Shown here: positions 1 through 64,000 of the stretch, piece after piece
How positions within the stretch are numbered: the stretch's first letter is position 1
Layout of the letters: the number at the start of each line of letters is the position of its first letter
From: Catellatospora methionotrophica
GTDB taxonomy: Bacteria > Actinomycetota > Actinomycetes > Mycobacteriales > Micromonosporaceae
Length of the DNA stretch: 64,000 bases
Assembly: GCF_011297335.1 (NCBI RefSeq)
Contig: NZ_JAAOTJ010000007.1
Coordinates: 62,001 to 126,000, forward strand
Direction: 5' to 3'
Made by a program: the position numbers and the translations under genes
Notes under the pieces: generated by a model
What the model was told of the DNA's origin: nothing
The model's input: the letters and a program-made list of their open reading frames with translations, nothing else
Databases searched by the model: none

Positions 1-4
1 GCCG

Positions 5-619
5 GTGGGAGATCTGCGAAGCGCCGACCATCTGGTATGGATCGACTGTGAGATGACCGGCCTGAACCTGGGCAGCGACGCGTTGATCGAGGTCGCGGCC
101 CTGGTCACCGATGCCGACCTGAACGTGCTGGGCGACGGGGTGGACGTCGTGATCCACACCGACGACGCCGCGCTCGACGGCATGGTCGACGTGGTGAAGC
201 AGATGCATGCGAAATCGGGCCTGACCGAAGAGGTGCGCCGTTCGGCGGTCACCGTCGAGCAGGCCGAGGACATGGTGCTGGAGTACGTCACCAAGTACGT
301 CACCGAGCCGCGCACCGCGCCGCTGTGCGGCAACTCGATCGCGACCGACCGCGGCTTCATCGTCCGGGACATGCCCCGCCTCGACACGCACCTGCACTAC
401 CGCATGATCGACGTGTCGTCGGTGAAGGAGCTGTGCCGCCGCTGGTATCCGCGGGTGTACTTCGGCCAGCCCGAGAAGGGGCTCGCCCACCGGGCCCTGG
501 CCGACATCCGGGAGAGCATCCGCGAGCTGCGCTACTACCGCGAGGCGATCTTCGTGCCGCAGCCCGGCCCGGACGTCGACGAGGCCAAGCGCATCGCCGC
601 GACGATGCTGCTTCCCTGA
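5..619 (+). CDS. orn: Oligoribonuclease (3'-to-5' exoribonuclease)
   Basis: This enzyme degrades 2-5 nucleotide RNA fragments, and in many bacteria pGpG, in the cytoplasm. The DEDDh exonuclease motifs are all visible: WIDCEMTGL near the N-terminus supplies the first Asp and Glu, [10 protein letters not shown] supplies the middle Asp, and [11 protein letters not shown] supplies the final His and Asp. The length of 204 residues is normal for the family. The GTG at position 5 is the earliest start in the window. The true start could lie a few codons upstream outside it, but the first motif falls about 10 residues in, as usual, so little or nothing is missing. Confidence 0.93.
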
Positions 620-715
620 GTAGCGGGAGACACAGCGATACCCGCTCGACGTGATGCCAGGGGGTATGGCTATCATTGGTCAGTCGCCGCGGCTGCAAGG
701 CTAGCGGCGTGCGAT

Positions 716-792
716 GGTGGTCGTAGCTCAGCTGGTAGAGCACCGGGTTGTGGTCCCGGGGGTCGCGGGTTCAAGTCCCGTCGATCACCCCA
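716..792 (+). tRNA. tRNA-His (anticodon GTG)
   Basis: A full cloverleaf is visible. The acceptor arms 717-723 and 782-788 pair, the anticodon loop is TTGTGGT with anticodon GTG, and the T arm carries GTTCAAGTC. The hallmark of tRNA-His is present: an extra G at position -1 (716) faces a C discriminator base (789). The CCA end is encoded at 790-792. Confidence 0.96.
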
Positions 793-796
793 TCGA

Positions 797-830
797 AAAA
801 GCCCCGGCAGGAGATCCTGCCGGGGCTTTT
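797..830 (+). terminator. Intrinsic terminator after tRNA-His
   Basis: The 11-bp GC-rich stem at 801-811 and 816-826 closes a 4-base loop. It is preceded by a run of A and followed by TTTT, so it can work in both directions. It ends the tRNA-His transcript. The convergent L,D-transpeptidase gene ends 64 bases further on. Confidence 0.85.
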
Positions 831-893
831 CGCTGCCCGTACCACGTGTGAGGGCCGCGACCCCCAATGGAGTCGCGGCCCTGAGCTGTTACG

Positions 894-2234
894 TCAGGCG
901 CTGGGCGTGCCCGAGACCGAGGGTGACGGGGTGCCCGACGGGCCGGTGGACGGCGACGCCGACGGGTCCGGGGTGGGCTCGGCCGGGGCGACGTACGGAA
1001 TGGCGCTGCCCTTCACGTACTGCTCCCAGGTCTTGTCCCAGTCGGTCCAGCCGTTGCCGTACTCCAGCCTGCGGGGCGTGGCCTTGGTCGTGATCGGCGT
1101 GCCGATCAGCGTGTTCGTGAACAGCCATGCCGCGTTGGCCATGGACACGTTCACGCAGCCGTGCGACACGTTGCGCCGCCCCTGGTGCTGCGTCGACCAC
1201 GGCGCGGCGTGGATGAACTCGCCGCCCCAGGTCATGCGCTGGGCGTACTCCACGGGCGTGCGGTAGCGGTTGGCCGGGTTCGGGGCGTCCATGGTGTCGA
1301 AGACGGTGTTCCGCTTCTTCTCCATGATGATCATCGTGCCGCTCGACGACGGCATGGTCGGACGGCCCAGGCTGACCGGGATCGTCTTGATGACCTTGCC
1401 ATCCTTGTACACCGACATCTTGTGGGTCTTGTCGTCGACGACCAGCCGCAGGTCCGACCCGACCTTGCAGACCAGGGTCGAGTCGCGGCGGCCGTAGTAG
1501 CCGCCGCCCATCGGCAGGCCGCCGGCCCGCACGCTGACGTCGATCTTCGTGCCGGGCTGCCAGAACTCCTTCGGCCGCCAGTGCAGCTCGCGGGCCGTGT
1601 ACCAGGTCCAGATGCCCTCCTGGAACGGCTCGGTCGCCACCATCAGGCGACGCTGGACCGCGGCCCGGTCGGCCTTGGCGATGTCCCGGCTGGTCCGGAA
1701 GATCAGCACCATGCCGACGCCGACGACGGCGTTGTCGGCCAGGAAGCTGCTGATGCCGACCAGCTTGGTCGGCTTGGCCATGGTGGTGAACGTGCTCGTC
1801 GCGGTGACGGCCTTGCCGTCGTCGCCGGTCGAGGTCACCGTCGCGGTGTACGCCGTGCCGAAGGCCAGCGACTTCTCCGGCAGCCAGCCCTTGCCGTCGG
1901 GGTGCATGGCACCCTTCACCTCGGCGCCTGCGGCGTCCTTCAGCGAGACCGTGGTGTCCACGGCCTCGGTCGCGGCGAACACGATCTCCGCGCTGGCCGG
2001 CACGTCCTTGGCGTCGGCCGCCGGGCCGGTGATCGACACGGTCGCCTTCGGCGGCGTCTCGGCCGGCTTGTCGCCGCCGTCGTCACCGTTCGCGCCGTTC
2101 CAGACCGGGGACTTGTCGCCCGAGCAGGCAGCCAGGCCGGCCACACCGGCGACACCCGCGCCGGCCAGGCCGAGCGCGGTCAGTGCGCGCCGCCGGGTCA
2201 TGGACATGGGGGTCGGGAGATCGGGGGTGGGCAT
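894..2234 (-). CDS. Lipoprotein L,D-transpeptidase with Ig-like domains (YkuD family)
   Basis: This is a 446-residue secreted enzyme that would form 3-3 peptidoglycan cross-links. The N-terminus has a twin-arginine-like stretch (TRRRALTALG) and a lipobox ending GLAAC, so it is probably a membrane-anchored lipoprotein. Two Ig-like segments follow, as in mycobacterial LdtA/LdtB-type enzymes, and then the YkuD catalytic domain. The domain carries the active-site motif SHGCVNVS with the catalytic Cys. A Pro/Ser/Thr-rich tail ends the protein. The ATG at 2234 was chosen because GAGGAG lies just upstream; an earlier in-frame ATG lacks a ribosome site. A paralogue follows immediately upstream in the same orientation. 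Confidence 0.93.
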   Translation of the reverse strand: MPTPDLPTPMSMTRRRALTALGLAGAGVAGVAGLAACSGDKSPVWNGANGDDGGDKPAETPPKATVSITGPAADAKDVPASAEIVFAATEAVDTTVSLKDAAGAEVKGAMHPDGKGWLPEKSLAFGTAYTATVTSTGDDGKAVTATSTFTTMAKPTKLVGISSFLADNAVVGVGMVLIFRTSRDIAKADRAAVQRRLMVATEPFQEGIWTWYTARELHWRPKEFWQPGTKIDVSVRAGGLPMGGGYYGRRDSTLVCKVGSDLRLVVDDKTHKMSVYKDGKVIKTIPVSLGRPTMPSSSGTMIIMEKKRNTVFDTMDAPNPANRYRTPVEYAQRMTWGGEFIHAAPWSTQHQGRRNVSHGCVNVSMANAAWLFTNTLIGTPITTKATPRRLEYGNGWTDWDKTWEQYVKGSAIPYVAPAEPTPDPSASPSTGPSGTPSPSVSGTPSA

Positions 2235-2363
2235 AGGCTCCTCACCAAGATCGAGGGGTGTATGCGCGAAGCGCCTTTCCATACTGCCTCACTAGACGCC
2301 CATACCGGTCCGGCAGTTGCACCCAGTGAGGCTCGGCACCCGCGCACTCGATCATAAATCGGA

Positions 2364-3632
2364 CTAGTTGACCGTCCCCGAGGGGGACGGCGCGACCGGC
2401 GAGGCGCTGGCGCTCGGGGACGGCGAGGGCGAGACCGCCGACTTGTTCGGCTCGCGCAGGTCCTCCGGGACCGGCAGCGCGCTGCCCTTGATGAACTCCT
2501 TCCAGCTCATGTCCCAGGCGGTGAAGCCGTTGCCGGGTTCGAGCTTCACCCCGGTGCCCTTGACCGTCACCGGGTCGCCGACGTGCGTGTTCTGGAACAG
2601 CCACACCGCGTTGCCGTGGGAGACGTTCAGGCAGCCGTGCGACACGTTGCGGTTGCCCTGGTCGCCGACGCTCCACGGGGCCGAGTGGATGAACTCCCCG
2701 CCCCAGGTGAGCCGCTGCGCGTACTGGATCGCCACCCGGTACTGGTCGCCCGGCTCGCCGGTGGTGTCGAAGATGGTGGACTCCTGCTTGTCCATGATCA
2801 CCATGGTGCCCGAGGACGACGGCGTGCTCGCCTTGCCCAGGCTCACCGGCATCGACTTGACCTTCTTGCCGTCCCGGAAGACCTCGATGTGCTTGTTCGA
2901 GTTCTTGACGACCAGCTCCAGCTTCTCGTCCGCGATCTTCGCGGTCGCCTTCCGGTCGTCGTCACCGAACCGGCCCCCGCCCATCGGCACGCCCTTCAGC
3001 GCCGCCCGGACGCTGAGCACGGTGCCCGGCTTCCAGTACTCCGGCGCCCGGTAGGTCACCTGCCGCCCGCTCATCCAGTGCCACACCCCCGGCTGCGCCG
3101 GTGTCGTCGTCACGAACAGCCGCGACTCCACCTGCGCCCGCGCCGACTCCGGGATCTGCTCGGAGAACTCCACCACCACCGGCATCGCCACGCCGTACGT
3201 GTAGTCGTCGAACAGGTACATGCCCGTGCCGACCTGCCGCTGCGGCTCCGCCATCGTGCTGAAAGAGGTCGACTTCGTGATCGCCCGCCGCCCGTCGGTC
3301 GCCGTCACGGTCACCGAGTAGCGGCCCTTGTAGTCCAGCGGCCTGTCCGGCACCCAGCTCGCCCCGCCCGGACGCAGCCGCCCCGGGATCAGGCGCCCCT
3401 TCGCGTCGGCCATCGCCACCGTGCGCACGGACGCGTTGGCGACCGTGATGCCTATCTCGGCGCTGACCGGCAGGTCCTTCTGCTCGGCGGCCGGGGTGAG
3501 CTCCAGCGTCTGCGCGGGCGGCGCGGGCTGCGGTGCGGCGCGCTGGACGGGCTCGCCCGTGTCGCAGGAGGTGAGCGGTACGAGGATCGCGGCCGTTGCC
3601 GCGGCGAGGCCGAACCTGCGGAATGCACTCAT
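2364..3632 (-). CDS. Second lipoprotein L,D-transpeptidase (YkuD family)
   Basis: This 422-residue paralogue of the downstream gene has the same order of parts: a short signal peptide ending in the lipobox VPLTSC, Ig-like domains, a YkuD domain with SHGCLNVS, and a Pro/Ser-rich tail. It should act outside the membrane on peptidoglycan stem peptides, making 3-3 cross-links. The ATG at 3632 is preceded by an AGGTGGG site and gives a proper signal peptide; the longer reading frame does not. The 129-base gap to the next paralogue means the two may share a transcript. The N-terminal half differs clearly from the neighbour, so the duplication is old. Confidence 0.93.
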   Translation of the reverse strand: MSAFRRFGLAAATAAILVPLTSCDTGEPVQRAAPQPAPPAQTLELTPAAEQKDLPVSAEIGITVANASVRTVAMADAKGRLIPGRLRPGGASWVPDRPLDYKGRYSVTVTATDGRRAITKSTSFSTMAEPQRQVGTGMYLFDDYTYGVAMPVVVEFSEQIPESARAQVESRLFVTTTPAQPGVWHWMSGRQVTYRAPEYWKPGTVLSVRAALKGVPMGGGRFGDDDRKATAKIADEKLELVVKNSNKHIEVFRDGKKVKSMPVSLGKASTPSSSGTMVIMDKQESTIFDTTGEPGDQYRVAIQYAQRLTWGGEFIHSAPWSVGDQGNRNVSHGCLNVSHGNAVWLFQNTHVGDPVTVKGTGVKLEPGNGFTAWDMSWKEFIKGSALPVPEDLREPNKSAVSPSPSPSASASPVAPSPSGTVN

Positions 3633-3947
3633 GACGCCCACCTGCCTGTTACTGCCGATATGTACCGGTTCACATATTGCCGCAGGTGCCTGGGGCGTGT
3701 GGGCGGTTCCGACGGATTCTCGGGATACCGGCGTGGCGCGCGATGATCTTCGCGTGAGGGTGGTCACAACGGTGGGTTCGTGACGCTGCGTGGTCGGTTC
3801 CGCGGAGGCTCAGCGAGGTGCGTTTGTTGGTGGTTTGCGGTGTTCTGGCGGGTAGTTCGTGGAGGTTTGTGACGGCGGACCGCGAGTCCGTTAACCGATT
3901 GGAGATCCCCCGGATCGTCATGCTAAGGTTCTCTCCGTTGCCAACGA
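3633..3947. other. Intergenic region between L,D-transpeptidase and tRNA-Lys
   Basis: This stretch of about 315 bases lies between a minus-strand gene start and a plus-strand tRNA. No coding frame with convincing codon bias was seen. It must hold the promoters of the transpeptidase pair and of tRNA-Lys. A TTGGAG and a TAAGGT element before the tRNA are only loosely spaced, so no promoter is claimed. Confidence 0.5.
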
Positions 3948-4020
3948 GCGCCGCTAGCTCAATTGGCAGAGCAGCGGACTCTTAATCCGCGGGTTCGGGG
4001 TTCAAGTCCCTGGCGGCGCA
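3948..4020 (+). tRNA. tRNA-Lys (anticodon CTT)
   Basis: The acceptor stem pairs 3948-3954 with 4013-4019 over seven base pairs. The anticodon loop CTCTTAA carries CTT, which reads AAG. The T arm has GGTTCAAGTCC and the discriminator is A4020. CCA is not encoded. No integrase or repeated 3' end was found nearby, so it does not look like a used attachment site. Confidence 0.96.
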
Positions 4021-4026
4021 CTCAGC

Positions 4027-4066
4027 CTAAGCTGGCCTTTCGGAGAAATCCGAGAGGCCAGCTTAG
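4027..4066. terminator. Hairpin after tRNA-Lys, probable terminator
   Basis: A 12-base stem (4027-4038 with 4055-4066) with a small inner hairpin follows the tRNA directly. It has no clear T run, so termination is inferred from position and stability. It lies between tRNA-Lys and the convergent transaldolase and may serve both. Confidence 0.6.
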
Positions 4067-4095
4067 ATGCGTTTGGCAGTTGTGGCGCGGCCGTG

Positions 4096-5223
4096 TCAGC
4101 GCGCTGCCACGGCGTTGAGCTGCTGCGCCACTGTCGCGCCCAGCTCGTTCCAGCTCTTGTCGAACTTGGCGAGCCCTTCGGCTTCCAGGGTCCGGGTCAC
4201 GTCGTCATAGCTGATGCCCGCGCCTTCGATGGCGTCGAGCAGGGTGCGGGCGGCGTCGTAGGTGGTGTCCATGGTGGTGGCGGTCACGGTGCCGTGGTCG
4301 GCGAACGCGGCCAGGGTCGCGCCGGGCATGGTGTTGACGGTGCCCGGTGCGACGAGTTCGCTGACATACATGGTGTCGGGGTATGCCGGGTCCTTGACAC
4401 CGGTCGAAGCCCACAGCGGCCGCTGCGGGCGCGCGCCGGCCGCGGCGAGCCGCTGCCAGCGAGCGCTGGCGAGGACCTCCTCATGGATCTGGTACGCCAG
4501 CCGCGCGTTGGCGATCGCGGCCCGGCCCTTGAGGTTGCGGGCTTGCTCGGTGCCCACGGCGTCGAGGCGGCGGTCTATCTCGGTGTCGACTCGGGAGACG
4601 AAGAACGACGCCACAGAGTGGATGCGGCCGAGGTCCAGGCCGGTTTGATGCGCCTGTTCCAGGCCGGTGAGGTAGGCGTCGATCACGGCGCGGTAGCGGT
4701 CCAGGGAGAAGATGAGGGTCACATTGACGCTGATCCCTTCGGCGATCACGGTGGTGATCGCCGCCAGGCCCTCCTGGGTGGCAGGGATCTTGACCAGCAG
4801 GTTGCCCTCGTCGACGGTGTCCCACAGGTTCCGTGCCTGGGCGATCGTGGCCTGGGTGTCGCGGGCCAACCGGGGATCGACCTCGATGGACACCCGGCCG
4901 TCGACGCCGTCGGTGGCGTCGTGGACAGGACGTAGCAGCCGGCATCCCTCCCGCACGTCGGCGGTGGTGATCGCGAAGACGGCCTCGTCGGGGCTGGCGC
5001 CCTGATCGGCGAGTTCACGCAGCTGCGCGTCGTAGCGTTCGCCCTTCGCGAGGGCGGATGCGAAGATCGTCGGGTTGGTCGTGACCCCGACGACGTGCTG
5101 GTCGGCGACCAGTTTTTCCAGGTCGCCGCGTTCGAGTAGTTCCCGTGAGAGGTCGTCGAGCCAGACGGAGACCCCGGCTGCGGACAGTTCGGCTAGCGGA
5201 TCGGTTCTCATGTGGTCGTTCAC
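4096..5223 (-). CDS. tal: Transaldolase
   Basis: This enzyme of the non-oxidative pentose phosphate pathway moves a dihydroxyacetone unit between sugar phosphates in the cytoplasm. It has 375 residues, as expected for the long actinobacterial form. The typical N-terminus [14 protein letters not shown] is present, then [12 protein letters not shown], and the Schiff-base lysine sits in NLLVKIPAT. The GTG at 5223 was chosen because GAGGAG lies seven bases upstream; an ATG 36 bases earlier has no such site. The gene starts 40 bases after the transketolase stop and is almost certainly cotranscribed with it. The usual partners zwf and opcA are absent here. Confidence 0.94.
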
Positions 5224-5262
5224 TGTGTTCTCCTCGGGTGGCCGTCGGTTTCGAGCCATGGT

Positions 5263-7497
5263 CTAGGCGGGGCGGTCGCCGGTGCCGCCGGTTGTCGGGG
5301 TGGCGGTCTGCTGGTGTCCGCCTGGGCGGGTGGGCCGGGTCGTGTCCGTGATGCTGTCGTGGGCTGCGGCGGCGACGGCCTGTGCGGTGATGCCGAACTC
5401 GGTGTAGAGGCGCTGGTAGTCGGCCGACGCGCCGAAATGTTCGAGGCTGACGATCCGGCCCGCGTCGCCGACGATCTCCCGCCAGGACTGTCCCACCGCC
5501 GCCTCGACGCTCACCCGCGCCCGGACCTCCGGTGGCAGGACCTCGTCCCGGTAGGGCTCCGGCTGGGCGGCGAACCACTCCCGGCACGGCATCGACACCA
5601 CGCGCACGCCGATGCCGTCGGCGGTCAGCAGCGCGCAGGCGCCCAGCGCGACCTGCACCTCCGAGCCGGTGGCGATCAGGACCACATCCGGGCGTACGCC
5701 CGCGGCGGACGTGTCGAGCAGCGTGTATCCGCCGCGCGCGGCACCTTCGGCGGGCGCGTGCGCGCCAGGACCGCGGTCGAGGACGGGCAGGTTCTGCCGG
5801 GTGAGGATGAGCCCGGCGGGCCGGTCGTCGTGTTCGATGATCGTGCGCCAGCAGACGGCGGTCTCGTTGGCGTCGGCCGGGCGTACCACGTCCAGGCCGG
5901 GAATCGCCCGTAGGGCCGCGAGGTGCTCGACGGGCTGGTGGGTGGGGCCGTCCTCGCCGAGCCCGATCGAGTCGTGCGTCCACACGTAGATCGTCGGCAG
6001 CGCCATCAGCGCGGCCAGGCGCACCGCAGGGCGCATGTAGTCGCTGAACACCAGGAACGTTCCGCCGTATGGGCGGGTGAGGCTCTGCAGCGCGATGCCG
6101 TTGAGGATCGCGCCCATGGCGTGTTCCCGGATCCCGAAGTGCAGGGTGCGGCCGTAGGGGCCGCCGCTCCACGCGGCGGTCTGCTTTCCGGCCGGGATGA
6201 ACGACGGCTGCCCGTCCATGGTGGTGTTGTTGCTCTCGGCCAGGTCGGCCGACCCGCCCCACAGCTCCGGCAGGACGCCGGCCAGTGCGGTCAGCACCTC
6301 GCCGGACGCCTTGCGGGTGGCCATGCCCTTCGGATCCGCGGCGAAGACCGGGATCGCCTCGGCCCACCCGTCGGGCAGCCGCCGGGCCTGCAGCCGGTCC
6401 AGCAGCGCCGCCCGCTCGGGATGGGCGGCCCGCCACCGGTCGAAGGTCGGCTGCCACCGCTCGTGCGCGGCCCGCCCGCGTTCGGTGACCAGGCGGGCGT
6501 GGGCGAGCACGTCGTCCTCGACGGTGAAGGTCTGCGCGGGGTCGAAGCCGAGCAGGCGCTTGGTGGCGGCGATCTCGTCCTCGCCGAGCGCGGAGCCGTG
6601 GGCCTTGCCGGTGTTCTGCTTGGTCGGGGCGGGCCAGCCGATAATGGTGCGCAGCACGACGAGCGACGGCCGGGACGTCTCGGCGCGCGCGGCCACGATC
6701 GCGGCCAGCAGCGCGTCTACGTCCTCGACGTAAGCCCCGGTGCGGGTCCAGTCGACGGTCTGCACGTGCCAGCCGTACGCCTGGTAGCGTGCCGCGACGT
6801 CCTCGCTGAACGAGATGCCGGTGTCGTCCTCAATGGAGATGTGGTTCGAGTCGTAGAACGCGACCAGGTTGCCCAGCTGCTGATGGCCGGCCAGCGAACT
6901 GGCCTCGGCGGTCACTCCCTCCATCAGGTCGCCGTCGGACGCCACCACGTAGACGTGGTGGTCGAAGGGACTCTGGCCGGCGGGCGCGTCGGGGTCGAGC
7001 AGGCCGCGCTCGCGGCGGGCGGCCATCGCCATGCCGACCGCGCTCGCGAAGCCCTGTCCCAGCGGCCCGGTCGTGATCTCCACGCCGCGGGTGTGGCGGT
7101 GCTCGGGGTGCCCGGGCGTCGCGGAGTTCCAGGTCCGCAGGGACCGCAGGTCGTCGAGCGTGAGCCCGTAACCGGACAGGTACAGCTGGATGTAGAGCGT
7201 CAGGCTCGTATGCCCGCACGACAACACGAAGCGGTCCCGGCCCAGCCAATGGTCATCGGCCGGATCGTGCCTCATGACCTGCTGGAACAGCAGGTACGCC
7301 AGCGGCGCGAGGCTCATCGCCGTGCCGGGATGGCCGTTGCCGACCTTCTGCACCGCGTCCGCAGCCAACAACCGGGCGGTGTCCACGACCCTCGCGTCGA
7401 TCGGCTGCCAGCCGGCAGCCACCGCGATCGGCCGCGGGATGCCCGCGGGCTGGGTGAAGCCGAGGGCAGAATCTGCGCTGTCCAGCATGATGATCAT
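5263..7497 (-). CDS. tkt: Transketolase
   Basis: This thiamine-diphosphate enzyme transfers two-carbon ketol units in the pentose phosphate pathway. It has 744 residues. Visible family signatures are [18 protein letters not shown] near residue 50, the diphosphate-binding [19 protein letters not shown] in the first domain, and [15 protein letters not shown] in the pyrimidine-binding domain. It is followed by transaldolase. The start at 7497 has no strong ribosome site; an ATG nine bases downstream is equally possible. A GTTT-N15-GGGTAG element lies 164 bases upstream on the same strand, so this pair may be a stress-induced copy. Confidence 0.94.
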
Positions 7498-7660
7498 CTC
7501 ATTCGCGGGAAGTGAGGAGGCGGGCGAACGTGGGCGGCACCGCAGCAGCCAGGATCAAGGGCTGCAAAAGTGAGCGGGTCTAAGCGCTCGAATCGCGGCG
7601 GCATACCCGGGTTCCCGCCTCCACGGCGGCCCCCGCAAGCCGAACACGATCAAGTAGTCA

Positions 7661-7685
7661 CTACCCGCACGGGGGGTATACAAAC
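7661..7685 (-). promoter_or_regulatory. SigB/SigF-type promoter before transketolase
   Basis: Read on the minus strand the element is GTTT, a 15-base spacer, then GGGTAG. This fits the stress-sigma consensus GTTT-N15/16-GGGTA(A/C/T) except for the last base. It points at tkt-tal, with its -10 end 164 bases before the tkt start. The region 7498-7860 otherwise shows no gene. Confidence 0.6.
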
Positions 7686-7860
7686 GTTTTGCCCACCGCG
7701 ATGCCGTGGCCCCGAAAGCGCGGCGATGGCTTTCCATGGCGGGCTACCCGCCAACGCGGGGCCACTAGATCGATGATTCAGGGTTGCTGCTCGCCGTGCC
7801 GGAACGGTGCTCCACTGTTGTGACGAAATGCCGCAACGTTCGGCGATTGTCGCGCTCAGC

Positions 7861-8028
7861 GTGTCACGAACCGAACGTACGGTTAACGCGCCGTCGGAGA
7901 AGGTGTTCGGGGTGCTCTCCGACGGGTGGAGCCACGCCAACCGGGTGGTGGGCACCGCCCACATCCGCGACGTTGACCTCGAGTGGCCGGCGGCCGGCAG
8001 CAGGCTCGACCACCCGCCCGGTGTGGGA
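7861..8028 (+). pseudogene. Truncated SRPBCC-family (polyketide cyclase-like) gene
   Basis: From the GTG at 7861 the frame gives about 56 residues that look like the N-terminus of an SRPBCC lipid-binding protein: VSRTERTVNAPSEKVFGVLS, then a Trp and a HIRDVDLEWP stretch, as in the START/polyketide-cyclase family. The similarity stops near LDHPPGVG at about 8028. The frame then runs on as the antisense of the alpha/beta hydrolase with no family sense. A whole member would have about 150 residues, so roughly two thirds is missing. The break coincides with the end of the neighbouring hydrolase's natural fold. Confidence 0.6.
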
Positions 8029-8802
8029 TTTATCGGCGGCTGCCTGCCGAATCAGGTCCGACACCGTTCGCGGCATGGTGTGTGGGAAGGAATGCGCTCC
8101 GGCGATCGTAACCGCGGATCCTTCGGTGGCCATGGCTGCGAGACGGTGTGCCCAACTCGGCGGCGCGAGGTGGTCATGCTCGCCGGTGATGACCAGGACC
8201 GGGCAGGACACGATCGGCATGATCTGCTCGGGGCGGTCATCCATTCCGGATCGCGCGAATTGCAGCAGGTTGCGGATTCCGGCACGCGCAAAGTCTGGGC
8301 ACACGGCGATGCCGGCGGAAACCGACTCATGTATCAATGTCCTGGCCAGCTTGCGCGTTAGCCCCCATGGCCGTCGAGCGGCGGGCACGAGGGTGGGTCC
8401 AGCCATAACGAGCATGTCGACCAGCCCCGGGGCCTTCACCGCCGCGCGCAAGGCGGCCTGCGCCCCCGTCGAGTGACCCAGCAGGATGACGGGCGTGGTC
8501 GTGTGGTCCCGGAGCCAGGCGGCGACCAGATCGGCGATGTCCTCGATCGTCGGAGCGCAGGAAGCCGGGCCGCTGTGGTGGTAGCCGGGCAGGTCCAGCA
8601 GCACGCACCGGGTCCGGGAACCGATGACCGTCATGGTGCGGCGCATCATTCCGACGGCGCCGAGGCCGGCGACGATCACCACGACCGGCATTTCGGGGCG
8701 CGCTTCGCCTGCCACTAGCGAGTCCAAGACGCCCGTGGCCGTCGGGTGCTGCTCGCGCCGATAGGGCTGCGATGCCCCGCGCCCCGCACGTTCCTGTCGC
8801 AT
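7864..8802 (-). CDS. Alpha/beta hydrolase with aberrant C-terminus
   Basis: This 312-residue protein has an alpha/beta hydrolase fold. The oxyanion segment is VVIVAGLGAVG, the nucleophile elbow is LLGHSTGAQAA, the acid is in VITGEHDHLAPP, and the catalytic His is in GAHSFPHTMP. The substrate cannot be told. The native fold should end near SDLIRQAAAD, around 8030. The last 55 or so residues are read from the antisense of a broken SRPBCC gene, so the original stop codon was probably lost in a deletion or recombination. A GTTT-N15-GGGCAT element upstream suggests stress control, weakly. Confidence 0.75.
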   Translation of the reverse strand: MRQERAGRGASQPYRREQHPTATGVLDSLVAGEARPEMPVVVIVAGLGAVGMMRRTMTVIGSRTRCVLLDLPGYHHSGPASCAPTIEDIADLVAAWLRDHTTTPVILLGHSTGAQAALRAAVKAPGLVDMLVMAGPTLVPAARRPWGLTRKLARTLIHESVSAGIAVCPDFARAGIRNLLQFARSGMDDRPEQIMPIVSCPVLVITGEHDHLAPPSWAHRLAAMATEGSAVTIAGAHSFPHTMPRTVSDLIRQAAADKSHTGRVVEPAAGRRPLEVNVADVGGAHHPVGVAPPVGEHPEHLLRRRVNRTFGS

Positions 8803-8831
8803 GGCGCACCCGTTCTTCGATTGCTGAGGGC

Positions 8832-8856
8832 ATGCCCGATGCCGCCGTGACGAAAC
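8832..8856 (-). promoter_or_regulatory. Possible SigB-type promoter, imperfect
   Basis: On the minus strand this reads GTTT, 15 bases, GGGCAT, one base away from the usual GGGTAT. It lies 30 bases before the hydrolase start, a sensible distance. The mismatch is at an important -10 position, so confidence is low. Confidence 0.3.
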
Positions 8857-9372
8857 CGGATGCCTGACAGATCACTCGCGGGGCAGCCTTCGCTGCAGCC
8901 ACGGCGGGGTGAGAGTGACCGATCGTTGGCGTCGATGATTCGCGACACGCAGGTATTTTCACCGCGTTAGGCCAATTGTCTGTTTATGGTGTGCTCATGG
9001 TGCCGATGGGGCGGTCCTGAGGGGTGGCCGTCCCATCGACGCTGTCACGCCGACCGGTGCCCGCGTCCGACGAGCATTGCCCGCTTGACGTGCTGCGACG
9101 TTTGGCGATATATGGGTCGTCTGCGGCGTAGGGTAGGGCGGCGTCCGGCCAACCGCCAGATCAGGTCTGGTCGACGAGGTAGCTGTGAGCAGCGCGGAGC
9201 GGCTCACGGCGAGCCCTGGGCAACCGGAAGTGTTGCTGGCTGAAGGGCTGTAGCCGGCGAGGCGGCGACCGCGATATCACCGCCGGTTCGAACGTGTCGG
9301 GTGTCACAACAAATCCCAGATTCGCCGACCCTGCCGTGGCAATAGGTGCACGGTCATCGATGAGGGCTGGCA
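8857..9372. other. Intergenic stretch without a recognisable gene
   Basis: About 515 bases between the hydrolase and a small membrane protein. Short open frames exist on both strands but none has typical codon bias, a ribosome site or a familiar sequence. Base composition is slightly lower in G+C than the surrounding genes. No repeat or RNA structure was recognised. Confidence 0.4.
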
Positions 9373-9675
9373 ATGGGCCAAGAAATGTTCTCGTTCGTCG
9401 ATCTGCTCGTGGTCGGAGCCGTCGCGCTGGCGCTGGGCGCCCTGGCGACCGTCGTCTTCCTGTCCTCGACAGTGCATGAGATGCGCGCCGCCAGGTCAGC
9501 CGCGACCCGACAGCGCCGCCACGCGGCCGAACTGCTCCGCCTGGCCGAACAGCCCGGTGCTTTCACCAGCGGTACCTGGGACGCCGACCTGCTGCGCCGA
9601 GTGCGGCCTGAGCGGCTGCCGCTCAATCGCGTGAACGCCCGCCCGGTGTCTGGACCCCGTCACCGTGGGCTGTGA
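9373..9675 (+). CDS. Small single-pass membrane protein, unknown function
   Basis: This predicted protein has 100 residues. The first 10 are polar, then a hydrophobic segment (VVGAVALALGALATVVFL) makes one membrane helix. A basic, Arg/Ala-rich cytoplasmic helix and an unstructured tail follow. GAGG lies about 10 bases before the ATG. I do not recognise the family. It sits in the stress and partner-switching block, but nothing in its own sequence ties it to that. Codon bias is good through residue 75 and weaker after. Confidence 0.5.
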   Translation: MGQEMFSFVDLLVVGAVALALGALATVVFLSSTVHEMRAARSAATRQRRHAAELLRLAEQPGAFTSGTWDADLLRRVRPERLPLNRVNARPVSGPRHRGL

Positions 9676-9730
9676 GCGAGCGCCTGGCATCACGTCGAGA
9701 TCGTGAACGCGGTGCCGAGGGCCGGGTTCA

Positions 9731-9946
9731 TCAGGTTGCGTCGGGCGTGTCTGGTGGTGGTGCCGTCAGGGTGTCGGGCTCGCCGGTCCGGCCTCTCGGC
9801 ACTCGCCGGGCACCGATCGCCTCCTGCCGCGAAGTGAACCGGCCGGACAGGACGGCTGGTTCGCTGATGATGCGTGCAGCGCGGTGCCGCAGCTCGCCCA
9901 ACACCTCCGCGTCATCCCACAGGGCGTGGCCCGAAGCCGACGTCAT
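9731..9946 (-). CDS. Possible small protein, unknown
   Basis: A 71-residue frame follows the STAS gene on the same strand, starting 36 bases after its stop. The first 50 residues look protein-like, with an amphipathic helix around DDAEVLGELRHRAARI; the end is Pro/Thr-rich. There is no good ribosome site and no family is recognised. It may be a real small gene, a remnant, or chance. The rest of 9676-9982 shows nothing else. Confidence 0.25.
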   Translation of the reverse strand: MTSASGHALWDDAEVLGELRHRAARIISEPAVLSGRFTSRQEAIGARRVPRGRTGEPDTLTAPPPDTPDAT

Positions 9947-9982
9947 AAATCATCGCTGACGGCTCTCGTGCGGTCACCGGGG

Positions 9983-10432
9983 TCAGGGGACCGATCGAGG
10001 GGAGCCCGGTGCTGCGCGTCGTGGGGGCGCTGGCTGGCGTAGACACCGGATTCCCGCTCTGACGTATCGACCGCGGCTGGACCGTGGCTGACCGGCTACG
10101 GGCTCGGCCGGGGCCGCCGCAGGTGCGAGTAGCGCATCGGCGCGGGCCGTGTGTATCGCGTCGCGTACCGACACCCGTGCGGCGGTGAGGCTTAAGGTAA
10201 TGCCGCGGCGCAGCGCCGTCGCGCGGCACAGTGTCAGCATCGCGATGCCGGCGATGTCGACGGCGTCGACGTCGGCCAGGTCTACCGTGAGTCGGCCCGC
10301 GTCGCAGCGATCCAGGGCCAGGCCGACAGCATCGCCGAATTCCTGAGCGGTATCGGCGTCGAGACTGCCATGAACGGTCAGATACAGCCCTACGGGTGAG
10401 CGGTACAGGCGCAGCTGCAGTCGTCGGGTCAT
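9983..10432 (-). CDS. STAS-domain protein (anti-anti-sigma-factor-like)
   Basis: This protein has 149 residues, and residues 1-100 form a STAS domain like SpoIIAA/RsbV. Such proteins bind an anti-sigma kinase and release its sigma factor when unphosphorylated. The core strand and loop read LTVDLADVDAVDIAGIAML. At the place where SpoIIAA has its phosphorylated Ser before Gly, this protein has Ala (DIAG), so it may not be switchable by phosphorylation. The ATG at 10432 gives the domain a normal start; longer frames add only non-domain sequence. The C-terminal 50 residues are Arg/Pro-rich and of unknown role. The anti-sigma-kinase-like gene is 1.2 kb away. Confidence 0.75.
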   Translation of the reverse strand: MTRRLQLRLYRSPVGLYLTVHGSLDADTAQEFGDAVGLALDRCDAGRLTVDLADVDAVDIAGIAMLTLCRATALRRGITLSLTAARVSVRDAIHTARADALLAPAAAPAEPVAGQPRSSRGRYVRAGIRCLRQPAPPRRAAPGSPRSVP

Positions 10433-10475
10433 GGCGGCTGGCTCCAACAGACGGCGGGACGGGGGCGCACCCGCT

Positions 10476-10500
10476 TTCCCCATATCTGACACCGGCAAAC
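10476..10500 (-). promoter_or_regulatory. Near-consensus SigB-type promoter before STAS gene
   Basis: On the minus strand: GTTT, 15-base spacer, GGGGAA. One base differs from GGGTAA. It stands 44 bases before the STAS start, a good distance. Confidence 0.35.
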
Positions 10501-10940
10501 TGTCCCGGAGTAACGGTTGCGCATCACCGGAGGGCGGCCGTGAACTGATGCGGTAACGGCGACGTGACTCGGGGGCGTGCTGTTGTGCCGCAGTAGTTCC
10601 GCTGACGCGCACACCACCGACAGGCCACCCGAAACCCGGAATGCAACCGGCGGACACCGGACACGCCGCGATGCTCACCGTCGCGACGTTCCGGGCCGGT
10701 GGCGTCGATCTGAACGGCTGACTCGACGCCCTTCATGAAGTTCGGGAAGACCCGACCTGGGTCCACTGGTTGCAGCCACGCGGACTGGCATGTGGACGTC
10801 TACCGACTCTGTCACCGTGCTCGTCAGGGGCCTCCCGACGAAAATGTCCGAAAGGTCGTTACCGGATGAGTGGGGTCTCAAGCGGCGGCCGACGCGCCGA
10901 CGGAATGCGTGCGAACCCAGCCGCCGCGTCAAACGCCGTC

Positions 10941-10966
10941 GTTGAGCCTGTTGCCCGCTGGGGTAT
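10941..10966 (+). promoter_or_regulatory. Near-consensus SigB-type promoter before second STAS gene
   Basis: On the plus strand: GTTG, 16-base spacer, GGGTAT. The -10 is perfect and the -35 has one change. It is 145 bases from the GTG start of the STAS gene. Confidence 0.4.
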
Positions 10967-11111
10967 TCCGCGCCCAGGACACGATCAGAACCGAAGATGG
11001 TTTGACCGGGCCCCTGACGTTGCAATACGAGTAGAATCTTTCATGTTGCTTGATTGATCTTCCACTGCCCCGGACCTCGGCAGCCTTGTCGGACGAGCCA
11101 GAGGTGAGGAC

Positions 11112-11528
11112 GTGGACAAGCACCCCATGACCATTAGTGTCGCTCGCGGTGGTGAAGGGCGAGTGGCCTGCATGTCTATAGCTGGCGACGTCGACTTGGT
11201 CGACCCTGTCGATGTGGACATCGCTCAGCGCCAACTGGACAGCGTGTCCTGCGAGGTTCTGTACGTAGACCTCACCAGCGTCACCTTCGGCGGATCCGGC
11301 CTGATTCACTACCTCTACAACGTGTCGGAGCAGCTACCGGAGGCGGCGATCACGCTGTGCGGACCATCGGCGATCACCCGCCGGGTCCTCGAACTGGCCG
11401 GCCTGAACCGGCTTGCCGCCATGTGCGACCGCCTGCCGCAAGACTGGGCGTCGGCGAACGCCTCGCCAGCCTCCGACCGGCTGGTCGTGGAACGGGTCGC
11501 ACCCGCCTGGCCGCAACCCGCGACCTGA
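11112..11528 (+). CDS. STAS-domain anti-anti-sigma factor
   Basis: This 138-residue protein has a STAS fold over residues 5-105. The central strand is EVLYVDLTSVTFGGSGL. Here a Ser directly before Gly is kept at the position phosphorylated in SpoIIAA and RsbV, unlike the STAS protein on the left. It is therefore a plausible phospho-switched partner of the anti-sigma-kinase-like protein encoded convergently just downstream (62 bases apart). The GTG at 11112 is preceded by a GAGGTGAGGA purine stretch. The last 25 residues are a Pro/Ala-rich tail. Confidence 0.82.
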   Translation: MDKHPMTISVARGGEGRVACMSIAGDVDLVDPVDVDIAQRQLDSVSCEVLYVDLTSVTFGGSGLIHYLYNVSEQLPEAAITLCGPSAITRRVLELAGLNRLAAMCDRLPQDWASANASPASDRLVVERVAPAWPQPAT

Positions 11529-11590
11529 CCAGCTCAAGACATCAATCGACGTGAGCGCCGTCCTGTGGGAGCTGACAGACACGAGCCTGT

Positions 11591-12004
11591 TCAAGCGTCG
11601 ACGGCTGATGCATTCAGGTCCAGCACCAACCGCCACACGTTCACTCCGGGCCGACTGTAGAGGTCGACCCGGTCACACACCTCCTCGACGATCCCCAGTC
11701 CCCAACCGCCAGGCGATTCGGTGCAGCATCCAGGCGGCTCGAAGGTGCCGGTGTCGGTGACTTCGCTGATGAGCGCGCCGTTCTCGCTCCACACGCGCAC
11801 CGCGCCCCCTTCCGACGTATGACGCAGAACGTTCGTGGCGATCTCACTGATCGCGACTCTCAGTGCCGGTAGCCGTTCAGCAGACAGCCCGACGCTCTGG
11901 GCGCATTCGCACACGAATGTCCGTACGCGACCGAGGTCGCCGGCGGCGTCGAAAACGAGAACCGGCACGCCAGAGGGAGGTGGTACGAAGGGTTTGGTCA
12001 GCAT
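11591..12004 (-). CDS. Anti-sigma-factor-type ATPase/kinase (RsbW/SpoIIAB-like)
   Basis: This 137-residue HATPase domain resembles RsbW. The N box reads AISEIATNVLRHTSEGG with the Mg-binding Asn. The G1 region is EVTDTGTFEPPG and the G2 region is GGWGLGIVEEVCDRVDL. Such proteins bind a SigB-type sigma factor and phosphorylate a STAS antagonist. The ATG at 12004 follows GGTGAAG and leaves a normal 25-residue lead to the domain; the longer frame upstream is not needed. A perfect GTTT-N15-GGGTAA promoter lies 102 bases upstream, so the gene may be under the sigma factor it controls. No sigma gene is in the window. Confidence 0.85.
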   Translation of the reverse strand: MLTKPFVPPPSGVPVLVFDAAGDLGRVRTFVCECAQSVGLSAERLPALRVAISEIATNVLRHTSEGGAVRVWSENGALISEVTDTGTFEPPGCCTESPGGWGLGIVEEVCDRVDLYSRPGVNVWRLVLDLNASAVDA

Positions 12005-12105
12005 GTTCACAACTTCACCGCCCCGCGCTATTCGACCTCTACCGGCCGTGATGCTCCGTGGCTCCAGGACGGTGCGATAGCCGCCTATTACCGTAAAAGG
12101 GTTAT

Positions 12106-12130
12106 TTACCCAATGTCGGTGCTGGCAAAC
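12106..12130 (-). promoter_or_regulatory. SigB/SigF-type promoter before anti-sigma-kinase-like gene
   Basis: On the minus strand: GTTT, 15-base spacer, GGGTAA. This is an exact match to the stress-sigma consensus. It lies 102 bases before the ATG at 12004, leaving a 5' leader of about 95 bases. Confidence 0.7.
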
Positions 12131-12177
12131 CACACGCATCGACACGAACACAATGCCTCAGACTCTGGCCTTAGATG

Positions 12178-12218
12178 GCTGCTGCCCCGTGCGCGTGTCG
12201 CGGGCACGGGGCAGCAGC
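12178..12218 (-). terminator. Hairpin after DUF4142 gene
   Basis: A 15-bp perfect stem (12178-12192 with 12204-12218) and an 11-base loop lie 20 bases after the DUF4142 stop. There is no T run. It separates this gene from the promoter of the anti-sigma-kinase-like gene. Confidence 0.65.
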
Positions 12219-12237
12219 TGACAGCTGATGGCCGAGA

Positions 12238-12780
12238 TCACTGCGGCTTCACCCCGATGCCGGGGGCAGCCTTCACCAGGGCCTCATGGTGTGCGGTGAT
12301 GACCGGCAGGGCCGCCTCAGCAGCCTGCTTCACCTGTGCGGCCTCGCCCTTGTCGATTTCCTGCTGAGTCGCCTTCATCGACTTGGTGTGCGCCGCGAGC
12401 TGCTGCTCGATCCACATCTTGTTGAACTCGTCTCCTGCCGCGGCGGCCTGGAGCTTGTCGGCCACGGCCTTCTGCTCGGCGTTCGGCTCGGCCGGCAAGG
12501 TCACGTTGAGCTGCTGCGCCAAGGCTGTCAGCGATGCGTCGAGTTTGGTGTGGTCGGCGACGAACCGCTGGCCTAGTTCCTTCACCTCGGCGGAACTGCT
12601 CTTGTCCTGCGCCATCTTCCCGGTCGCGATCTCGGCGAGATTGGCCTGGTGCGCCGCGACCATCCAGGCGGTGTCCTGCTCTGACGGCTGCATGACGACC
12701 GCAGGCGCCGCGGTGGCGCTCGCCGTGACCGCCATGGCCGCGCCGGCCAGCAAGACTGCCATCCGTCTCCAGAACCTCAT
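12238..12780 (-). CDS. Secreted DUF4142 protein
   Basis: This 180-residue protein has a signal peptide at residues 1-26 (basic FWRR start, hydrophobic core, then ATAAPA). A four-helix DUF4142 domain follows, a ferritin-like bundle of unknown function common in secreted stress proteins. Family features visible are HQANLAEIATGKMAQDKSSS, ELGQRFVADHTKLDASL, and a third helix around FNKMWIEQQLAAHTKSMKAT. GGAGGGGG lies nine bases before the ATG at 12780. A GTTT-N17-GGGTAG element upstream suggests stress control. The gene is divergent from the alcohol dehydrogenase. Confidence 0.88.
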   Translation of the reverse strand: MRFWRRMAVLLAGAAMAVTASATAAPAVVMQPSEQDTAWMVAAHQANLAEIATGKMAQDKSSSAEVKELGQRFVADHTKLDASLTALAQQLNVTLPAEPNAEQKAVADKLQAAAAGDEFNKMWIEQQLAAHTKSMKATQQEIDKGEAAQVKQAAEAALPVITAHHEALVKAAPGIGVKPQ

Positions 12781-12822
12781 TGTGCTCAGCCCCCTCCGTG
12801 GCTTGCATTCCATCCCGAACCA

Positions 12823-12849
12823 CTACCCGTCGCGGAGCAACCCGCAAAC
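12823..12849 (-). promoter_or_regulatory. SigB-type promoter before DUF4142 gene, wide spacer
   Basis: On the minus strand: GTTT, 17-base spacer, GGGTAG, 43 bases before the start codon. The spacer is one or two bases longer than in the other copies, so strength is uncertain. Confidence 0.45.
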
Positions 12850-12863
12850 GGATTGGCCTGCTG

Positions 12864-12888
12864 GTTTGCCACCCGTACACCAGGGAAC
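12864..12888 (+). promoter_or_regulatory. Near-consensus SigB-type promoter before alcohol dehydrogenase
   Basis: On the plus strand: GTTT, 15-base spacer, GGGAAC, which differs by one base from GGGTAC. It lies 72 bases before the dehydrogenase start and faces away from the DUF4142 promoter 14 bases to its left. Confidence 0.4.
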
Positions 12889-12959
12889 GGACATATATGG
12901 CAAATAGCTGCCCGCAGGGTGGCGGCAGCGCGGCTGATGAGCACGGAAGGCGGCCTCCG

Positions 12960-14141
12960 ATGAAGGCAGTGGTGTGGCACGGCAAGCGTGACGTACGCGT
13001 GGACACGGTCGCCGACCCCGTGATCCAGGAACCCACCGACGCGGTCATCAAGGTGACCTCCACCGGTATCTGCGGCTCCGACCTACACCTGTACGAGGTG
13101 CTGGCGCCCTTCATGGCGGAAGGCGACATCATCGGCCACGAACCGATGGGCATCGTGGAGGAGGTCGGCTCCGCGGTCACCCGGCTCAAGCCCGGCGACC
13201 GCGTCGTGGTCCCGTTCCAGATCGCCTGCGGCGCCTGCTTCATGTGCGACCAGAACCTGCAGACCCAGTGCGAGACCACCCAGGTGCGCTCCGAGGGCAT
13301 GGGTGCCGCCCTGTTCGGCTACACGCGCCTGTACGGACAGGTCCCCGGCGGCCAGGCGGAGTATCTGCGGGTGCCGCAGGCGCAGTACGGGCCGATCACC
13401 GTGCCTGCCGGACCGCCCGACGACCGGTTCGTGTACCTGTCCGACGTGCTGCCGACGTCGTGGCAGGCCGTCGAGTACGCGGCCGTGCCGCAGGGCGGCA
13501 CCCTGCTGGTGCTGGGCCTGGGCCCGATCGGCGACATGTGCTCCCGCATCGCGCTGAATCGCGGCGTGGGCCGGGTCATCGGCGTCGACCCGGTGCCCGA
13601 GCGGCGTGACCGCGCCATGGCCCGCGGCGTGGAGGTCCTCGATCTGGAGGACCAGGACACGCTGGTCGCCCGCATCCGGGACATGACCGGCGGTCGCGGG
13701 CCCGACTCCGTCATCGACGCGGTCGGCATGGAGGCGCACGGCTCACCGATCGCCAGGGCGATGCAGCAGATGACCGGCGTCCTGCCGGACGCCTGGGCCG
13801 CCAAACTCATGGAGAACGCGGGCATCGACCGCCTGGCCGCGCTGCAACTGGCCATCGAGGCGGTCCGCCGTGGCGGCACCATCTCGATCATCGGCGTGTA
13901 CGGCGGCATGACCCACCCGCTGCCCATGATGACCCTGTTCGACAAGCAGATCCAGATCCGGATGGGCCAGGCCAACGTGCGCCGCTGGGTCGACGACATC
14001 CTGCCGCTGCTCACCGACGCCGACCCGCTCGGCGTGTCCGGCTTCGCCAGCCACCGCCTGCCCCTAGCCGACGCGCCCGCGGCATACCAGCAGTTCCAGG
14101 AAAAGAAAGACGGCTACATCAAGGTACTGCTGCAGCCGTGA
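12960..14141 (+). CDS. Zinc-dependent alcohol dehydrogenase (formaldehyde dehydrogenase-like subfamily)
   Basis: This 393-residue medium-chain dehydrogenase uses NAD(P). The catalytic-zinc Cys is in GICGSDLHLY, and GHEPMGIVEEVG supplies His and Glu. The structural zinc Cys cluster is CGACFMCDQNLQTQC. The Rossmann motif is VLGLGPIGDM near residue 190. The insertion around QMTGVLPDAWAAKL resembles the glutathione-independent formaldehyde dehydrogenase branch, so it may clear small aldehydes or alcohols. The ATG at 12960 has GGAAGG nine bases upstream. A stress-type promoter element precedes it. Confidence 0.9.
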   Translation: MKAVVWHGKRDVRVDTVADPVIQEPTDAVIKVTSTGICGSDLHLYEVLAPFMAEGDIIGHEPMGIVEEVGSAVTRLKPGDRVVVPFQIACGACFMCDQNLQTQCETTQVRSEGMGAALFGYTRLYGQVPGGQAEYLRVPQAQYGPITVPAGPPDDRFVYLSDVLPTSWQAVEYAAVPQGGTLLVLGLGPIGDMCSRIALNRGVGRVIGVDPVPERRDRAMARGVEVLDLEDQDTLVARIRDMTGGRGPDSVIDAVGMEAHGSPIARAMQQMTGVLPDAWAAKLMENAGIDRLAALQLAIEAVRRGGTISIIGVYGGMTHPLPMMTLFDKQIQIRMGQANVRRWVDDILPLLTDADPLGVSGFASHRLPLADAPAAYQQFQEKKDGYIKVLLQP

Positions 14142-14453
14142 GTGACCGGCGCCAGACGCAGGCGATTCCACACGCGTAACCGAGACGAAGGCACATCTGG
14201 ATCGGTGACGGTAAACCCGCGGTCAGGAGTTGAGCACCGAGGCCGGGCTGCGCTGCGCGAGCTGCTCACGCGAGCCGGCGTCGAGCGCCAACGTATGCAA
14301 GCGGCTCTGACGACCTGCCCGGCGGACGCGCACGAGACACAGGTCTTTGACGCCGTGCCGGTCTACCAGTTCGACGGCACCGTGTCACCGGACGGCGGAA
14401 TGGCCGGGACCGAGAACCCGCGCGAGCGGCTGGCGTCGCCGCTGGCCGATTGA
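14142..14453 (+). CDS. Possible small protein, unknown
   Basis: A frame starts with GTG directly after the dehydrogenase stop and gives 103 residues. A middle part, ALRELLTRAGVERQRMQAAL, looks like a helix of a real protein; the start and end do not. A shorter start near 14202 (GTG) is possible. I do not recognise it. It may be a translationally coupled small gene or chance reading. Confidence 0.3.
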   Translation: MTGARRRRFHTRNRDEGTSGSVTVNPRSGVEHRGRAALRELLTRAGVERQRMQAALTTCPADAHETQVFDAVPVYQFDGTVSPDGGMAGTENPRERLASPLAD

Positions 14454-14497
14454 TGGCTGCCGAAGGCGAACAGCGGTAACTCATACGTCTGACCAAC

Positions 14498-14536
14498 GCA
14501 GCGGTCCGCGGTGCCAACGGCGCCGCGGACCGCTGC
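14498..14536. terminator. Bidirectional hairpin between convergent genes
   Basis: A perfect 14-bp GC-rich stem (14498-14511 with 14523-14536) and an 11-base loop. It lies 12 bases after the catalase stop and serves the plus-strand transcripts too. No strong T run is present. Confidence 0.7.
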
Positions 14537-14547
14537 TGTGAGGTGTT

Positions 14548-16983
14548 TCAGGCGGCGATACCGTCTACCGGCCGGTCGTAGTGGCGGTGAGCGGCGATGG
14601 CGATGACCATCTCGTCGACGAACTGCTGGTCTGCGTCGGTGTCGGGTGCCAGGAAGACCACACCGTCCAACGCGCCGGCGCTGGGCTTGCTGGCCGGCCC
14701 GGCGATGCGGTCGGAAGCCTCGTACACCGGCAGCCGCGCCGCCTGAACGAGGCGGTCCCCGACCCCGAGAACGCCGAGCGCCTTGGCGTGCTTGTAGGCC
14801 TCGGCGACGAAGTGCACCGCGTAGCCGTCGCTGACCAGTTGGTCGAGCGCTGCGTCGCCGTCGGCGACGACGACCGCGTCATACAGCACGGACGCAACGG
14901 TGTTCATCGCCCGGTCGACCGGCAGCGCCGCACCGTCGGCGGTGTTGACGGCCCCATCGACCAGTCCGAGCAGTTCGACCACCGCGCCCGCTGCCGTCAG
15001 GCCGTCGCGCACGGTTTCGAGACTGGCGGCCTCGACGCCGTCGGCCACCAGGATCGCGACCTTGCGGCCGATGACTCCCGTGCTGCCGGGCATGCTGGCC
15101 TGGCTCAGCGCCGGCGACATCCGACCGGGGTTGGGCGGCCCGGCAGCGGGGGAGGGTACGCCGATCCCGGCGGCCACCGCAACGGCAAGCTGGTGGTCGA
15201 TCTGATTGAGGTGCTCGACCATCAGCTGCCGGATGTGCGGGCGGGTCACCTTGCCCAGTTCGAAGCGGTAGGCGGCGATGATGTGCTGCTTCTCCCAGGC
15301 CGCCATGCTGTTCCAGAACAGGGTCGCCTGGCTGTAGTGGTCGGCGAAGGTCTCGGACCGTTTGCGTTCCTTGATGCCGTCGACGTGCTCCGGGGTGTGC
15401 ACGAACGCCCCGCCGCCGGCGCCCGGGACGACCGGACAGCCGCCCCCGAGCGAGTTGGGATGGTAGTTGGCCTGGCCCAGCGGGATCTCGTGCTGGTGGA
15501 AGCCGTCCTGCTGGTGGTTGCGCACCGGCGCGAGCGACCGGTTGATCGGGATCTGGGCGAAGTTGGGCCCGCCGAGGCGGGTGAGCTGGGTGTCGAGGTA
15601 GGAGAACAGCCGTGACTGCAGCAGCGGGTCGTCGGTGAAGTCGATGCCGGGCACGACGTTCTGCAGGCAGAAGGCAACCTGCTCGGTCTCGGCGAAGAAG
15701 TTGTCCGGGTTGCGGTCCAGGACCAGGCGCCCCACGGGCACGACCGGCACGACCTCCTCTGGGATGATCTTCGTCGAGTCCAGCAGGTCGATGTCGTCGA
15801 AGGCGAACTCGTCGCTCTCGGCGATCAGCTGCACGCCGAGTTCGTACTCCGGATAGTTGCCTGCCTCGATCGACTCCCACAGGTCGCGGCGGTTGAAGTC
15901 CGGGTCCTTGCCGGAGATCTTCTGCGCCTCGTCCCAGACCAGCGAGTGCACGCCCGCTAGGGGCGTCCAGTGGAACTTGACGAAGGTGCGGGTGCCGTCG
16001 GCGGCGACCAGCCGGAATGTGTGCACGCCGAAGCCCTGCATGGTCCGGAAGCTGCGCGGCAGCGCCCGGTCCGACATCAGCCAGATCACGTGGTGCATGG
16101 TCTCGGGCTGCAGGGTGACGAAGTCCCAGAATGTGTCGTGGGCCGAGGCGGCTTGGGGGATCTCGTTGTGCGGCTCGGGCTTGACCGCATGGATGACATC
16201 GGGGAACTTGATGCCGTCCTGGATGAAGAACACCGGCATGTTGTTGCCCACGAAGTCGTAGACGCCCTGGCCGGTGTAGAACTTGATGGAGAACCCGCGT
16301 ACGTCGCGCGGGGTGTCGGTGGACCCGCGTGAGCCCTGCACGGTGGAGAAGCGGACGAACACCGGCGTACGCACGTCGGGATCGGTCAGGAAGTTCGCGG
16401 CGGTGTAGCGGGCCAGCGAGGTGTCGTAGGGCTGGAAGTAGCCGTGGGCACCCGAGCCGCGGGCGTGCACGACCCGCTCAGGGATGCGCTCGTGGTCGAA
16501 GCGGGTGATCTTCTCGCGGTGGTGGAAGTCCTCCAGCAGGCTCGGGCCGCGCGGGCCGGCTCGCAGGCTGTTGTCGGTGTCCTCGACCCGGATGCCCTGG
16601 TCGGTCGTCAGCGTGGTGTCGAGCTTGTCGACCCGGTGCGCGTTGAGTTGCAGGATCTTGGCGTCACCGCCGGGGGCAGCGGACGCTGCGGCGGCGCGGT
16701 CGGCGCGCTTTTGCGCTTCGGCGACCGCGGCGGGCGCCGAGCGTGACCCGGCCTTCTTGGCAGGCACGGCCTTGGTGAACGGAGCTGCCTTGGCGGCGGT
16801 CACCTGAGCGGCAGCAGTCTTGGCGCTGGGCCGCCGCGACGGCGATGTCTTCTTGGCCGGCGTTTTCGTGGCCGAGGTGGCAACCTTCGCCCCACGTTCT
16901 GCCGCGGCGGCGTTCTTGGCCTCTGCGCCCCCCTCGGCTGCGGCCTTCTTGGCCGCCTTTTTCGGTTTGGCCCGCTCGCTCAT
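14548..16983 (-). CDS. katE: Large-subunit catalase with histone-like N-terminal tail
   Basis: This 811-residue haem catalase is of the HPII/KatE type and splits hydrogen peroxide. From about residue 110 the family sequence begins: [20 protein letters not shown], then [20 protein letters not shown] with the distal His, [15 protein letters not shown], and [18 protein letters not shown]. The proximal Tyr region is [19 protein letters not shown]. The C-terminal 170 residues form the extra flavodoxin-like domain of large catalases ([15 protein letters not shown]). Residues 1-110 are unusual: Lys/Ala-rich with [12 protein letters not shown] and [16 protein letters not shown], like the tails of actinobacterial HU and histone-like proteins. 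The ATG overlaps the stop of the upstream hemerythrin gene. Confidence 0.95.
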
Positions 16984-17543
16984 CCCCGCACCCCATTGCC
17001 GTCGGCTTTGCCCAACACGTCCCGCAACCGGTCGAACACTTGGTCAGGAGGCCCAGCCAACGGGCCCGGCTGTTGCCCCGAACCGGCCTGGGCGTGCTCT
17101 GCCAGCAGCGCCTGAGCACGGGCCACCACCACCGCCATGCGGGACAGTTCCGCCGGGTCGCTCACCTCCCGCAGACGCAGAAACTCCAGCTCCTCCTCGG
17201 CCTCGGCGTGGGCCGACACCGCATCGCGCAGCGCGGCCAGCTTGGCGTCGAACTCGGGGTGGTCAACGCCGAGCTCGTACAGCTCTGCCAGAGCCTGCTT
17301 GGCGTCGGCCTCCTCGGCCAGCCGCGGCGGCACCACCTGATCCCCGTCAGGCAGCTCCTGTTCAGCCAGCGGATGCACCAGCAGCTGCTCGATGTTCTCA
17401 TGCAGTGCCAGCGTGCCGACGAGCTCGGTGAACAGCTCCTGACGATGCGCTCCGTCCGCGGACTCGACCTGGGCGAACAGCATCTTCACCTGCTGATGTT
17501 GCCCTAGAAGGGTGTCGATCACATCTTGCTGAGCCGTGGTCAT
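16980..17543 (-). CDS. Hemerythrin-domain protein
   Basis: This 187-residue protein has an HHE cation-binding four-helix domain that should hold a di-iron site and bind oxygen or sense redox state. Likely ligands are in LLGQHQQVKML, LALHENIEQLLVHP, DHPEFDAKL and SAHAEAEEELEFL. The ATG at 17543 was chosen because MTTAQQDVIDTLLGQH is the usual family start, with GGAG upstream. Its TGA overlaps the catalase ATG by four bases, so the two are translationally coupled. A matching stress promoter lies 88 bases upstream. Joint expression with catalase points to oxygen or peroxide defence. Confidence 0.9.
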   Translation of the reverse strand: MTTAQQDVIDTLLGQHQQVKMLFAQVESADGAHRQELFTELVGTLALHENIEQLLVHPLAEQELPDGDQVVPPRLAEEADAKQALAELYELGVDHPEFDAKLAALRDAVSAHAEAEEELEFLRLREVSDPAELSRMAVVVARAQALLAEHAQAGSGQQPGPLAGPPDQVFDRLRDVLGKADGNGVRG

Positions 17544-17630
17544 ACAGAGTGCTCCGTTCCTTCGCACCGACTTGCGATGCATTCAGCGGCACACGGAAGT
17601 AGCAAAGCTGGCAGATTGCCTGAAAGTACG

Positions 17631-17655
17631 CTACCCATGAGGATTGGAAGCAAAC
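17631..17655 (-). promoter_or_regulatory. SigB/SigF-type promoter of the hemerythrin-catalase operon
   Basis: On the minus strand: GTTT, 15-base spacer, GGGTAG. It lies 88 bases before the hemerythrin ATG. The same GGGTAG form occurs before transketolase and DUF4142. Confidence 0.65.
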
Positions 17656-17695
17656 TGGAATTCAGGAAAAATCGGGCAGGCCTGGTATGCGCCGA

Positions 17696-17908
17696 TCAGG
17701 CCAGGTCGAGGTCGCGGCCCCAGGTCAGCCGGGTGCGGCCGAGCGTCCATAGGGTTACCGCTGCTGCCGCCACGGCCGTGCCGATCACGATGATCCGCCT
17801 GCCGTCGGCCATGGTGGAGATGGTCAACGGCGACCAGGGGCCGGTGGCGGGCTCCATCTGCAGTGCGCAGATCAGCGTGACGAACGGGATCGCCCGGCCG
17901 GTCGATCG
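17696..17908 (-). pseudogene. C-terminal remnant of a membrane protein
   Basis: An open stretch of about 70 codons, strongly biased to G/C in third positions, ends with TGA at 17696. It reads as the end of a membrane protein: IPFVTLICALQMEPATGPWS, then a helix around IIVIGTAVAAAAVTLW and a polar end TWGRDLDLA. There is no start codon with a ribosome site and the upstream side runs into the neighbouring oxidase gene. I take it as the tail of a gene whose front was deleted. It could also be a very short real gene starting at an internal ATG. Confidence 0.35.
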
Positions 17909-17948
17909 CGGGTCAGGCGAGCGGTTCGGGTGCCGCCGTACGGCGCCG

Positions 17949-18470
17949 CTACGCCGTGACGAGTTTGCCGAAGTCGGGGGCGTACACCGTCATCCAGTGC
18001 GGGCGCACCCGGTAGTAGACGACCTCGCGCTCCCAGTCGAAGGCATCGGCGCCGTAGAAGTCCTTGAAGTAGGCGAGCAGGTCCGGCCAGTCCGCTGCCG
18101 GTTCGCCGTGTTCGGGGTTGAGGATCTCGGCTGTGCCGTGGGTGAACACGCCCAGGTCCTCGCCGCGCAGATGGGCGGCGCTGACGGCGGGGCGGGCGGC
18201 GAGATGGCGGGCCTTGGCGGCCGTGCGCGCCGTGCCGAAGTGCCACTGTCCGTGCAGGAAGTGCCCGTCCACGCCGCTGATCCGGGGCTCACCCTTCGCG
18301 GTGACCGTCGACAGGGCGAGCGTGCACATCCCGGTCAACACCTGGGTGAGCTGGGTCGCGCTCAGGGTGCGCGCGCTGTTGATGATCGAACGGAGATGCC
18401 GCGTCGACCGGGGAAGCGACGTGTCGAGCAGGGCTTGGAGTTCGCTGAGTTCTTCCTGCGTTTCGCGCAT
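17949..18470 (-). CDS. Pyridoxamine 5'-phosphate oxidase-family protein
   Basis: This 173-residue protein has a split beta-barrel fold that binds FMN or F420. The family start is recognisable: ATQLTQVLTGMCTLALSTVT, then KGEPRISGVDGHFLHGQWHF, with FGTARTAAKARHLAARPAVS following. A C-terminal WPDLLAYFKDFYGADAFDWE and YYRVRPHWMTVYAPD segment is typical of the subfamily of uncharacterised general oxidoreductases. The substrate is unknown. The ATG at 18470 gives a full-length product. It stands alone between the membrane-protein remnant and a methyltransferase. Confidence 0.8.
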   Translation of the reverse strand: MRETQEELSELQALLDTSLPRSTRHLRSIINSARTLSATQLTQVLTGMCTLALSTVTAKGEPRISGVDGHFLHGQWHFGTARTAAKARHLAARPAVSAAHLRGEDLGVFTHGTAEILNPEHGEPAADWPDLLAYFKDFYGADAFDWEREVVYYRVRPHWMTVYAPDFGKLVTA

Positions 18471-18521
18471 CGGGTCACTGTAACCACGGCCACCGACGGC
18501 GATGCCGGGCGCGGACCCGCG

Positions 18522-19247
18522 CTAGCGCCGGAACAGCGCCGTCCACAGGAACGGCTCGCCGTACCGTGCGGACTCGGCCGGTTCGTCGTTCATGCGGCGC
18601 ACCTCGATCTCGGTCAGCTCCGCGAAGATGCCGCGCAGCGCCTCGGCGGTGTACGCCAGCCCGCCGTGCAGCCGCCCGTGGCGGTACAGCTCGACGTCGG
18701 ACTCCTCCGAGCCCATACCGCCCGCCGCGAAGCAGCTCAGGCCGAAGTGACCGCCCGGGGCCAGGCTCCGGTCCAGCAGCCGCAGGTAGCTGACGCGCCG
18801 GTGCGGCGGCAGGTGATGGAAGCAGCCCGAGTCGTAGATCAGGTCGTACGGCCCGGCGAGTTCCGTGTCCGCGAGCGCGAACGCGTCGCCGCACAGGAAC
18901 CGGACGTCGGCCGATGCCTCCCGGGCCCGCTCCTGCGCCCAGGCGAGCGCGGCCGGGGACAGGTCGACCGCGTCGACCTGGAAGCCCATGGCGGCCAGGT
19001 GCAGGGCGTTGCGGCCCGGCCCGCAGCCCAGGTCGAGGGCCCGGCCGGGGGTGATCAGCCCGCGCTCCAGGTACGAGGCCAGGTTCTCGTCCGGTGTGGC
19101 GGCGAAGAACGGCACCTCGCGGGAGCGGTCCGCGTAGAAGCCGTCCCACCAGGCCGCGCCGTCGGCGGTCCAGCGGTCGGCGTCGGGGGCGAACAGGGTG
19201 TCCATCAGTCGCAGCACGTCGTCGACGGTGCGGATGTCGCGTTGCAC
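18522..19247 (-). CDS. Class I SAM-dependent methyltransferase
   Basis: This 241-residue protein has the SAM-binding motif LDLGCGPGRNALHLAAMG near residue 70, followed by VDAVDLSPAAL and FLCGDAFALAD. Motif GPYDLIYDSGCFHHLPPHRR resembles the thiopurine/TehB-like group. The acceptor is unknown. The GTG at 19247 has GAGGAG eight bases upstream. It is 15 bases downstream of the RNA phosphodiesterase gene and probably cotranscribed with it. A second methyltransferase of similar style lies at 29.6 kb. Confidence 0.85.
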   Translation of the reverse strand: MQRDIRTVDDVLRLMDTLFAPDADRWTADGAAWWDGFYADRSREVPFFAATPDENLASYLERGLITPGRALDLGCGPGRNALHLAAMGFQVDAVDLSPAALAWAQERAREASADVRFLCGDAFALADTELAGPYDLIYDSGCFHHLPPHRRVSYLRLLDRSLAPGGHFGLSCFAAGGMGSEESDVELYRHGRLHGGLAYTAEALRGIFAELTEIEVRRMNDEPAESARYGEPFLWTALFRR

Positions 19248-19262
19248 GGGCTTCTCCTCGGA

Positions 19263-19850
19263 TCAGGTGGGCAGGGGTGCGCTGAAGACCTCGGTGTAGT
19301 GGTTGCTGACGGGATGGTCGCTGCGCATGAGCACCAGGGCGGGCGCGGGCCAGACCGGTCCGGCGTACGCGCCGAGCCGTTGCATGATCTCGCTCAGCTC
19401 GTCGGGGGCGAGCCGGTCGCCGGGCCGGGCCAGGGTCAGGTGCGGCTGGTAGGGGCGCGGGTCGAAGGGGATGCGCGCGGCGGTCAGCGCGGCGCGCAGC
19501 CGGGCGGCGAGATCGTGCAGGACGTCGAGGTCGCCCTGCAGCCCGGCCCAGATCGCGGCCGCGCGCCCGTTGTCGAAACGCCCGCCGCCGGACAGCCGCA
19601 GTCGCGGGGCACGCGGGGCCGCCGCGACGGCCTCGCTCATCGCCACGGTCGCCGCGCCGAGCTGTGTGGGATCGAGTTCGCCGAGGAAGGCGACGGTGAC
19701 GTGCCACTGCTCCGGCGGCACCGGGCGCAGGGACAGGCCGCCGGGATGCGGGCGGGTGAAGGCGAGGCGGGAGACCAGCCCGGCCAGGTCGGTGATCGCC
19801 GGGGCGGGCGGGTAGACCGCGATGAACAGACGCTGTGTGGACGGTGGCAC
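19263..19850 (-). CDS. thpR: RNA 2',3'-cyclic phosphodiesterase
   Basis: This 195-residue 2H phosphoesterase opens 2',3'-cyclic phosphates at RNA ends. Both catalytic HxTx motifs are present: WHVTVAFLGEL at about residue 50 and HLTLARPGD at about 135. The N-terminal RLFIAVYPP is the usual family start. The GTG at 19850 matches this and avoids 130 residues of unrelated sequence in the longer frame. It heads a short minus-strand unit with the methyltransferase. Confidence 0.9.
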   Translation of the reverse strand: MPPSTQRLFIAVYPPAPAITDLAGLVSRLAFTRPHPGGLSLRPVPPEQWHVTVAFLGELDPTQLGAATVAMSEAVAAAPRAPRLRLSGGGRFDNGRAAAIWAGLQGDLDVLHDLAARLRAALTAARIPFDPRPYQPHLTLARPGDRLAPDELSEIMQRLGAYAGPVWPAPALVLMRSDHPVSNHYTEVFSAPLPT

Positions 19851-20052
19851 GGCAGACCACGCTAGCGTGCCGCGGCCGTCTCCGTGGGACACGGTACGAG
19901 CTGGGCGGATGACCGTTCGACCGAGGGCGGGTGACGTTCGGCGGGCGCGGGTGTCGGATCCTTCGTGGACAATCACGGACGCCGCAGTTCGATCACGGGG
20001 CGGCTTCATCATGCGAATCGCGGCTACGGTTCGCGTACCCCTCAAGGACGTC

Positions 20053-22089
20053 ATGTTGACAACAGCAGCGAGACGACTGGGCGTGCTCACGCTCACGCTC
20101 GCCATCGGCGCGCTCGGCCTGGCCGCACCGGCCCAGGCTCTGGACAACGGGACCATCGCCGGGCAGCTCACGGACGGCGGGCAGCCGGTCTCCGGCGCGC
20201 GGGTCCAGGCCTCGTCGGTGAACGGCCGGCACTGGCTCGACGCCACCACCGACGGGACCGGCCACTACGAGATCACCGACGTGCCGGGCGGTGACTACCG
20301 GGTCTACTTCGACCCGGACGGCCGCCCCGGCCAGTACGCCTACGGACAGGTGGACTACAGCGCCGCGACGCTGATCGCGGTGCCCGCCGGCGGCCAGGTG
20401 ACGGTCGACGACCAGTTGCTACCCACCGGCATCATCAGCGGCACCTTCCGGGACCGGGCGGGCAACGGCATGTCGGTGGCCGTGCAGGCCGACCCGAACG
20501 GTCCGGGCACCGGTGGGTCCACGCAGGCCGACCAGGACGGCCACTACGCGCTGCGCCTGCTGCCGGGTTCCTACCGGATCACGTTCGAGGTCTCGCCGGG
20601 CAACTACCAGTACGCGCCCGGCAAGATCGGCCACGCGTCCGCGACCGTCTACCCGCTGGCGGGCGGGCAGACCGTGACCGTCGACGACCAGTTGCTGCCC
20701 ACCGGCTCGATCGAGGGCCGCTTCGTCGACCGCGACGGCGCGGGCATCGAAGGGTTGCAGGTCTCGGCGTCGAGCGAGTCCGGCCCGTCCTACTTCACGA
20801 CCACCGACGGCGCCGGCGACTACCGCATGGACCAGGTCTTCGTGACCGGCGACTACAGGGTCAGCTTCAACAGCTGGGACCGGCCCATCTCGCAGTACGC
20901 CTACGGCACGATCGAGCGGGACGAGGCGGACCTGTTCGCGGTCACCGCGGACACCGCCACGCGGGTCGACGACACGCTGCTGCCGACTGGATCGGTGCAC
21001 GTCACCGTGACGAACGCGGTCACCGGCGCACCCGTGCCCGCGTTCACCGCCCAGGTCGGCATGATCTCGGCGGCGGGGACCGACGGCTCGGCGACCGCCG
21101 CGGGAGTCACCGTCGGCCGCCAGCACTACGTCGTGTCCGCCGACGGCTACGTCTCCTCGGACGCGGCCTACGTGACGGTCACCGACGGCGCGACCCTGGA
21201 GGTCGCCGTGGCGATCTACCCTGTCGCGATGATCACCGCCACGGTCGTCGACGCCGCGACCGGTGCGCCGGTCGAGGGCTTCTGCGTGCAGGCGATCACG
21301 CCGACGGCGCTGGACCTCGGCTACAACTGCCCGCAGAGCGACGCCGACGGCAAGGTGGTCATCGACTGGCTGCGCGGCGGCGACTACCAGCTGTTCGCGT
21401 ACGGGCTCACCCACGTCGCGAACCGCTCGCCGTACGGGGCGCAGTGGGTCACCGCCGACGGCGGGACCGGCACCCAGACCCTGGCCACGGTGATCACGGC
21501 CGTGCCGGGGCAGACCGTCGCGGGGCCGCTGATCAAGCTGGACCGCCGGGGTACCGTCAAGGGCACCATCCGGGCCGCCGACGGCACCCCCGCCAAGCAG
21601 GCGTACGCCAGCTTCGGCAACTTCCACTACCACAGCGGTGACGGCAGCATCACGTTCCCGGCCGCCGCCGACGGCACCTACACGGTCGACTTCCTCGGGC
21701 CGTACAGCTGGCCGCTGCACTTCTACGCCGCGGACCACGCCCCGCAGTGGAGCGGCAACTCCGGTGGCCGCTCCGGCGCGACCAAGGTCAAGGTGAGGGC
21801 GAACAAGACGGTCACCTACGACATCCAGCTGGTCAAGGGCACCAAGGTCACGGTCACCGCACCGGCGACCGGCTGGTTCGTCGCGTACCACGCGGCGACC
21901 GGTGAGACCAGCGGCCGCTGCCAGAGCGGGTCGGCGACGACCTGCGAGATGCTGGTGCTCGGCGCGCAGAAGGTGCGTTTCAAGGTCTGGAGCGGCGAGG
22001 ACTTCTGGTACGGCGGAGCCGACTTCGCCACCGCCACGTCCGTGAACATCCCTGCCACGGGCACGAAGACGGTCACCATCACCCGGTGA
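20053..22089 (+). CDS. Secreted repeat protein with carboxypeptidase-regulatory-like domains
   Basis: This 678-residue exported protein has a signal peptide at residues 1-30 ending PAQA. It is then built from at least four beta-sandwich modules of about 90 residues of the carboxypeptidase-regulatory or SdrD-B type. Repeated features are GHYEITDVPGGDYRVYFDP-like stretches and a linker TVDDQLLPTGSI seen three times with small changes. Later modules (TAVVDAATGAP-like starts) diverge. There is no sortase signal, membrane anchor or enzyme domain, so it is probably released or bound to the cell wall. The ATG at 20053 has AAGGA upstream; an ATG at 20011 would add 14 residues. Confidence 0.85.
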   Translation: MLTTAARRLGVLTLTLAIGALGLAAPAQALDNGTIAGQLTDGGQPVSGARVQASSVNGRHWLDATTDGTGHYEITDVPGGDYRVYFDPDGRPGQYAYGQVDYSAATLIAVPAGGQVTVDDQLLPTGIISGTFRDRAGNGMSVAVQADPNGPGTGGSTQADQDGHYALRLLPGSYRITFEVSPGNYQYAPGKIGHASATVYPLAGGQTVTVDDQLLPTGSIEGRFVDRDGAGIEGLQVSASSESGPSYFTTTDGAGDYRMDQVFVTGDYRVSFNSWDRPISQYAYGTIERDEADLFAVTADTATRVDDTLLPTGSVHVTVTNAVTGAPVPAFTAQVGMISAAGTDGSATAAGVTVGRQHYVVSADGYVSSDAAYVTVTDGATLEVAVAIYPVAMITATVVDAATGAPVEGFCVQAITPTALDLGYNCPQSDADGKVVIDWLRGGDYQLFAYGLTHVANRSPYGAQWVTADGGTGTQTLATVITAVPGQTVAGPLIKLDRRGTVKGTIRAADGTPAKQAYASFGNFHYHSGDGSITFPAAADGTYTVDFLGPYSWPLHFYAADHAPQWSGNSGGRSGATKVKVRANKTVTYDIQLVKGTKVTVTAPATGWFVAYHAATGETSGRCQSGSATTCEMLVLGAQKVRFKVWSGEDFWYGGADFATATSVNIPATGTKTVTITR

Positions 22090-22094
22090 CGGCC

Positions 22095-22122
22095 TGCCGG
22101 GGCGGGTCCGCCCGCCCCGGCA
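22095..22122. terminator. Bidirectional hairpin terminator
   Basis: A perfect 12-bp stem (22095-22106 with 22111-22122) and a TCCG loop lie five bases after the plus-strand gene and 16 bases after the convergent DUF2795 gene. Confidence 0.8.
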
Positions 22123-22137
22123 CCGCCCGTGCCCCGC

Positions 22138-22437
22138 TCAGCTGAGTTCGGTGTCGGGCACCTCGCGCAGGTACGAGGCGACCTTCTTGTTGTGCGACCG
22201 GGCCTGCGCGGCCCGCTGGGTGACCGTGGTGCCCTCCTCGACCGACGGGTCGAGCCGGACGGAGCTGCGCACCTCAGACATGTTCCGGTAGGTCTCGGGC
22301 GGCAGCGTCCGCGCGAGCTTCAGCACGTCACCGTCGCTGGTGTATTCGATGACGTGTGCGAAGATTGCGTGCTTATCCGCCGGAAAGTCGATGTCGCGTA
22401 ATGCTTGCTGCATCTGCAGCCAGGTTTGGTTCTCCAT
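22138..22437 (-). CDS. DUF2795 small protein
   Basis: This 99-residue protein has a DUF2795 domain over its first 60 residues: LQMQQALRDIDFPADKHAIF, then DGDVLKLARTLPPETYRNMSE. The fold is a small winged-helix-like domain common in actinobacteria, with unknown function. The tail ends ARSHNKKVASYLREVPDTE. The start at 22437 gives the complete domain. No stress-type promoter is seen upstream. Confidence 0.85.
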   Translation of the reverse strand: MENQTWLQMQQALRDIDFPADKHAIFAHVIEYTSDGDVLKLARTLPPETYRNMSEVRSSVRLDPSVEEGTTVTQRAAQARSHNKKVASYLREVPDTELS

Positions 22438-22546
22438 GATTCGACTCTGAGCCGTCGCCGCGCCGGATAGGGCCGGTTCGGGAAAACGAGGGCCGCTGTG
22501 GACCGGCGCGGCACGGGCTGCCCCGCCCGCGGCGAAAAGCCGCAGC

Positions 22547-23800
22547 TCAGCCCACGGTCGCGGCGGGCACCGGAGCGGAGCGGCGGCGGGCGGCGCTCGC
22601 CAGGCGCAGCACGGCCGCGACGACGGCCAGCGCCACCGTCAGCGCCCCCGAGGCCAGCAGCGTGCCGCCCGGTCCGAGCCAGGTGACCAGCGGTCCGCCG
22701 AACGCGGCCCCGATCGGGGCGGCAGCCACCGTGATCGAGCCGCGGGCGGCGAGCACCGCGGGCAGGTCGGCCGGGTCGGCCGCGGACTGGAACAGGGTGA
22801 TGTTGAAAGCGGGGAACGGCCCGTAGATGACACCCCCGGCGGCCAACCCGACCAGGGTGATCCAGGTCGAGGTGGTGAGGCCGAACGGCAGCAGCGCCGC
22901 ACCCCAGCCCGCGATGACCGCGATGGCGAACGGCCACGGCGACACCCGGCGCAGCGCGCCCGCGAGCAGGCCGCCGAGCAGCGCGCCGACCCCGAAGACG
23001 GCCCAGTACACGCCGAGGAAGCCGGCCGAGCGGCCGAGCGTGTCGACGACGAACAGTGGCAGCGCGACCTCGACGGGCCCGTACAGGAAGAAGAAGACCG
23101 CGGTGAGCGCGAGCAGGCCCAGCAGTTCGGGCCGCCTGGCCAGCAGCCGGAAGCCGCTGGTCGGCACCGTGGGCTCGGCCGGGACGGCGGTGACCGGGAT
23201 ACCGCGCAGCTGCGCGGCCAGCACGAGGTAGGTCAGCGCGTCGACGGCCAGCGCGACCCCGGGGCTGGTGGCCGCGACCAGCAGCCCGGCCAGCGGCGGG
23301 CCGACGATGATGGCGGTGGTCTGGCTGGTGCCGAGCAGGGTGTTGGCGGGCAGCCGGTGCTCGGCCGGCACGAGCCTGCTGACCAGTGTGTAGGTGCCCG
23401 CCGAGCCCCACGCGACGAGCAGCGACGAGACCGCCAGCAGGGCGACGTACCCGGCGGGGGAGAGCCGCCCGAGCAGGTGCAGCACGGCGGCCGTGCCCAG
23501 GCCGCCCGCCCGCAGCAGCGCGTTCGCGGTGACCAGGGTGCGCGCGTCGAGCCGGCGCAGCCACGGGGCCAGCGCCAACGCGCCGAGCGCGGCGGGCAGC
23601 GTGTACGCGGCGACGGCCGCCCCCACCACCAGCGCCGTGTGCTCCGGCGCGGCGATGGCGATGGCGAGCAGGGTGATGGCGACGACGCTGAGGCCGTCGC
23701 CGAGGTAGGAGACGGTCTCGCCCGACAGCAGGCGGCGGAACCCCGGCACCCGCAGCACGTCCCGATAGGCGGCCGGGACCAGGCGATTCGTCAGCTGCAT
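22547..23800 (-). CDS. MFS transporter, probable drug exporter
   Basis: This 417-residue protein has about 12 membrane helices in two halves. The start FRRLLSGETVSYLGDGLSVV is typical of the MFS_3 group of small-molecule exporters such as enterobactin or macrolide efflux proteins. The loop RLVPAEHRLPANTLLGTSQT is also characteristic. The substrate cannot be predicted. An ATG at 23800 was preferred over a TTG 21 bases earlier; GAGGTGG lies upstream. No regulator is adjacent on the same strand. Confidence 0.85.
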   Translation of the reverse strand: MQLTNRLVPAAYRDVLRVPGFRRLLSGETVSYLGDGLSVVAITLLAIAIAAPEHTALVVGAAVAAYTLPAALGALALAPWLRRLDARTLVTANALLRAGGLGTAAVLHLLGRLSPAGYVALLAVSSLLVAWGSAGTYTLVSRLVPAEHRLPANTLLGTSQTTAIIVGPPLAGLLVAATSPGVALAVDALTYLVLAAQLRGIPVTAVPAEPTVPTSGFRLLARRPELLGLLALTAVFFFLYGPVEVALPLFVVDTLGRSAGFLGVYWAVFGVGALLGGLLAGALRRVSPWPFAIAVIAGWGAALLPFGLTTSTWITLVGLAAGGVIYGPFPAFNITLFQSAADPADLPAVLAARGSITVAAAPIGAAFGGPLVTWLGPGGTLLASGALTVALAVVAAVLRLASAARRRSAPVPAATVG

Positions 23801-23998
23801 CGGTGTAGCGTGCCACCTCAACCAGGCTTGAGGTCAAGCCGGAGGACCCGGTCGACGAACCCGGCGGCGCGGCGAACCCGGTGGTCCGGCGAACTCCGCG
23901 CCCGGCGCGCCGTGCGTTGGGCCGCGGAGTTCGCCGGAACCGTTCATGAGCGCCATGACTCGTCCCGTTGACCGCCGCCCCACGTCCGGGAGAGTGCC

Positions 23999-24502
23999 AT
24001 GAGCGTTTCGCCGAGGTTTTCCGCCGCCACCGCCGTCCTGGCCGCCTGTGCCGTGCTGACCGCAGGCTGCACGGAGCAGGAGTCGTCGTCGGCCGTGCCG
24101 AGCCCGTCGGCTGCCCCGTCCCTCGCGCCGGGCTGTTCGGCCGGCGAGATCGTCGACGGTCCGCTGCCGGAGTGGGCGCGCGGGGGGTTCAGCGGCGACG
24201 CACACGCCAGGCACGTGCTGGGCACGCAGGGCCAGCTCGCGGCGGTGCTGTTCGGGCATCCGCTGACGGTCGACCGCAAGGACGGCGTGAGCAACAAGAT
24301 CCTGTGGGTGGCCCGGGAGAAGTACGAGACGGGCACCTTGACGATCACGGCACGGCGCGAGGGCACGGGTGAGCCGGTGCTCCGCGAGGTCGCGGGCGGG
24401 CCGGGTCCGTCCATCATCGACCTGCCGCAGCCGGGCTGCTGGCGGCTGGACCTGGCCTGGCCCGGCCACACCGACACGATGGACCTCGTCTACGCGGGTT
24501 GA
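23999..24502 (+). CDS. Hypothetical lipoprotein
   Basis: This 167-residue protein has a signal peptide and a clear lipobox, VLTAGC, at residues 19-24. A Ser/Pro linker follows, then a compact domain with two further Cys residues (PGCSAGEI and QPGCWRLDL) that may form a disulfide. The pattern GCWRLDLAWPGHTDTMDLVY resembles a small beta-rich domain found in actinobacterial lipoproteins. I do not know its role. The ATG at 23999 has GGGAGAG upstream. It is 69 bases before the LacI regulator on the same strand. Confidence 0.75.
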   Translation: MSVSPRFSAATAVLAACAVLTAGCTEQESSSAVPSPSAAPSLAPGCSAGEIVDGPLPEWARGGFSGDAHARHVLGTQGQLAAVLFGHPLTVDRKDGVSNKILWVAREKYETGTLTITARREGTGEPVLREVAGGPGPSIIDLPQPGCWRLDLAWPGHTDTMDLVYAG

Positions 24503-24571
24503 CCCATCCATCGACGACGATGGCGTACGCGACACCTACCGCCGCCGGAAGCTGCGGGTTATGGTGCACCA

Positions 24572-25603
24572 ATGACGGACGGGAGCGCTTCCACGCCGCA
24601 CCGCACCGGGCCTGCCACGCTAGCCGAGGTGGCCCGCGCGGCCGGGGTCTCCATCGCGACCGCCTCCCGCGTGCTCAACAACTCCAGCCAGGTCAGCGCC
24701 GAGGCCTACCAGCGCGTCTGCGACGCCGCGAGCCGCCTGGGCTACCGTCGCCGCCGTGCCGCCTGGGGCCGCACGTCGGCCGGGGCGCGGGCCGTCGCCG
24801 CCGTCGTGCACGCCGGGCACCGGCTGGTCTTCACCGAACCGTTCTTCGCGCGCTTCCTCGGCGCGGTCGAGACCGAGCTGGCCCGCTACGACCTGCCGCT
24901 GCTGGTGACCAACGTATCCGGCACACTCGCCGAGACCGTCGGGCGTTACCTGCGGGCCGGCAACGTGGCCGGGGTGATCATCGTGTCCGACCACGGCCCG
25001 CTGCCGCTGTCCGGTTCGCTGGCCGCGCTCGGGCTGCCGATCACCGTGGTCGGCCGCCCGCTGCACCCGTACCAGCTGCCCTATGTGGACGCCGACAACA
25101 GGGGCGGGGCGCGTGCGGCGGTGGAACACCTGCTGGGCAGGGGTTACCGGTCGATCGGCCACATCGCCGCGCCGCCGGACACCGGGCCGGGCGCGGACCG
25201 GCTGGCTGGATACCGCGAGGCCCTGCACGCCTGCGGGCTCACCGACCAGCCCGTCGCGTACGGCGACTGGAGCCAGGCGTCGGCGGCGCACGCCATGCAG
25301 CGGCTGCTCGACCAGCGCCCGCAGCTCGACGCCGTGTTCGCCGCCTCCGACGTGATGGCCGCGGGCGCGGTGCGCTACCTGCGCAAAGCCGGCCGGCGTA
25401 TCCCCGACGACGTCGCCGTGGTCGGCTTCGACGACCACGCCCTGGCCGCCCAGGTACGCCCCGCGCTGACCACGGTGCGCCAGCCCGTCGAGCTGATGGG
25501 CACGACCGCCGTGCAGGGCCTGCTGGCTACCGCCGCCGGTGACCCACCGCGCGAACACGCCACGATCCTGCCCACCGAACTCGTCATCCGCGACTCCGCC
25601 TGA
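24572..25603 (+). CDS. LacI-family transcriptional regulator
   Basis: This 343-residue regulator has the helix-turn-helix TLAEVARAAGVSIATASRVL at residues 17-36 and the hinge helix near SRLGYRRRRAAWG. A periplasmic-binding-protein-like sugar domain follows. DADNRGGARAAVEHLLGRGY and FAASDVMAAGAVRYLRKAG are characteristic. It should bind an operator and respond to a small sugar-like ligand. No transporter or sugar enzyme is next to it, so its target is unclear; the GH6 cellulase lies 1.3 kb away on the other strand, but the usual cellulose operator was not seen there. Confidence 0.9.
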   Translation: MTDGSASTPHRTGPATLAEVARAAGVSIATASRVLNNSSQVSAEAYQRVCDAASRLGYRRRRAAWGRTSAGARAVAAVVHAGHRLVFTEPFFARFLGAVETELARYDLPLLVTNVSGTLAETVGRYLRAGNVAGVIIVSDHGPLPLSGSLAALGLPITVVGRPLHPYQLPYVDADNRGGARAAVEHLLGRGYRSIGHIAAPPDTGPGADRLAGYREALHACGLTDQPVAYGDWSQASAAHAMQRLLDQRPQLDAVFAASDVMAAGAVRYLRKAGRRIPDDVAVVGFDDHALAAQVRPALTTVRQPVELMGTTAVQGLLATAAGDPPREHATILPTELVIRDSA

Positions 25604-25646
25604 CCAGGCACGCTCTCCGCGCGTCCACGTCCCGCCGCGCGGGTCG

Positions 25647-26555
25647 TCAGTCGTGGACGGCCATGTGCAGGCGGACGGTGGTCGCGCCGGGGCGGGCGTG
25701 CAGGCGTACCAGGTCGCAGTGCAGGTGGGCGGCCAGCAGGGCGGGCGCGGCGGGCGGGAGCGGGTCGGCGAACTGGCCCGCGTCGCGCAGCTGGCACACC
25801 ACCAGGTCGCGCTCCGGCCAGACGCTCACCGCGCCCGGGGCGCCGGTGCGGGTCAGGGTGCCGGTGGCCAGGTCCGACACGATGTCGGCGAGGGTGTCGC
25901 GCCGGTCCGGCTTGAGCCCGGCGGTCGTCGCGTGGCCGGTCACGAACGCGCGCAGCCCGGCCAGGTCGTGTACGGCGTCGTACCGCATCGTCGCGGCGTG
26001 GGGCGGGGGAGCGGGGAGCGGCGGATGGCAGGACAGCGCGGTCTGGCGCGGGTCGGCGTAGGCGGGACTCGGCCGGCGCTCGCCGCGCAGCAGCAGCTCA
26101 GGATGGGTGCGCAGGGCGTCGGAGACCATGTGCGGGTCCAGATTGGCCGCGTCGCACGGGCACAGCACCGCCGTGTCGCGGTCGGTGAAAGCGAGGTTGA
26201 CCAGCGCCTCGTGGGCCACGCAGGCCGGATACTCCATGAGGCCGCGGCCCGGCCACAGCGGCTCGGCGACGATCGCCGTGCGGCGGCCCGGGAAGCCGTC
26301 GGCGAAGGCCAGCAGCACGCCCGGCAGGATCCGGCCCGGGTTGCGGCCCGCGACGGTCAGGTCGGTGAAACGCACCCGCGCGGCGTGCGAGCCGAGGCAG
26401 TCACGCAGGATCTCCAGCTTCGCGCTGGGCACGGCGACCAGCACCGGCTGCCCGGCGGCGAGAGCGGTGTGGATGAAGGCCAGGGTGCCGCTGACGTACT
26501 CGGCGACTCCGCGGTAGGGGAAGCCGACGTGCTCGCGCGGTGCCGGTGTGGACAT
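25647..26555 (-). CDS. MEDS-domain protein with degenerate anti-sigma ATPase domain
   Basis: This protein has 302 residues. Residues 1-165 form a MEDS sensory domain (HVGFPYRGVAEYVSGTLAFI, AVPSAKLEILRDCLG), as in actinobacterial RsbA-like regulators. Residues 190-302 resemble an HATPase anti-sigma domain, but key parts are lost. The N box VSDLATGTLTRTG has Gly in place of the Mg-binding Asn. The glycine-rich G2 box is replaced by PPAAPALLAAHLHCDLV. It may therefore bind a partner without kinase activity. A perfect stress-sigma promoter lies 92 bases upstream. Confidence 0.8.
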   Translation of the reverse strand: MSTPAPREHVGFPYRGVAEYVSGTLAFIHTALAAGQPVLVAVPSAKLEILRDCLGSHAARVRFTDLTVAGRNPGRILPGVLLAFADGFPGRRTAIVAEPLWPGRGLMEYPACVAHEALVNLAFTDRDTAVLCPCDAANLDPHMVSDALRTHPELLLRGERRPSPAYADPRQTALSCHPPLPAPPPHAATMRYDAVHDLAGLRAFVTGHATTAGLKPDRRDTLADIVSDLATGTLTRTGAPGAVSVWPERDLVVCQLRDAGQFADPLPPAAPALLAAHLHCDLVRLHARPGATTVRLHMAVHD

Positions 26556-26646
26556 GCCTCACGCGGCCGGGAGCGGTGGTGCGGTGGACCGGCCCGGCGC
26601 GGGCACGATCCAGTCGGGCACCTGTTGCCATGCCATAGCGGGGGCG

Positions 26647-26672
26647 TTACCCCACCCCGGAAGGCGCTAAAC
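26647..26672 (-). promoter_or_regulatory. SigB/SigF-type promoter before MEDS gene
   Basis: On the minus strand: GTTT, 16-base spacer, GGGTAA, an exact fit to the stress consensus. It lies 92 bases before the ATG. Confidence 0.7.
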
Positions 26673-26726
26673 ACGCACTGCCGGAAAAAGATTCAGAAGC
26701 TGTGGCGTACGCCCGCAAAAGGCGGA

Positions 26727-26756
26727 CCGCCGACGTCGCTCTCACGACGTCGGCGG
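26727..26756 (-). terminator. Hairpin after GH6 cellulase gene
   Basis: A perfect 12-bp stem (26727-26738 with 26745-26756) with a 6-base loop. On the minus strand it is followed by a short CTTTT. It lies 176 bases after the cellulase stop. The rest of 26556-26931 contains the MEDS promoter and no gene. Confidence 0.65.
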
Positions 26757-26931
26757 CCGTGCCGCTGCCGGCGGGGCCCAAGTTTCCGCCCCAGCGGCAC
26801 TTCCTACAGACCCGCCGCGACCGGTGCGCCCGGGGCGGCGGGGTTCTCGCAGGCCGGGTCGGACCCGGTCGGCGCGAGGACGGCCCCGATCCTGAGCACC
26901 CACGCGGATGCGGGACCGTCCCCGGTAGCGG

Positions 26932-29304
26932 TCAGCTCAACGGCGGGTACGCGTTCGCCATCAGCTGCTGGAACTGAGCGGAGAACCAGTGGCCCGACAC
27001 GGGTGCGTTCGGCAGCGCGCCGGACATGTTGTTGCCGTTACGGGCGTTGCCCGGGTAGGTCGGGTCGCACATCCGGTCGAAGCCCTTGCCCTCCTCGTTC
27101 GGGATCAGGCTGCTGGAACCGTCGGACTCGCCCGGCGGCTTGATCCAGACGTACGCGTCGATGCCCGTCGCGGGCGCGGCCCGCGGGCGCTCGCCGAGTC
27201 CGGCTCCGGCCTGGTTGCACCAGTTGCCCTTGTGGATGCGGCGGTCGATGCGCGACTGGTTGACGAACGTGTTCGGGTCCGTCGACGTGCTCGCCGCCGT
27301 GGGCCGGGTGGCCTGCGTCGGCTGGCAGGGCGTCCGCACGCAGCTGCCCCAGCCGTTGCGGGACGTGTCGATCAGCATGCCGATGCTCGACGAGAAGCCC
27401 GCCTGCACCAGCCGCGAACGGAACGCCTGCGCGAAAGTCAGCTCGTCGTTGTACCGGTTCCAGTCGATCCAGCTCGTCTGGCGCAGCTGCTCGGTGATCG
27501 TGCCGACGTACGGCTCGGTCAGCGCCGACGTGTTGGCGGTGTTGGCGATGAAGCCGTGCACGTTGGCGGCGGTGCTGCCGGACGCGGTCGCGGCCGAGAA
27601 CATCATGTTCGCGCTCGACCCGAAGTTGTCGTCCCAGCCGAGCCAGCCGTGGTGGCCCGCGTCGATGTAGTTGTAGACGTTCGGGACCGCGCCGAGCTTG
27701 TTCAGCGCGTACCCGACGCCGTCGACGTAACCGCGGTTGGCGAGCATGGTGTCGCACATCGCGGTCGCGGTCGGGCGGCCGCTGACGTTGGTCACCAGGT
27801 TCGGCAGCGAGTCGATCTCGATGATCGCCACGATGCGCAGGTTCGCGTACGCCGGGCGGGCCAGGATCGCCGCCATCGGGTCGATGTACTCCGACTTGTA
27901 GCGGGGCAGCTCGGTCGGGCCCAGCTCGCCGTTGGACGCCAGCGCGGCACAGTCACGGCCGGGCAGGTTGTAGACGACGATCTGGATCACCATCGGCGCG
28001 GAGCCGTTGGCCGCGTCCTGGATGACCGCCTGGTCGAGGTGGTCGGCCAGGCCCATGGTGCCCGTGGTCGGGCTGCCGTTGCCGGTCAGTGCGCTGATCC
28101 GGTCGAACCACACACCGGTCGGCTGGTTGGCGATCCGGCTGCCGCCGGGCTCGGCCAGCGCGTTCGCCCGCCACTGCGGGTTCACGTAGACGCCCGCGCC
28201 CGAGTACGGGTTGTCGGCTCGCGGGCCGACCGGGCCGCCGTCGTTGTCGGCCTCGGTCGCGGTGACCGTGACCGAGGTCAGGCCGCTGGAAGCGACCGTG
28301 ATCGGGCGGGTGCCCGCGGTGGTGTCGGAGTCCTCGGCGGCAGCCAGGGTCACCGTCTGCGCGGTGCTCCAGTTGCTCGTCGTGAACGTCAGGCTCGCGC
28401 CCGACGACACCGTGATGCTGGTGTCACCGGAACCAGCGGTGTTGGTGACCGTCACGTTGCCGCTCGGCTGCGCGGCCAGGCGCACCGCGTACGACGCGGT
28501 CCCGCCCTCCGGCACGCTGACCGCCGTCGACGAGACGACCAGCGACTGGGTCGTGGTGCTGTCGTTGTCGGCCTCGGTCGCGTTCACCGTCACCGAGCTG
28601 AGCCCGGACGCCGCCACCGTGAACGGCCGGGTGCCGTTGGCGGTGTCGGAGTCCTCGGCCGCGGCCAGGGTCACGTTCTGGTTGGTGTTCCAGTTGCTCG
28701 TCGTGAACGTCAGGCTGGAGCCCGAGGACACGGTGAGGTTGGTGTCACCGGAACCGGCCGTCGTGGCGACCGTGACGTTGCCGCTGGGCTGGGCCGACAG
28801 GCGTACGGCGTAGGTGGCGGTGCCGCCCTCGGGCACGCTCACCGACGTCGGCGACACGACCAGGCTCACCGTCGGGGTGGTGCCACCGCAGGAGACGCCG
28901 TTGACCGCAAAGTTCGACGGGTTGGTGTTGGTGCCGCTGTAGGAGGCGTTGAAGCCGAGGCCCGTCGACGCGCCCGTGCCCAGGCTGCCGTTGTAGGACA
29001 GGCTGGTGGCGGTGACGTTCTGGCCGGACTGGGCGTAGTTGGCCGACCAGCCCTGGATGCCGCCCTGGTTGCCGGGCCAGGTCCAGGTCAGCGACCAGCT
29101 GGTCAGCGGGTCGCCGGTGTTGGTGAGGTTCAGGTTGGCGCCGAAGCCGCTGCCGTTGTCCCAGGCCTTGGTGTAGGTCACCTGGCAGGACACGGCGGCG
29201 TGCGCGGGCGTGGCCACGGCGACCAGCCCCGTGGCGGCCAGCGCGCTCGCGCCGAGCAGCGCCGTCAATCGGCGTCGCAGGGTGGATCTGATCGGAATTC
29301 TCAC
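26932..29304 (-). CDS. Secreted GH6 cellulase with CBM2 and two Calx-beta-like repeats
   Basis: This 790-residue exported enzyme hydrolyses cellulose. The signal peptide is residues 1-36, ending TPAHA. A family 2 cellulose-binding module follows at about 37-140, closed by two Cys, with Trp residues in WSLTWTWPG and IQGWSANY. Two repeats of about 105 residues (VSVPEGGTATYAVRLSAQPS) link it to a GH6 catalytic domain at 365-790. GH6 features are IVAIIEIDSLPNLVTN, YIDAGHHGWLGW and WIKPPGESDGSS. The long C-terminal domain suggests a cellobiohydrolase. The GTG at 29304 has AAGGAG seven bases upstream. Confidence 0.92.
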   Translation of the reverse strand: MRIPIRSTLRRRLTALLGASALAATGLVAVATPAHAAVSCQVTYTKAWDNGSGFGANLNLTNTGDPLTSWSLTWTWPGNQGGIQGWSANYAQSGQNVTATSLSYNGSLGTGASTGLGFNASYSGTNTNPSNFAVNGVSCGGTTPTVSLVVSPTSVSVPEGGTATYAVRLSAQPSGNVTVATTAGSGDTNLTVSSGSSLTFTTSNWNTNQNVTLAAAEDSDTANGTRPFTVAASGLSSVTVNATEADNDSTTTQSLVVSSTAVSVPEGGTASYAVRLAAQPSGNVTVTNTAGSGDTSITVSSGASLTFTTSNWSTAQTVTLAAAEDSDTTAGTRPITVASSGLTSVTVTATEADNDGGPVGPRADNPYSGAGVYVNPQWRANALAEPGGSRIANQPTGVWFDRISALTGNGSPTTGTMGLADHLDQAVIQDAANGSAPMVIQIVVYNLPGRDCAALASNGELGPTELPRYKSEYIDPMAAILARPAYANLRIVAIIEIDSLPNLVTNVSGRPTATAMCDTMLANRGYVDGVGYALNKLGAVPNVYNYIDAGHHGWLGWDDNFGSSANMMFSAATASGSTAANVHGFIANTANTSALTEPYVGTITEQLRQTSWIDWNRYNDELTFAQAFRSRLVQAGFSSSIGMLIDTSRNGWGSCVRTPCQPTQATRPTAASTSTDPNTFVNQSRIDRRIHKGNWCNQAGAGLGERPRAAPATGIDAYVWIKPPGESDGSSSLIPNEEGKGFDRMCDPTYPGNARNGNNMSGALPNAPVSGHWFSAQFQQLMANAYPPLS
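28236..28872 (-). repeat. Two tandem Calx-beta-like coding repeats
   Basis: Two copies of about 318 bases lie head to tail inside the cellulase gene. They encode near-identical modules sharing SVPEGGTA, QPSGNVTV, SLTFTTSNW, TLAAAEDSDT and TEADND. The high identity in DNA suggests recent duplication or ongoing gene conversion. Confidence 0.8.
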
Positions 29305-29648
29305 TGGGTACTCCTTGAGCCGGGCCGGACCGGTCCGTCTTGCCTGGGGAACCGGTACGGGCCTGCGCAGGGATCAGCGGCCACCGGGCGGGCGGCGCGG
29401 ATCGCGCGCAGGAAGGAAGGGACAGCCCGGACAGGCTGTGACGGCGGTGCGGCGGCACCTCCCGGCGAGCCGGGGCCCTCGGTGCCGTGTCGCGCGCGTG
29501 GCTCCCTGTGCGCGTGAGGGAAGTTTCACACCGTCGTGACAGGACCGCAATGCATGTCGGGGGAAGTGGCACAAAGTCGGGGCGTACAACTAAGACGTAT
29601 GATGAACTGGCCTGATCTTCGCGCAGGCGTGCCGGATCAGCGCCGGGG
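29305..29648. other. Upstream region of the cellulase gene
   Basis: About 340 bases without a convincing gene. It should contain the cellulase promoter. The TGGGAGCGCTCCCA operator typical of CebR control was looked for and not found. A 12-base palindrome (CGGACCGGTCCG) at 29326-29337 lies just before the ribosome site and may be an operator or chance. Confidence 0.4.
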
Positions 29649-30266
29649 TCAGGGCAGGTCGGGGATCGGGGCGTGGGCGCGCACCAGCGTGTCGACGGCG
29701 TGGCGTACGCCCTCGTCGGTGGTGACCTCGCGCCGCACCCGCTCCGCGCGGTCCACGGTGAGCCCGTCCGCGACCAGGGTCCGGGTCAGCTCCTCGGGAG
29801 TCCAGAGCAGGTCGGGGTCCTGCGGGCCGCCGGTGCCGCCGGTGAGGTTGGCCCGGTCGTGGCCGATCGCGAACAGCGTGCCGCCGGGCGCGACCGCCCG
29901 CGCGGCCAGCGCCCACACCTGCGCCATCTGATCCGGCGGCAGCTGGAGGTAGGCGATCAGGACCAGGTCGAACCCCTCCGCCGGAGGCTGGTACGCCAGC
30001 ACGTCGCCGACCACCCAGTCCACGTCGAGGCCGTCCTGCCCGGCCCGCTGGCGTCCCTTGTCGACCGCCACCCGCGCGTAGTCGATCGCGGTGACCTGCC
30101 AGCCCCTGCCCGCCAGCCACAGCGCGTTGCGCCCCTCGCCCGACGCGAGGTCCAGCGCCCGGCCCGGCGGCAGACCGTCCAGCTCCGCCGCCGCGAAACG
30201 GTTGGGCTCGGCGCTCCACACCAGCTCGGCGGCGGTGTAGCGGCGGTTCCAGTCCTCGGCGTCCAT
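29649..30266 (-). CDS. Class I SAM-dependent methyltransferase
   Basis: This 205-residue protein has the SAM motif ALDLASGEGRNALWLAGRGW around residue 40, then VTAIDYARVAVDKGRQRA and VGDVLAYQPP. FDLVLIAYLQLPPDQMAQVW and FAIGHDRANLTGGTGGPQDP are typical of the TehB-like group of actinobacterial methyltransferases. The substrate is unknown. The ATG at 30266 (MDAEDWNRRYTAAELVWS) matches the usual family start. Confidence 0.87.
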   Translation of the reverse strand: MDAEDWNRRYTAAELVWSAEPNRFAAAELDGLPPGRALDLASGEGRNALWLAGRGWQVTAIDYARVAVDKGRQRAGQDGLDVDWVVGDVLAYQPPAEGFDLVLIAYLQLPPDQMAQVWALAARAVAPGGTLFAIGHDRANLTGGTGGPQDPDLLWTPEELTRTLVADGLTVDRAERVRREVTTDEGVRHAVDTLVRAHAPIPDLP

Positions 30267-30329
30267 CGCCGCCGACCCTACCGCCCCACCCCGCCCCACC
30301 GGGGCACGATCGCCGGACCCACCCGCCGG

Positions 30330-31364
30330 TCAGTCGGAGGCGGTGGAGCCGCGGCCGTCGAGGAGCGGAGTGGCGGGGTTCCAGGTGGTGCCGTCGCGGG
30401 TGTCGCGGCGGCGGCGGGCCAGGCCGGACAGCGCCTCCAGGACGACACGGTTGGCGAGCATCGCGGTGATCTCGGCGTGGTCGTACGGCGGGGACACCTC
30501 GACGACGTCGATGCCCGCCACGGGCAGCGTGCGGCAGATGCGCGACACCGCGTCGAGCAGTTGCCGGGCGGTGAGGCCGCCGGGTTCGGGCGTGCCGGTG
30601 CCCGGAGCGTGCGCCGGGTCGCACACGTCGATGTCGACGGACAGGAACACCGCCGTGCAGCCGTCCAGCGCGATCGTCAGCGCCTCGTCGAGCACCGCGT
30701 CCAGTCCCCGGGCCCCGATCTCGCCCATGTGGTACGAACGCATGCCCTGGTCCGCCATCCAGTCCAGGGTCGGCGGCTCGGGCCAGTAGCCGCGCAGGCC
30801 GAGCTGCAGGAAGCGGTCGCCGCGCACCGCGCCGGACTCGATCAGCCGTCGCATGGGCTGGCCGTGGCCGTAGAGCGAGCCGAACGTGATGTCGCCGGTG
30901 TCGGCGTGCGCGTCGAAGTGGATCACCGAGACGTTGCCGTAGCCGTACCTCCGGGCCACGCCGGTGACGTCCGGCCAGGTGATGGTGTGGTCGCCGCCCA
31001 GGATCAGCGGGATCACCCCGTGCCCGGCGAGGAAGGCGACGGCGTCCTCGATGCTCTGGCAGCTGCGCTGCACCTCGCCGCTGTAGAGCTCCAGGTCGCC
31101 CGCGTCACGTACGGCGAGGTCCGGCCCGAGCGGGTCGACGCGCAGCGCGAGGTGCGGCCGGGAGCCGTCGTGCGGCAGGTAGTCGGTGCCCCGGATGGCG
31201 CTGGGTCCGAACCGGGTGCCGGTGCGGTGCGAGGTGCCGCCGTCGAACGGCGCGCCCAGGATCACCACGTCGGCGTCGGCGTACGTCTCCGGATCGGCCC
31301 AGTCGCAGCGGGGCACCCCGAGGAACGTGAAGTCGGGGCCGTACTGCGCACCGTGGCGGGTCAC
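30330..31364 (-). CDS. speB: Agmatinase / ureohydrolase
   Basis: This 344-residue Mn-dependent enzyme of the arginase family should cleave agmatine, or a related guanidino compound, to urea and an amine. The metal motifs are LILGGDHTITWP, FDAHADTGD and LSVDIDVCDPAHAPGTGTPEPG. The N-terminal HGAQYGPDFTFLGVPRC is the usual actinobacterial start. The GTG at 31364 is very close to GGAGG, so the ribosome site is compressed; no better start exists. Close relatives also include guanidinobutyrase and guanidinopropionase, so the exact substrate is inferred. Confidence 0.88.
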   Translation of the reverse strand: MTRHGAQYGPDFTFLGVPRCDWADPETYADADVVILGAPFDGGTSHRTGTRFGPSAIRGTDYLPHDGSRPHLALRVDPLGPDLAVRDAGDLELYSGEVQRSCQSIEDAVAFLAGHGVIPLILGGDHTITWPDVTGVARRYGYGNVSVIHFDAHADTGDITFGSLYGHGQPMRRLIESGAVRGDRFLQLGLRGYWPEPPTLDWMADQGMRSYHMGEIGARGLDAVLDEALTIALDGCTAVFLSVDIDVCDPAHAPGTGTPEPGGLTARQLLDAVSRICRTLPVAGIDVVEVSPPYDHAEITAMLANRVVLEALSGLARRRRDTRDGTTWNPATPLLDGRGSTASD

Positions 31365-31497
31365 GCCTCCATTCTCACCGGACGGCCGCGCCTGCGGCCA
31401 ATCCTCCTGAAACGTCCCCGTATTCGCCGATGAGCCGTGATGCTGTGCTTCAGGGTGTGTCACCGGTGGTGTGCCGTCGAGGTGGAGGAGCGGTGCG

Positions 31498-33033
31498 ATG
31501 ACAGCGACGGCAGCGGGCTTCGACCCGGTCCCCTCCTGGACCCGTGTTCCCGACGTCGCCGTGGTCGCGGTCGAGGACCTCGACGCCGGCAACGCGCCGC
31601 TGGGCGTGCCGGTCGCGACCTCGGGCGCGGTGCCGCCGGTGCTGGGCGTCGACCGGGGCGACCTGGCCGAGGCCGAGTTCACCGGGCAGCTCGGGCAGGT
31701 GCTGGCCCTGCCGCAGCCGGGCGCGGGCGCGCTGGTCGCGGTCGGGGTCGGCGACCCGGCGGAGCTCGACGGCGACCGGCTGCGCGACGCGGCCGCCGCG
31801 TACGCCGTCGCGACCGGTGCCGGGGGACGCCTCGTGCTGATGCTGGACGCGCTGCCGGCAGTGCCGCCCGAGATCGCCGGACAGGCCGCGGTCGAGGGGG
31901 CGCTGCTCGCCCGGTACCGCTTCGAAGAGCTGAAGAAGCACGGCACCCCGCCGGTCGTCGCGCTGACCCTGGTCGCCGCGGAGGGTGACGTGCAGGCGAT
32001 GCAGCGCGGGGCGCGGCGCGGGCTCGCGTACGCCAGAGCCGCCGCGCTGGCCCGTGACCTGGCCAACTCCCCGCCGAGCCGGCTCACCGCGGAGCGGCTG
32101 GGCGGGGTGGCCGCGCAGCTCGGCGCGGACAGCGGGCTGTCGGTCGAGGTGTATGACCGGGACGCGCTCATCGAACTGGGCTGCGGCGGCCTGCTCGGGG
32201 TGAACGCGGGCAGCGCCGACGAACCGCGCATGATCAAACTGCGCTACCGTCCCGGCGACGATCCCGACGTGCCCCGGTTGACGCTGGTCGGCAAGGGCAT
32301 CATGTACGACTCCGGCGGCATCAGCCTCAAGCCCGCCGACGCGGTCCACTCGACCATGAAGAACGACATGTCCGGCGCGGGCGCGATCCTCGCCGCGATG
32401 ACCATGCTGCGCGAGCTGGACTGCCCGGTCGCGGTCACCGGCTACCTGATGTGCACCGACAACATGCCCTCGGGCACCGCGCTCAAGCTCGGCGACGTGC
32501 TCACCATCCGGGGCGGCACCACGGTCGAGGTGGTCAACGCCGACGCCGAGGGCCGCCTGGTGATGGCCGACGCGCTGGTGCTGGCCACCGAGGAGCCCGT
32601 GGACGCCATCGTGGACATCGCCACCCTGACCGGGGCGTGCCTGCGCGCGCTCGGCGCGCAGATCGCCGGGGTGTTCGGCAACGACCAGGGTCTGGTCGAC
32701 CAGGTACGCGCCGCCGCCGCGCGGGTCGACGAGCCGGTCTGGCAACTGCCGATGGCGCGCCGCTACCGCGGTGAGATGGACTCCGACGTCGCCGACCTCA
32801 AGAACATGGGCGGTGCGAACGCCGCCGCGATCCACGCCGCGCTGTTCCTGGAGGAGTTCGTCGCGGGCACCCCGTGGGCACACGTCGACATCGCCGGCAC
32901 CGCCCAGAACGACAAGCCGCGCACCTGGTACCCGCAGGGCTGCACCGGTTTCGGCGCGCGCCTGCTGCTGGACCTCGCGCTGGCCTTCCAGCGACCGCAG
33001 CCGGCTCCGCTGGCCGCTAAGGAGCAGGCATGA
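31498..33033 (+). CDS. pepA: Leucyl aminopeptidase (M17)
   Basis: This 511-residue cytosolic metallo-aminopeptidase removes N-terminal residues from peptides. The signature VVNADAEGRLVMADAL is present. Metal and catalytic residues are in LVGKGIMYDSGGISLKP and MKNDMSGAGAIL. The ATG at 31498 follows GGAGGAG. Its stop overlaps the start of abgT by four bases, so the two are coupled. This pairing suggests that imported peptide-like substrates are cleaved on entry. Confidence 0.93.
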   Translation: MTATAAGFDPVPSWTRVPDVAVVAVEDLDAGNAPLGVPVATSGAVPPVLGVDRGDLAEAEFTGQLGQVLALPQPGAGALVAVGVGDPAELDGDRLRDAAAAYAVATGAGGRLVLMLDALPAVPPEIAGQAAVEGALLARYRFEELKKHGTPPVVALTLVAAEGDVQAMQRGARRGLAYARAAALARDLANSPPSRLTAERLGGVAAQLGADSGLSVEVYDRDALIELGCGGLLGVNAGSADEPRMIKLRYRPGDDPDVPRLTLVGKGIMYDSGGISLKPADAVHSTMKNDMSGAGAILAAMTMLRELDCPVAVTGYLMCTDNMPSGTALKLGDVLTIRGGTTVEVVNADAEGRLVMADALVLATEEPVDAIVDIATLTGACLRALGAQIAGVFGNDQGLVDQVRAAAARVDEPVWQLPMARRYRGEMDSDVADLKNMGGANAAAIHAALFLEEFVAGTPWAHVDIAGTAQNDKPRTWYPQGCTGFGARLLLDLALAFQRPQPAPLAAKEQA

Positions 33034-34709
33034 CCGCAGCGACGGTGCCCGCCGGGAAGCGGACGTTCACCCAGCGGATGCTGGACGGGGTCGAGAAGGT
33101 CGGCAACAGGGTGCCGCACCCGGTGATGATCTTCCTGATCCTGATCGGGCTCATCATCGTGCTGTCGGCGATCTTCGCCGCGATCGGTGTGCAGGTCACC
33201 TATGAGTCGGCCGCGCCCTCGCCGGTCGTCGCGGAGGAGACCTATCCGGGCGGCACCCAGCAGCCGTCGCTGGACATCCCGCCGGAGGAGTTCTACCACC
33301 CCGAGGTCAAGACCCACACCGAGACCACCGCGATCAGGAGCCTGCTCACCGCGGACGGCATCCGGTTCATCTTCACCTCTGCGGTCACCAACTTCACCAA
33401 CTTCGGCGTGGTCGGCGTCATCCTGGTCGCCATGATCGGCGTCGGCCTGGCCGAACGCGCCGGGCTCATCGGCGCGCTGATCCGCAAGCTGGTCGCGGTC
33501 GCCCCGCCGTGGTCGCTGACCTTCATCATCGTGCTGGTCGGCATCCTGTCGTCGATCGCCTCCGACGCCGGATACCTGGTGCTCATCCCACTCGGCGCGG
33601 TCGCGTTCATGAGCGTCGGGCGGCATCCGCTGGCCGGGCTCGCCGCCGCATTCGGCGCGGTCGGCGGCACGTTCATGGTGAACGTACTGATCACGCCGAC
33701 CGACGGCATCATCACCGAGATCACCAACGAGGCGGTCGCGCTGGCCGACCCGGCGCGGAAGATCAGCCTCACCGCGAACATGTTCTTCGCCATCGCCTCG
33801 ACCATCTTCCTGGCGTTCCTGATCACCTTCATCACCGAGAAGATCATCGAGCCGCGCCTCGGTAAGTACACCGGTGCGGTCTCGCACGAGGCCACCGACA
33901 TCCCCGACGCCGCACCCGTGGAGGGCGACGCCGCCCCGGCCGCGCAGGCCCGCGGGCTGCGCTTCGCCTTCTGGGGCCTGCTCGCCGTGCTCGCGCTGCT
34001 CCTGGTGCTGTCGGTCCCGCCCCAACCGTGGGGCATCCTGCGCAACCCGGTCACCGGCAGCCTCGTCGAGGACTCGCCGCTGATGGACAGCCTGATCTTC
34101 ATCATCATGCTGGTCTTCCTGGTGTGCGGCCTGTGCTACGGCGCGGGCGCGGGCACGCTCAAGGGCAGCGCGGCGGCGATGGACGCGATCACGAAGACGT
34201 ACGCCGGGCTCGGTGGCCTGATCTTCATGCTGCTGGTGATCGCCCAGTTCATCGCGTACTTCAACTACACCAACATGGCCACCGTCGCCGCCGTGAAGAT
34301 GGCCGACGGGCTGGAACGGGCCAACATCGGGCCGCTGTGGCTGCTCATCGGCTTCATCCTGGTGGTGCTGCTGCTGGACATCATCATCCCGGGCGTGATC
34401 CCGAAGTGGGCCATCTTCGCGCCCATCTTCGTGCCGCTGTTCCTGCGGCTGGGCGTCGCACCGCAGACCGTGCTGGCCGCCTACCGGGTCGCCGACTCGC
34501 CGATGAACGTGGTCACCCCGCTGATGGTGTACCTGCCGTTCATCGTGCTGCTGGCGCAGAAGTACAAGAAGGAGGCCGGCGTCGGCACCGTGATCTCCCT
34601 GATGATCCCGTACATGCTGGTCATCGCGGTGGCCTGGACGGTCTTCTTCGTGATCTGGTACCTGCTCGGCATCCCGCTCGGACCGGGCGCGCCGGTCGAG
34701 CTGGGATAG
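33030..34709 (+). CDS. AbgT-family transporter
   Basis: This 559-residue membrane protein is related to E. coli AbgT, which takes up p-aminobenzoyl-glutamate; other members (MtrF, YdaH) export sulfonamides. About 12 helices are visible. Family signatures are NRVPHPVMIFLILIGLII at the start, VGGTFMVNVLITPTDGI, and the C-terminal DSPMNVVTPLMVYLPFIV. The ATG overlaps the pepA stop (ATGA). Linkage to an aminopeptidase favours import of a dipeptide-like compound, but export is not excluded. Confidence 0.9.
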   Translation: MTAATVPAGKRTFTQRMLDGVEKVGNRVPHPVMIFLILIGLIIVLSAIFAAIGVQVTYESAAPSPVVAEETYPGGTQQPSLDIPPEEFYHPEVKTHTETTAIRSLLTADGIRFIFTSAVTNFTNFGVVGVILVAMIGVGLAERAGLIGALIRKLVAVAPPWSLTFIIVLVGILSSIASDAGYLVLIPLGAVAFMSVGRHPLAGLAAAFGAVGGTFMVNVLITPTDGIITEITNEAVALADPARKISLTANMFFAIASTIFLAFLITFITEKIIEPRLGKYTGAVSHEATDIPDAAPVEGDAAPAAQARGLRFAFWGLLAVLALLLVLSVPPQPWGILRNPVTGSLVEDSPLMDSLIFIIMLVFLVCGLCYGAGAGTLKGSAAAMDAITKTYAGLGGLIFMLLVIAQFIAYFNYTNMATVAAVKMADGLERANIGPLWLLIGFILVVLLLDIIIPGVIPKWAIFAPIFVPLFLRLGVAPQTVLAAYRVADSPMNVVTPLMVYLPFIVLLAQKYKKEAGVGTVISLMIPYMLVIAVAWTVFFVIWYLLGIPLGPGAPVELG

Positions 34710-34799
34710 CCCTCGGCCAGCCAGCGCGGGGTGCCCCGGCGTGCGGCGACGTTCCAGCGCGCCGCGGCCATCCCTCCGGTAGGACGGCGACAGGGCCTG

Positions 34800-36146
34800 C
34801 TACCAGTGCGGATCGCCGGGCTGGCCGGCCAAGTCACCCGGCCGGTGCAGCTCCGCCGGGGGTTCGGCGGCGGCGACCTGCTGCTCACACCAGGCCAAGG
34901 CTCGTTCCCGGGTGCCGAACACGTGGTCCGGGTCGTCGAGCACGGCCGCCCCGGCCTCGCCGACGGCGGCGACGGTCAGCCCGCGGCGGCGCAGCGCGGT
35001 CAACTCCTCGCGCACCATCGCCGCCGAGGCTCCGTCGACGCGGGTGACCCGGTCCAGGTCCAGCACCACGCCCCCGGCCGAGGGCAGCGGGGCGACGGCG
35101 TCGGCCAGCGCGGACAGCAGCCGCTCGGTGGTGGTGAACTCCAGCGGCCCCTGCGCGGTCACCAGCGCCACGGACTCGCCGTGCAGATCGCGGGCGACGG
35201 TCGCCGGGGCCGCGCCGGGATGGTGCATCAGGTGCAGGGCGTACCGTTCGGACAGTTCCCGCAGCGCCAGCACCCCGCGCACCGGGTTGCCGACCGGGTC
35301 CAGCGGCGGGCTGTACGCCGCGATGCCGAACCGGGCCGGGCTGCACGCGATCAGCGCCCCCGACACCCCGCCCTTGGCGGGCAGGCCGACCCGCAGCAGC
35401 CAGTCGCCCGCCGCGTCGTACATGCCGCAGGTGGCCATCACCGCCAGCACCCGCTCAGCGGTCAGCTCCGGGACCACCGGCTCGCCGGTCACCGGGTTCA
35501 CCCCGCCACCGGCCAGCGTCGCCGCCATCACGGCCAGGTCGGCGGCGGTCACCCGCACCGCGCACTGCCGGAAGTAGTCGTCCACAGCCTGCTCGACGTC
35601 ACCGGTCAGCGAACCCGCGCCGCGCATCAGGTACGCCAGCGCCCGGTTGCGGTCGCCGGTGCGCGACTCGGAGGCGTACACGGCCTCGTCGACGTCCAGC
35701 TGCCGGCCCGCGAACGCGGACAGGCAGGCCAGGATGCGCGCGAAGCGCTCGCCGGGGCTGTCGGCCGGGATCAGTGACGTGGTGACGATCGCACCAGCGT
35801 TGATCATCGGGTTGGCCGGGCGGCCGGTGCCAGGCTCCAGGCTGATCGCGTTGAAGCCCTCACCGCTGGGCTCCGCGCCGACGCGGGCGGTGACCGCGTC
35901 CAGCCCGAGTTCGGCCAGCGCGAGGGCGTACACGAAAGGCTTCGAAACCGACTGGATGGTGAGCGGGGCCAGCGCGTCACCCGCGCTGTACCGGTGACCG
36001 TCCATGCTGACCAGGGCCAGCCCGAAGGCGGCCGGATCGGCGAGCGCCAGCTGCGGGATGTAGTCGGCGACCGCCCCGCCGTCCACGACGGCCAGCCGCG
36101 CGTGCAGCTCGGCCAGCGCCCGCGAGACCGCCCCCACCGCCGCCAC
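34800..36146 (-). CDS. glsA: Glutaminase with C-terminal STAS domain
   Basis: This 448-residue enzyme turns glutamine into glutamate and ammonia. The serine-dependent glutaminase domain covers residues 5-305, with the catalytic pair in QSVSKPF, and further motifs in GRPANPMINAGAIV and MATCGMYDAAGDW. Residues 325-420 form a STAS-like domain (GVVLDLDRVTRVDGASAAMV), a fusion seen in many actinobacterial glutaminases and thought to be regulatory. The start is the GTG at 36146. It ends 90 bases from the convergent abgT. Confidence 0.92.
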   Translation of the reverse strand: MAAVGAVSRALAELHARLAVVDGGAVADYIPQLALADPAAFGLALVSMDGHRYSAGDALAPLTIQSVSKPFVYALALAELGLDAVTARVGAEPSGEGFNAISLEPGTGRPANPMINAGAIVTTSLIPADSPGERFARILACLSAFAGRQLDVDEAVYASESRTGDRNRALAYLMRGAGSLTGDVEQAVDDYFRQCAVRVTAADLAVMAATLAGGGVNPVTGEPVVPELTAERVLAVMATCGMYDAAGDWLLRVGLPAKGGVSGALIACSPARFGIAAYSPPLDPVGNPVRGVLALRELSERYALHLMHHPGAAPATVARDLHGESVALVTAQGPLEFTTTERLLSALADAVAPLPSAGGVVLDLDRVTRVDGASAAMVREELTALRRRGLTVAAVGEAGAAVLDDPDHVFGTRERALAWCEQQVAAAEPPAELHRPGDLAGQPGDPHW

Positions 36147-36202
36147 GGCCCACCACCCGTCGTCCTCGACGCCAGCCTAGGTGAGCCACCACCGCCACCG
36201 GT

Positions 36203-36269
36203 CATGATCGTCGTTTCGGGTCAGAAAGTCTGGCCGGACCACACTTTCTGACCCGAAACAGTGATCATG
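36203..36269. repeat. Long imperfect inverted repeat
   Basis: Arms of about 32 bases, 36203-36235 and 36236-36269, are inverted copies. A 17-base core (GTTTCGGGTCAGAAAGT and its complement) and the outer CATGATC ends are exact; three bases differ between them. It overlaps the last codons of the giant minus-strand gene and may end its transcript. Its form also fits a dispersed palindromic element. Confidence 0.7.
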
Positions 36270-39200
36270 CCCCCGCCCCACCAGCCTCAACCCGCTCCCA
36301 CGCCGCGTAGAACAGGTCCGCGACCGGGCGGCCGAGCAGCACCGCGCCCAGCGGCGGCGCGGCGTCCGGAAGCAGGCCCAGCAGTGGGGCCTTCCACGCC
36401 TCGACCGGCAGCGCGGGGGCTTTCAGGCTCAGCCACCCGCCCGGCAGGAACACCGTCCGCCCGGCCCGCTCTCGGCGGGCCTCGACGACCAGCCCTGCCG
36501 CGAGCAGCGCGGCACGCAGCGGTTTGAGCCGTGCCGTGGTCACGCCCAGCCAGCGGGCCGCGTGGGCGTCCGTCGGATCGGGCAGCGCCAGCAGCTGCAG
36601 GTAGTACGCGGCCGCGTCCGGTGCCAGCGCGTGCGCCGCGGCCACCGTCGCCACCAGGCCGGGCGCGGTGTGCCGGGGATCCTGCGGCCACGCACCCGCG
36701 GGCAGCGCGTCCGCCTCGGCGAAGGCCGCGACCAGCGCCGGATCGCGCAGCAGCAGGAGGGCGTCGGTGACGCCCCGCTCGCCGAGGGCCAGCGCCGGGT
36801 CGTCCGGGGCCGTGATCGCGGCGGGCAGCAGGTGGTAGGCGTGGCCGTCCCGCTCGCCGCTGCACCACACACCGGGCAGCCCGTCGGGCACCAGGCCGGG
36901 CCGGTGGTACGTCGTCCCCACGGCCAGCTTCGGGTTCTCCAGCCGCCGCCGCACCAGGTCCAGCGCGCGCGGCAGCGCGGGCCGCAGCGGGTCGCCCGCA
37001 GGCAGCCGGTATGCCAGCCAGGCCAGTCCCGCGGCGGCTGCCCTCAGCCAGTCCTCGTCGAACGCTTCGCCGTCGTCCGCATGGGTCACCAGCCCTTCCC
37101 ACGGGCGCGCCTCGGTCACCCCGTCGGTGCACAGCCAGGTGCGCGGCCGCGGCTCGGCGATCACGCGCAGCACCTCCTGCCCCACCCCGCCGGGGACCAC
37201 CCGCTTCGCCTCGATCAACAGCTCCTCCGGCAGCGGCGTACGCCGTCCGTACAGCGCGAGCCACCGGGCCGCCAGCGCGTCCACGTCCGGCCCGTGCCGC
37301 CACAGGTCGGCCGGGTCGTCCGGGACGGCCGCGTCGAGCAGTGCGAGGCGGTGCCCGTGCGGGATCAGGTGCCACTGCTGCGCGGCGAGGTCCGCCTCGG
37401 CCCCGGCCAGACCGACGGTCCTGCGCTGCGCCGTGCTGAGCGAGTGCCTGCTCCAGCCGCCGATCGGCAGCCCGGCGAGCAGCAGCACGGACTCTGCCCG
37501 GGTCAGCCCGGTCAGCTCGGCCAGCCGCGCTGCTCCGTCGGCCCGCCACGGCATCGGGCCCTCGCGGTCGAGCAGGTCGGCGGCGGCGTTCAGCCGGTCG
37601 GCGTCGCCCCACCCGCCACGTTTGATGTCGGTGCGCACGTCGACGCCCGCGATCGGGGCGAAGACCCCGTCGGCGCAGTGGTCCACGGCGTACCGCAGGA
37701 ACCGGGGATCGGCCCCGGCCAGGGCGTGCTGGCCGCCGGACAGGAAGACCACGCGGCGGCCGCCCTCGCCGATCTCGGGGACGGTGTGCTCGGCGGTGAC
37801 CGCGAGTTCCGCGAAGCGGAAACGCGGGTCCGGGGCCGCGAACGGCGAGGCGGCGAACGCTCGCAGCAGTCGGGCCAGCACCGATCGAGCCTCGGGCGTC
37901 CCGACGGGAGAGGCGGCGACCATCAGCACCGCGCCGAGCCCCGGCAGCAGCCACGGCCAGGCCGACTCGGCGTTCGGCGGCGGCACGGCCTCGGGCGGGT
38001 CGGCGAACACCCGTGACACGGCGGATATCTGGTCCATCACCGCGGTCCGGTGGTCCCTGGAGCCGTAGAAGTAGCGCCCCCGCCACATCACCAGCGCACC
38101 CAGCGCCTGGGACAACGCGGTGTCCGACACCTCCGGCTGCGACACGGCGGAGCCCGACCGCGGTCCGGCGGCCGAGGTGCCCGCCGCGCCGGACGTGAAG
38201 CCCTCCCCGCCAGGCGAAATGCCCGACGGCAGGTCCCCGCCTGGTGGCGTGCGTTCCCGGTCGTGCGGTGCGCCGCCTGTCGTGGCCGCCAGGACACGGT
38301 CCGGTTCGGACGCGGTCGTGGCAGCCTGCTCGGCGTCGACCGTGGCGAGCAGTTCCCGGAGCGCGGCCAGCCGGGTCTCCATCCGCAGCGCGGTGCGTGC
38401 GACGGCGCGCAGGGCCCGCAGCAGGGTCGGCTCGGTGACCTCCGGCAGGTGCTTGGCGAACACCTGGTCGACCGCGTAGTCCAGCAGGGCGTTGCCGCGC
38501 AGGTCGGCCAGCAGTGCGGCGGCCAGTGGCGTGGTCACCGCGCGCAGCGCCGCCGAGCCTGCCACGTCGCGCGGGCGCAGCGCGTGCCAGTACGGAAACG
38601 GCGGGCGGGAGTGGACGGCGACGCATTCCTGCAGCGGCCCGCCGCCGTCGGGCGACCAGACGGTGACGGCGAGATCGTGCGGGTGCGGCCGCTCACCGGC
38701 CCGGGTGGTGACCGGGCGCAGCAGCTCGTCGCCGGGCAGCCGCAGCGCACCCACCAGCACCTCACCCGGCACCGTCGGTCGCCAGCGCAGCGTACGGCCG
38801 TCGGCGGACCACCCGGCCTGGGTGCCGTCGGGCAGCAGGTGCACCCGCCAGCCGAGCAGGCCTCCCGCGCTGCCGAGCGGCGAACCGGCGAAGGCTTCCG
38901 GAGCAGGTCTCAGCCACGACCATTCGGGCAGCAGCCGGGCTTGCTCGGGCGCGCCGTCGGTGAAGAACGCGGGCAGGCTGTGCCGCCCCGGCTCGCCGGT
39001 GTGCGGGTCGTACTCCCGCCAGCGTGGCCCGCCGGGCTGCTGCTCGCAGCGCCAGTACGTGACGCCGTCGCTGCTCACCAGGCCCGGGGCCGGCATCGCC
39101 GGATCGCCGGGTAGGCACGGGCGGCCACCGCCGGTGACCCCTCCGCCGGGCAGCGGCAGGTACGGCGTGGGCGGCCCACTCTCCCACGCCCGCTCCATCC

Positions 39201-41112
39201 GCGGGACCGGGAACGTGCGCTCCGGATGGTCGGCCCAGTACGCCCAGCCGTCGCCGTGGTACGAGCTTCCGCTGACCAGCAGCCGTCCGTCCGACTCGTG
39301 GCAGGTGATGTCGGCGTGCCAGGCGCCGGACGGCAGGCGCACCCGGTGCTCGGCGGACGCGCCGTCGGGGGAGACGGTCACCACCCGGGTCTGGTCGCTC
39401 GCCGCCAGCGTCGGCCAGCTCGGCGACAGGCCGATCCGCTTGAGCGGCACGACGGCGGTCTCGTACGCGGGCCAGCCCAGCTCGTCGACCAGGCCCGCGC
39501 GCAGCGAACCGGCCAGCACCTCGGCGGTGTCGATCGCGGCGATCCGGCGCAGCTCGCCGGGTGCGAGCCGGACTCCGGCCGCCGACCACAGCGGGTACAG
39601 CTCACGCAGCACGGCCGCCAGCCCGGCGACGGTGACGCCGTCGACCGGCCGCTGCGCGACGCCGTGCCGGAGCGCGGTCAGCAGTCCCGGTGTCGCGGCC
39701 AGCACCGCGATCAGGCCCTCCGCCCGGGAGCCCGCCGGGTCGAGTTCCGAGGACTGGTCCAGCAGCCGCCACAGGCCGCGGACGAGGTCGGGCAGCAGAT
39801 TTGGGTCGGCGGCGATCGCGGCCAGGTCCCGGCGTCCCTCGCCGGACTGGCCGTACCAGCGGGTCACGGGCAGTCCCTCGGATGTCGGCTCGACCGACAC
39901 CGGCACGCCATGGGCCAGACAGGTGTCGACCAGATTGAGGTCGACCGGGCCGGACCCGTCGGCGGGGCCCGGCCGCAGTGGCCGCCCCGCTGCCCGCAAC
40001 CGTGGCGCCAGGCGCTCGACCAGGGCGAGCAGCTGCGGGCTGACAGCTCCCACCGCCCACCGGTGCCGGGCCCGGTACCAGGCGAAGCGGTCCAGCCAGC
40101 CGGTGATGTCGGCGTCCGGGGCGTCCAGCACGCCGGAGCCGATGATCAGGTCGAGCCACTCCTCGGACACGTCGGCCTGCCAGCCGGGCGGCTCGGGCAG
40201 CAGCTCCAGCAGCCGCGCCGCGACGGCCGGGTCGCGGCGGGCCAGCCGCTGCAGCGGCTTGCGGTACGCCGTCCAGAAACCCGCGTCCGCGCGCACCACG
40301 GCGGGCAGCATCAGCAGCTCGGCGACGACCGACTCGTCCTCGGCCGCGGCGTCGAGCCCGGCGGCCTTGGCCAGCCGTCGCAGGTCGGCGGCCAGCCCCG
40401 GGCCGGGCGGCAGCCCGCCCGCGACGCGACGCACCGCCACCGACCTGACCAGCGAGTACGCCGAGGCGGCCGGCGCCCTGGTGAGCGCGTCGCGCGCGTA
40501 GTCCCGCAGCGCCTTCGCGCTCAGCGCGCCCGCCAGCGCGAACTCCAGGTGCGCGTCGCGCAGCCGGGCCTCGTCGACGGTCAGCGCGTAGGTCTGCTCG
40601 GCCCGCCGCGCTTCGCCGAAGCAGATCGCGGCCTGGCGCAGGTTCTCCGCTTCGATGAACGACCGTCCGGCCTGTTCCCAGAAGCCGGGCAGGAACTGCG
40701 GGACGGTCCCGGCGAGCCGCGCCGCGACGGTCAGGTAGCCGTCGCGGGCGTTGCCCGGCTTCGAGCGGGCCAGCCGGGCCAGCTTCTCCATCTCCTTGAC
40801 CAGGGCCAGCGCCTGGCGGCCGTGCGCCGGGTCCTGCACCAGTGCCGAGGCGGGGAAGCCCAGCGCACGCACCCGGCCGTGCCCCACCGGCACCGCCCCG
40901 GCCCCGGTGAAGCCGAGGAACTCCATGCTCAGGTCCTCGGCCGCGCCGACCGGCTCGCTGACCAGGCGCACCACGGTGCGGCCAGGCAGGGCCGGATGGG
41001 CGTACGCCCGCCCGGTCACCGCCGCGACCGCCGGGTCGTCCGGGCTCGGGCCGTCGAGCACCGCGCCCGCGTCGAGCAGATCATCCACAGTGGAAGGGCT
41101 GGTCGTCGTCAT
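36265..41112 (-). CDS. Giant protein of unknown function, partner of DUF4132 protein
   Basis: This protein has 1615 residues, no signal peptide and no membrane helix. Residues 1-400 are Ala/Leu-rich and helical, with tetratricopeptide-like stretches (FIEAENLRQAAICFGEARRA). The middle, about 640-900, has short Trp/Gly/Asp strands such as SDGVTYWRCEQQPGG and GWSADGRTLRWRPTVPG, which look like beta-propeller blades. The C-terminal third is again helical. No ATPase, nuclease or zinc motif is visible. Its ATG overlaps the DUF4132 stop by four bases, so the two are coupled. I do not recognise the family by name. Confidence 0.85.
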   Translation of the reverse strand: MTTTSPSTVDDLLDAGAVLDGPSPDDPAVAAVTGRAYAHPALPGRTVVRLVSEPVGAAEDLSMEFLGFTGAGAVPVGHGRVRALGFPASALVQDPAHGRQALALVKEMEKLARLARSKPGNARDGYLTVAARLAGTVPQFLPGFWEQAGRSFIEAENLRQAAICFGEARRAEQTYALTVDEARLRDAHLEFALAGALSAKALRDYARDALTRAPAASAYSLVRSVAVRRVAGGLPPGPGLAADLRRLAKAAGLDAAAEDESVVAELLMLPAVVRADAGFWTAYRKPLQRLARRDPAVAARLLELLPEPPGWQADVSEEWLDLIIGSGVLDAPDADITGWLDRFAWYRARHRWAVGAVSPQLLALVERLAPRLRAAGRPLRPGPADGSGPVDLNLVDTCLAHGVPVSVEPTSEGLPVTRWYGQSGEGRRDLAAIAADPNLLPDLVRGLWRLLDQSSELDPAGSRAEGLIAVLAATPGLLTALRHGVAQRPVDGVTVAGLAAVLRELYPLWSAAGVRLAPGELRRIAAIDTAEVLAGSLRAGLVDELGWPAYETAVVPLKRIGLSPSWPTLAASDQTRVVTVSPDGASAEHRVRLPSGAWHADITCHESDGRLLVSGSSYHGDGWAYWADHPERTFPVPRMERAWESGPPTPYLPLPGGGVTGGGRPCLPGDPAMPAPGLVSSDGVTYWRCEQQPGGPRWREYDPHTGEPGRHSLPAFFTDGAPEQARLLPEWSWLRPAPEAFAGSPLGSAGGLLGWRVHLLPDGTQAGWSADGRTLRWRPTVPGEVLVGALRLPGDELLRPVTTRAGERPHPHDLAVTVWSPDGGGPLQECVAVHSRPPFPYWHALRPRDVAGSAALRAVTTPLAAALLADLRGNALLDYAVDQVFAKHLPEVTEPTLLRALRAVARTALRMETRLAALRELLATVDAEQAATTASEPDRVLAATTGGAPHDRERTPPGGDLPSGISPGGEGFTSGAAGTSAAGPRSGSAVSQPEVSDTALSQALGALVMWRGRYFYGSRDHRTAVMDQISAVSRVFADPPEAVPPPNAESAWPWLLPGLGAVLMVAASPVGTPEARSVLARLLRAFAASPFAAPDPRFRFAELAVTAEHTVPEIGEGGRRVVFLSGGQHALAGADPRFLRYAVDHCADGVFAPIAGVDVRTDIKRGGWGDADRLNAAADLLDREGPMPWRADGAARLAELTGLTRAESVLLLAGLPIGGWSRHSLSTAQRRTVGLAGAEADLAAQQWHLIPHGHRLALLDAAVPDDPADLWRHGPDVDALAARWLALYGRRTPLPEELLIEAKRVVPGGVGQEVLRVIAEPRPRTWLCTDGVTEARPWEGLVTHADDGEAFDEDWLRAAAAGLAWLAYRLPAGDPLRPALPRALDLVRRRLENPKLAVGTTYHRPGLVPDGLPGVWCSGERDGHAYHLLPAAITAPDDPALALGERGVTDALLLLRDPALVAAFAEADALPAGAWPQDPRHTAPGLVATVAAAHALAPDAAAYYLQLLALPDPTDAHAARWLGVTTARLKPLRAALLAAGLVVEARRERAGRTVFLPGGWLSLKAPALPVEAWKAPLLGLLPDAAPPLGAVLLGRPVADLFYAAWERVEAGGAGA

Positions 41113-42020
41113 GCTCCACGCTCCGTCGTACTGGTTCCGGTGCGGCCGACGTGCAGGGCGGCGGCCAGGCGCACACCCTCCGACCAGGTGACGGGCCCGA
41201 CCTCGTCACCCGGAACGCCCCGGCCGGACGGGTCGGCGAACTGCAGCGGGCCGGTCCACGTCTCGTAGCCGGGGTCGCCGTCGCCGAGCCAGACGCAGGC
41301 GTCGACCGCACGGCCGTGCTCGACGATCCGGCAGCGGGCGGTGCCGCCGCGCACCGTGTAGCCGAGCGCCAGCGCACGCGAGCTCGCGTGCCGCAGCTGC
41401 GCGTAGTGCGCCGCGTCGTACCCGTGCAGCAGCGCGGCCTGCTCGGCGCGGCCCTCGGGGCGGCGGTGGGCCTCGCGGAACAGCTGCGCGACGCCCTGCC
41501 GCACGTCCAGCTCGGCCGCGAACTCGCGCAGCTCGTCGACGTCGTCGAGCAGCACCGGATGCGGGACGGCGTACGGACCGGGGCCGAGCCAGGCCGACTC
41601 GCCGTCGAGCCCGACGACTCCCACGCCGCGCGCCGCGTCCACGTCGCGCAGGAACCCGGCGCGGGCCAGGTCCGGCCCGTCTTCGCGGCACGGCGCGACG
41701 ACCAGGTCGCGCAGGGCCGCCCGCCAGGCCTCGTCGGCCCATACGCGGGCCAGCACGGCGAACGCGACCGGCAGGCCGCGCACCATCCAGCGCTCCACCT
41801 CGGCCAGGCACTCCGCCTCGTGGCGGGCCAGCCACTCGCGCAACTGCCGCAGGTCGCGCACGACCGGATCGTCCTTCAACGCGGCGGGCAGGCCCTTGAG
41901 GCGTACGCCCGAGGCTTTGCGGGCCACGACCCGCCCGCCGCTCAGCGCCACCTGGTAACCCGTGCCCGCGGGCAGCCAGCCCGGTTCCGTCTCCCCGTTC
42001 ACGAGGCGGGATTGTGCCAT
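41109..42020 (-). CDS. DUF4132-domain protein
   Basis: This 303-residue protein carries a DUF4132-like domain, known from MolR/YehI-type proteins but with no proven function. Typical features are GTGYQVALSGGRVVARKASG, DPVVRDLRQLREWLARHEAE and a late segment GDEVGPVTWSEGVRLAA. It has no N-terminal WGR domain, so it is the short form. It begins at an ATG at 42020; a GTG seven codons later is possible. It heads a two-gene unit with the giant protein downstream. Confidence 0.75.
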   Translation of the reverse strand: MAQSRLVNGETEPGWLPAGTGYQVALSGGRVVARKASGVRLKGLPAALKDDPVVRDLRQLREWLARHEAECLAEVERWMVRGLPVAFAVLARVWADEAWRAALRDLVVAPCREDGPDLARAGFLRDVDAARGVGVVGLDGESAWLGPGPYAVPHPVLLDDVDELREFAAELDVRQGVAQLFREAHRRPEGRAEQAALLHGYDAAHYAQLRHASSRALALGYTVRGGTARCRIVEHGRAVDACVWLGDGDPGYETWTGPLQFADPSGRGVPGDEVGPVTWSEGVRLAAALHVGRTGTSTTERGA

Positions 42021-42101
42021 CGCCGCCCGACAAGTTGCTTGAGCAGAAATTCCTGAAGACAGGGATGGCGTCGGACGGCAAAACGAGGTACCTTCGCTTG
42101 C

Positions 42102-42145
42102 AAGCCCGCTTCGACGGTTCCCCCCGTGATCGCCGAAGCGGGCTT
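42102..42145. terminator. Hairpin between FAD oxidase and DUF4132 genes
   Basis: A perfect 12-bp stem (42102-42113 with 42134-42145) with a 20-base loop lies 14 bases after the flavoprotein stop. It separates that transcript from the DUF4132 unit on the same strand. Confidence 0.6.
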
Positions 42146-42158
42146 CTTCATGCCCGGA

Positions 42159-43724
42159 TCAGGGCAGCACCACGCCGGGGTTGAGTACGCCCGCCGGGTC
42201 CACAGCGGACTTCGCGGCCCGCAGCGCCAGCGCGAACGGCTCCGGCCGCTGCCGGGTGTACCAGGGCAGATGGTCGCGCCCCACGGCGTGGTGATGGGTG
42301 ATGGTGCCGCCATGCGCGGCGATGGCGTCACCGGCCGCCTGCTTGAGCGCGTCCCAGATCGCCACCTCGCCGCCGCGCCGCCCGGCCGCGTACACCGTGA
42401 AGTAGGGCGCGGGGCCGTCCGGGTACACGTGGGTGAACCGGCAGGTGACCAGCGCCGGGCTGCCCGTCTCGGCCTCGCCCGCCGACGCGGCGGCTGTCAC
42501 GACCGCCGCGTGCAGCGCCTCGAACGCGGCCCAGGTGCACGCGGTCTCGAACGTCTCCACCACCACCCCGAGCCGGGCCAGGCCGTCGCGCAGGTACGGC
42601 GCGCCGACGAAGGTGTCGCGCCAGCGGCCGGTGGTGTCCCGCGCCGTGTCCTCCTCGGTGCCGCCGTGCTCGCGGCACAGCTGCACGGCCCGCGCGAGCA
42701 GCGCGTCGACCGGGTGGTCGGCGGACTCGAAGCCGAGCAGCAGCCTGCTCGACCCGTCGGCGGCCGCCGCGCCGAGCATCGCTTCGAGCGGGTCGAGCAG
42801 GCGGCAGTTCGCCGGTCGCAGCCCCGACTGGGCGACCGCCCGGACGGCGTGCACGGCGTCGGCGTACACGCTGAATCGCAGTGCGGTGCCGGCGCGGAAC
42901 GACGGGCGCTGCTGGACGCGGGCCCAGCCCTCGGTGATGACGCCGAGCGTGCCCTCGGAGCCGAGCCAGAAGCGGTCCGGCGACGGGCCCGCGCCGGAGG
43001 CGGGCACCCGCAGCGACTGCGCGACCCCGGCCGGGGTCACCACGCGCATCGACTCGACCAGGTCGTCGATGTGGGTGTACCCGGTGGCGTAGTGCCCGCC
43101 GGCGCGGGTGGCCAGCCAGCCGCCGAACGTCGAGAACGCGAAGCTCTGCGGGAAGTGCCGCAGGGTCAGGCCGTACGGGCGCAGCGCGTCTTCCAGGTCG
43201 GGGCCGAACGTGCCGCCCCGGATCAGCGCGGCCCGGCTGACCTCGTCGACCTCGACCACGCCGGACAGGCCGGTCAGGTCCAGGGACAGCCACGGGCCGC
43301 CGCCGCGATACTCGACGCCGCCGACGACGCTGGTGCCGCCGCCGAACGGCACCACCGGCACCCCCGCGTCCGACGCCCAGTCGAGCACCGCGATCACGGC
43401 CGCCTCGTCCTGCGGATACGCGACCAGGTCAGGCGGGTTGTCCAGCACGCCGTGCAGCAGCCGGACCACGTCGCGGTACGCCCGGCCGTACGCGTGGGCC
43501 GCCCGGGACCGCGCGTCGTCCCGGCACAGCGCGGCGATCGCCGCCGGTGGCCGCAGCCGCGACGGCGGCAGTTCCGGCACGGCGGGCACCGGGGTCAGCT
43601 CGCCGTCCAGCGGCAGGAACGGGCCGACCCGCCGGGCCAGCTTCGCGCAGCCCTCGGCGTCCACCGCCTCGTCCGCCCAGCCCCAGCCCCACCACGACCG
43701 CTCCCGGCCGGTTGCTTCACTCAT
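42159..43724 (-). CDS. Alkyl-DHAP-synthase-like FAD oxidase (first copy)
   Basis: This 521-residue flavoprotein is related to alkyldihydroxyacetonephosphate synthase (AGPS), which makes the ether bond of ether lipids. The FAD domain shows VVPFGGGTSVVGGVE and WLGSEGTLGVITEG. Two catalytic features of mammalian AGPS are kept: a Tyr in THVYPDGPAPYFTVY, and the HHH motif in TITHHHAVGRDH. The N-terminus WWGWGWADEA is typical of the family. The ATG at 43724 follows GGAG. A long palindrome and glpD lie upstream on the same strand. D-lactate or glycolate oxidases are related, but the HHH motif favours AGPS. Confidence 0.85.
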   Translation of the reverse strand: MSEATGRERSWWGWGWADEAVDAEGCAKLARRVGPFLPLDGELTPVPAVPELPPSRLRPPAAIAALCRDDARSRAAHAYGRAYRDVVRLLHGVLDNPPDLVAYPQDEAAVIAVLDWASDAGVPVVPFGGGTSVVGGVEYRGGGPWLSLDLTGLSGVVEVDEVSRAALIRGGTFGPDLEDALRPYGLTLRHFPQSFAFSTFGGWLATRAGGHYATGYTHIDDLVESMRVVTPAGVAQSLRVPASGAGPSPDRFWLGSEGTLGVITEGWARVQQRPSFRAGTALRFSVYADAVHAVRAVAQSGLRPANCRLLDPLEAMLGAAAADGSSRLLLGFESADHPVDALLARAVQLCREHGGTEEDTARDTTGRWRDTFVGAPYLRDGLARLGVVVETFETACTWAAFEALHAAVVTAAASAGEAETGSPALVTCRFTHVYPDGPAPYFTVYAAGRRGGEVAIWDALKQAAGDAIAAHGGTITHHHAVGRDHLPWYTRQRPEPFALALRAAKSAVDPAGVLNPGVVLP

Positions 43725-43768
43725 ACCGTCTCCGCTCGAATCGTCGCTGCTCAACGTGTCGGATGGAC

Positions 43769-43816
43769 AGGAAGGGCACCTTGTTAACGCATATGCGTCA
43801 ACAAGGTGCCCTTCCT
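43769..43816. repeat. 48-base near-perfect palindrome
   Basis: Positions 43769-43792 pair with 43793-43816; only one inner pair (A with C) fails. The outer 17 bases of each arm (AGGAAGGGCACCTTGTT and complement) match exactly, and the centre is ACGCATATGCGT. It lies five bases after the glpD stop, so it can act as a terminator. The degree of symmetry exceeds what termination needs. Confidence 0.85.
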
Positions 43817-43820
43817 TCGT

Positions 43821-45344
43821 CTAACTGGCGAGGATGCGCTCGGCCGTGGGCAGGGCGGCGGCGCGGTGCTCGGGGACCAGGCCCAGCCGGGTACGCCGGT
43901 CGAGCAGGTCGTCGACCGTCAGCGCGCCTTCGTGACGTACCGCCCACAGCAGCTCGGCCCCGGTCACCGGGCTGCCCGGCGCGACCGGGACGTGCAGCTC
44001 GGGCGGGGCCTGGGCCAGCACCTCGGCAGCCTCGACGCCGTAGCGCGCGGTCAGGCGGGCCGGGGCGGGCACCCGGGCCAGCACCTCGCGCGACGCCGCG
44101 CCGGGCAGCGGCAGGTCACGGGTCCGGCACGGCCCGGCGTACACGCCCCGCCGCGCGGCCAGCAGGTCCACGGTGTCCTGCGCCATCCGCCGGTACGTGG
44201 TCAGTTTGCCGCCGACCACGGTCACCACGCCGTCGCGGCCCTGCACGACGGCGTGCCGCCGGGAGATGTCGGCCGTCCGCCCGGACCGCGCTCGCGCACC
44301 CGCCATCAGCGGCCGCAGGCCCGCGAACGCGCCGAGCACGTCGGTGCGGCGCACCGGTGTCTCCAGGGCCGAGTTGAGCACGTCGAGCAGGAAGTCCACG
44401 TCGGACTCGGGCACCTCGGGCACGTCCGGCACGGGGCCGTCCACCGGTTCGTCGGTCAGCCCGACGTACACCAGGCCGTCGGCCTGCGGCAGCACGATCA
44501 CGAAGCGGGACAGCTCGCCGGGCACCGGGATGGTCAGCCCCGCCCACAGCCCGCCGAGCAGCGCCGACGGCAGCACCAGATGGGTGCCGCGCGACGGCCG
44601 GAGAACGATCTCGGGGGCGAGCTGCCCGGCCCAGACCCCGGTCGCGTTGACGACCGCGCGGGCCCGCACCGTGTGCGGTGTCCCGGTGAGCGTGTCCACC
44701 ACGGCGGCCGTGTCGCCGGTCAGCGCGGTGGCGCGGCAGCGGGTCAGCACCTTCGCGCCCGCCCCGGCCGCCGCGCGGGCCAGCCCGGTCACCAGCCGCG
44801 CGTCGTCGCAGAGCTGTCCGTCCCAGGACAGCCGCGCCCCGCGCAGCCCGGCCGGGCGCAGCGCCGGGATCATGCCCCGCGCCTCGGCCGCCGACAGCGA
44901 GCGCACCCCGGGCAGGATCGCCCGCCGGGTGCCCGCCGCCGCGCGCAGCAGGTCGCCCGCGCGCAGGCCCGCCCCGGCCAGCCCGACCGTCAGCGGCGCG
45001 GTGTACGCGGTGGCCGGTAACACCATCGCCAGCGCCCGGGTCAGGTGCGGGGCGGTGCGGGCCATCAGCGTGCCGCGTTCGACCGCGCTCTCGTACGCCA
45101 CCCCGACCTCGCCCTTGGCCAGGTAGCGCAGCCCGCCGTGGACCAGTTTGGAACTCCACCGGGATGTGCCGAAGGCCAGGTCGTGCGCGTCGATCGCGGC
45201 GACGGAGAGCCCGCGCGTGGCCGCGTCCAGCGCGACCCCGGCCCCGGTCACGCCGAGCCCGACGACCAGCACGTCCACCACTTCGCCGGCCAGTTCGGCG
45301 AGCTCGCGCGCCCGGCGCGCCGCGGTGAGAGAGGTGTCCGACAC
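43821..45344 (-). CDS. glpD: Glycerol-3-phosphate dehydrogenase (FAD-dependent)
   Basis: This 507-residue membrane-associated flavoenzyme oxidises glycerol-3-phosphate to DHAP and feeds electrons to the quinone pool. The dinucleotide fold is VVDVLVVGLGVTGAGVALDA near residue 25, followed by GTSRWSSKLVHGGLRYL, the family signature. The later RPSRGTHLVLP is typical. The GTG at 45344 has AAGGAGG eight bases upstream. It lies between two AGPS-like flavoprotein genes, downstream of one and divergent from the other. Its product DHAP is the carbon skeleton that AGPS enzymes use after acylation. Confidence 0.93.
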   Translation of the reverse strand: MSDTSLTAARRARELAELAGEVVDVLVVGLGVTGAGVALDAATRGLSVAAIDAHDLAFGTSRWSSKLVHGGLRYLAKGEVGVAYESAVERGTLMARTAPHLTRALAMVLPATAYTAPLTVGLAGAGLRAGDLLRAAAGTRRAILPGVRSLSAAEARGMIPALRPAGLRGARLSWDGQLCDDARLVTGLARAAAGAGAKVLTRCRATALTGDTAAVVDTLTGTPHTVRARAVVNATGVWAGQLAPEIVLRPSRGTHLVLPSALLGGLWAGLTIPVPGELSRFVIVLPQADGLVYVGLTDEPVDGPVPDVPEVPESDVDFLLDVLNSALETPVRRTDVLGAFAGLRPLMAGARARSGRTADISRRHAVVQGRDGVVTVVGGKLTTYRRMAQDTVDLLAARRGVYAGPCRTRDLPLPGAASREVLARVPAPARLTARYGVEAAEVLAQAPPELHVPVAPGSPVTGAELLWAVRHEGALTVDDLLDRRTRLGLVPEHRAAALPTAERILAS

Positions 45345-45364
45345 GGTCTCCTCCTTGCGCCGAA

Positions 45365-45389
45365 GTGACAGCAGATGTAACTCTGTCAC
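45365..45389. promoter_or_regulatory. Inverted repeat between glpD and AGPS-like gene
   Basis: GTGACA and TGTCAC face each other 13 bases apart in the 47-base gap between the two divergent starts. Such a site could be the operator of a regulator that controls both genes. It is short, so chance is possible. Confidence 0.4.
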
Positions 45390-45391
45390 AC

Positions 45392-47029
45392 ATGGATGCG
45401 ATGCGGGAAGAGCGGCGCGCGGGCTGGGCGCGCTGGGGCACACCGGAGCACGCGAAGCCGCTGCCCGAAGCCGTGGCGGGACTGCTCAAACAGGTCTTCG
45501 AGGTCACGCCGCCGGTTGCCCCGGTCGCCCCGGAGGCCGTCGCCGTGCCGGTGTCCCCGCTGTCCGATCAGGCGTTGGCCGCGCTGGCCGAGGTCGTCGG
45601 CGCGGAGCAGGTCAGCACCGGGATCGCCGAGCGGGCCGTGCACGCGACGGGCAAGTCCACGCCCGACCTGTTCCACCAGCGCTCGGGCGAGCTGCCCGCA
45701 CTGCCGTCCGCCGTCGTCGCCCCGGCCGACCACGACCAGGTGCTCGCGCTCCTCGCCACCTGCGTCGACCACGGGCTGGCGGTGGTCCCCTTCGGCGGCG
45801 GCACCTCGGTCGTCGGCGGCCTCACCCCGCAGCTCGGCAAGCCCGCACCGCACCCCATCGGCACTCCGGCGACCGACGGGACCGCGACGGAGCAGGCCGC
45901 CGTCGGCGCGTACATCAGCCTCGACCTGCGCCGACTCGACCGGCTGGTCGCGGTCGACCCCGTGTCGCGCACCGCGGTGCTGCAGGCCGGGCTGCCCGCG
46001 CCGCGTGCCGACGCGCTGCTGGCCGAGCACGGGTTCACCCTGGGCCACGTCCCGCAGTCGTACGAGTACGCCACCATCGGCGGCTTCGCCGCCACCCGCT
46101 CGTCCGGACAGGCCTCGGCGGGCTACGGACGCTTCGACGACATGGTCGTCGGGATGACCGTGGCCACCCCGCGCGGCACGATCGCCACCGGCCGTGCCCC
46201 CGCGTCGTCGGCCGGACCCGACCTGCGCCGCCTGTTCCTCGGCTCGGAGGGCGCGTTCGGCGTGATCACCGACGTGACCGTACGGGTCCGCCCGCTCGCC
46301 GCCGAACGGCGCTACGAAGGCTGGCGGTTCGCGTCCTTCGCCGACGGTGCCGCGGCGGCGCGGCGGCTGGCCCAGGACGGTCCGCGGCCGACCGTGCTGC
46401 GGCTGTCCGACGAGGTCGAGACCATGCTCGGCGCGACCGGCCGGGGACGCGGCGACGGCGGCTGCCTGATGGTCGTCGGCCACGAGGGCGCGTCGGTCGG
46501 CCACGCCGCCGCGCAGACCGCCGCGGTGCTGCGCGAATGCGGCGGGCAGGAGCTGGGCACGGAGCCGGGCGAGCAGTGGGCCGCGCACCGGTTCGACGCG
46601 CCGTACCTGCGTGACGCGCTGATCGACGCGGGCGCGTTCGCCGAGACGCTGGAGACCGCCGCGTTCTGGTCGGCGCTGCCCGGCCTGTACGAGGCCGTGC
46701 GCGAAGCGCTGTTCGCGGCGCTGCCCGTGCCGTCGATGGTGCTGTGCCACGTCTCGCACGTGTACGAGACCGGGGCCTCCCTCTACTTCACCGTCGTCAC
46801 CGCGTACGCCGACGAGCCGGTGGCGCGCTGGCAGCGGGCCAAGGCGGCGGCCAGCGACGCGATCATCGCGGCGGGCGGGACCATCAGCCACCACCACGGC
46901 GTCGGCACCGAGCACCGCGACTGGTTCGCCCAGGAGGTCGGGCCGCTCGGCGTCGACGTGCTGCGCGCCGTCAAACGTGAACTCGACCCGGCCGGGGTGC
47001 TGAACCCGGGCATCCTCGTCGAGTCCTGA
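45392..47029 (+). CDS. Alkyl-DHAP-synthase-like FAD oxidase (second copy)
   Basis: This 545-residue flavoprotein is a distant paralogue of the one at 42.2-43.7 kb. It shows VVPFGGGTSVVGGLTPQ, FTLGHVPQSYEYATIGGFAA and FLGSEGAFGVITDV. The AGPS catalytic Tyr (HVYETGASLYFTVV) and the HHH motif (TISHHHGVGTEHRDW) are both present and closer to the mammalian enzyme than in the first copy. An insertion after residue 150 is unusual. No ribosome site is seen before the ATG at 45392; a second ATG at 45401 is possible. Its stop overlaps the lipid kinase start by one base (TGATG). Confidence 0.87.
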   Translation: MDAMREERRAGWARWGTPEHAKPLPEAVAGLLKQVFEVTPPVAPVAPEAVAVPVSPLSDQALAALAEVVGAEQVSTGIAERAVHATGKSTPDLFHQRSGELPALPSAVVAPADHDQVLALLATCVDHGLAVVPFGGGTSVVGGLTPQLGKPAPHPIGTPATDGTATEQAAVGAYISLDLRRLDRLVAVDPVSRTAVLQAGLPAPRADALLAEHGFTLGHVPQSYEYATIGGFAATRSSGQASAGYGRFDDMVVGMTVATPRGTIATGRAPASSAGPDLRRLFLGSEGAFGVITDVTVRVRPLAAERRYEGWRFASFADGAAAARRLAQDGPRPTVLRLSDEVETMLGATGRGRGDGGCLMVVGHEGASVGHAAAQTAAVLRECGGQELGTEPGEQWAAHRFDAPYLRDALIDAGAFAETLETAAFWSALPGLYEAVREALFAALPVPSMVLCHVSHVYETGASLYFTVVTAYADEPVARWQRAKAAASDAIIAAGGTISHHHGVGTEHRDWFAQEVGPLGVDVLRAVKRELDPAGVLNPGILVES

Positions 47030-47901
47030 TGGACAGGTCGTTCACGGCCGTGGTCGGACCCGCCGCGCGGCGTGGGCTGGCCCGGCTGATGCCGGTCGCG
47101 CAACTGCTGCGCGCGGGCGGGGCGCGGGTGCGCGTCGAGTACACCGGCAGTGTCGGGCAGGCCCGCGAGGTCGCCCGGCGCTGCGCCGTCGACGGTGAGA
47201 TCGCGCTGGCCGCCGGGGGTGACGGCACGCTGCGCTGCCTCGGCGCGGCACTGGCGGGCACCGGCGGCGTGCTCGGCGTGGTGCCCGCCGGGCGGGGCAA
47301 CGACCTGGCCCGTCAGCTCGGCCTGCCGAACCGCCCCGAGGACGTCGCGGACCTGCTGCTGCACGGGTTGCCACGACACGTCGACGTGCTCGACGCGGGC
47401 GGCGAGACCGTGCTCGGCAGCGTGTACGCCGGGGTCGACGCCGCCGCGAACGAGCGCGCCAACCGTGCCCGGTTCACCCCGGCCGGACTGGTATACCCGC
47501 TGGCCGGGGCACGTGCGCTGGTAGGCTGGCGGCCCACGGTCTACCGGCTCACCGTCGACGGCCGTGAACTGTCGACGCGGGCGTACTCGGTGGTGGTGGC
47601 CAACTCCGGCTACTACGGCGGCGGCCTGCACGTCGCGCCCGGCGCGGCCGTCGACGACGGCCTGCTCGACGTGGTCGTGCTCGGCGAGGTGTCCAAGTCG
47701 CTGTTCCCGCTGATCCTGCGCGAGATGCGCACCGGCACCCACGTACGCCGCCCCCAGGTCACCGTCCTACGTGGCACCACGGTCACCGTCTCCACCGACC
47801 GCCCCGTCCCCGCCTACGCCGACGGCGACCCCCTCACCACCCTCGGCACCCTGTCCATCCACGTCCTGCCCGCCGCACTTACCCTCCTCGCCCCACCCTG
47901 A
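47029..47901 (+). CDS. Diacylglycerol/lipid kinase family protein
   Basis: This 290-residue protein belongs to the DAG kinase catalytic family (DgkB/YegS-like). The nucleotide-binding motif LAAGGDGTLRCLG and the following GVVPAGRGNDLARQLGLP are exact family signatures. It should phosphorylate a lipid with a free hydroxyl, such as diacylglycerol or its ether analogue. It is translationally coupled to the upstream AGPS-like gene (overlap TGATG), which supports a shared lipid pathway. The C-terminal DGDPLTTLGTLSIHVLP is typical. Confidence 0.9.
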   Translation: MDRSFTAVVGPAARRGLARLMPVAQLLRAGGARVRVEYTGSVGQAREVARRCAVDGEIALAAGGDGTLRCLGAALAGTGGVLGVVPAGRGNDLARQLGLPNRPEDVADLLLHGLPRHVDVLDAGGETVLGSVYAGVDAAANERANRARFTPAGLVYPLAGARALVGWRPTVYRLTVDGRELSTRAYSVVVANSGYYGGGLHVAPGAAVDDGLLDVVVLGEVSKSLFPLILREMRTGTHVRRPQVTVLRGTTVTVSTDRPVPAYADGDPLTTLGTLSIHVLPAALTLLAPP

Positions 47902-47912
47902 CCGCCGCGTGG

Positions 47913-48491
47913 CTACCGGCTCTGCCCGGCGGGGGAGAGGTAGCGGTCGAGGAGCAGGGTCAGTTCCTCGTCGAAGTCGGACGGGGCGTGGCCGTCGGAC
48001 ACCGTGGCCACGGACAGGACGAACGACTGCGCCGTCAGCAGGACCGCGCGGGCCAGCCGGGCCGGGTCCCCGGTGCGGATCGAGCCCTCGGTCTGTCCCG
48101 CCGCGATCATCTCGACCAGGAAGCCGAGCATCTCCTCCTGCCCGGCCCCGCGCCGGTCCAGCATGTACGGCAGCAGGATCTCCGGGTCCACTTCCAGGAT
48201 CTTGCGCAGCAGCGGGTGGGTGCGCAGCGTCGCCGCGGCGGCCACGGACTGGGCCACCAGCCGGGAGCGCAGCGGCCCGTCGGCGGCGGCGGCCTGCCGC
48301 GCCGCGTCCACGATCACGCGGTGCCACTCGCGGCTCATCAGGTCGGCGACCAGGCTCTGCACGTCGGGCCAGCGGCGGTACACCGACATTCGGGACACCC
48401 CGGCCCGGCGTGCCACGTCCGTCACCGTCGTACGGCGCACCCCGTAGGCCAGCACGCAGTCGCGGGCGGCGTCGAGCACGAGATCGGCCAT
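47913..48491 (-). CDS. TetR-family regulator
   Basis: This 192-residue repressor has the helix-turn-helix TTVTDVARRAGVSRMSVYRR at residues 21-40, followed by WPDVQSLVADLM, the usual start of the ligand domain. It ends 11 bases from the convergent lipid kinase and may control the neighbouring flavoprotein and glpD cluster, perhaps through an acyl-type ligand; that is inferred from position. The ATG at 48491 was chosen; a GTG at 48524 would add 11 residues. Confidence 0.87.
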   Translation of the reverse strand: MADLVLDAARDCVLAYGVRRTTVTDVARRAGVSRMSVYRRWPDVQSLVADLMSREWHRVIVDAARQAAAADGPLRSRLVAQSVAAAATLRTHPLLRKILEVDPEILLPYMLDRRGAGQEEMLGFLVEMIAAGQTEGSIRTGDPARLARAVLLTAQSFVLSVATVSDGHAPSDFDEELTLLLDRYLSPAGQSR

Positions 48492-48632
48492 CCGCCGTCC
48501 GCCCGGCTCCTCCTCAGCGTCCACCGGCCCATGTGTACCACGCGCGGCTACCGCGATCCGCCGCGCGGTGTCACAGTGGTACCCGGCCCGCGCGGCAGCG
48601 CAGGCCTCCCGCCGTACCCCCTGGGAGCCCGC

Positions 48633-49091
48633 ATGACCACCGAGCCGCAGCCGCCGGTCGACGACACCGTCGCCGAGCCCGCCCCGGAGCCCCGGCCCAC
48701 GAGGCCCGCCCGCGCCTGGCGCCGCCCGCCGGGGGGAATGCTGGCCGGGTTGCTGATCGCCTTCGTGCTCGGCGGCCTGGTCTGCGGTGGACTCGGTCTG
48801 GCGGTCGGCCTGGTGGCGGGGCATCACCACGGCAACCACCGTTTCGACCGCGACGACCGCGACGACCGCGGACCGTGGGGCGGGCTGCGCGATCGCGACG
48901 ACCGTCCGCGTCCCCAGCGGCTGCGCGACCAGGACCGCCAGCAACGGCTGCAGGACCGGCTGCGCAGGCACGACCTGGACGGTCAGCCGATGCCGTGGCC
49001 GTTCCCGCTGAACCCGCCGCCCGGTGGCGGCATGCCGCTGCCCGCGCCCACCGCGCCCGCCGCCCCCGCGTCGCCGACCGTCGCTCCCTGA
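48633..49091 (+). CDS. Small membrane protein with charged, Pro-rich tail
   Basis: This 152-residue protein has a Pro-rich cytoplasmic start, one Gly/Leu-rich membrane helix (LAGLLIAFVLGGLVCGGLGL), a His/Asp/Arg-rich stretch (HHHGNHRFDRDDRDDRGPW) and a Pro/Ala tail. The charged region is low-complexity and may bind metal or nucleic acid. I do not recognise a family. The ATG at 48633 has GGGAG upstream. It lies between the TetR gene (divergent) and another membrane protein. Confidence 0.7.
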   Translation: MTTEPQPPVDDTVAEPAPEPRPTRPARAWRRPPGGMLAGLLIAFVLGGLVCGGLGLAVGLVAGHHHGNHRFDRDDRDDRGPWGGLRDRDDRPRPQRLRDQDRQQRLQDRLRRHDLDGQPMPWPFPLNPPPGGGMPLPAPTAPAAPASPTVAP

Positions 49092-49207
49092 GCTGCCCGG
49101 ATCACCGCCTGCGCCGTCCGGGGCCGTTGTCACGGGACGGCGAGCGGTGATCGACGGCGATATCCTGTGTCCCGCCACGGGGTCGGCTCGGCAGGATGGG
49201 GATCCAC

Positions 49208-50302
49208 ATGGTCAGCACCGCACCCGAACAGGCCGCCACGGCGGCCGGTCCTGACCGGCCGGTGACGTCCTACCGCACCGACCTGGTGACGGTGCTGCTG
49301 GGCACCTGGTTCACCATCGGCCTGATGGTCGACGCGTGGGCGCACAACAACGTGCCCGAACTGGAGACGTTCTTCACGCCGTGGCACGCGGTGTTCTACT
49401 GGGGATTCATCGTGACCGCGGGCTGGATCCTGTGGACGTGCCGGGCCGCGTTCCGCGGTGGTCGGCTGCCCGACCTGCGGGCCATGCCGGCCGGTTACCC
49501 GGCGGCGGTGCTGGCGATCGGCGGGTTCGCCCTGGCAGGCCTCGGTGACATGCTCTGGCACGTGGTTTTCGGGGTCGAGCAGACCATCGACATCCTGTTC
49601 AGCCCCACCCATCTGGGCCTGGTCACCGCGATGATGGTCATCGTGACGACGCCGCTGCGCACGGCGTGGGCGCGGCGCACCGACCCGGCGCGCGGGCTGG
49701 CGGGGCTGCTCCCGGCGGTGCTGTCCATCGCCCTGGGCGCGACGCTGGTGCTGCTGTTCCTGCAGTACGCCAACGCGCTGGTGTACACCCCGGGCCGGAT
49801 CATGATGGCGCTGACCAACATCGACGAGCGGCTCAGCTCCGACATGGCGACCTCGATCCTGGTCACCAACCTGGTGCTGATCCTGCCGCTGCTGGCGCTG
49901 GCCCGGCGCTGGGCGCTGCCGCCCGGCAGCGTCACCGTGGTGTACGCGGTGATCGGCGCGCTCTGTGCCGCGATCACCGGTGGCGGCAATCTCGAACTCA
50001 TCGGCGGCCTGCTGGTCGCCGGGGTGCTCACCGACCTGGCCGTGCTGTGGCTGCGCCCCTCGCCTACCCGCCCCCGCGCGCTGTGGGCGGTGGCCGCCCT
50101 GGCCGGGCTGTTCACCTGGTCGGTGTACCTGGCGATCGGCGCCCTGTTCACGCCGCAGCTCGTCGACCACGAGGGCGCGGCCGTCACGAGCCAGGCGCTG
50201 CCCGAGCTGTACACCGGTATCCCGGTGGTGCAGGCACTCGCCGGGCTGCTGATCGCGGTCGTGCTGACCGCGTCGGCCCGCCCGGCGGCCGTGCCGGAGT
50301 AG
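49208..50302 (+). CDS. Multi-pass membrane protein, unknown function
   Basis: This 364-residue protein has about 9-10 membrane helices. Conserved-looking features in the first half are His residues next to helices: DAWAHNNVPELETFFTPWHA and GDMLWHVVFGVEQTIDILFS, then SPTHLGLVTAMM. The His-rich pattern suggests metal binding, as in some copper or haem membrane proteins, but that is a guess. The ATG at 49208 has GGGGA seven bases upstream; an ATG four codons earlier is too close to its site. A strong terminator follows. Confidence 0.75.
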   Translation: MVSTAPEQAATAAGPDRPVTSYRTDLVTVLLGTWFTIGLMVDAWAHNNVPELETFFTPWHAVFYWGFIVTAGWILWTCRAAFRGGRLPDLRAMPAGYPAAVLAIGGFALAGLGDMLWHVVFGVEQTIDILFSPTHLGLVTAMMVIVTTPLRTAWARRTDPARGLAGLLPAVLSIALGATLVLLFLQYANALVYTPGRIMMALTNIDERLSSDMATSILVTNLVLILPLLALARRWALPPGSVTVVYAVIGALCAAITGGGNLELIGGLLVAGVLTDLAVLWLRPSPTRPRALWAVAALAGLFTWSVYLAIGALFTPQLVDHEGAAVTSQALPELYTGIPVVQALAGLLIAVVLTASARPAAVPE

Positions 50303-50317
50303 CGCGCACAGGCAGCG

Positions 50318-50347
50318 AAAAGGGGCGCCCGATCGGGCGCCCCTTTT
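50318..50347. terminator. Strong bidirectional terminator
   Basis: A perfect 13-bp stem (50318-50330 with 50335-50347) with A and T runs at its ends and a GATC loop. It lies between the membrane-protein gene and the convergent DUF6131 gene. Confidence 0.9.
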
Positions 50348-50363
50348 CACGTCGAAGATCCTG

Positions 50364-50519
50364 TCACCAATAATGCCGTCGTCCACCGACGGGACGGCCC
50401 ACCGCGCCCAGGATCCACAGGATCGCGCCGACGATCAGCAGGATCAGGCCGATCGTCCAGAGAATGCTGATGTGGAGGAAATACCCCAGCAGCAACAGAA
50501 TCAGGCCTAGAACGAGCAC
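50364..50519 (-). CDS. DUF6131 tiny membrane protein
   Basis: This 51-residue protein consists of two membrane helices (LGLILLLLGYFLHIS and LWTIGLILLIVGAILWILG) and a short tail ending GGRRHYW. That layout and ending fit the DUF6131 family of actinobacteria, whose function is unknown. The GTG at 50519 has GGGGAG six bases upstream; the longer frame adds unrelated residues. A GTTT-N16-GGGTAC promoter lies 43 bases upstream, so it is probably a stress protein. Confidence 0.8.
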   Translation of the reverse strand: MLVLGLILLLLGYFLHISILWTIGLILLIVGAILWILGAVGRPVGGRRHYW

Positions 50520-50561
50520 TTCAATCTCCCCACTCGAGGAACATTCCCCAACAGCGATCAG

Positions 50562-50587
50562 GTACCCGGCACCTGGCGGGCCTAAAC
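50562..50587 (-). promoter_or_regulatory. SigB/SigF-type promoter before DUF6131
   Basis: On the minus strand: GTTT, 16-base spacer, GGGTAC, an exact consensus match, ending 43 bases before the start codon. Confidence 0.75.
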
Positions 50588-50609
50588 CGACGACCACACG
50601 GCGCGGTGA

Positions 50610-51011
50610 TCACACAGCGGCGGTCCCGACCGGCTGCTGGGCGAGCTCCTGCGCGAGCTGCCGAGCCACCCGCCCGTGCATCGCGACGGCGCGCAGCCGC
50701 AGCAGCGCCACCTGGGTGACGACTTCGGACATCGGGCCGGGCCGGTGCGCCCAGAACGTGCTCAGCAGGGGCTGGGTCAGGTCGGCCAGGGCGCTGGGGT
50801 CGTGATCGGGCGGCAGCGCGTCCACGGACTGCCGGGTGACGGCGATGGCCCGGTCCAGGCCCGCCTGCCAGGCCGGTCCGACCCGGCCGGTGCCCGGGTA
50901 CGCCGGGTCGTTGCGCCAGGCCTGCCAGCGGTCGAGCAGAGTGATCAGCTCGGCGCGCAGGTCCGCCCGCTCCTCATTGCTCGCCGTGATGAGCTGTTCA
51001 CTGACTGTCAT
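50610..51011 (-). CDS. Hypothetical helical protein
   Basis: This 133-residue soluble protein is predicted to be mostly helical, with many charged residues in the first third (EERADLRAELITLLDRWQAW) and a hydrophobic helical end. No family is recognised. A TATGAT hexamer sits nine bases before the ATG, so the transcript could be leaderless; no ribosome site is visible. It lies within an island of tiny stress-type genes. Confidence 0.65.
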   Translation of the reverse strand: MTVSEQLITASNEERADLRAELITLLDRWQAWRNDPAYPGTGRVGPAWQAGLDRAIAVTRQSVDALPPDHDPSALADLTQPLLSTFWAHRPGPMSEVVTQVALLRLRAVAMHGRVARQLAQELAQQPVGTAAV

Positions 51012-51106
51012 GTCAACAGATCATAGGGTCGCGACGGGCTCGCGGCGGGCACAACACGGGATGTCGCCGAGATGATCAGGATACACCCGGCATCCTCCGC
51101 GAAGGC

Positions 51107-51132
51107 GTTTGTGCAGGCCGTGGCGCGGGTAC
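51107..51132 (+). promoter_or_regulatory. SigB/SigF-type promoter placed at the start codon
   Basis: On the plus strand: GTTT, 16-base spacer, GGGTAC. The -10 ends only 9 bases before the ATG at 51142, so transcription should begin at or next to the start codon. Confidence 0.7.
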
Positions 51133-51141
51133 GCACTCGTC

Positions 51142-51324
51142 ATGACCGATCACAGCCCGGAGGAGTACGAGCCGATCGAGCCCGCCGGAGGCACCGGCCT
51201 GGAGCACACCCGGGACGAGTCGCACCGTGACGAGCAGCGTCGGCAGGAGGACACCGAGCGTCTCAGCGAGGAGCGCACCGACCCACGCAACCCGTCCGAG
51301 CCCTTCTCGGGTTCCGAGCACTGA
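51142..51324 (+). CDS. Small hydrophilic acidic protein
   Basis: This 60-residue protein is almost entirely polar and probably disordered (EEYEPIEPAGGTGLEHTRDE, then RRQEDTERLSEERTD). It has no hydrophobic core. No ribosome site precedes the ATG, which fits the very close stress promoter and a leaderless message. Similar short, charged proteins are common in actinobacterial stress regulons, but I cannot name the family. A strong terminator follows 47 bases later. Confidence 0.65.
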   Translation: MTDHSPEEYEPIEPAGGTGLEHTRDESHRDEQRRQEDTERLSEERTDPRNPSEPFSGSEH

Positions 51325-51370
51325 GGACCGGTGGCCGGTACGGCGCGGTAGATCCGGCGCCAGCACCCGA

Positions 51371-51406
51371 CGAGAGGCGCCGCCCCGGCCGGGGCGGCGC
51401 CTCTCG
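51371..51406. terminator. Strong bidirectional terminator
   Basis: A perfect 16-bp stem (51371-51386 with 51391-51406) and a GGCC loop between the convergent 60-residue gene and CsbD. Confidence 0.88.
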
Positions 51407-51430
51407 TGTCGGCAACGTCGACGTCCGTCG

Positions 51431-51637
51431 TCAGCGGCGCAGCGCGTCCTTGGCCGCGTCCTTGGCGTCGCCCATGGCGTCCTTGGCCTTCTCGCCGACC
51501 TTCTTCGTCTTCGCCGAGGCCTGGTCCATCTTGCCCTCGGCTTCCAGGCTCTCGTTGTCGGTCATCTTGCCGGTGGTCTCTTTGGCCTTGCCCTTGACGT
51601 TCTCGGCCTCGTTGCTGATCTTGTCCGAGATACCCAT
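51431..51637 (-). CDS. CsbD-family stress protein
   Basis: This 68-residue protein matches the CsbD family, general-stress proteins first seen in Bacillus under SigB control. The typical order is KISNEAENVKGKAKETTGKM, then LEAEGKMDQASAKTKKVGEK and a Lys/Ala/Asp-rich end. It is soluble, charged and probably disordered or helical. The ATG at 51637 has GGAG six bases upstream. A GTTT-N15-GGGTAC promoter lies 37 bases before it, in line with SigB-type control. Confidence 0.9.
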   Translation of the reverse strand: MGISDKISNEAENVKGKAKETTGKMTDNESLEAEGKMDQASAKTKKVGEKAKDAMGDAKDAAKDALRR

Positions 51638-51674
51638 GTCCACTCCTTCGAGACAGCGGATGCCTCCACTCCCC

Positions 51675-51699
51675 GTACCCGGAACGGATCCCGCGAAAC
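51675..51699 (-). promoter_or_regulatory. SigB/SigF-type promoter before CsbD
   Basis: On the minus strand: GTTT, 15-base spacer, GGGTAC, an exact consensus match 37 bases before the ATG. CsbD is a known SigB target in other bacteria, which supports the reading of all the other copies. Confidence 0.78.
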
Positions 51700-51793
51700 C
51701 TCCCGAGGTGGGTGAATAGGACTAAACATGCGAAACACTACTTAACGACTGGTATGGTCCTTCGCCAGGAGACCCCCCGGCACGGAGAGACTG

Positions 51794-52990
51794 ATGACCC
51801 CGCTCGAGAGCCCCCGCGGCCTGCCCGACATCCCCCCGCTCCGCACCCGCCGGCGGCGGCTGCCCGTGTGGGCGGTGCTGATGCTCGGCATGATGGTGCT
51901 CGTGCTGGCGCTCGGCTTCGGCGGCGCGCTGGTCACCCAGTCCTACCTGCACAGCCTGACCAGTGCGGTGGAGACCGGCTCGGTGCTGGAGGGCGAGGCG
52001 CGCAAGGAGCCGACCGTCGAGGGACGTGACCTGCGCGGCGCGATCGACCTGCTGCTGCTGGGCCTGGACACCCGGGACGGCTGGGTCGAGGGCAGCGGGC
52101 GGGCCGACACGATCATCATGTTGCACGTGCCCGCCGGGCACGACCGGGCCTACCTGATGTCCATCCCGCGCGACGCCCTGGTGCAGATCCCGGCGTATCC
52201 GAAGGCGAACTTCTACGGCGCCCGGACCAGGGCCAACGCCGCCTACACGTACGGCTCGCGCAACGGGCAGGGCTGGCAGGGTGGGGCGGCGCTGACCGCG
52301 AACATGGTGCACGCGCTGACCGGGCTGAAGTTCGACGGCGTCGCGGTCGTCGACTTCGACGCGTTCAAGAACGTGGTCGACGAGCTGGACGGCGTACACC
52401 TGTGCGTCGACCACGAGACCCGCTCGGACCACTTCGTCGTCGTCGACGGCAAGCCGCAGTACGCCTATGGCAAGAAGTCCGGGGTGTTCCTGCCCAACAG
52501 CTACGTGCACCACGTCGGCTGCCGCGACATGGAAGGCTGGGAGGCGCTGGACTTCGTGCGCCAGCGCAAGAGCGGCCCGTACGGCGACTACGACCGGCAG
52601 CGCCACCAGCAGCAGCTGCTGAAGGCGGTCGGCGACAAGGTGGCCTCGGCCGGGATCATCACCAACCCGATCAAGATTAATTCTCTGCTCAAGGCCGCCG
52701 GGAGCACCCTGAAGCTCGACACCGGCCACGCCGACCTGTTCGACTACATCTGGACGCTGCGCGGGCTGTCCACCACCGACCTGGTCATGCTCAAGACCAA
52801 CAACGGCATGTACAACCGGGCGAAGGTCAAGGGCACCCAGGCGCTCAGCCCGCAGACCCTGCTGATGTTCCAGGCGGCCGCCGACGGCACGCTCGACGAG
52901 TACGTCGCGGCCCACCCCGAGTCCGTCATCGACGACGCCTCGGACCTGGAACCGCCCATGGACAGCCCGGCTTCGGCCAACCGGCGGTGA
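51794..52990 (+). CDS. LytR-CpsA-Psr (LCP) cell-wall ligase
   Basis: This 398-residue membrane protein should transfer a polymer such as a teichoic acid or polysaccharide onto peptidoglycan outside the cell. It has a short cytoplasmic start, one membrane helix at about residues 24-45, and an LCP domain. Domain features are DLLLLGLDTRDGWVEGSGRA with DTIIMLHVPAG, LMSIPRDALVQIPAYPKANF, and DFVRQRKSGPYGDYDRQRHQ with the conserved Arg residues. The insertion before YKKSGVF-type segments is moderate. The ATG has GGAGAG eight bases upstream. Confidence 0.9.
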   Translation: MTPLESPRGLPDIPPLRTRRRRLPVWAVLMLGMMVLVLALGFGGALVTQSYLHSLTSAVETGSVLEGEARKEPTVEGRDLRGAIDLLLLGLDTRDGWVEGSGRADTIIMLHVPAGHDRAYLMSIPRDALVQIPAYPKANFYGARTRANAAYTYGSRNGQGWQGGAALTANMVHALTGLKFDGVAVVDFDAFKNVVDELDGVHLCVDHETRSDHFVVVDGKPQYAYGKKSGVFLPNSYVHHVGCRDMEGWEALDFVRQRKSGPYGDYDRQRHQQQLLKAVGDKVASAGIITNPIKINSLLKAAGSTLKLDTGHADLFDYIWTLRGLSTTDLVMLKTNNGMYNRAKVKGTQALSPQTLLMFQAAADGTLDEYVAAHPESVIDDASDLEPPMDSPASANRR

Positions 52991-52993
52991 CCG

Positions 52994-55819
52994 CTAGCCG
53001 CCCGCCCGGACCGCGGTGCGCTCGGCGGCCAGCACCGCCAGTTCGACCCGTGAGCTGAGTTGCAACTTGGCCAGGATGCTGGACACGTGCGACTGCACAG
53101 TGCGCCGGGACAGGAACATCTGCGCGGCCACATCGGGGTTGGACAGGCCCCCGGCCACCAGCGCGGCGACGCGCCGCTCGGTCTCGGTGAGCGCGTCCCA
53201 GCCGTGCTTGGGGCGCTTGCGCGGGCCGCGCACCCCCCGGCGTACGCCCACCGCCCGCAGCCGTGCCTCCGCGCGGGCGATGTCGGCGGTCGCCTCCAGC
53301 GCCCCGTACAGCTCCAGTGCCCGGTCCAGGGTTTGCCGGGCCAGGGCCGGGCGGTCCCGCCGGGCCAGCGCCTCAGCGGCGTTCTCGTAGGCGTTGCCCT
53401 CGTAGAGCGGCCAGCCCGCCTCGTGGTAGTCCACGGCGGCGGCCAGCAGCAGGTCGGGGTCGTCGTCGGCCAGCCCGTGGCACAGCTTCGCGGTCGCCGT
53501 GAGGCTCGGGTGGGTCTGCTGGGCGACCAGCTCGTCCATCTCCCGGGCCAGTGCACGGGCCTGTTCGCGGTCACCGGCGGCGACCGCGAACCGGGCCAGG
53601 TCGGCGCACACCCGGTACACCAGCCGCCGCGGCTCCAGACCGTGCGCCTTCTCCCAGGCCGGGTACAGCAGCGCGAAGGCGGCCGCCGGGCCCTGCTGGG
53701 ACTCCACGCACAGCGCCCGCGCCCAGCGGCTGAAGTGGTGCTGGTACGACGCGCCCGTGCCGGTGGGCGGGTCGACGGCCGCGCCGCGGTGCACCGCGAT
53801 CAGGTCCGCCATGCCGCGTAGCCGTACCGCGCTGCCGAGCAGGTCCGGCAGCTCGATCCCGGTCTCGATCTCGACCAGCGCGTCGTCCCAGCGCCCGTCC
53901 AGGAACAGCAGCCGGGCCCGCAGCGTGTGCGCGATCGGCAGGTACGCCCCGCCGGACTCCCGGTTCGCGGCGACCGCCGCCGACAGCGCCCGGTCGGCCT
54001 CGGCCAGCCGGTCCAGCTCCAGCAGGCACATCCCGCGCAACGTGTACGGGTCCACCTGCAGGTCCGGCCGCACCCCCTCGGTCAGCACGGCGAAGGCCCG
54101 GTCGGCGGCGGCCAGCGCCTGCTCCATCTCGCCGTCCACGGCCAGCGTCATGGCCAGCGCGTAGTCGCCGATGCCGATGCAGCGCGCGTCGCCGCTCGCC
54201 GCACCGGCCCGCACCGCCTGGCCGGCCGCTGCCCGCGCCTCGTCGAAGCGGCCCAGGAAGAACAGGCAGATGGCCGCGAAACCGTGGAAGCGGCCGCGTT
54301 CACCCTCGCTCAACCCGGCCGCCCCGCTACCCTCGGCCAGCGCCCCTTGGATCACCTCCAGTGACTCGCGCAGACGCCCCCGGCGGTAGCAGGTCTGCGC
54401 GAGCAGCCAGCGCACGTCGCCATCGCCGCCAGGGTCGTCGCCTGCGGCGACGGCCGCGCGGGCCACCCGCTCCGCCTCGGCGTGCTCGCCCCGCCAGAGC
54501 AGCGCCCGGATCAGCTGCAGGCGCAGCCTGCTCGCCTGCGGTGGCGGCGCGTGCGGCAGGGTCCGCCGCAGCAGGTCCACCGCCAGCGCGGGGGCGCGCG
54601 CGGTCAGCGTGTCGGCCACCTCGATCAGCCAGCGTGCCGTGCGCTCGTCGACGCCGTCGCCCGCCGCCAGGTGTTCGGCGATGCGCTCCACCTCCGACCC
54701 GTCCGTGCCGAGCTGCTGCGCCGCCCGCGCGTGCAGCGCGGCCCGCGCCGAGGGCGGCACCCGCGCGGCGAGCGCCTCCCGGATGAGCGGCTGCCGGAAC
54801 TCCAGCCGGGTGCCGGTGTCGGCGAGGATGCCCGCCTCGACCGCGCTGGCGGCGACGTCGGCCAGCTCGGCCAGTGGCCGCCCCAGCGCCCGTGACAGCT
54901 CGGTCAGGTCGACGGTGCGCCCGAACACCGCGGCGGTCTGCAGCGCGTCGCGTACGCCGGGCGGCAGGGAGCCGAGCCGGTGCAGGATCACCTCGGCCAG
55001 CGGCGGCGGGACCCAGCCCCCGGCCAGCTCGTCGGTGTCCCACACCAGTTCGGTGCGGCCGTCCCGGTCGCCGAGCGCGCCCTCGTCGGCCAGCTCGGCC
55101 AGCAGTTCGGTGACGTACATCGGGTTGCCGCCGGCGGTGGCCAGCAGCCGCCGCAGCCGGGGCCCGGCGTCCGCGTCGAGCAGGTCGTGGGCGAGCGTGT
55201 CGATCTCGCTCGGCGGCAGCGGCGCCAGCTCGATGACCTGCCCGCCGCGGGCGACGAGGCTGCGTTCGAGCGCGTCGACCGGTCCGGCCCGTGGTGCCGA
55301 GCGGGTGGCCACGACCAGGAGCATCGGCTGCTGGTCGATGCCGCGGCCGAGCCGGTGCGTCACGACGAGGCTCTGCGGGTCGGCCCACTGCGCGTCGTCG
55401 AGCAGCATCGCGACCGGTCCCTGCGCGAACCACTCGTCGAACAGGTCGAGGATCGCCTCGGTGATGACGAAGTCGTGGTTGACGGCGGCGAGGGTCTGCG
55501 TGAAGGCCTGCTCGCCGCGCAGCAGCCCGGAGACGCGGGCCAGCTCCGGGTCGGTCGTCGCCGCGCCGATGCCCAGGCAGTTGGCGATCGCCGCGAACGG
55601 CAGCTGCTGCTCCAGGTCCTCGGCGACGCCGGTGAGCAGTCGCATGCCCAGGCTCGCGCAGTCCGTGGCGACCCGGTCCAGCAGCGACGTCTTGCCGATG
55701 CCGGGCTCGCCCTCGACCAGGACGGCGACGCCGTGTCCGGCCACCGCCTGCCGGGCGAGCGCCCGCAGCCGGTCCGTCTCGCCCTGTCGGCCCACGAAAA
55801 CCGGAGAGACCGGCCCCAT
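52994..55819 (-). CDS. Large LuxR-family regulator with AAA ATPase (LAL type)
   Basis: This 941-residue regulator has an N-terminal ATPase with Walker A VEGEPGIGKTSLLDRV at about residue 36 and Walker B GPVAMLLDDAQWADPQSL at about 135. A long helical, tetratricopeptide-like sensor region follows. A LuxR helix-turn-helix closes the protein (LTETERRVAALVAGGLSNPD, then RRTVQSHVSSILAKLQL). Such LAL/MalT-type proteins are ATP-dependent activators. Two tiny secreted-protein genes start divergently 148 bases away and are the nearest possible targets. Confidence 0.92.
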   Translation of the reverse strand: MGPVSPVFVGRQGETDRLRALARQAVAGHGVAVLVEGEPGIGKTSLLDRVATDCASLGMRLLTGVAEDLEQQLPFAAIANCLGIGAATTDPELARVSGLLRGEQAFTQTLAAVNHDFVITEAILDLFDEWFAQGPVAMLLDDAQWADPQSLVVTHRLGRGIDQQPMLLVVATRSAPRAGPVDALERSLVARGGQVIELAPLPPSEIDTLAHDLLDADAGPRLRRLLATAGGNPMYVTELLAELADEGALGDRDGRTELVWDTDELAGGWVPPPLAEVILHRLGSLPPGVRDALQTAAVFGRTVDLTELSRALGRPLAELADVAASAVEAGILADTGTRLEFRQPLIREALAARVPPSARAALHARAAQQLGTDGSEVERIAEHLAAGDGVDERTARWLIEVADTLTARAPALAVDLLRRTLPHAPPPQASRLRLQLIRALLWRGEHAEAERVARAAVAAGDDPGGDGDVRWLLAQTCYRRGRLRESLEVIQGALAEGSGAAGLSEGERGRFHGFAAICLFFLGRFDEARAAAGQAVRAGAASGDARCIGIGDYALAMTLAVDGEMEQALAAADRAFAVLTEGVRPDLQVDPYTLRGMCLLELDRLAEADRALSAAVAANRESGGAYLPIAHTLRARLLFLDGRWDDALVEIETGIELPDLLGSAVRLRGMADLIAVHRGAAVDPPTGTGASYQHHFSRWARALCVESQQGPAAAFALLYPAWEKAHGLEPRRLVYRVCADLARFAVAAGDREQARALAREMDELVAQQTHPSLTATAKLCHGLADDDPDLLLAAAVDYHEAGWPLYEGNAYENAAEALARRDRPALARQTLDRALELYGALEATADIARAEARLRAVGVRRGVRGPRKRPKHGWDALTETERRVAALVAGGLSNPDVAAQMFLSRRTVQSHVSSILAKLQLSSRVELAVLAAERTAVRAGG

Positions 55820-55906
55820 GAGCAGAGCCTAGTGAGCGCGACGTGTCCCACGTCCGGGAAGCCCGGATCACCGTTATAAAGGAAAGTTTCACGAACGGCG
55901 CGATTC

Positions 55907-55935
55907 TTGTGCAGAAACTACAGTCCTGATAGCTT
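55907..55935 (+). promoter_or_regulatory. SigA-type promoter for the small secreted proteins
   Basis: TTGTGC, a 17-base spacer, and TAGCTT form a good housekeeping promoter. Its -10 ends 31 bases before the ATG at 55967. Confidence 0.6.
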
Positions 55936-55966
55936 GGCGCGATCACGTCAAGTGAAGAGGGTGGAT

Positions 55967-56275
55967 ATGCGAATCGCCACGAGGATCCTCGCGTCCCTGG
56001 TGGTCATGGGTGCGCTCGCCACCGCGAGCCCGGCCCAGGCCGTCGTCGTGCCCCGGCACGCGATCAACGTCTGCCAGAGCGCCAGCTTCTACGACAACTA
56101 CGACTCGGCGTCCGGCCCGCACGGGCTCAAGCGGGTGCTGGAGTACGGCAACAAGATCGGTCACACCCCGGGCGCGCATCCGGTCTACAACGGCTGGGCG
56201 GCGACCTTCGACTTCGGGCCCAACGACTGGGGCTTCATCCGGATCGAGTGCATCGGAGGGTACGACTCATGGTGA
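55967..56275 (+). CDS. Small secreted protein, unknown
   Basis: This 102-residue precursor has a signal peptide of about 26 residues ending SPAQA. The mature part of about 76 residues has two Cys (NVCQSASFYDNYD and IECIGGYDSW) that may form a disulfide. It is rich in aromatic residues and Gly. I do not recognise the family. GAAGAGGG precedes the ATG at 55967. Its end overlaps the start of the next secreted protein by seven bases, so the two are made together. Confidence 0.75.
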   Translation: MRIATRILASLVVMGALATASPAQAVVVPRHAINVCQSASFYDNYDSASGPHGLKRVLEYGNKIGHTPGAHPVYNGWAATFDFGPNDWGFIRIECIGGYDSW

Positions 56276-56553
56276 ACAGGACCCTGCGTGCCGCCGCCGC
56301 GGTCGTGACCGGGCTGGCCCTGCTGGCCGTGCCGTCCGCGGCGCAGGCGGCCAACGGCACCGTCGGGGTGCGGGAGACCGTGTGCGCCGACTCGCTGTTC
56401 GTGCGCACCGAACCGCTCGGCGCGTGGATGGGCACGCTCTATGCCGGACAGACCTTCCAGGTCAAGGGCCCGAAGCAGGGCGGCTACGTCTACGGCTTCG
56501 CCTACGGCCACGTCAACCGCAACGGCTGGGTGCAGGACGGCTGGTTCTGCTGA
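56269..56553 (+). CDS. Small secreted SH3-like protein
   Basis: This 94-residue precursor has a signal peptide ending SAAQA at about residue 27. The mature 67 residues look like a small SH3-like barrel: SLFVRTEPLGAWMGTLYAGQ, then FAYGHVNRNGWVQDGWFC. Two Cys near the two ends probably pair. Bacterial SH3 domains often bind cell-wall peptides. The ATG at 56269 overlaps the previous gene by seven bases; a GTG at 56272 would overlap by four. Confidence 0.75.
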   Translation: MVNRTLRAAAAVVTGLALLAVPSAAQAANGTVGVRETVCADSLFVRTEPLGAWMGTLYAGQTFQVKGPKQGGYVYGFAYGHVNRNGWVQDGWFC

Positions 56554-56574
56554 CGCGGGCCGTGCCGACCCGCG

Positions 56575-57273
56575 TCACGCCCTGGCGGTCAGGTCGCCGG
56601 GGCGTGACGCGCCCGTGTGGTGCACCCGCAGGGTGAGCAGCACCGCGAGCAGCAGCACCCAGATCGGGAAGATCAGCGCGAACCGGGTCTGCAGGGTCGC
56701 CCCGAACAGCAGCAGCAGTCCCAGCGGGTAGCTCAGCCAGACGAACCAGGACGGCAGCACCTTGGTGGACCGGCCGATCCCGGCCGTGGTCATCACGAAG
56801 ATGGCCGCCATGCGGGAGTCCAGCATGACCGCCAGCATCCGGCCGAACTGCGGGAAGGCGCGGGCGCTCTGCGGGTCGACCGGGCCGTCGCCGAGCGCGG
56901 CCACCGCCGCGTCCACGCTGAACGCCGCCCCCGCGACCAGCAGCAGTGCCGCGTACACGATGCCCGCGACGAGCTGCAGGTTGGAGAAGAGGAAGTGCTC
57001 GGGATGCCCGTGCTCGGCGACCCACATGCGCAGGGCGACGGTGAACCATACGAACGCGATCGCCGACAGCGGCAGCAGGTAGATGCCGACGGTCAGCACG
57101 GTGCGGCCCTGCCCGCCGCTGTAGTAGGCGATCACCGCGCTGTCCGGTGATCCCGGCTTGGGCGCGTCGTGCATCAGCCAGAACGACACCAGCGCCAGCA
57201 CGGAGTGGACCACGCCCATCGCCGTGGCCAGGTACGCCGCCCGGCGACGCGGGCTCGTGCCGACTGCTGCCAT
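56575..57273 (-). CDS. Multi-pass membrane protein, unknown function
   Basis: This 232-residue protein has about six membrane helices, with loops carrying DAPKPGSPDSAVIAYYSGGQ and FGRMLAVMLDSRMAAIFVMT. The pattern of an N-terminal helix, a long loop and a YYS or ATG-like stretch resembles a widespread actinobacterial family without known function. The ATG at 57273 follows a GGGGTGGGG stretch. It converges with the secreted-protein pair and is divergent from the FAD oxidoreductase. Confidence 0.75.
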   Translation of the reverse strand: MAAVGTSPRRRAAYLATAMGVVHSVLALVSFWLMHDAPKPGSPDSAVIAYYSGGQGRTVLTVGIYLLPLSAIAFVWFTVALRMWVAEHGHPEHFLFSNLQLVAGIVYAALLLVAGAAFSVDAAVAALGDGPVDPQSARAFPQFGRMLAVMLDSRMAAIFVMTTAGIGRSTKVLPSWFVWLSYPLGLLLLFGATLQTRFALIFPIWVLLLAVLLTLRVHHTGASRPGDLTARA

Positions 57274-57431
57274 GCCCCACCCCTGGTCACCGACTTTCCC
57301 AGCCGTATCGCGCGGATGTGGCAAGAAGGTGCTTTTCGTGATGGCCTGTCCCCGCGCTGACTAGGCTGAGCTGCGGATCCCGGCGTGCCGGTCCGAACCG
57401 GTCCTGCCGTGCGACTGCGGGGGGAGTGCTG

Positions 57432-58811
57432 ATGACGGTCATCGGTGACACAGCGGTGGCCGATCTGCGGGCGGGCTTCGCCGGATCGGTGCTCGGACCG
57501 TCGGACGCGGCGTACGCCGACGCGCGGGCCCTGTTCAATTCGATGATCACCAAGCGGCCGAGCGTGATCGCCCAGTGCGCCACCGGGGCCGACGTCTCCC
57601 GCGCGATCGAGTTCGGGCGCGAGCAGGGCCTGGAGATCGCGGTGCGCGGTGGCGGGCACGGGGTCGCGGGCACCGCCTCGACCGACGGCGGCGTTGTCAT
57701 CGACCTGCGCCGGATGAACCAGGCCACGGTCGACCCGCGGCGGCGCACCGTACGCATCGGCGGCGGCGCGACGATGAGTCACCTTGACCGGGCCACTCAG
57801 CCGTTCGACCTGGCCACCACCGGCGGACGGGTGTCCACCACCGGCGTCGGCGGCTTCACACTCGGCGGCGGCTCCGGCTGGCTGGAGCGCAAGTTCGGGC
57901 TGGCCTGCGACAACCTGCTGGCCGCCGAACTGATCACCGCCGACGGCAACACCGTCGTGGCCAGCGAGGAGAGCCACCCGGACCTGTTCTGGGCGCTGCA
58001 CGGCGGCGGCGGCAACTTCGGCGTCGTCACCTCGCTGACGCTGCGCCTGCACCCCCTGCCGACCGCCTCGGTGGCGCTGCTGCTGTGGCCGCCGGAGGCG
58101 GGCCCCGAGGTGACCCGGGCCTACCGGGACTTCATGGAGAACGCGCCGCCCGAGGTCGGCGGCGGCGTCATCTACCTGACCGGTCCCGCCGAGCCGTTCA
58201 CGCCAGCGCACCTGGTCGGCAGGCTGACCTGCGCCATGCTGATCACGTACGCCGGTGACCTGGCGCGGGCGCGCAGCGTGGTCGGGCGGCTGCTGAAACT
58301 CGGCCACCAGGGTGAGCTGATCGCCGAGGTGCCCTACGCCGAGCTGCAGGCGATGTTCGACGACCCGCCCGGCTACCGCAACTACTGGTCCGCCGAGCAC
58401 CTGGACACGCTGCCGGACCGGGCCGTCGACCTGTTCTGCGCGCGGGCCTACGACATGGTCGTCCCGTCCCCGTCCCAGCACGTGCTCTTCCCGTACGGCG
58501 GCGCGGTCGCCGACGGCCCGACCGGCTTCCCGGTCCCGTGGCGGCGCGCCCCCTGGGTCGTGCACCCGCTGGGCCTGTGGACCGACGACGCCGACGACGA
58601 GCGCGCCGTGCGCTGGGCGCGCGACCTGCGCGCCGACGTCAAGCCGTGGTCCACCGGCGCGGTCTACAGCAACTTCATCGGCCAGGAGGGCCAGGAACGC
58701 GTGGTCGCCGGCTACGGCCTCGACAACTACCGCCGCCTGTCCCGCGTCAAAGCCGCCTACGACCCCGACAACACCTTCCACCTCAACCCCAACATCCGCC
58801 CCGAACGCTGA
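57432..58811 (+). CDS. FAD-binding oxidoreductase (berberine-bridge-enzyme-like)
   Basis: This 459-residue flavoprotein has the FAD_binding_4 domain and a BBE C-terminal end. IAVRGGGHGVAGTASTDGGV carries the His that can bind FAD covalently; the Cys needed for a second covalent bond (in GxCPxVGxGG) is absent, since this protein has GGRVSTTGVGGFTLGGG. DPDNTFHLNPNI near the end is the BBE signature. Family members oxidise sugars, alcohols or secondary metabolites; the substrate here is unknown. The ATG at 57432 has GGGGAG six bases upstream. No biosynthetic cluster surrounds it. Confidence 0.87.
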   Translation: MTVIGDTAVADLRAGFAGSVLGPSDAAYADARALFNSMITKRPSVIAQCATGADVSRAIEFGREQGLEIAVRGGGHGVAGTASTDGGVVIDLRRMNQATVDPRRRTVRIGGGATMSHLDRATQPFDLATTGGRVSTTGVGGFTLGGGSGWLERKFGLACDNLLAAELITADGNTVVASEESHPDLFWALHGGGGNFGVVTSLTLRLHPLPTASVALLLWPPEAGPEVTRAYRDFMENAPPEVGGGVIYLTGPAEPFTPAHLVGRLTCAMLITYAGDLARARSVVGRLLKLGHQGELIAEVPYAELQAMFDDPPGYRNYWSAEHLDTLPDRAVDLFCARAYDMVVPSPSQHVLFPYGGAVADGPTGFPVPWRRAPWVVHPLGLWTDDADDERAVRWARDLRADVKPWSTGAVYSNFIGQEGQERVVAGYGLDNYRRLSRVKAAYDPDNTFHLNPNIRPER

Positions 58812-58854
58812 GAGGAACTGCCGTTTCGACGCACCTTTGCGGCACCATGTCGGG

Positions 58855-61146
58855 GTGACCGCGCCGCCCTCGCCGACACCCGTCGTGCCGACCTCGACCG
58901 CCACCGCCGCGGCGGGCCGCCCGCCGGGTGTCGTGCTGGAGGCGGTGCTCGAACGGATCACCTACGCCAACGAGGAGACCGGCTACACGATCGCCCGGGT
59001 GGCGACCGAGAAGTCGGGCAACGACCTGCTCACCGTGGTCGGCGCGCTGCTCGGCGCGCAGCCGGGGGAGAGCCTGCGGCTGACCGGGCGTTGGGGTTCG
59101 CATCCACGTTACGGCCGCCAGTTCGAGGTGTGGAACTACACCACCGTGCTGCCCGCGACCATCGTCGGCATCGAGCGCTACCTCGGCTCCGGCCTGGTCA
59201 AGGGCATCGGCCCGAAGCTCGCCGAGCGCATCGTGGCGCACTTCGGCGTGGACACCCTGCGGGTGATCGAGGATGAGCCGCAGCGCCTGATCGAGGTGCC
59301 CAAACTCGGCCCGAAGCGCACCAAGCTGATCGCCGCGGCGTGGGTGGAACAGCAGGCGATCAAGGAGGTCATGATCTTCCTGCAGGGCGTGGGCGTGACC
59401 ACCTCGCTGGCCGTGCGCATCTACAAGCAGTACGGCGACGACTCCATCACCGTCGTACGCGAGGAGCCGTACCGGCTGGCCGCCGACGTGTGGGGGATCG
59501 GGTTCCGCACCGCCGACACCATCGCCCGCGCGGTCGGCATCGCGTACGACAGCCCGCAGCGCGTCAAAGCGGGCCTGCAGCACACGCTCAGCGAGGCCGC
59601 CGACAACGGCCACTGCTTCCTGCCCGCCCCGAACCTCACCACCGCCGCCGCGAAGATCCTCGCCGTGACCGACAAGGACGGGGCCGACCTGGGCGTGCCC
59701 GCCGACCTGATCACGAACTGCCTGCGCGAGCTGATCGAGGAGGAGGGCGTGGTCCGCGAGGACGTGCCGGGCGCGGACGGGCTGGTCCCCGCGATCTACC
59801 TGGTGCCGTTCCACCGGGCCGAGCGCGGCCTCGCCGGGAGCCTGCTCACCCTGCTCAACACCGGCCGGGACCGGCTGTCCGCGTTCGACGGCGTCGACTG
59901 GGCCAGGGCGCTGGTCTGGCTGAAGGCCCGCACCGGCCACGAGCTGGCCCCGGAGCAGGAGCAGGCGGTACGGCTCGCGCTGACCGAGAAGGTCGCGGTG
60001 CTCACCGGCGGTCCGGGCTGCGGCAAGAGCTTCACCGTACGCTCGATCGTCGAACTCGCCCGGGCCAAGCGCGCGAAGATCGTGCTGGCCGCGCCGACCG
60101 GCCGGGCCGCGAAACGGCTCGCCGAGCTGACCGGCCACGAGGCCACCACCGTGCACCGGCTGCTGAAACTCCAGCCCGGCGGGGACCCGACCTTCGACCG
60201 GGACAACCCGCTCGACGCCGACCTGGTCGTCGTCGACGAGGCCTCGATGCTCGACCTGATCCTGGCGAACAAGCTGGTCAAGGCCGTCGCGCCCGGCGCG
60301 CACCTGTTGCTGGTCGGCGACGTCGACCAGCTGCCCTCGGTCGGCGCGGGGGAGGTGCTGCGGGACCTGCTCAACGCCGAGGTCGTGCCCCGCGTACGCC
60401 TGACCCAGATCTTCCGGCAGGCGCAGCAGTCCGGCGTCGTGGTCAACGCGCACCGGATCAACGCGGGCGAGTTCCCGCAGCTCAAAGGCTTCCCCGACTT
60501 CTTCTTCTTCGAGTGCGACGACACCGAGGCGACCGCGCCGCTGGTCGTCGACCTGGTCGCCAAGCGCATCCCGCGCAAGTTCGGCTTCGACGCGCGCCGC
60601 GACATCCAGGTCCTCACCCCGATGCACCGCGGCCCCGCCGGGGCGGGCAACCTCAACCAGCTGCTCCAGGAGGCGCTGACCCCGTCGGCCGAGGGCCGCC
60701 CCGAACGGCGCTACGGGGGCCGGGTGTACCGGGTCGGCGACAAGGTCACCCAGATCCGCAACAACTACGACAAGGGCGCGGCCGGGGTGTTCAACGGCAC
60801 CGTCGGCGTGGTCACCGGCATGGCCCCCGACGACCACAAGCTGATCGTGCGCACCGACGAGGACGAGGAGGTGGAGTACGGCTTCGACGAGCTCGACGAG
60901 CTGGTCCACGCGTACGCCATCAGCATCCACCGCTCGCAGGGCTCCGAGTATCCGGCCGTGGTCGTGCCGCTGACGACCAGCGCCTGGATGATGCTCCAGC
61001 GCAACCTGCTCTACACGGCGATCACCCGGGCCAAGAAGCTGGTCGTGCTCGCCGGGTCGACCCGCGCGCTCGCGGTCGCCGTGCGCACCCTCGGCGCGGG
61101 CCGCCGCCACACCGCCCTCGACCACCGCCTCGCGCCACCCGACTGA
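58855..61146 (+). CDS. recD2: RecD-like 5'-to-3' DNA helicase
   Basis: This 763-residue helicase resembles RecD2, which works without RecBC. The N-terminal VLEAVLERITYANEETGYTI and the tandem helix-hairpin-helix region around VKGIGPKLAERIV are characteristic. Walker A is LTGGPGCGKSFT near residue 385, and Walker B is VVVDEASMLD near residue 458. The C-terminal AISIHRSQGSEYPAVVVPL is superfamily 1 motif VI. The GTG at 58855 is a likely start; a TTG 18 bases earlier is possible. It stands alone, as RecD2 genes usually do. Confidence 0.93.
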   Translation: MTAPPSPTPVVPTSTATAAAGRPPGVVLEAVLERITYANEETGYTIARVATEKSGNDLLTVVGALLGAQPGESLRLTGRWGSHPRYGRQFEVWNYTTVLPATIVGIERYLGSGLVKGIGPKLAERIVAHFGVDTLRVIEDEPQRLIEVPKLGPKRTKLIAAAWVEQQAIKEVMIFLQGVGVTTSLAVRIYKQYGDDSITVVREEPYRLAADVWGIGFRTADTIARAVGIAYDSPQRVKAGLQHTLSEAADNGHCFLPAPNLTTAAAKILAVTDKDGADLGVPADLITNCLRELIEEEGVVREDVPGADGLVPAIYLVPFHRAERGLAGSLLTLLNTGRDRLSAFDGVDWARALVWLKARTGHELAPEQEQAVRLALTEKVAVLTGGPGCGKSFTVRSIVELARAKRAKIVLAAPTGRAAKRLAELTGHEATTVHRLLKLQPGGDPTFDRDNPLDADLVVVDEASMLDLILANKLVKAVAPGAHLLLVGDVDQLPSVGAGEVLRDLLNAEVVPRVRLTQIFRQAQQSGVVVNAHRINAGEFPQLKGFPDFFFFECDDTEATAPLVVDLVAKRIPRKFGFDARRDIQVLTPMHRGPAGAGNLNQLLQEALTPSAEGRPERRYGGRVYRVGDKVTQIRNNYDKGAAGVFNGTVGVVTGMAPDDHKLIVRTDEDEEVEYGFDELDELVHAYAISIHRSQGSEYPAVVVPLTTSAWMMLQRNLLYTAITRAKKLVVLAGSTRALAVAVRTLGAGRRHTALDHRLAPPD

Positions 61147-61199
61147 CCGGGCGGGTACGCCGACGGCGAACGGGTGTGCGATCCGGGGAGCGCTCGGCG

Positions 61200-62213
61200 A
61201 TGCTTGCGGCCATGCGACTGCTCGTATTCGGCGGCAATGTCTTCCTCGGGCGCGCGGTGGCCGCCCACGCGCTGGCCGCGGGCCATGACGTGACCTGCGT
61301 GGTACGCGGCACGTCCGGCGACGTCCCCGCGGGCGCCGCACTGGTGACCGCGGACCGGGACGACCCCGGCAGCCTGGCCGCCCTCGACGGCGAGTTCGAC
61401 GCCGTGGTCGACGTGGCCCGGCGGCCCAGCCACGTCCGGCACGCCGTCGCCGCGCTCGGCGCCCGCATCCCGCACTGGGTCTACGTCTCCAGCTGCTCCG
61501 TCTACGCCGACAACGGCACCCCCGGCCAGCGCGCGGCCGACGCCCCACGGCTGGCCCCGCTGCCCCTGGAGATCGACGACGCGACCGGCGAGAACTACGG
61601 CCCCGCCAAGGTCTCCTGCGAGAACGCGCTGCTCGACGGCGTCGGACCGGAGCGGGCGATGCTCTGCCGGGCTGGTCTCATCGTCGGCCCAGAGGACCCC
61701 ACGGGCCGCTTCGACTACTGGGTGGCCCGCGTGGCCGAGGGTGGCGAGGTGCTGGCCCCCGGCGGGCCCGGCGACGCGATGCAGTGGATCGACGTCCGCG
61801 ACCTGGCCGCCTGGCTGGTGCAGGCCGCCGAGCAGCGCCTGTCCGGGGCGTACGACGGCATCGGCGCCCCGATCGACCGGGCCTCCTTCCTGGCGGAGAT
61901 CACCCGCGGTGTGTCCGCTTCGCCCGACCTGACCTGGGTCGACCAGGACTTCCTCGTCGCGCAGGGCGTCGAGCCGTGGGCGGGCGAGCGCTCGCTGCCG
62001 ATGTGGTTGCCACTGCCGGAGTACGCGGGTTTCATGTCCCGTGACGTCGCCGACGCGCTGGCCGCCGGACTGACGCCGCGCCCGCTTGCCGACACCGCCC
62101 GCGACACCCTCGCCTGGCTCGCCACCGGCCCCACCCGCAAACGCTGGGCGGGCATCACCCGCGACGACGAGGCCACCCTCCTCGCCACCTGGAAGGCCGC
62201 CCACCGCGGTTAG
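61200..62213 (+). CDS. NAD-dependent epimerase/reductase-like protein
   Basis: This 337-residue protein has an extended short-chain dehydrogenase fold. The dinucleotide motif is MRLLVFGGNVFLGRAVAAHA near the start. VYVSSCSVYADNGTPG and NYGPAKVSCENALLD carry the Ser, Tyr and Lys region, though the classical YxxxK is present as YGPAK. Related proteins are annotated as epimerases or reductases; the substrate is unknown. The ATG at 61200 has GGGGAG 10 bases upstream; an ATG at 61212 is nearer the usual start. It is 54 bases downstream of recD2. Confidence 0.87.
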   Translation: MLAAMRLLVFGGNVFLGRAVAAHALAAGHDVTCVVRGTSGDVPAGAALVTADRDDPGSLAALDGEFDAVVDVARRPSHVRHAVAALGARIPHWVYVSSCSVYADNGTPGQRAADAPRLAPLPLEIDDATGENYGPAKVSCENALLDGVGPERAMLCRAGLIVGPEDPTGRFDYWVARVAEGGEVLAPGGPGDAMQWIDVRDLAAWLVQAAEQRLSGAYDGIGAPIDRASFLAEITRGVSASPDLTWVDQDFLVAQGVEPWAGERSLPMWLPLPEYAGFMSRDVADALAAGLTPRPLADTARDTLAWLATGPTRKRWAGITRDDEATLLATWKAAHRG

Positions 62214-62216
62214 AGG

Positions 62217-62732
62217 TCACGGGCGGGCCTGGCGTTGGGGTTTGGTTCGTCGCCAGGCTTCGAAGGGGTCCTGGGCCTGGGCGATGCTGATCTTGCGGAC
62301 GGGCACGCTCCACAGGTGCTGCGGGTCCTCGAAGAGGTCGTACAGTTCGACCTGGGGGAATCCGGCCGCAGCGGCCTCGTAGCGGTCGACGGCGTACACG
62401 ATGCGGCCTACGTCGGCCCACAGCGCCGCGGTCAGGCACATGGGGCACAGCTCACACGTGGAGACGAGCACCGCCCCGGGCAAACGGAAATGAAGGGCCT
62501 GGCGGCAGGCGGCGCGGATGGCCACGATCTCGGAGTGCGCGGTGGGGTCCAGGTCCCGGATGACCCGATTCACGCCCCGGCCGATGACCTCGCCGCCGCG
62601 CACGATGATCGAGGCGAAGGGTCCGCCGCCGCCCGACTCCACGTTGGCGACAGCGAACTTCACCGCGAGGGCCAGCCACCTTTCGGCTTCCTCGTCCGAC
62701 ATGTCCACGCTGGCCAGGGGCTCCGCCGCCAC
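62217..62732 (-). CDS. Nucleoside/guanine-type deaminase
   Basis: This 171-residue zinc deaminase should act on a free base or nucleoside such as guanine or cytidine. The zinc site is PTAHSEIVAIRAACRQA (His and catalytic Glu) and STCELCPMCLTAALWADV (two Cys). The GGGGPFASIIVRGGEVIGRG segment is usual for guanine deaminase-type members. The GTG at 62732 was chosen to cover the full N-terminal helix; an ATG at 62702 has no ribosome site. It converges with the epimerase, three bases apart. Confidence 0.87.
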   Translation of the reverse strand: MAAEPLASVDMSDEEAERWLALAVKFAVANVESGGGGPFASIIVRGGEVIGRGVNRVIRDLDPTAHSEIVAIRAACRQALHFRLPGAVLVSTCELCPMCLTAALWADVGRIVYAVDRYEAAAAGFPQVELYDLFEDPQHLWSVPVRKISIAQAQDPFEAWRRTKPQRQARP

Positions 62733-62885
62733 AGGTCCAGAGTAAAACGTGAGACCGCGCGGATCAGCCGCTCTGGACCACAACGCCTGATAATTCGGCG
62801 ACAAAGAGGCTAAGTCCGCTTAAAGCGAGCCGGGGACCGTGATTCTCCCCTCAGCCCCGGATGGGGCGGATGCCGCCGTCGAGTG

Positions 62886-62913
62886 CTTACCCTGAAACTT
62901 AACTTTTGGTAAG
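62886..62913. promoter_or_regulatory. Inverted repeat upstream of citrate synthase
   Basis: CTTACC and GGTAAG face each other 16 bases apart in an AT-richer stretch 30 bases before the citrate synthase start. It may be the operator or the promoter region. It could also be chance. Confidence 0.35.
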
Positions 62914-62942
62914 ACAAGCTCCCGGATAAAGCGAGGGAAGTC

Positions 62943-64000
<1,058 letters not shown>

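Follow-up and report, generated by a model that had tools for sequence, protein, structure and literature searches.

Candidate SigB/SigF-type promoters in a core gene cluster and a neighbouring tRNA-Lys insertion of Catellatospora methionotrophica

Do the copies of GTTT-N15/16-GGGTA found along 64,000 nucleotides of Catellatospora methionotrophica (contig NZ_JAAOTJ010000007.1, positions 62,001 to 126,000; hereafter the window) belong to a single general-stress regulon, and which sigma factor would read them? An earlier note had proposed such a regulon from seven copies, six of them 9 to 102 bases before a start codon and the tkt-tal copy 164 bases away, with weaker versions before the DUF4142, alcohol dehydrogenase, two STAS and alpha/beta hydrolase genes. 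It was indeed found that the window holds seven matches in total, compared with a mean of 0.13 and a maximum of 1 in dinucleotide shuffles, and that each of the seven lies upstream of a correctly oriented gene, with GTTT as the -35 box, GGGTA as the -10 box and a spacing within 14-17 nt; their coordinates are one base off the starts quoted earlier. Within the window, neither gene interiors nor the wrong strand carried the motif as densely. From the end of the box to a plausible start codon we measured 10 nt for the 60-residue gene, 38 for csbD, 43 for DUF6131 (counted on the printed sequence), 88 for hemerythrin (with an earlier ATG at 49 nt), 92 for MEDS, 102 for rsbW and 164 for tkt, in agreement with the proposed range, and all of the weaker copies were recovered. 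The proposed fit to the SigB/SigF consensus also held, since the motif agrees with published SigF, SigB-homologue and sigma-H promoters. The idea of one regulon in one stretch stood as regards the shared promoter class; however, the sites fall into two parts, four in core DNA on the right and three on an insertion on the left.

The portion from MEDS to csbD is core chromosome, with the following features.

25647..26555, minus strand: core gene with a MEDS domain (the only Pfam domain) and an RsbW-like region
26648..26672, minus strand: promoter of the MEDS-kinase gene, GTTT-N16-GGGTA, by homologue footprint
50364..50543, minus strand: DUF6131 small protein gene (Pfam)
50563..50587, minus strand: promoter of the DUF6131 gene, GTTT-N16-GGGTA, in 11 of 11 genomes
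51107..51131, plus strand: promoter of the 60-residue gene, GTTT-N16-GGGTA, conserved in all 11 genomes
51142..51324, plus strand: gene of a 60-residue protein, function unassigned
51431..51637, minus strand: CsbD-like protein gene (Pfam)
51676..51699, minus strand: promoter of csbD, GTTT-N15-GGGTA, 38-48 nt upstream and conserved in all 11 genomes

The former label 'MEDS regulator' was right about the domain but incomplete, as the C-terminus also carries an RsbW-like kinase region. The promoter of this gene was kept, 88-92 nt upstream, in all eight homologues with 63% identity or more (this gene counted). In the same genomes that provided the footprints of csbD, DUF6131 and the 60-residue gene, the control genes p50610 and lytR had the motif boxes in 0 of 22 cases. 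For the 60-residue gene, seven of the 11 genomes share an identical 25-mer and an eighth has one change, so that the spacer is almost undiverged across these eight, which weakens the footprint there. CsbD is a SigB target in other bacteria.

The left part was delimited by comparison with relatives. Homology to one of them (G010) ends at 4021 and restarts at 17961, with only about 120 nt between in G010, which thus has an empty site; comparison with another (G002) gave an identical right edge. The insertion begins directly after the 3' end of a tRNA-Lys gene, and its GC content is 0.683, against 0.728 in the remaining window.

3948..4021, plus strand: tRNA-Lys(CTT), left edge of the island, identical in the empty-site relative
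4022..17960, no strand: stress island, an insertion of 13.9 kb that separates tRNA-Lys from a PNPOx-like gene, bounded by homology breaks
4096..7497, minus strand: extra transaldolase-transketolase pair (Pfam), with paralogues at C31
7662..7685, minus strand: tkt-tal site, GTTT-N15-GGGTA, 164 nt upstream, a motif match without footprint
7864-8802: alpha/beta hydrolase gene
8833..8856, minus strand: weaker site before the hydrolase, GTTT-N15-GGGCA
9983..10432, minus strand: STAS-domain gene STASa (Pfam)
10476..10500, minus strand: weaker site, GTTT-N16-GGGAA, 43 nt before the STASa ATG
10941..10965, plus strand: weaker site before STASb, GTTG-N16-GGGTA
11112..11528, plus strand: STASb, RsfB-like, slightly below the Pfam STAS cut-off
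11591..12004, minus strand: RsbW-like anti-sigma kinase gene, HATPase_c_2 (Pfam)
12107..12130, minus strand: promoter of rsbW, GTTT-N15-GGGTA, by motif and homologues
12824..12849, minus strand: promoter of the DUF4142 gene, GTTT-N17-GGGTA, the N17 site being shared with relative G003
12864..12887, plus strand: promoter of the alcohol dehydrogenase gene, GTTT-N15-GGGAA, 72 nt upstream of the ATG at 12960
14548..17543, minus strand: hemerythrin-catalase operon (Pfam), with a long catalase (811 aa) and the hemerythrin start set at 17543
17632..17655, minus strand: promoter of hemerythrin-catalase, GTTT-N15-GGGTA, by motif and homologues

The insertion holds seven correctly placed motif copies; the strict tkt-tal, rsbW and hemerythrin sites and the weaker ones lie on it. 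The rsbW site was strict in all five homologues compared at 59% identity or more (the window's own gene among them), and the hemerythrin site in five of seven close homologues (again own included), the other two having one change in the -35 box. Alcohol dehydrogenase has the same site type in G003 and G006; the STASb site is inconsistent among homologues, and STASa and the hydrolase had no full homologue in the 11 loci searched. The tkt-tal unit is the weakest of the seven members: no strict site was found in the tkt homologues examined, including two at 80% identity, and two of 11 have a GTTC-N16-GGGTA near-match. Partial tRNA-Lys copies occur at the same locus in four of six relatives compared. 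Since no repeat of the tRNA 3' end was found in the window at the distal boundary and no integrase was recognised among the insertion proteins given to Pfam (which covered some of the small frames), we can only infer how the segment arrived. It appears to be acquired DNA, presumably of horizontal origin, that came pre-wired to the stress sigma factor of the host; no sigma gene was recognised on it. SSI-1 of Listeria is SigB-dependent. The stress survival islets SSI-1 and SSI-2 of L. monocytogenes carry stress genes at a hypervariable hotspot (lmo0443 to lmo0449) and resemble the present insertion in placing such genes between core genes with no recognised mobility genes, but they differ in phylum and gene content, and the SSI-2 genes are not SigB-dependent (PMC5541211).

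The whole genome contains 36 motif matches versus 4 for the reversed motif, and ten genomes of the same genus contain 32-45 each versus 5-10 for the control. Seven of the 36 fall in the window, which is 0.76% of the genome. When sites were placed at random 20,000 times, assuming equal lengths for 34 contigs whose length was unknown, no 64-kb span received more than 6, compared with 8 in the densest real span (one of them 2 kb outside the window); with the csbD triplet counted as one, the 6 remaining sites still gave a p of 0.0001. A weight-matrix scan against shuffles, of the kind suggested earlier as a check, was performed with a matrix trained on relatives' sites, which are those of orthologues of six of the same window genes, and the seven strict sites were its top-scoring window matches. 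At threshold 15 the window excess was distinct, with 7 matches (0.4 in shuffles) as against 3 each in the C54 flanks (140 kb) and the background (260 kb), but it was less so at threshold 10 (window 11, flanks 8, background 14, shuffles 3.3); at threshold 11, all 10 window matches preceded a gene on the correct strand. Outside the window, 13 of 29 sites fall within a long reading frame by crude calling, and some of the genome-wide matches are thus probably fortuitous. Other genome sites lie before stress-type genes, namely those for a glycine-betaine binding protein, an MscS channel, DJ-1, WhiB, a second hemerythrin, PNPOx and a MEDS-STAS protein.

Large-subunit catalases include CatB, and both the promoter type and the link to catalase have counterparts in other actinomycetes. 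In Streptomyces, promoters of the GNNT-N14-16-GGGTAY type are used by the S. coelicolor SigB homologues (PMC8346170) and by S. avermitilis sigma-8 (PMC5402319), and catalase (catB/katB) and osmoprotectant uptake are tied to osmotic adaptation; S. coelicolor has nine SigB homologues (PMC8346170), compared with the four above the family cut-off here. The Mycobacterium smegmatis SigF studies give the same consensus, GTTT-N14-19-GGGTA (PMC4694148), and targets that recur in the window: hemerythrin and catalase (MSMEG_6212/6213), alpha/beta hydrolase, dehydrogenases and the RsbW homologue rsbW3 (PMC4694148, PMC7693655). Many of the listed targets lie within MSMEG_1758-1804, and sigF itself (MSMEG_1804) is among them, whereas the window has no SigB/F/G gene and its cluster is partly a tRNA insertion; transketolase and CsbD, both present in the window, had term counts of 0 in the text of PMC4694148. 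Within the same family, Micromonosporaceae, a study of Actinoplanes sp. SE50/110 gives an experimentally derived sigma-H motif nearly equal to that of the window (G/C-GTTT-A/C, about 14.6 nt, GGGTA) and describes sigma-H as homologous to a SigB-class factor of Streptomyces that is associated with osmotic stress; its named upregulated genes concern transport, trehalose and membrane, and the term counts of CsbD and catalase were 0 (PMC11205660).

The claimed absence of a sigma gene was borne out for the SigB/F/G class, as its profile had 0 matches in the window; four such genes lie elsewhere, all above the TIGR02980 cut-off, though the fourth exceeds it by just 0.15 bits. None of the four has a strict site in its 12-kb neighbourhood, the nearest approach being GTTC-N16-GGGTA before the gene that precedes the C7 sigma gene. 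The window does encode partner-switch proteins. The RsbW-like kinase has the HATPase_c_2 fold, with a Glu...Asn box that aligned weakly to RsbW 6m36 (E 0.005), and STASb is similar to the anti-sigma-F factor antagonist RsfB (8ih8, E 1e-5), with a serine aligned to 8ih8 chain residue 63 (counted on the alignment); STASa has no serine in the corresponding segment, by a weak alignment (E 0.069). There is a considerable chance, somewhat short of even, that these proteins and the MEDS-kinase serve a different sigma factor or none, and are targets rather than feedback parts. RsbW-like proteins are numerous, with 14 matches to the rsbW query in its own genome versus four SigB/F/G factors, and the six scanned neighbours of the sigma genes are not anti-sigma kinases; on the other hand, STASb retains the serine at the RsfB position, and rsbW3 of M. 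smegmatis is SigF-dependent with a proposed positive feedback on SigF (PMC7693655).

That the sites are chance matches, or serve a different regulator with a GGGTA-like box, is very improbable. The reversed control does predict about 4 of the 36 genome matches, and the tkt site is unconserved, but the footprints contradict such a reading for six of the seven sites, and the consensus is that of known promoters. Because the two boxes are kept at fixed spacing in homologues and the csbD, DUF6131 and MEDS spacers diverge, the sites are read as promoters rather than chance; the comparative evidence, which is decisive, supports six of the seven as promoters, since they reappear upstream of the corresponding genes in other species, most with diverged spacers. 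It is nearly an even question, leaning slightly to the negative, whether these real promoters are merely chance neighbours, i.e., a conserved core cluster beside an unrelated insertion, functionally unlinked. The two groups differ in origin, related modules sit elsewhere in G003, in G006 and on C6 of the same genome, and the stretches of six relatives at this locus have no strict site in the tRNA-Lys interval. A common promoter class would nevertheless give a joint response regardless of history, and the clustering far exceeds random placement, though an insertion landing beside the core cluster suffices for that.

Overall, the sites very probably drive a general-stress regulon of the SigB/SigF type, part of which lies on an apparently acquired stress island; recognition by the four sigma factors, stress induction, feedback and horizontal origin are the parts that we infer. 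In this regulon, one or more of the four SigB/F/G-class factors encoded elsewhere would read the promoters. Stress would make an anti-sigma kinase free the sigma factor, and RNA polymerase would then recognise the GTTT and GGGTA boxes, raising jointly CsbD and the small proteins, alcohol dehydrogenase and the extra transketolase and transaldolase, with the induced catalase and hemerythrin acting against peroxide; the RsbW-like, STAS and MEDS-kinase proteins, being targets themselves, may form feedback loops. More tentatively, and with doubt outweighing confidence, the insertion could be mobile DNA at tRNA-Lys that serves as a plug-in stress island. It would bear the host's general-stress promoter on nearly every unit and its own RsbW-like and STAS proteins, have no sigma factor, use and retune the resident one, and add a stress-specific pentose-phosphate branch. 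If so, this type of island would be a recurrent one, given similar modules at differing positions in other species. The promoter class is already known in Micromonosporaceae; the island arrangement is the new part.

These results describe a footprinted general-stress regulon for Catellatospora, a genus for which our literature search surfaced no study of one, and the footprinted promoters can be used as reporters to identify the acting SigB-class factor among the four. They also offer a concrete case of stress genes on an insertion that already bear the host's stress promoter, which suggests that such genes can be gained ready-wired to an existing stress switch. If this is true, horizontal transfer would extend the general stress response without moving its regulator, and partner-switch proteins carried on the insertion could change the response of the host.

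The strict motif GTTT-N15/16-GGGTA, whose two boxes correspond to the -35 and -10 elements of a SigB/SigF-type promoter, occurs seven times in the window; dinucleotide shuffles gave a mean of 0.13 and never more than one. The seven sites that an earlier note had read as a SigB/SigF-type regulon are indeed present, with coordinates shifted by one base, and each is aimed at a gene, at these distances from box to start:

tkt-tal site, 164 nt to start
rsbW-like gene site, 102 nt to start
hemerythrin-catalase site, 88 nt to the preferred start
MEDS-kinase gene site, 92 nt to start
DUF6131 gene site, 43 nt to start (counted by hand on the sequence)
60-residue gene site, window 51107-51131, 10 nt to start
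csbD site, 38 nt to start

The weaker sites claimed for the hydrolase, both STAS genes (STASa and STASb), DUF4142 and the alcohol dehydrogenase (adh) were recovered by relaxed searches, the DUF4142 site having a 17-nt spacer. A stretch of about 130 nt (window 10698-10835), which resembles the start of an SRPBCC-type gene behind a strict site on contig C6 of the same genome, is probably a gene remnant.

In the whole 8.39-Mb assembly (56 contigs), in which the window is C54:62001-126000, a pattern search returned 36 strict matches versus 4 for the reversed motif, and ten other Catellatospora genomes held 32-45 strict matches each versus 5-10 reversed; in one of these, G002, 4 of the 38 matches are one identical 25-mer, which we take to resemble antisense 16S rRNA. 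For a matrix scan of the window and 400 kb of fetched stretches, 44 sites from relatives served as the training set, each gene having equal weight. The seven strict sites were the top-scoring matches in the window. Six of the genes behind them had homologues in the training set, so that tkt, DUF4142, STASa and the hydrolase alone were new to the matrix. In the comparison with shuffles proposed earlier, the window stood out at a threshold of 15 (7 matches versus 0.4 in shuffles, with 3 each in the 140-kb flanks on the same contig and the 260-kb background), but the margin was smaller at 12 (9 versus 1.6, with 6 in the flanks and 6 in the background). The background comprised 13 stretches that were hand-picked once the genome site list had been seen, and held no strict site versus about 1.1 expected at the genome average; it is therefore a control that slightly favours the window. 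The count over the genome is free of this bias.

The sites are also clustered. Seven of the 36 fall in the window and one more lies 2 kb past its end; eight per 64-kb span was unmatched in 20,000 random placements (maximum 6), in which 34 contigs of unknown length were treated as equal. When the csbD triplet was counted as one, six sites remained in the span (p 0.0001 by random placement). Clustering was weaker in G007, with five sites in 64 kb (p 0.011). A denser stress-promoter region lies on contig C19 of G003 (positions 1-80000; L233-L236): these 80 kb have 16 relaxed-motif matches and also contain a copy of the rsbW-DUF4142-adh module. Beyond the window, a candidate frame lies downstream of 25 of the 29 sites; 20 of these frames were scanned, and 14 had a family match at E 0.001, 13 of them over the curated cut-off, the families including DJ-1, MEDS-STAS, glycine-betaine binding, MscS, PAP2, WhiB, Crp, PNPOx and hemerythrin. 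Relative to crudely called long frames, 16 of the 29 lie outside and 13 inside. Elsewhere in the genome, strict sites also precede a gene for a MEDS-STAS protein and one for a second hemerythrin (L003, L025).

Conservation was examined gene by gene. For csbD, the 60-residue gene and DUF6131, the strict site is kept in all 11 Catellatospora genomes (own included), and in 0 of 22 cases for the neighbouring control genes p50610 and lytR, which were the controls scored, p49196 being at an edge or absent in 11/11 genomes. The MEDS-kinase gene has it in 8/8 homologues of at least 63% identity and in none of the remaining loci (22 of 30); this count, like those for rsbW and hemerythrin, concerns close homologues, with identity limits chosen after the listing was seen. 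Among the remaining csbD loci (19 of 30), two are without a site, one gave no hit, and 16 carry GTTT-N16-GGGCA or GGGAA; these 16 are paralogous csbD genes (L142-L157) with the variant about 38 nt upstream, which could be the mark of a different SigB-class factor. Mean pairwise spacer identity (eight genomes per gene) was 0.67 for csbD, 0.60 for DUF6131, 0.46 for MEDS and 0.98 for the 60-residue gene, the last value overstating genus-wide conservation because G004, G008 and G009, which differ at this spacer, were left out, as they were for csbD and DUF6131, where their spacers also differ. In the genomes compared, the spacer at the 60-residue gene hardly changes, whereas other core spacers vary; seven of 11 genomes share the identical promoter 25-mer (16-nt spacer), an eighth has one change in it, and three differ. 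A second factor or a transcript feature may use this spacer. Nine of 300 family genomes (own included) match the 25-mer at up to 3 mismatches, the only out-of-genus match (G214) having both boxes broken, and G005 holds a second copy with 3 mismatches on its contig C16.

The claim of one regulon joined in a single stretch held in part: the seven promoters do lie there, but in two blocks of different origin, an insertion on the left and core sequence on the right, which rules out a single unit across the window. The MEDS-to-csbD block is syntenic in G002, G003 and G007. From the core gene at 2364-3767 to the DUF2795 gene at 22138 the sequence is hypervariable; the corresponding stretches from six relatives (that of G001 without its left edge) contained no strict site. 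In G010, the tRNA-Lys(CTT), at 3948-4021 in the window, is followed by about 120 nt and then by sequence matching the window from 17961; therefore, 4022-17960 is an insertion relative to G010. Its GC content is 0.683 versus 0.728 in the remaining window. The pattern GTTT-N15-17-GGG(T/A/C)A occurs in it seven times, always before genes and on the correct strand, with 0 for the reversed control; the corresponding counts are 4 versus 1 in the rest of the window and 0 versus 3 in the 260-kb background.

Copies of 39-49 nt of the 3' part of the tRNA-Lys lie about 1 kb from the tRNA in G003, 14 kb in G002 and 17 kb in G006, and in G001 two partial copies stand 18 kb from each other, the fetched stretch containing no full tRNA; none was found in G007, G010 or the window. 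Such copies are of the kind left by integrating elements, and their occurrence in four of six relatives suggests that the tRNA-Lys(CTT) locus (L222, L227, L314, L318, L320) is an insertion hotspot in the genus. A search of the island's right end for a tRNA-Lys terminal repeat found none. Pieces of the island recur elsewhere: STASb-rsbW-DUF4142-adh and hemerythrin-catalase on G003 contig C19, rsbW and adh on G006 contig C13, and p9373-STASb-rsbW on C6 of the own genome. In these pieces the site precedes rsbW in 3/3, adh in two and DUF4142 in one.

For rsbW, all five examined homologues of at least 59% identity have the strict site (own gene and its C6 copy included, a split fragment on G006 contig C7 left out), and one of the remaining 25 of 30 loci has it (L115). 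For hemerythrin, whose locus has Catellatospora sichuanensis and C. coxensis as nearest named relatives, it is present in 5/7 homologues at or above 64% identity, and the two exceptions read CTTT and ATTT; among the remaining 23 of 30 loci none is strict, four have GTGT versions, and a 44-residue fragment in G008 (L090), 82% identical, lacks a site. More distant homologues of MEDS, rsbW and hemerythrin mostly lack the strict site. Two other genomes have the adh site (GGGAA) as well, and one has the DUF4142 site with its 17-nt spacer. STASb was inconsistent as a footprinted target, with no site in the C6 copy or G002 and a GTTG-N15 version at a different distance in G003.

The tkt-tal unit stands apart. 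Its site is present and its matrix score is high (18.9), but conservation in the examined homologues did not support it as a conserved regulon member: no strict site precedes tkt in the copies from the ten other genomes or the own copy on C31 (GTTC-N16-GGGTA in 2 of these 11), nor in any of 29 loci of a further homologue set, a few of which have TTTT, GTTC or GTGT versions. L283 and L284, with tkt 80% identical, have no site of any version. The island transketolase and transaldolase are second copies without a close counterpart in the ten other genus genomes; tkt at 80% identity occurs in 2/396 phylum genomes, and the best tal match outside the own genome, among the matches listed for 200 family genomes (own included), is 64%.

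In line with the earlier note, which saw no sigma gene in the window, 0/28 SigB/F/G profile hits fall there. Four genes exceed the profile cut-off, on C2, C7, C21 and C23 (the last barely), and no strict site lies within their 12-kb neighbourhoods. On C7, the gene just before the best-scoring sigma gene, in the same direction, belongs to the endonuclease/phosphatase family and has GTTC-N16-GGGTA (L275 7974, minus strand) immediately in front of it, so that autoregulation through this site is possible; a GTTT-N16-GGGCA site lies 3' of the sigma gene. No anti-sigma kinase was found among six sigma-gene neighbours scanned with Pfam. The rsbW-like protein has a HATPase_c_2 domain and aligns weakly with RsbW around the Glu/Asn box (E 0.005). 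STASb is similar to RsfB, an anti-sigma-F antagonist (E 1e-5), and has a serine opposite RsfB residue 63 as counted on the alignment. The C-terminal part of the MEDS protein gives an RsbW-like match, although Pfam reports MEDS alone for the protein. RsbW-like proteins are numerous in this genome (14 hits with the island rsbW versus four SigB/F/G factors). For M. smegmatis, SigF-dependent rsbW3 is proposed to raise SigF via RsbW1 (PMC7693655) and a hemerythrin represses SigF (PMC4295536); feedback by the island proteins on the stress sigma factor is therefore plausible by analogy.

Promoters of this class and targets of these types are already known from M. smegmatis (PMC4694148), Streptomyces (PMC8346170, PMC5402319) and Actinoplanes (PMC11205660); what is new is the island arrangement. 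Its nearest analogue is the Listeria stress islets (PMC5541211), and the papers listed in a literature search included no study of such a stress island in actinobacteria. The sites, their conservation and the insertion were observed directly; stress induction, the sigma factor at work and the feedback are inferred. A stress signal would most likely free a SigB-class factor by partner switching, and the freed factor would transcribe the core targets csbD, DUF6131, the 60-residue gene and MEDS-kinase, together with the island targets catalase, hemerythrin, adh, DUF4142 and rsbW, and probably STASa and tkt-tal. The island would work because it carries the promoter code of its host.
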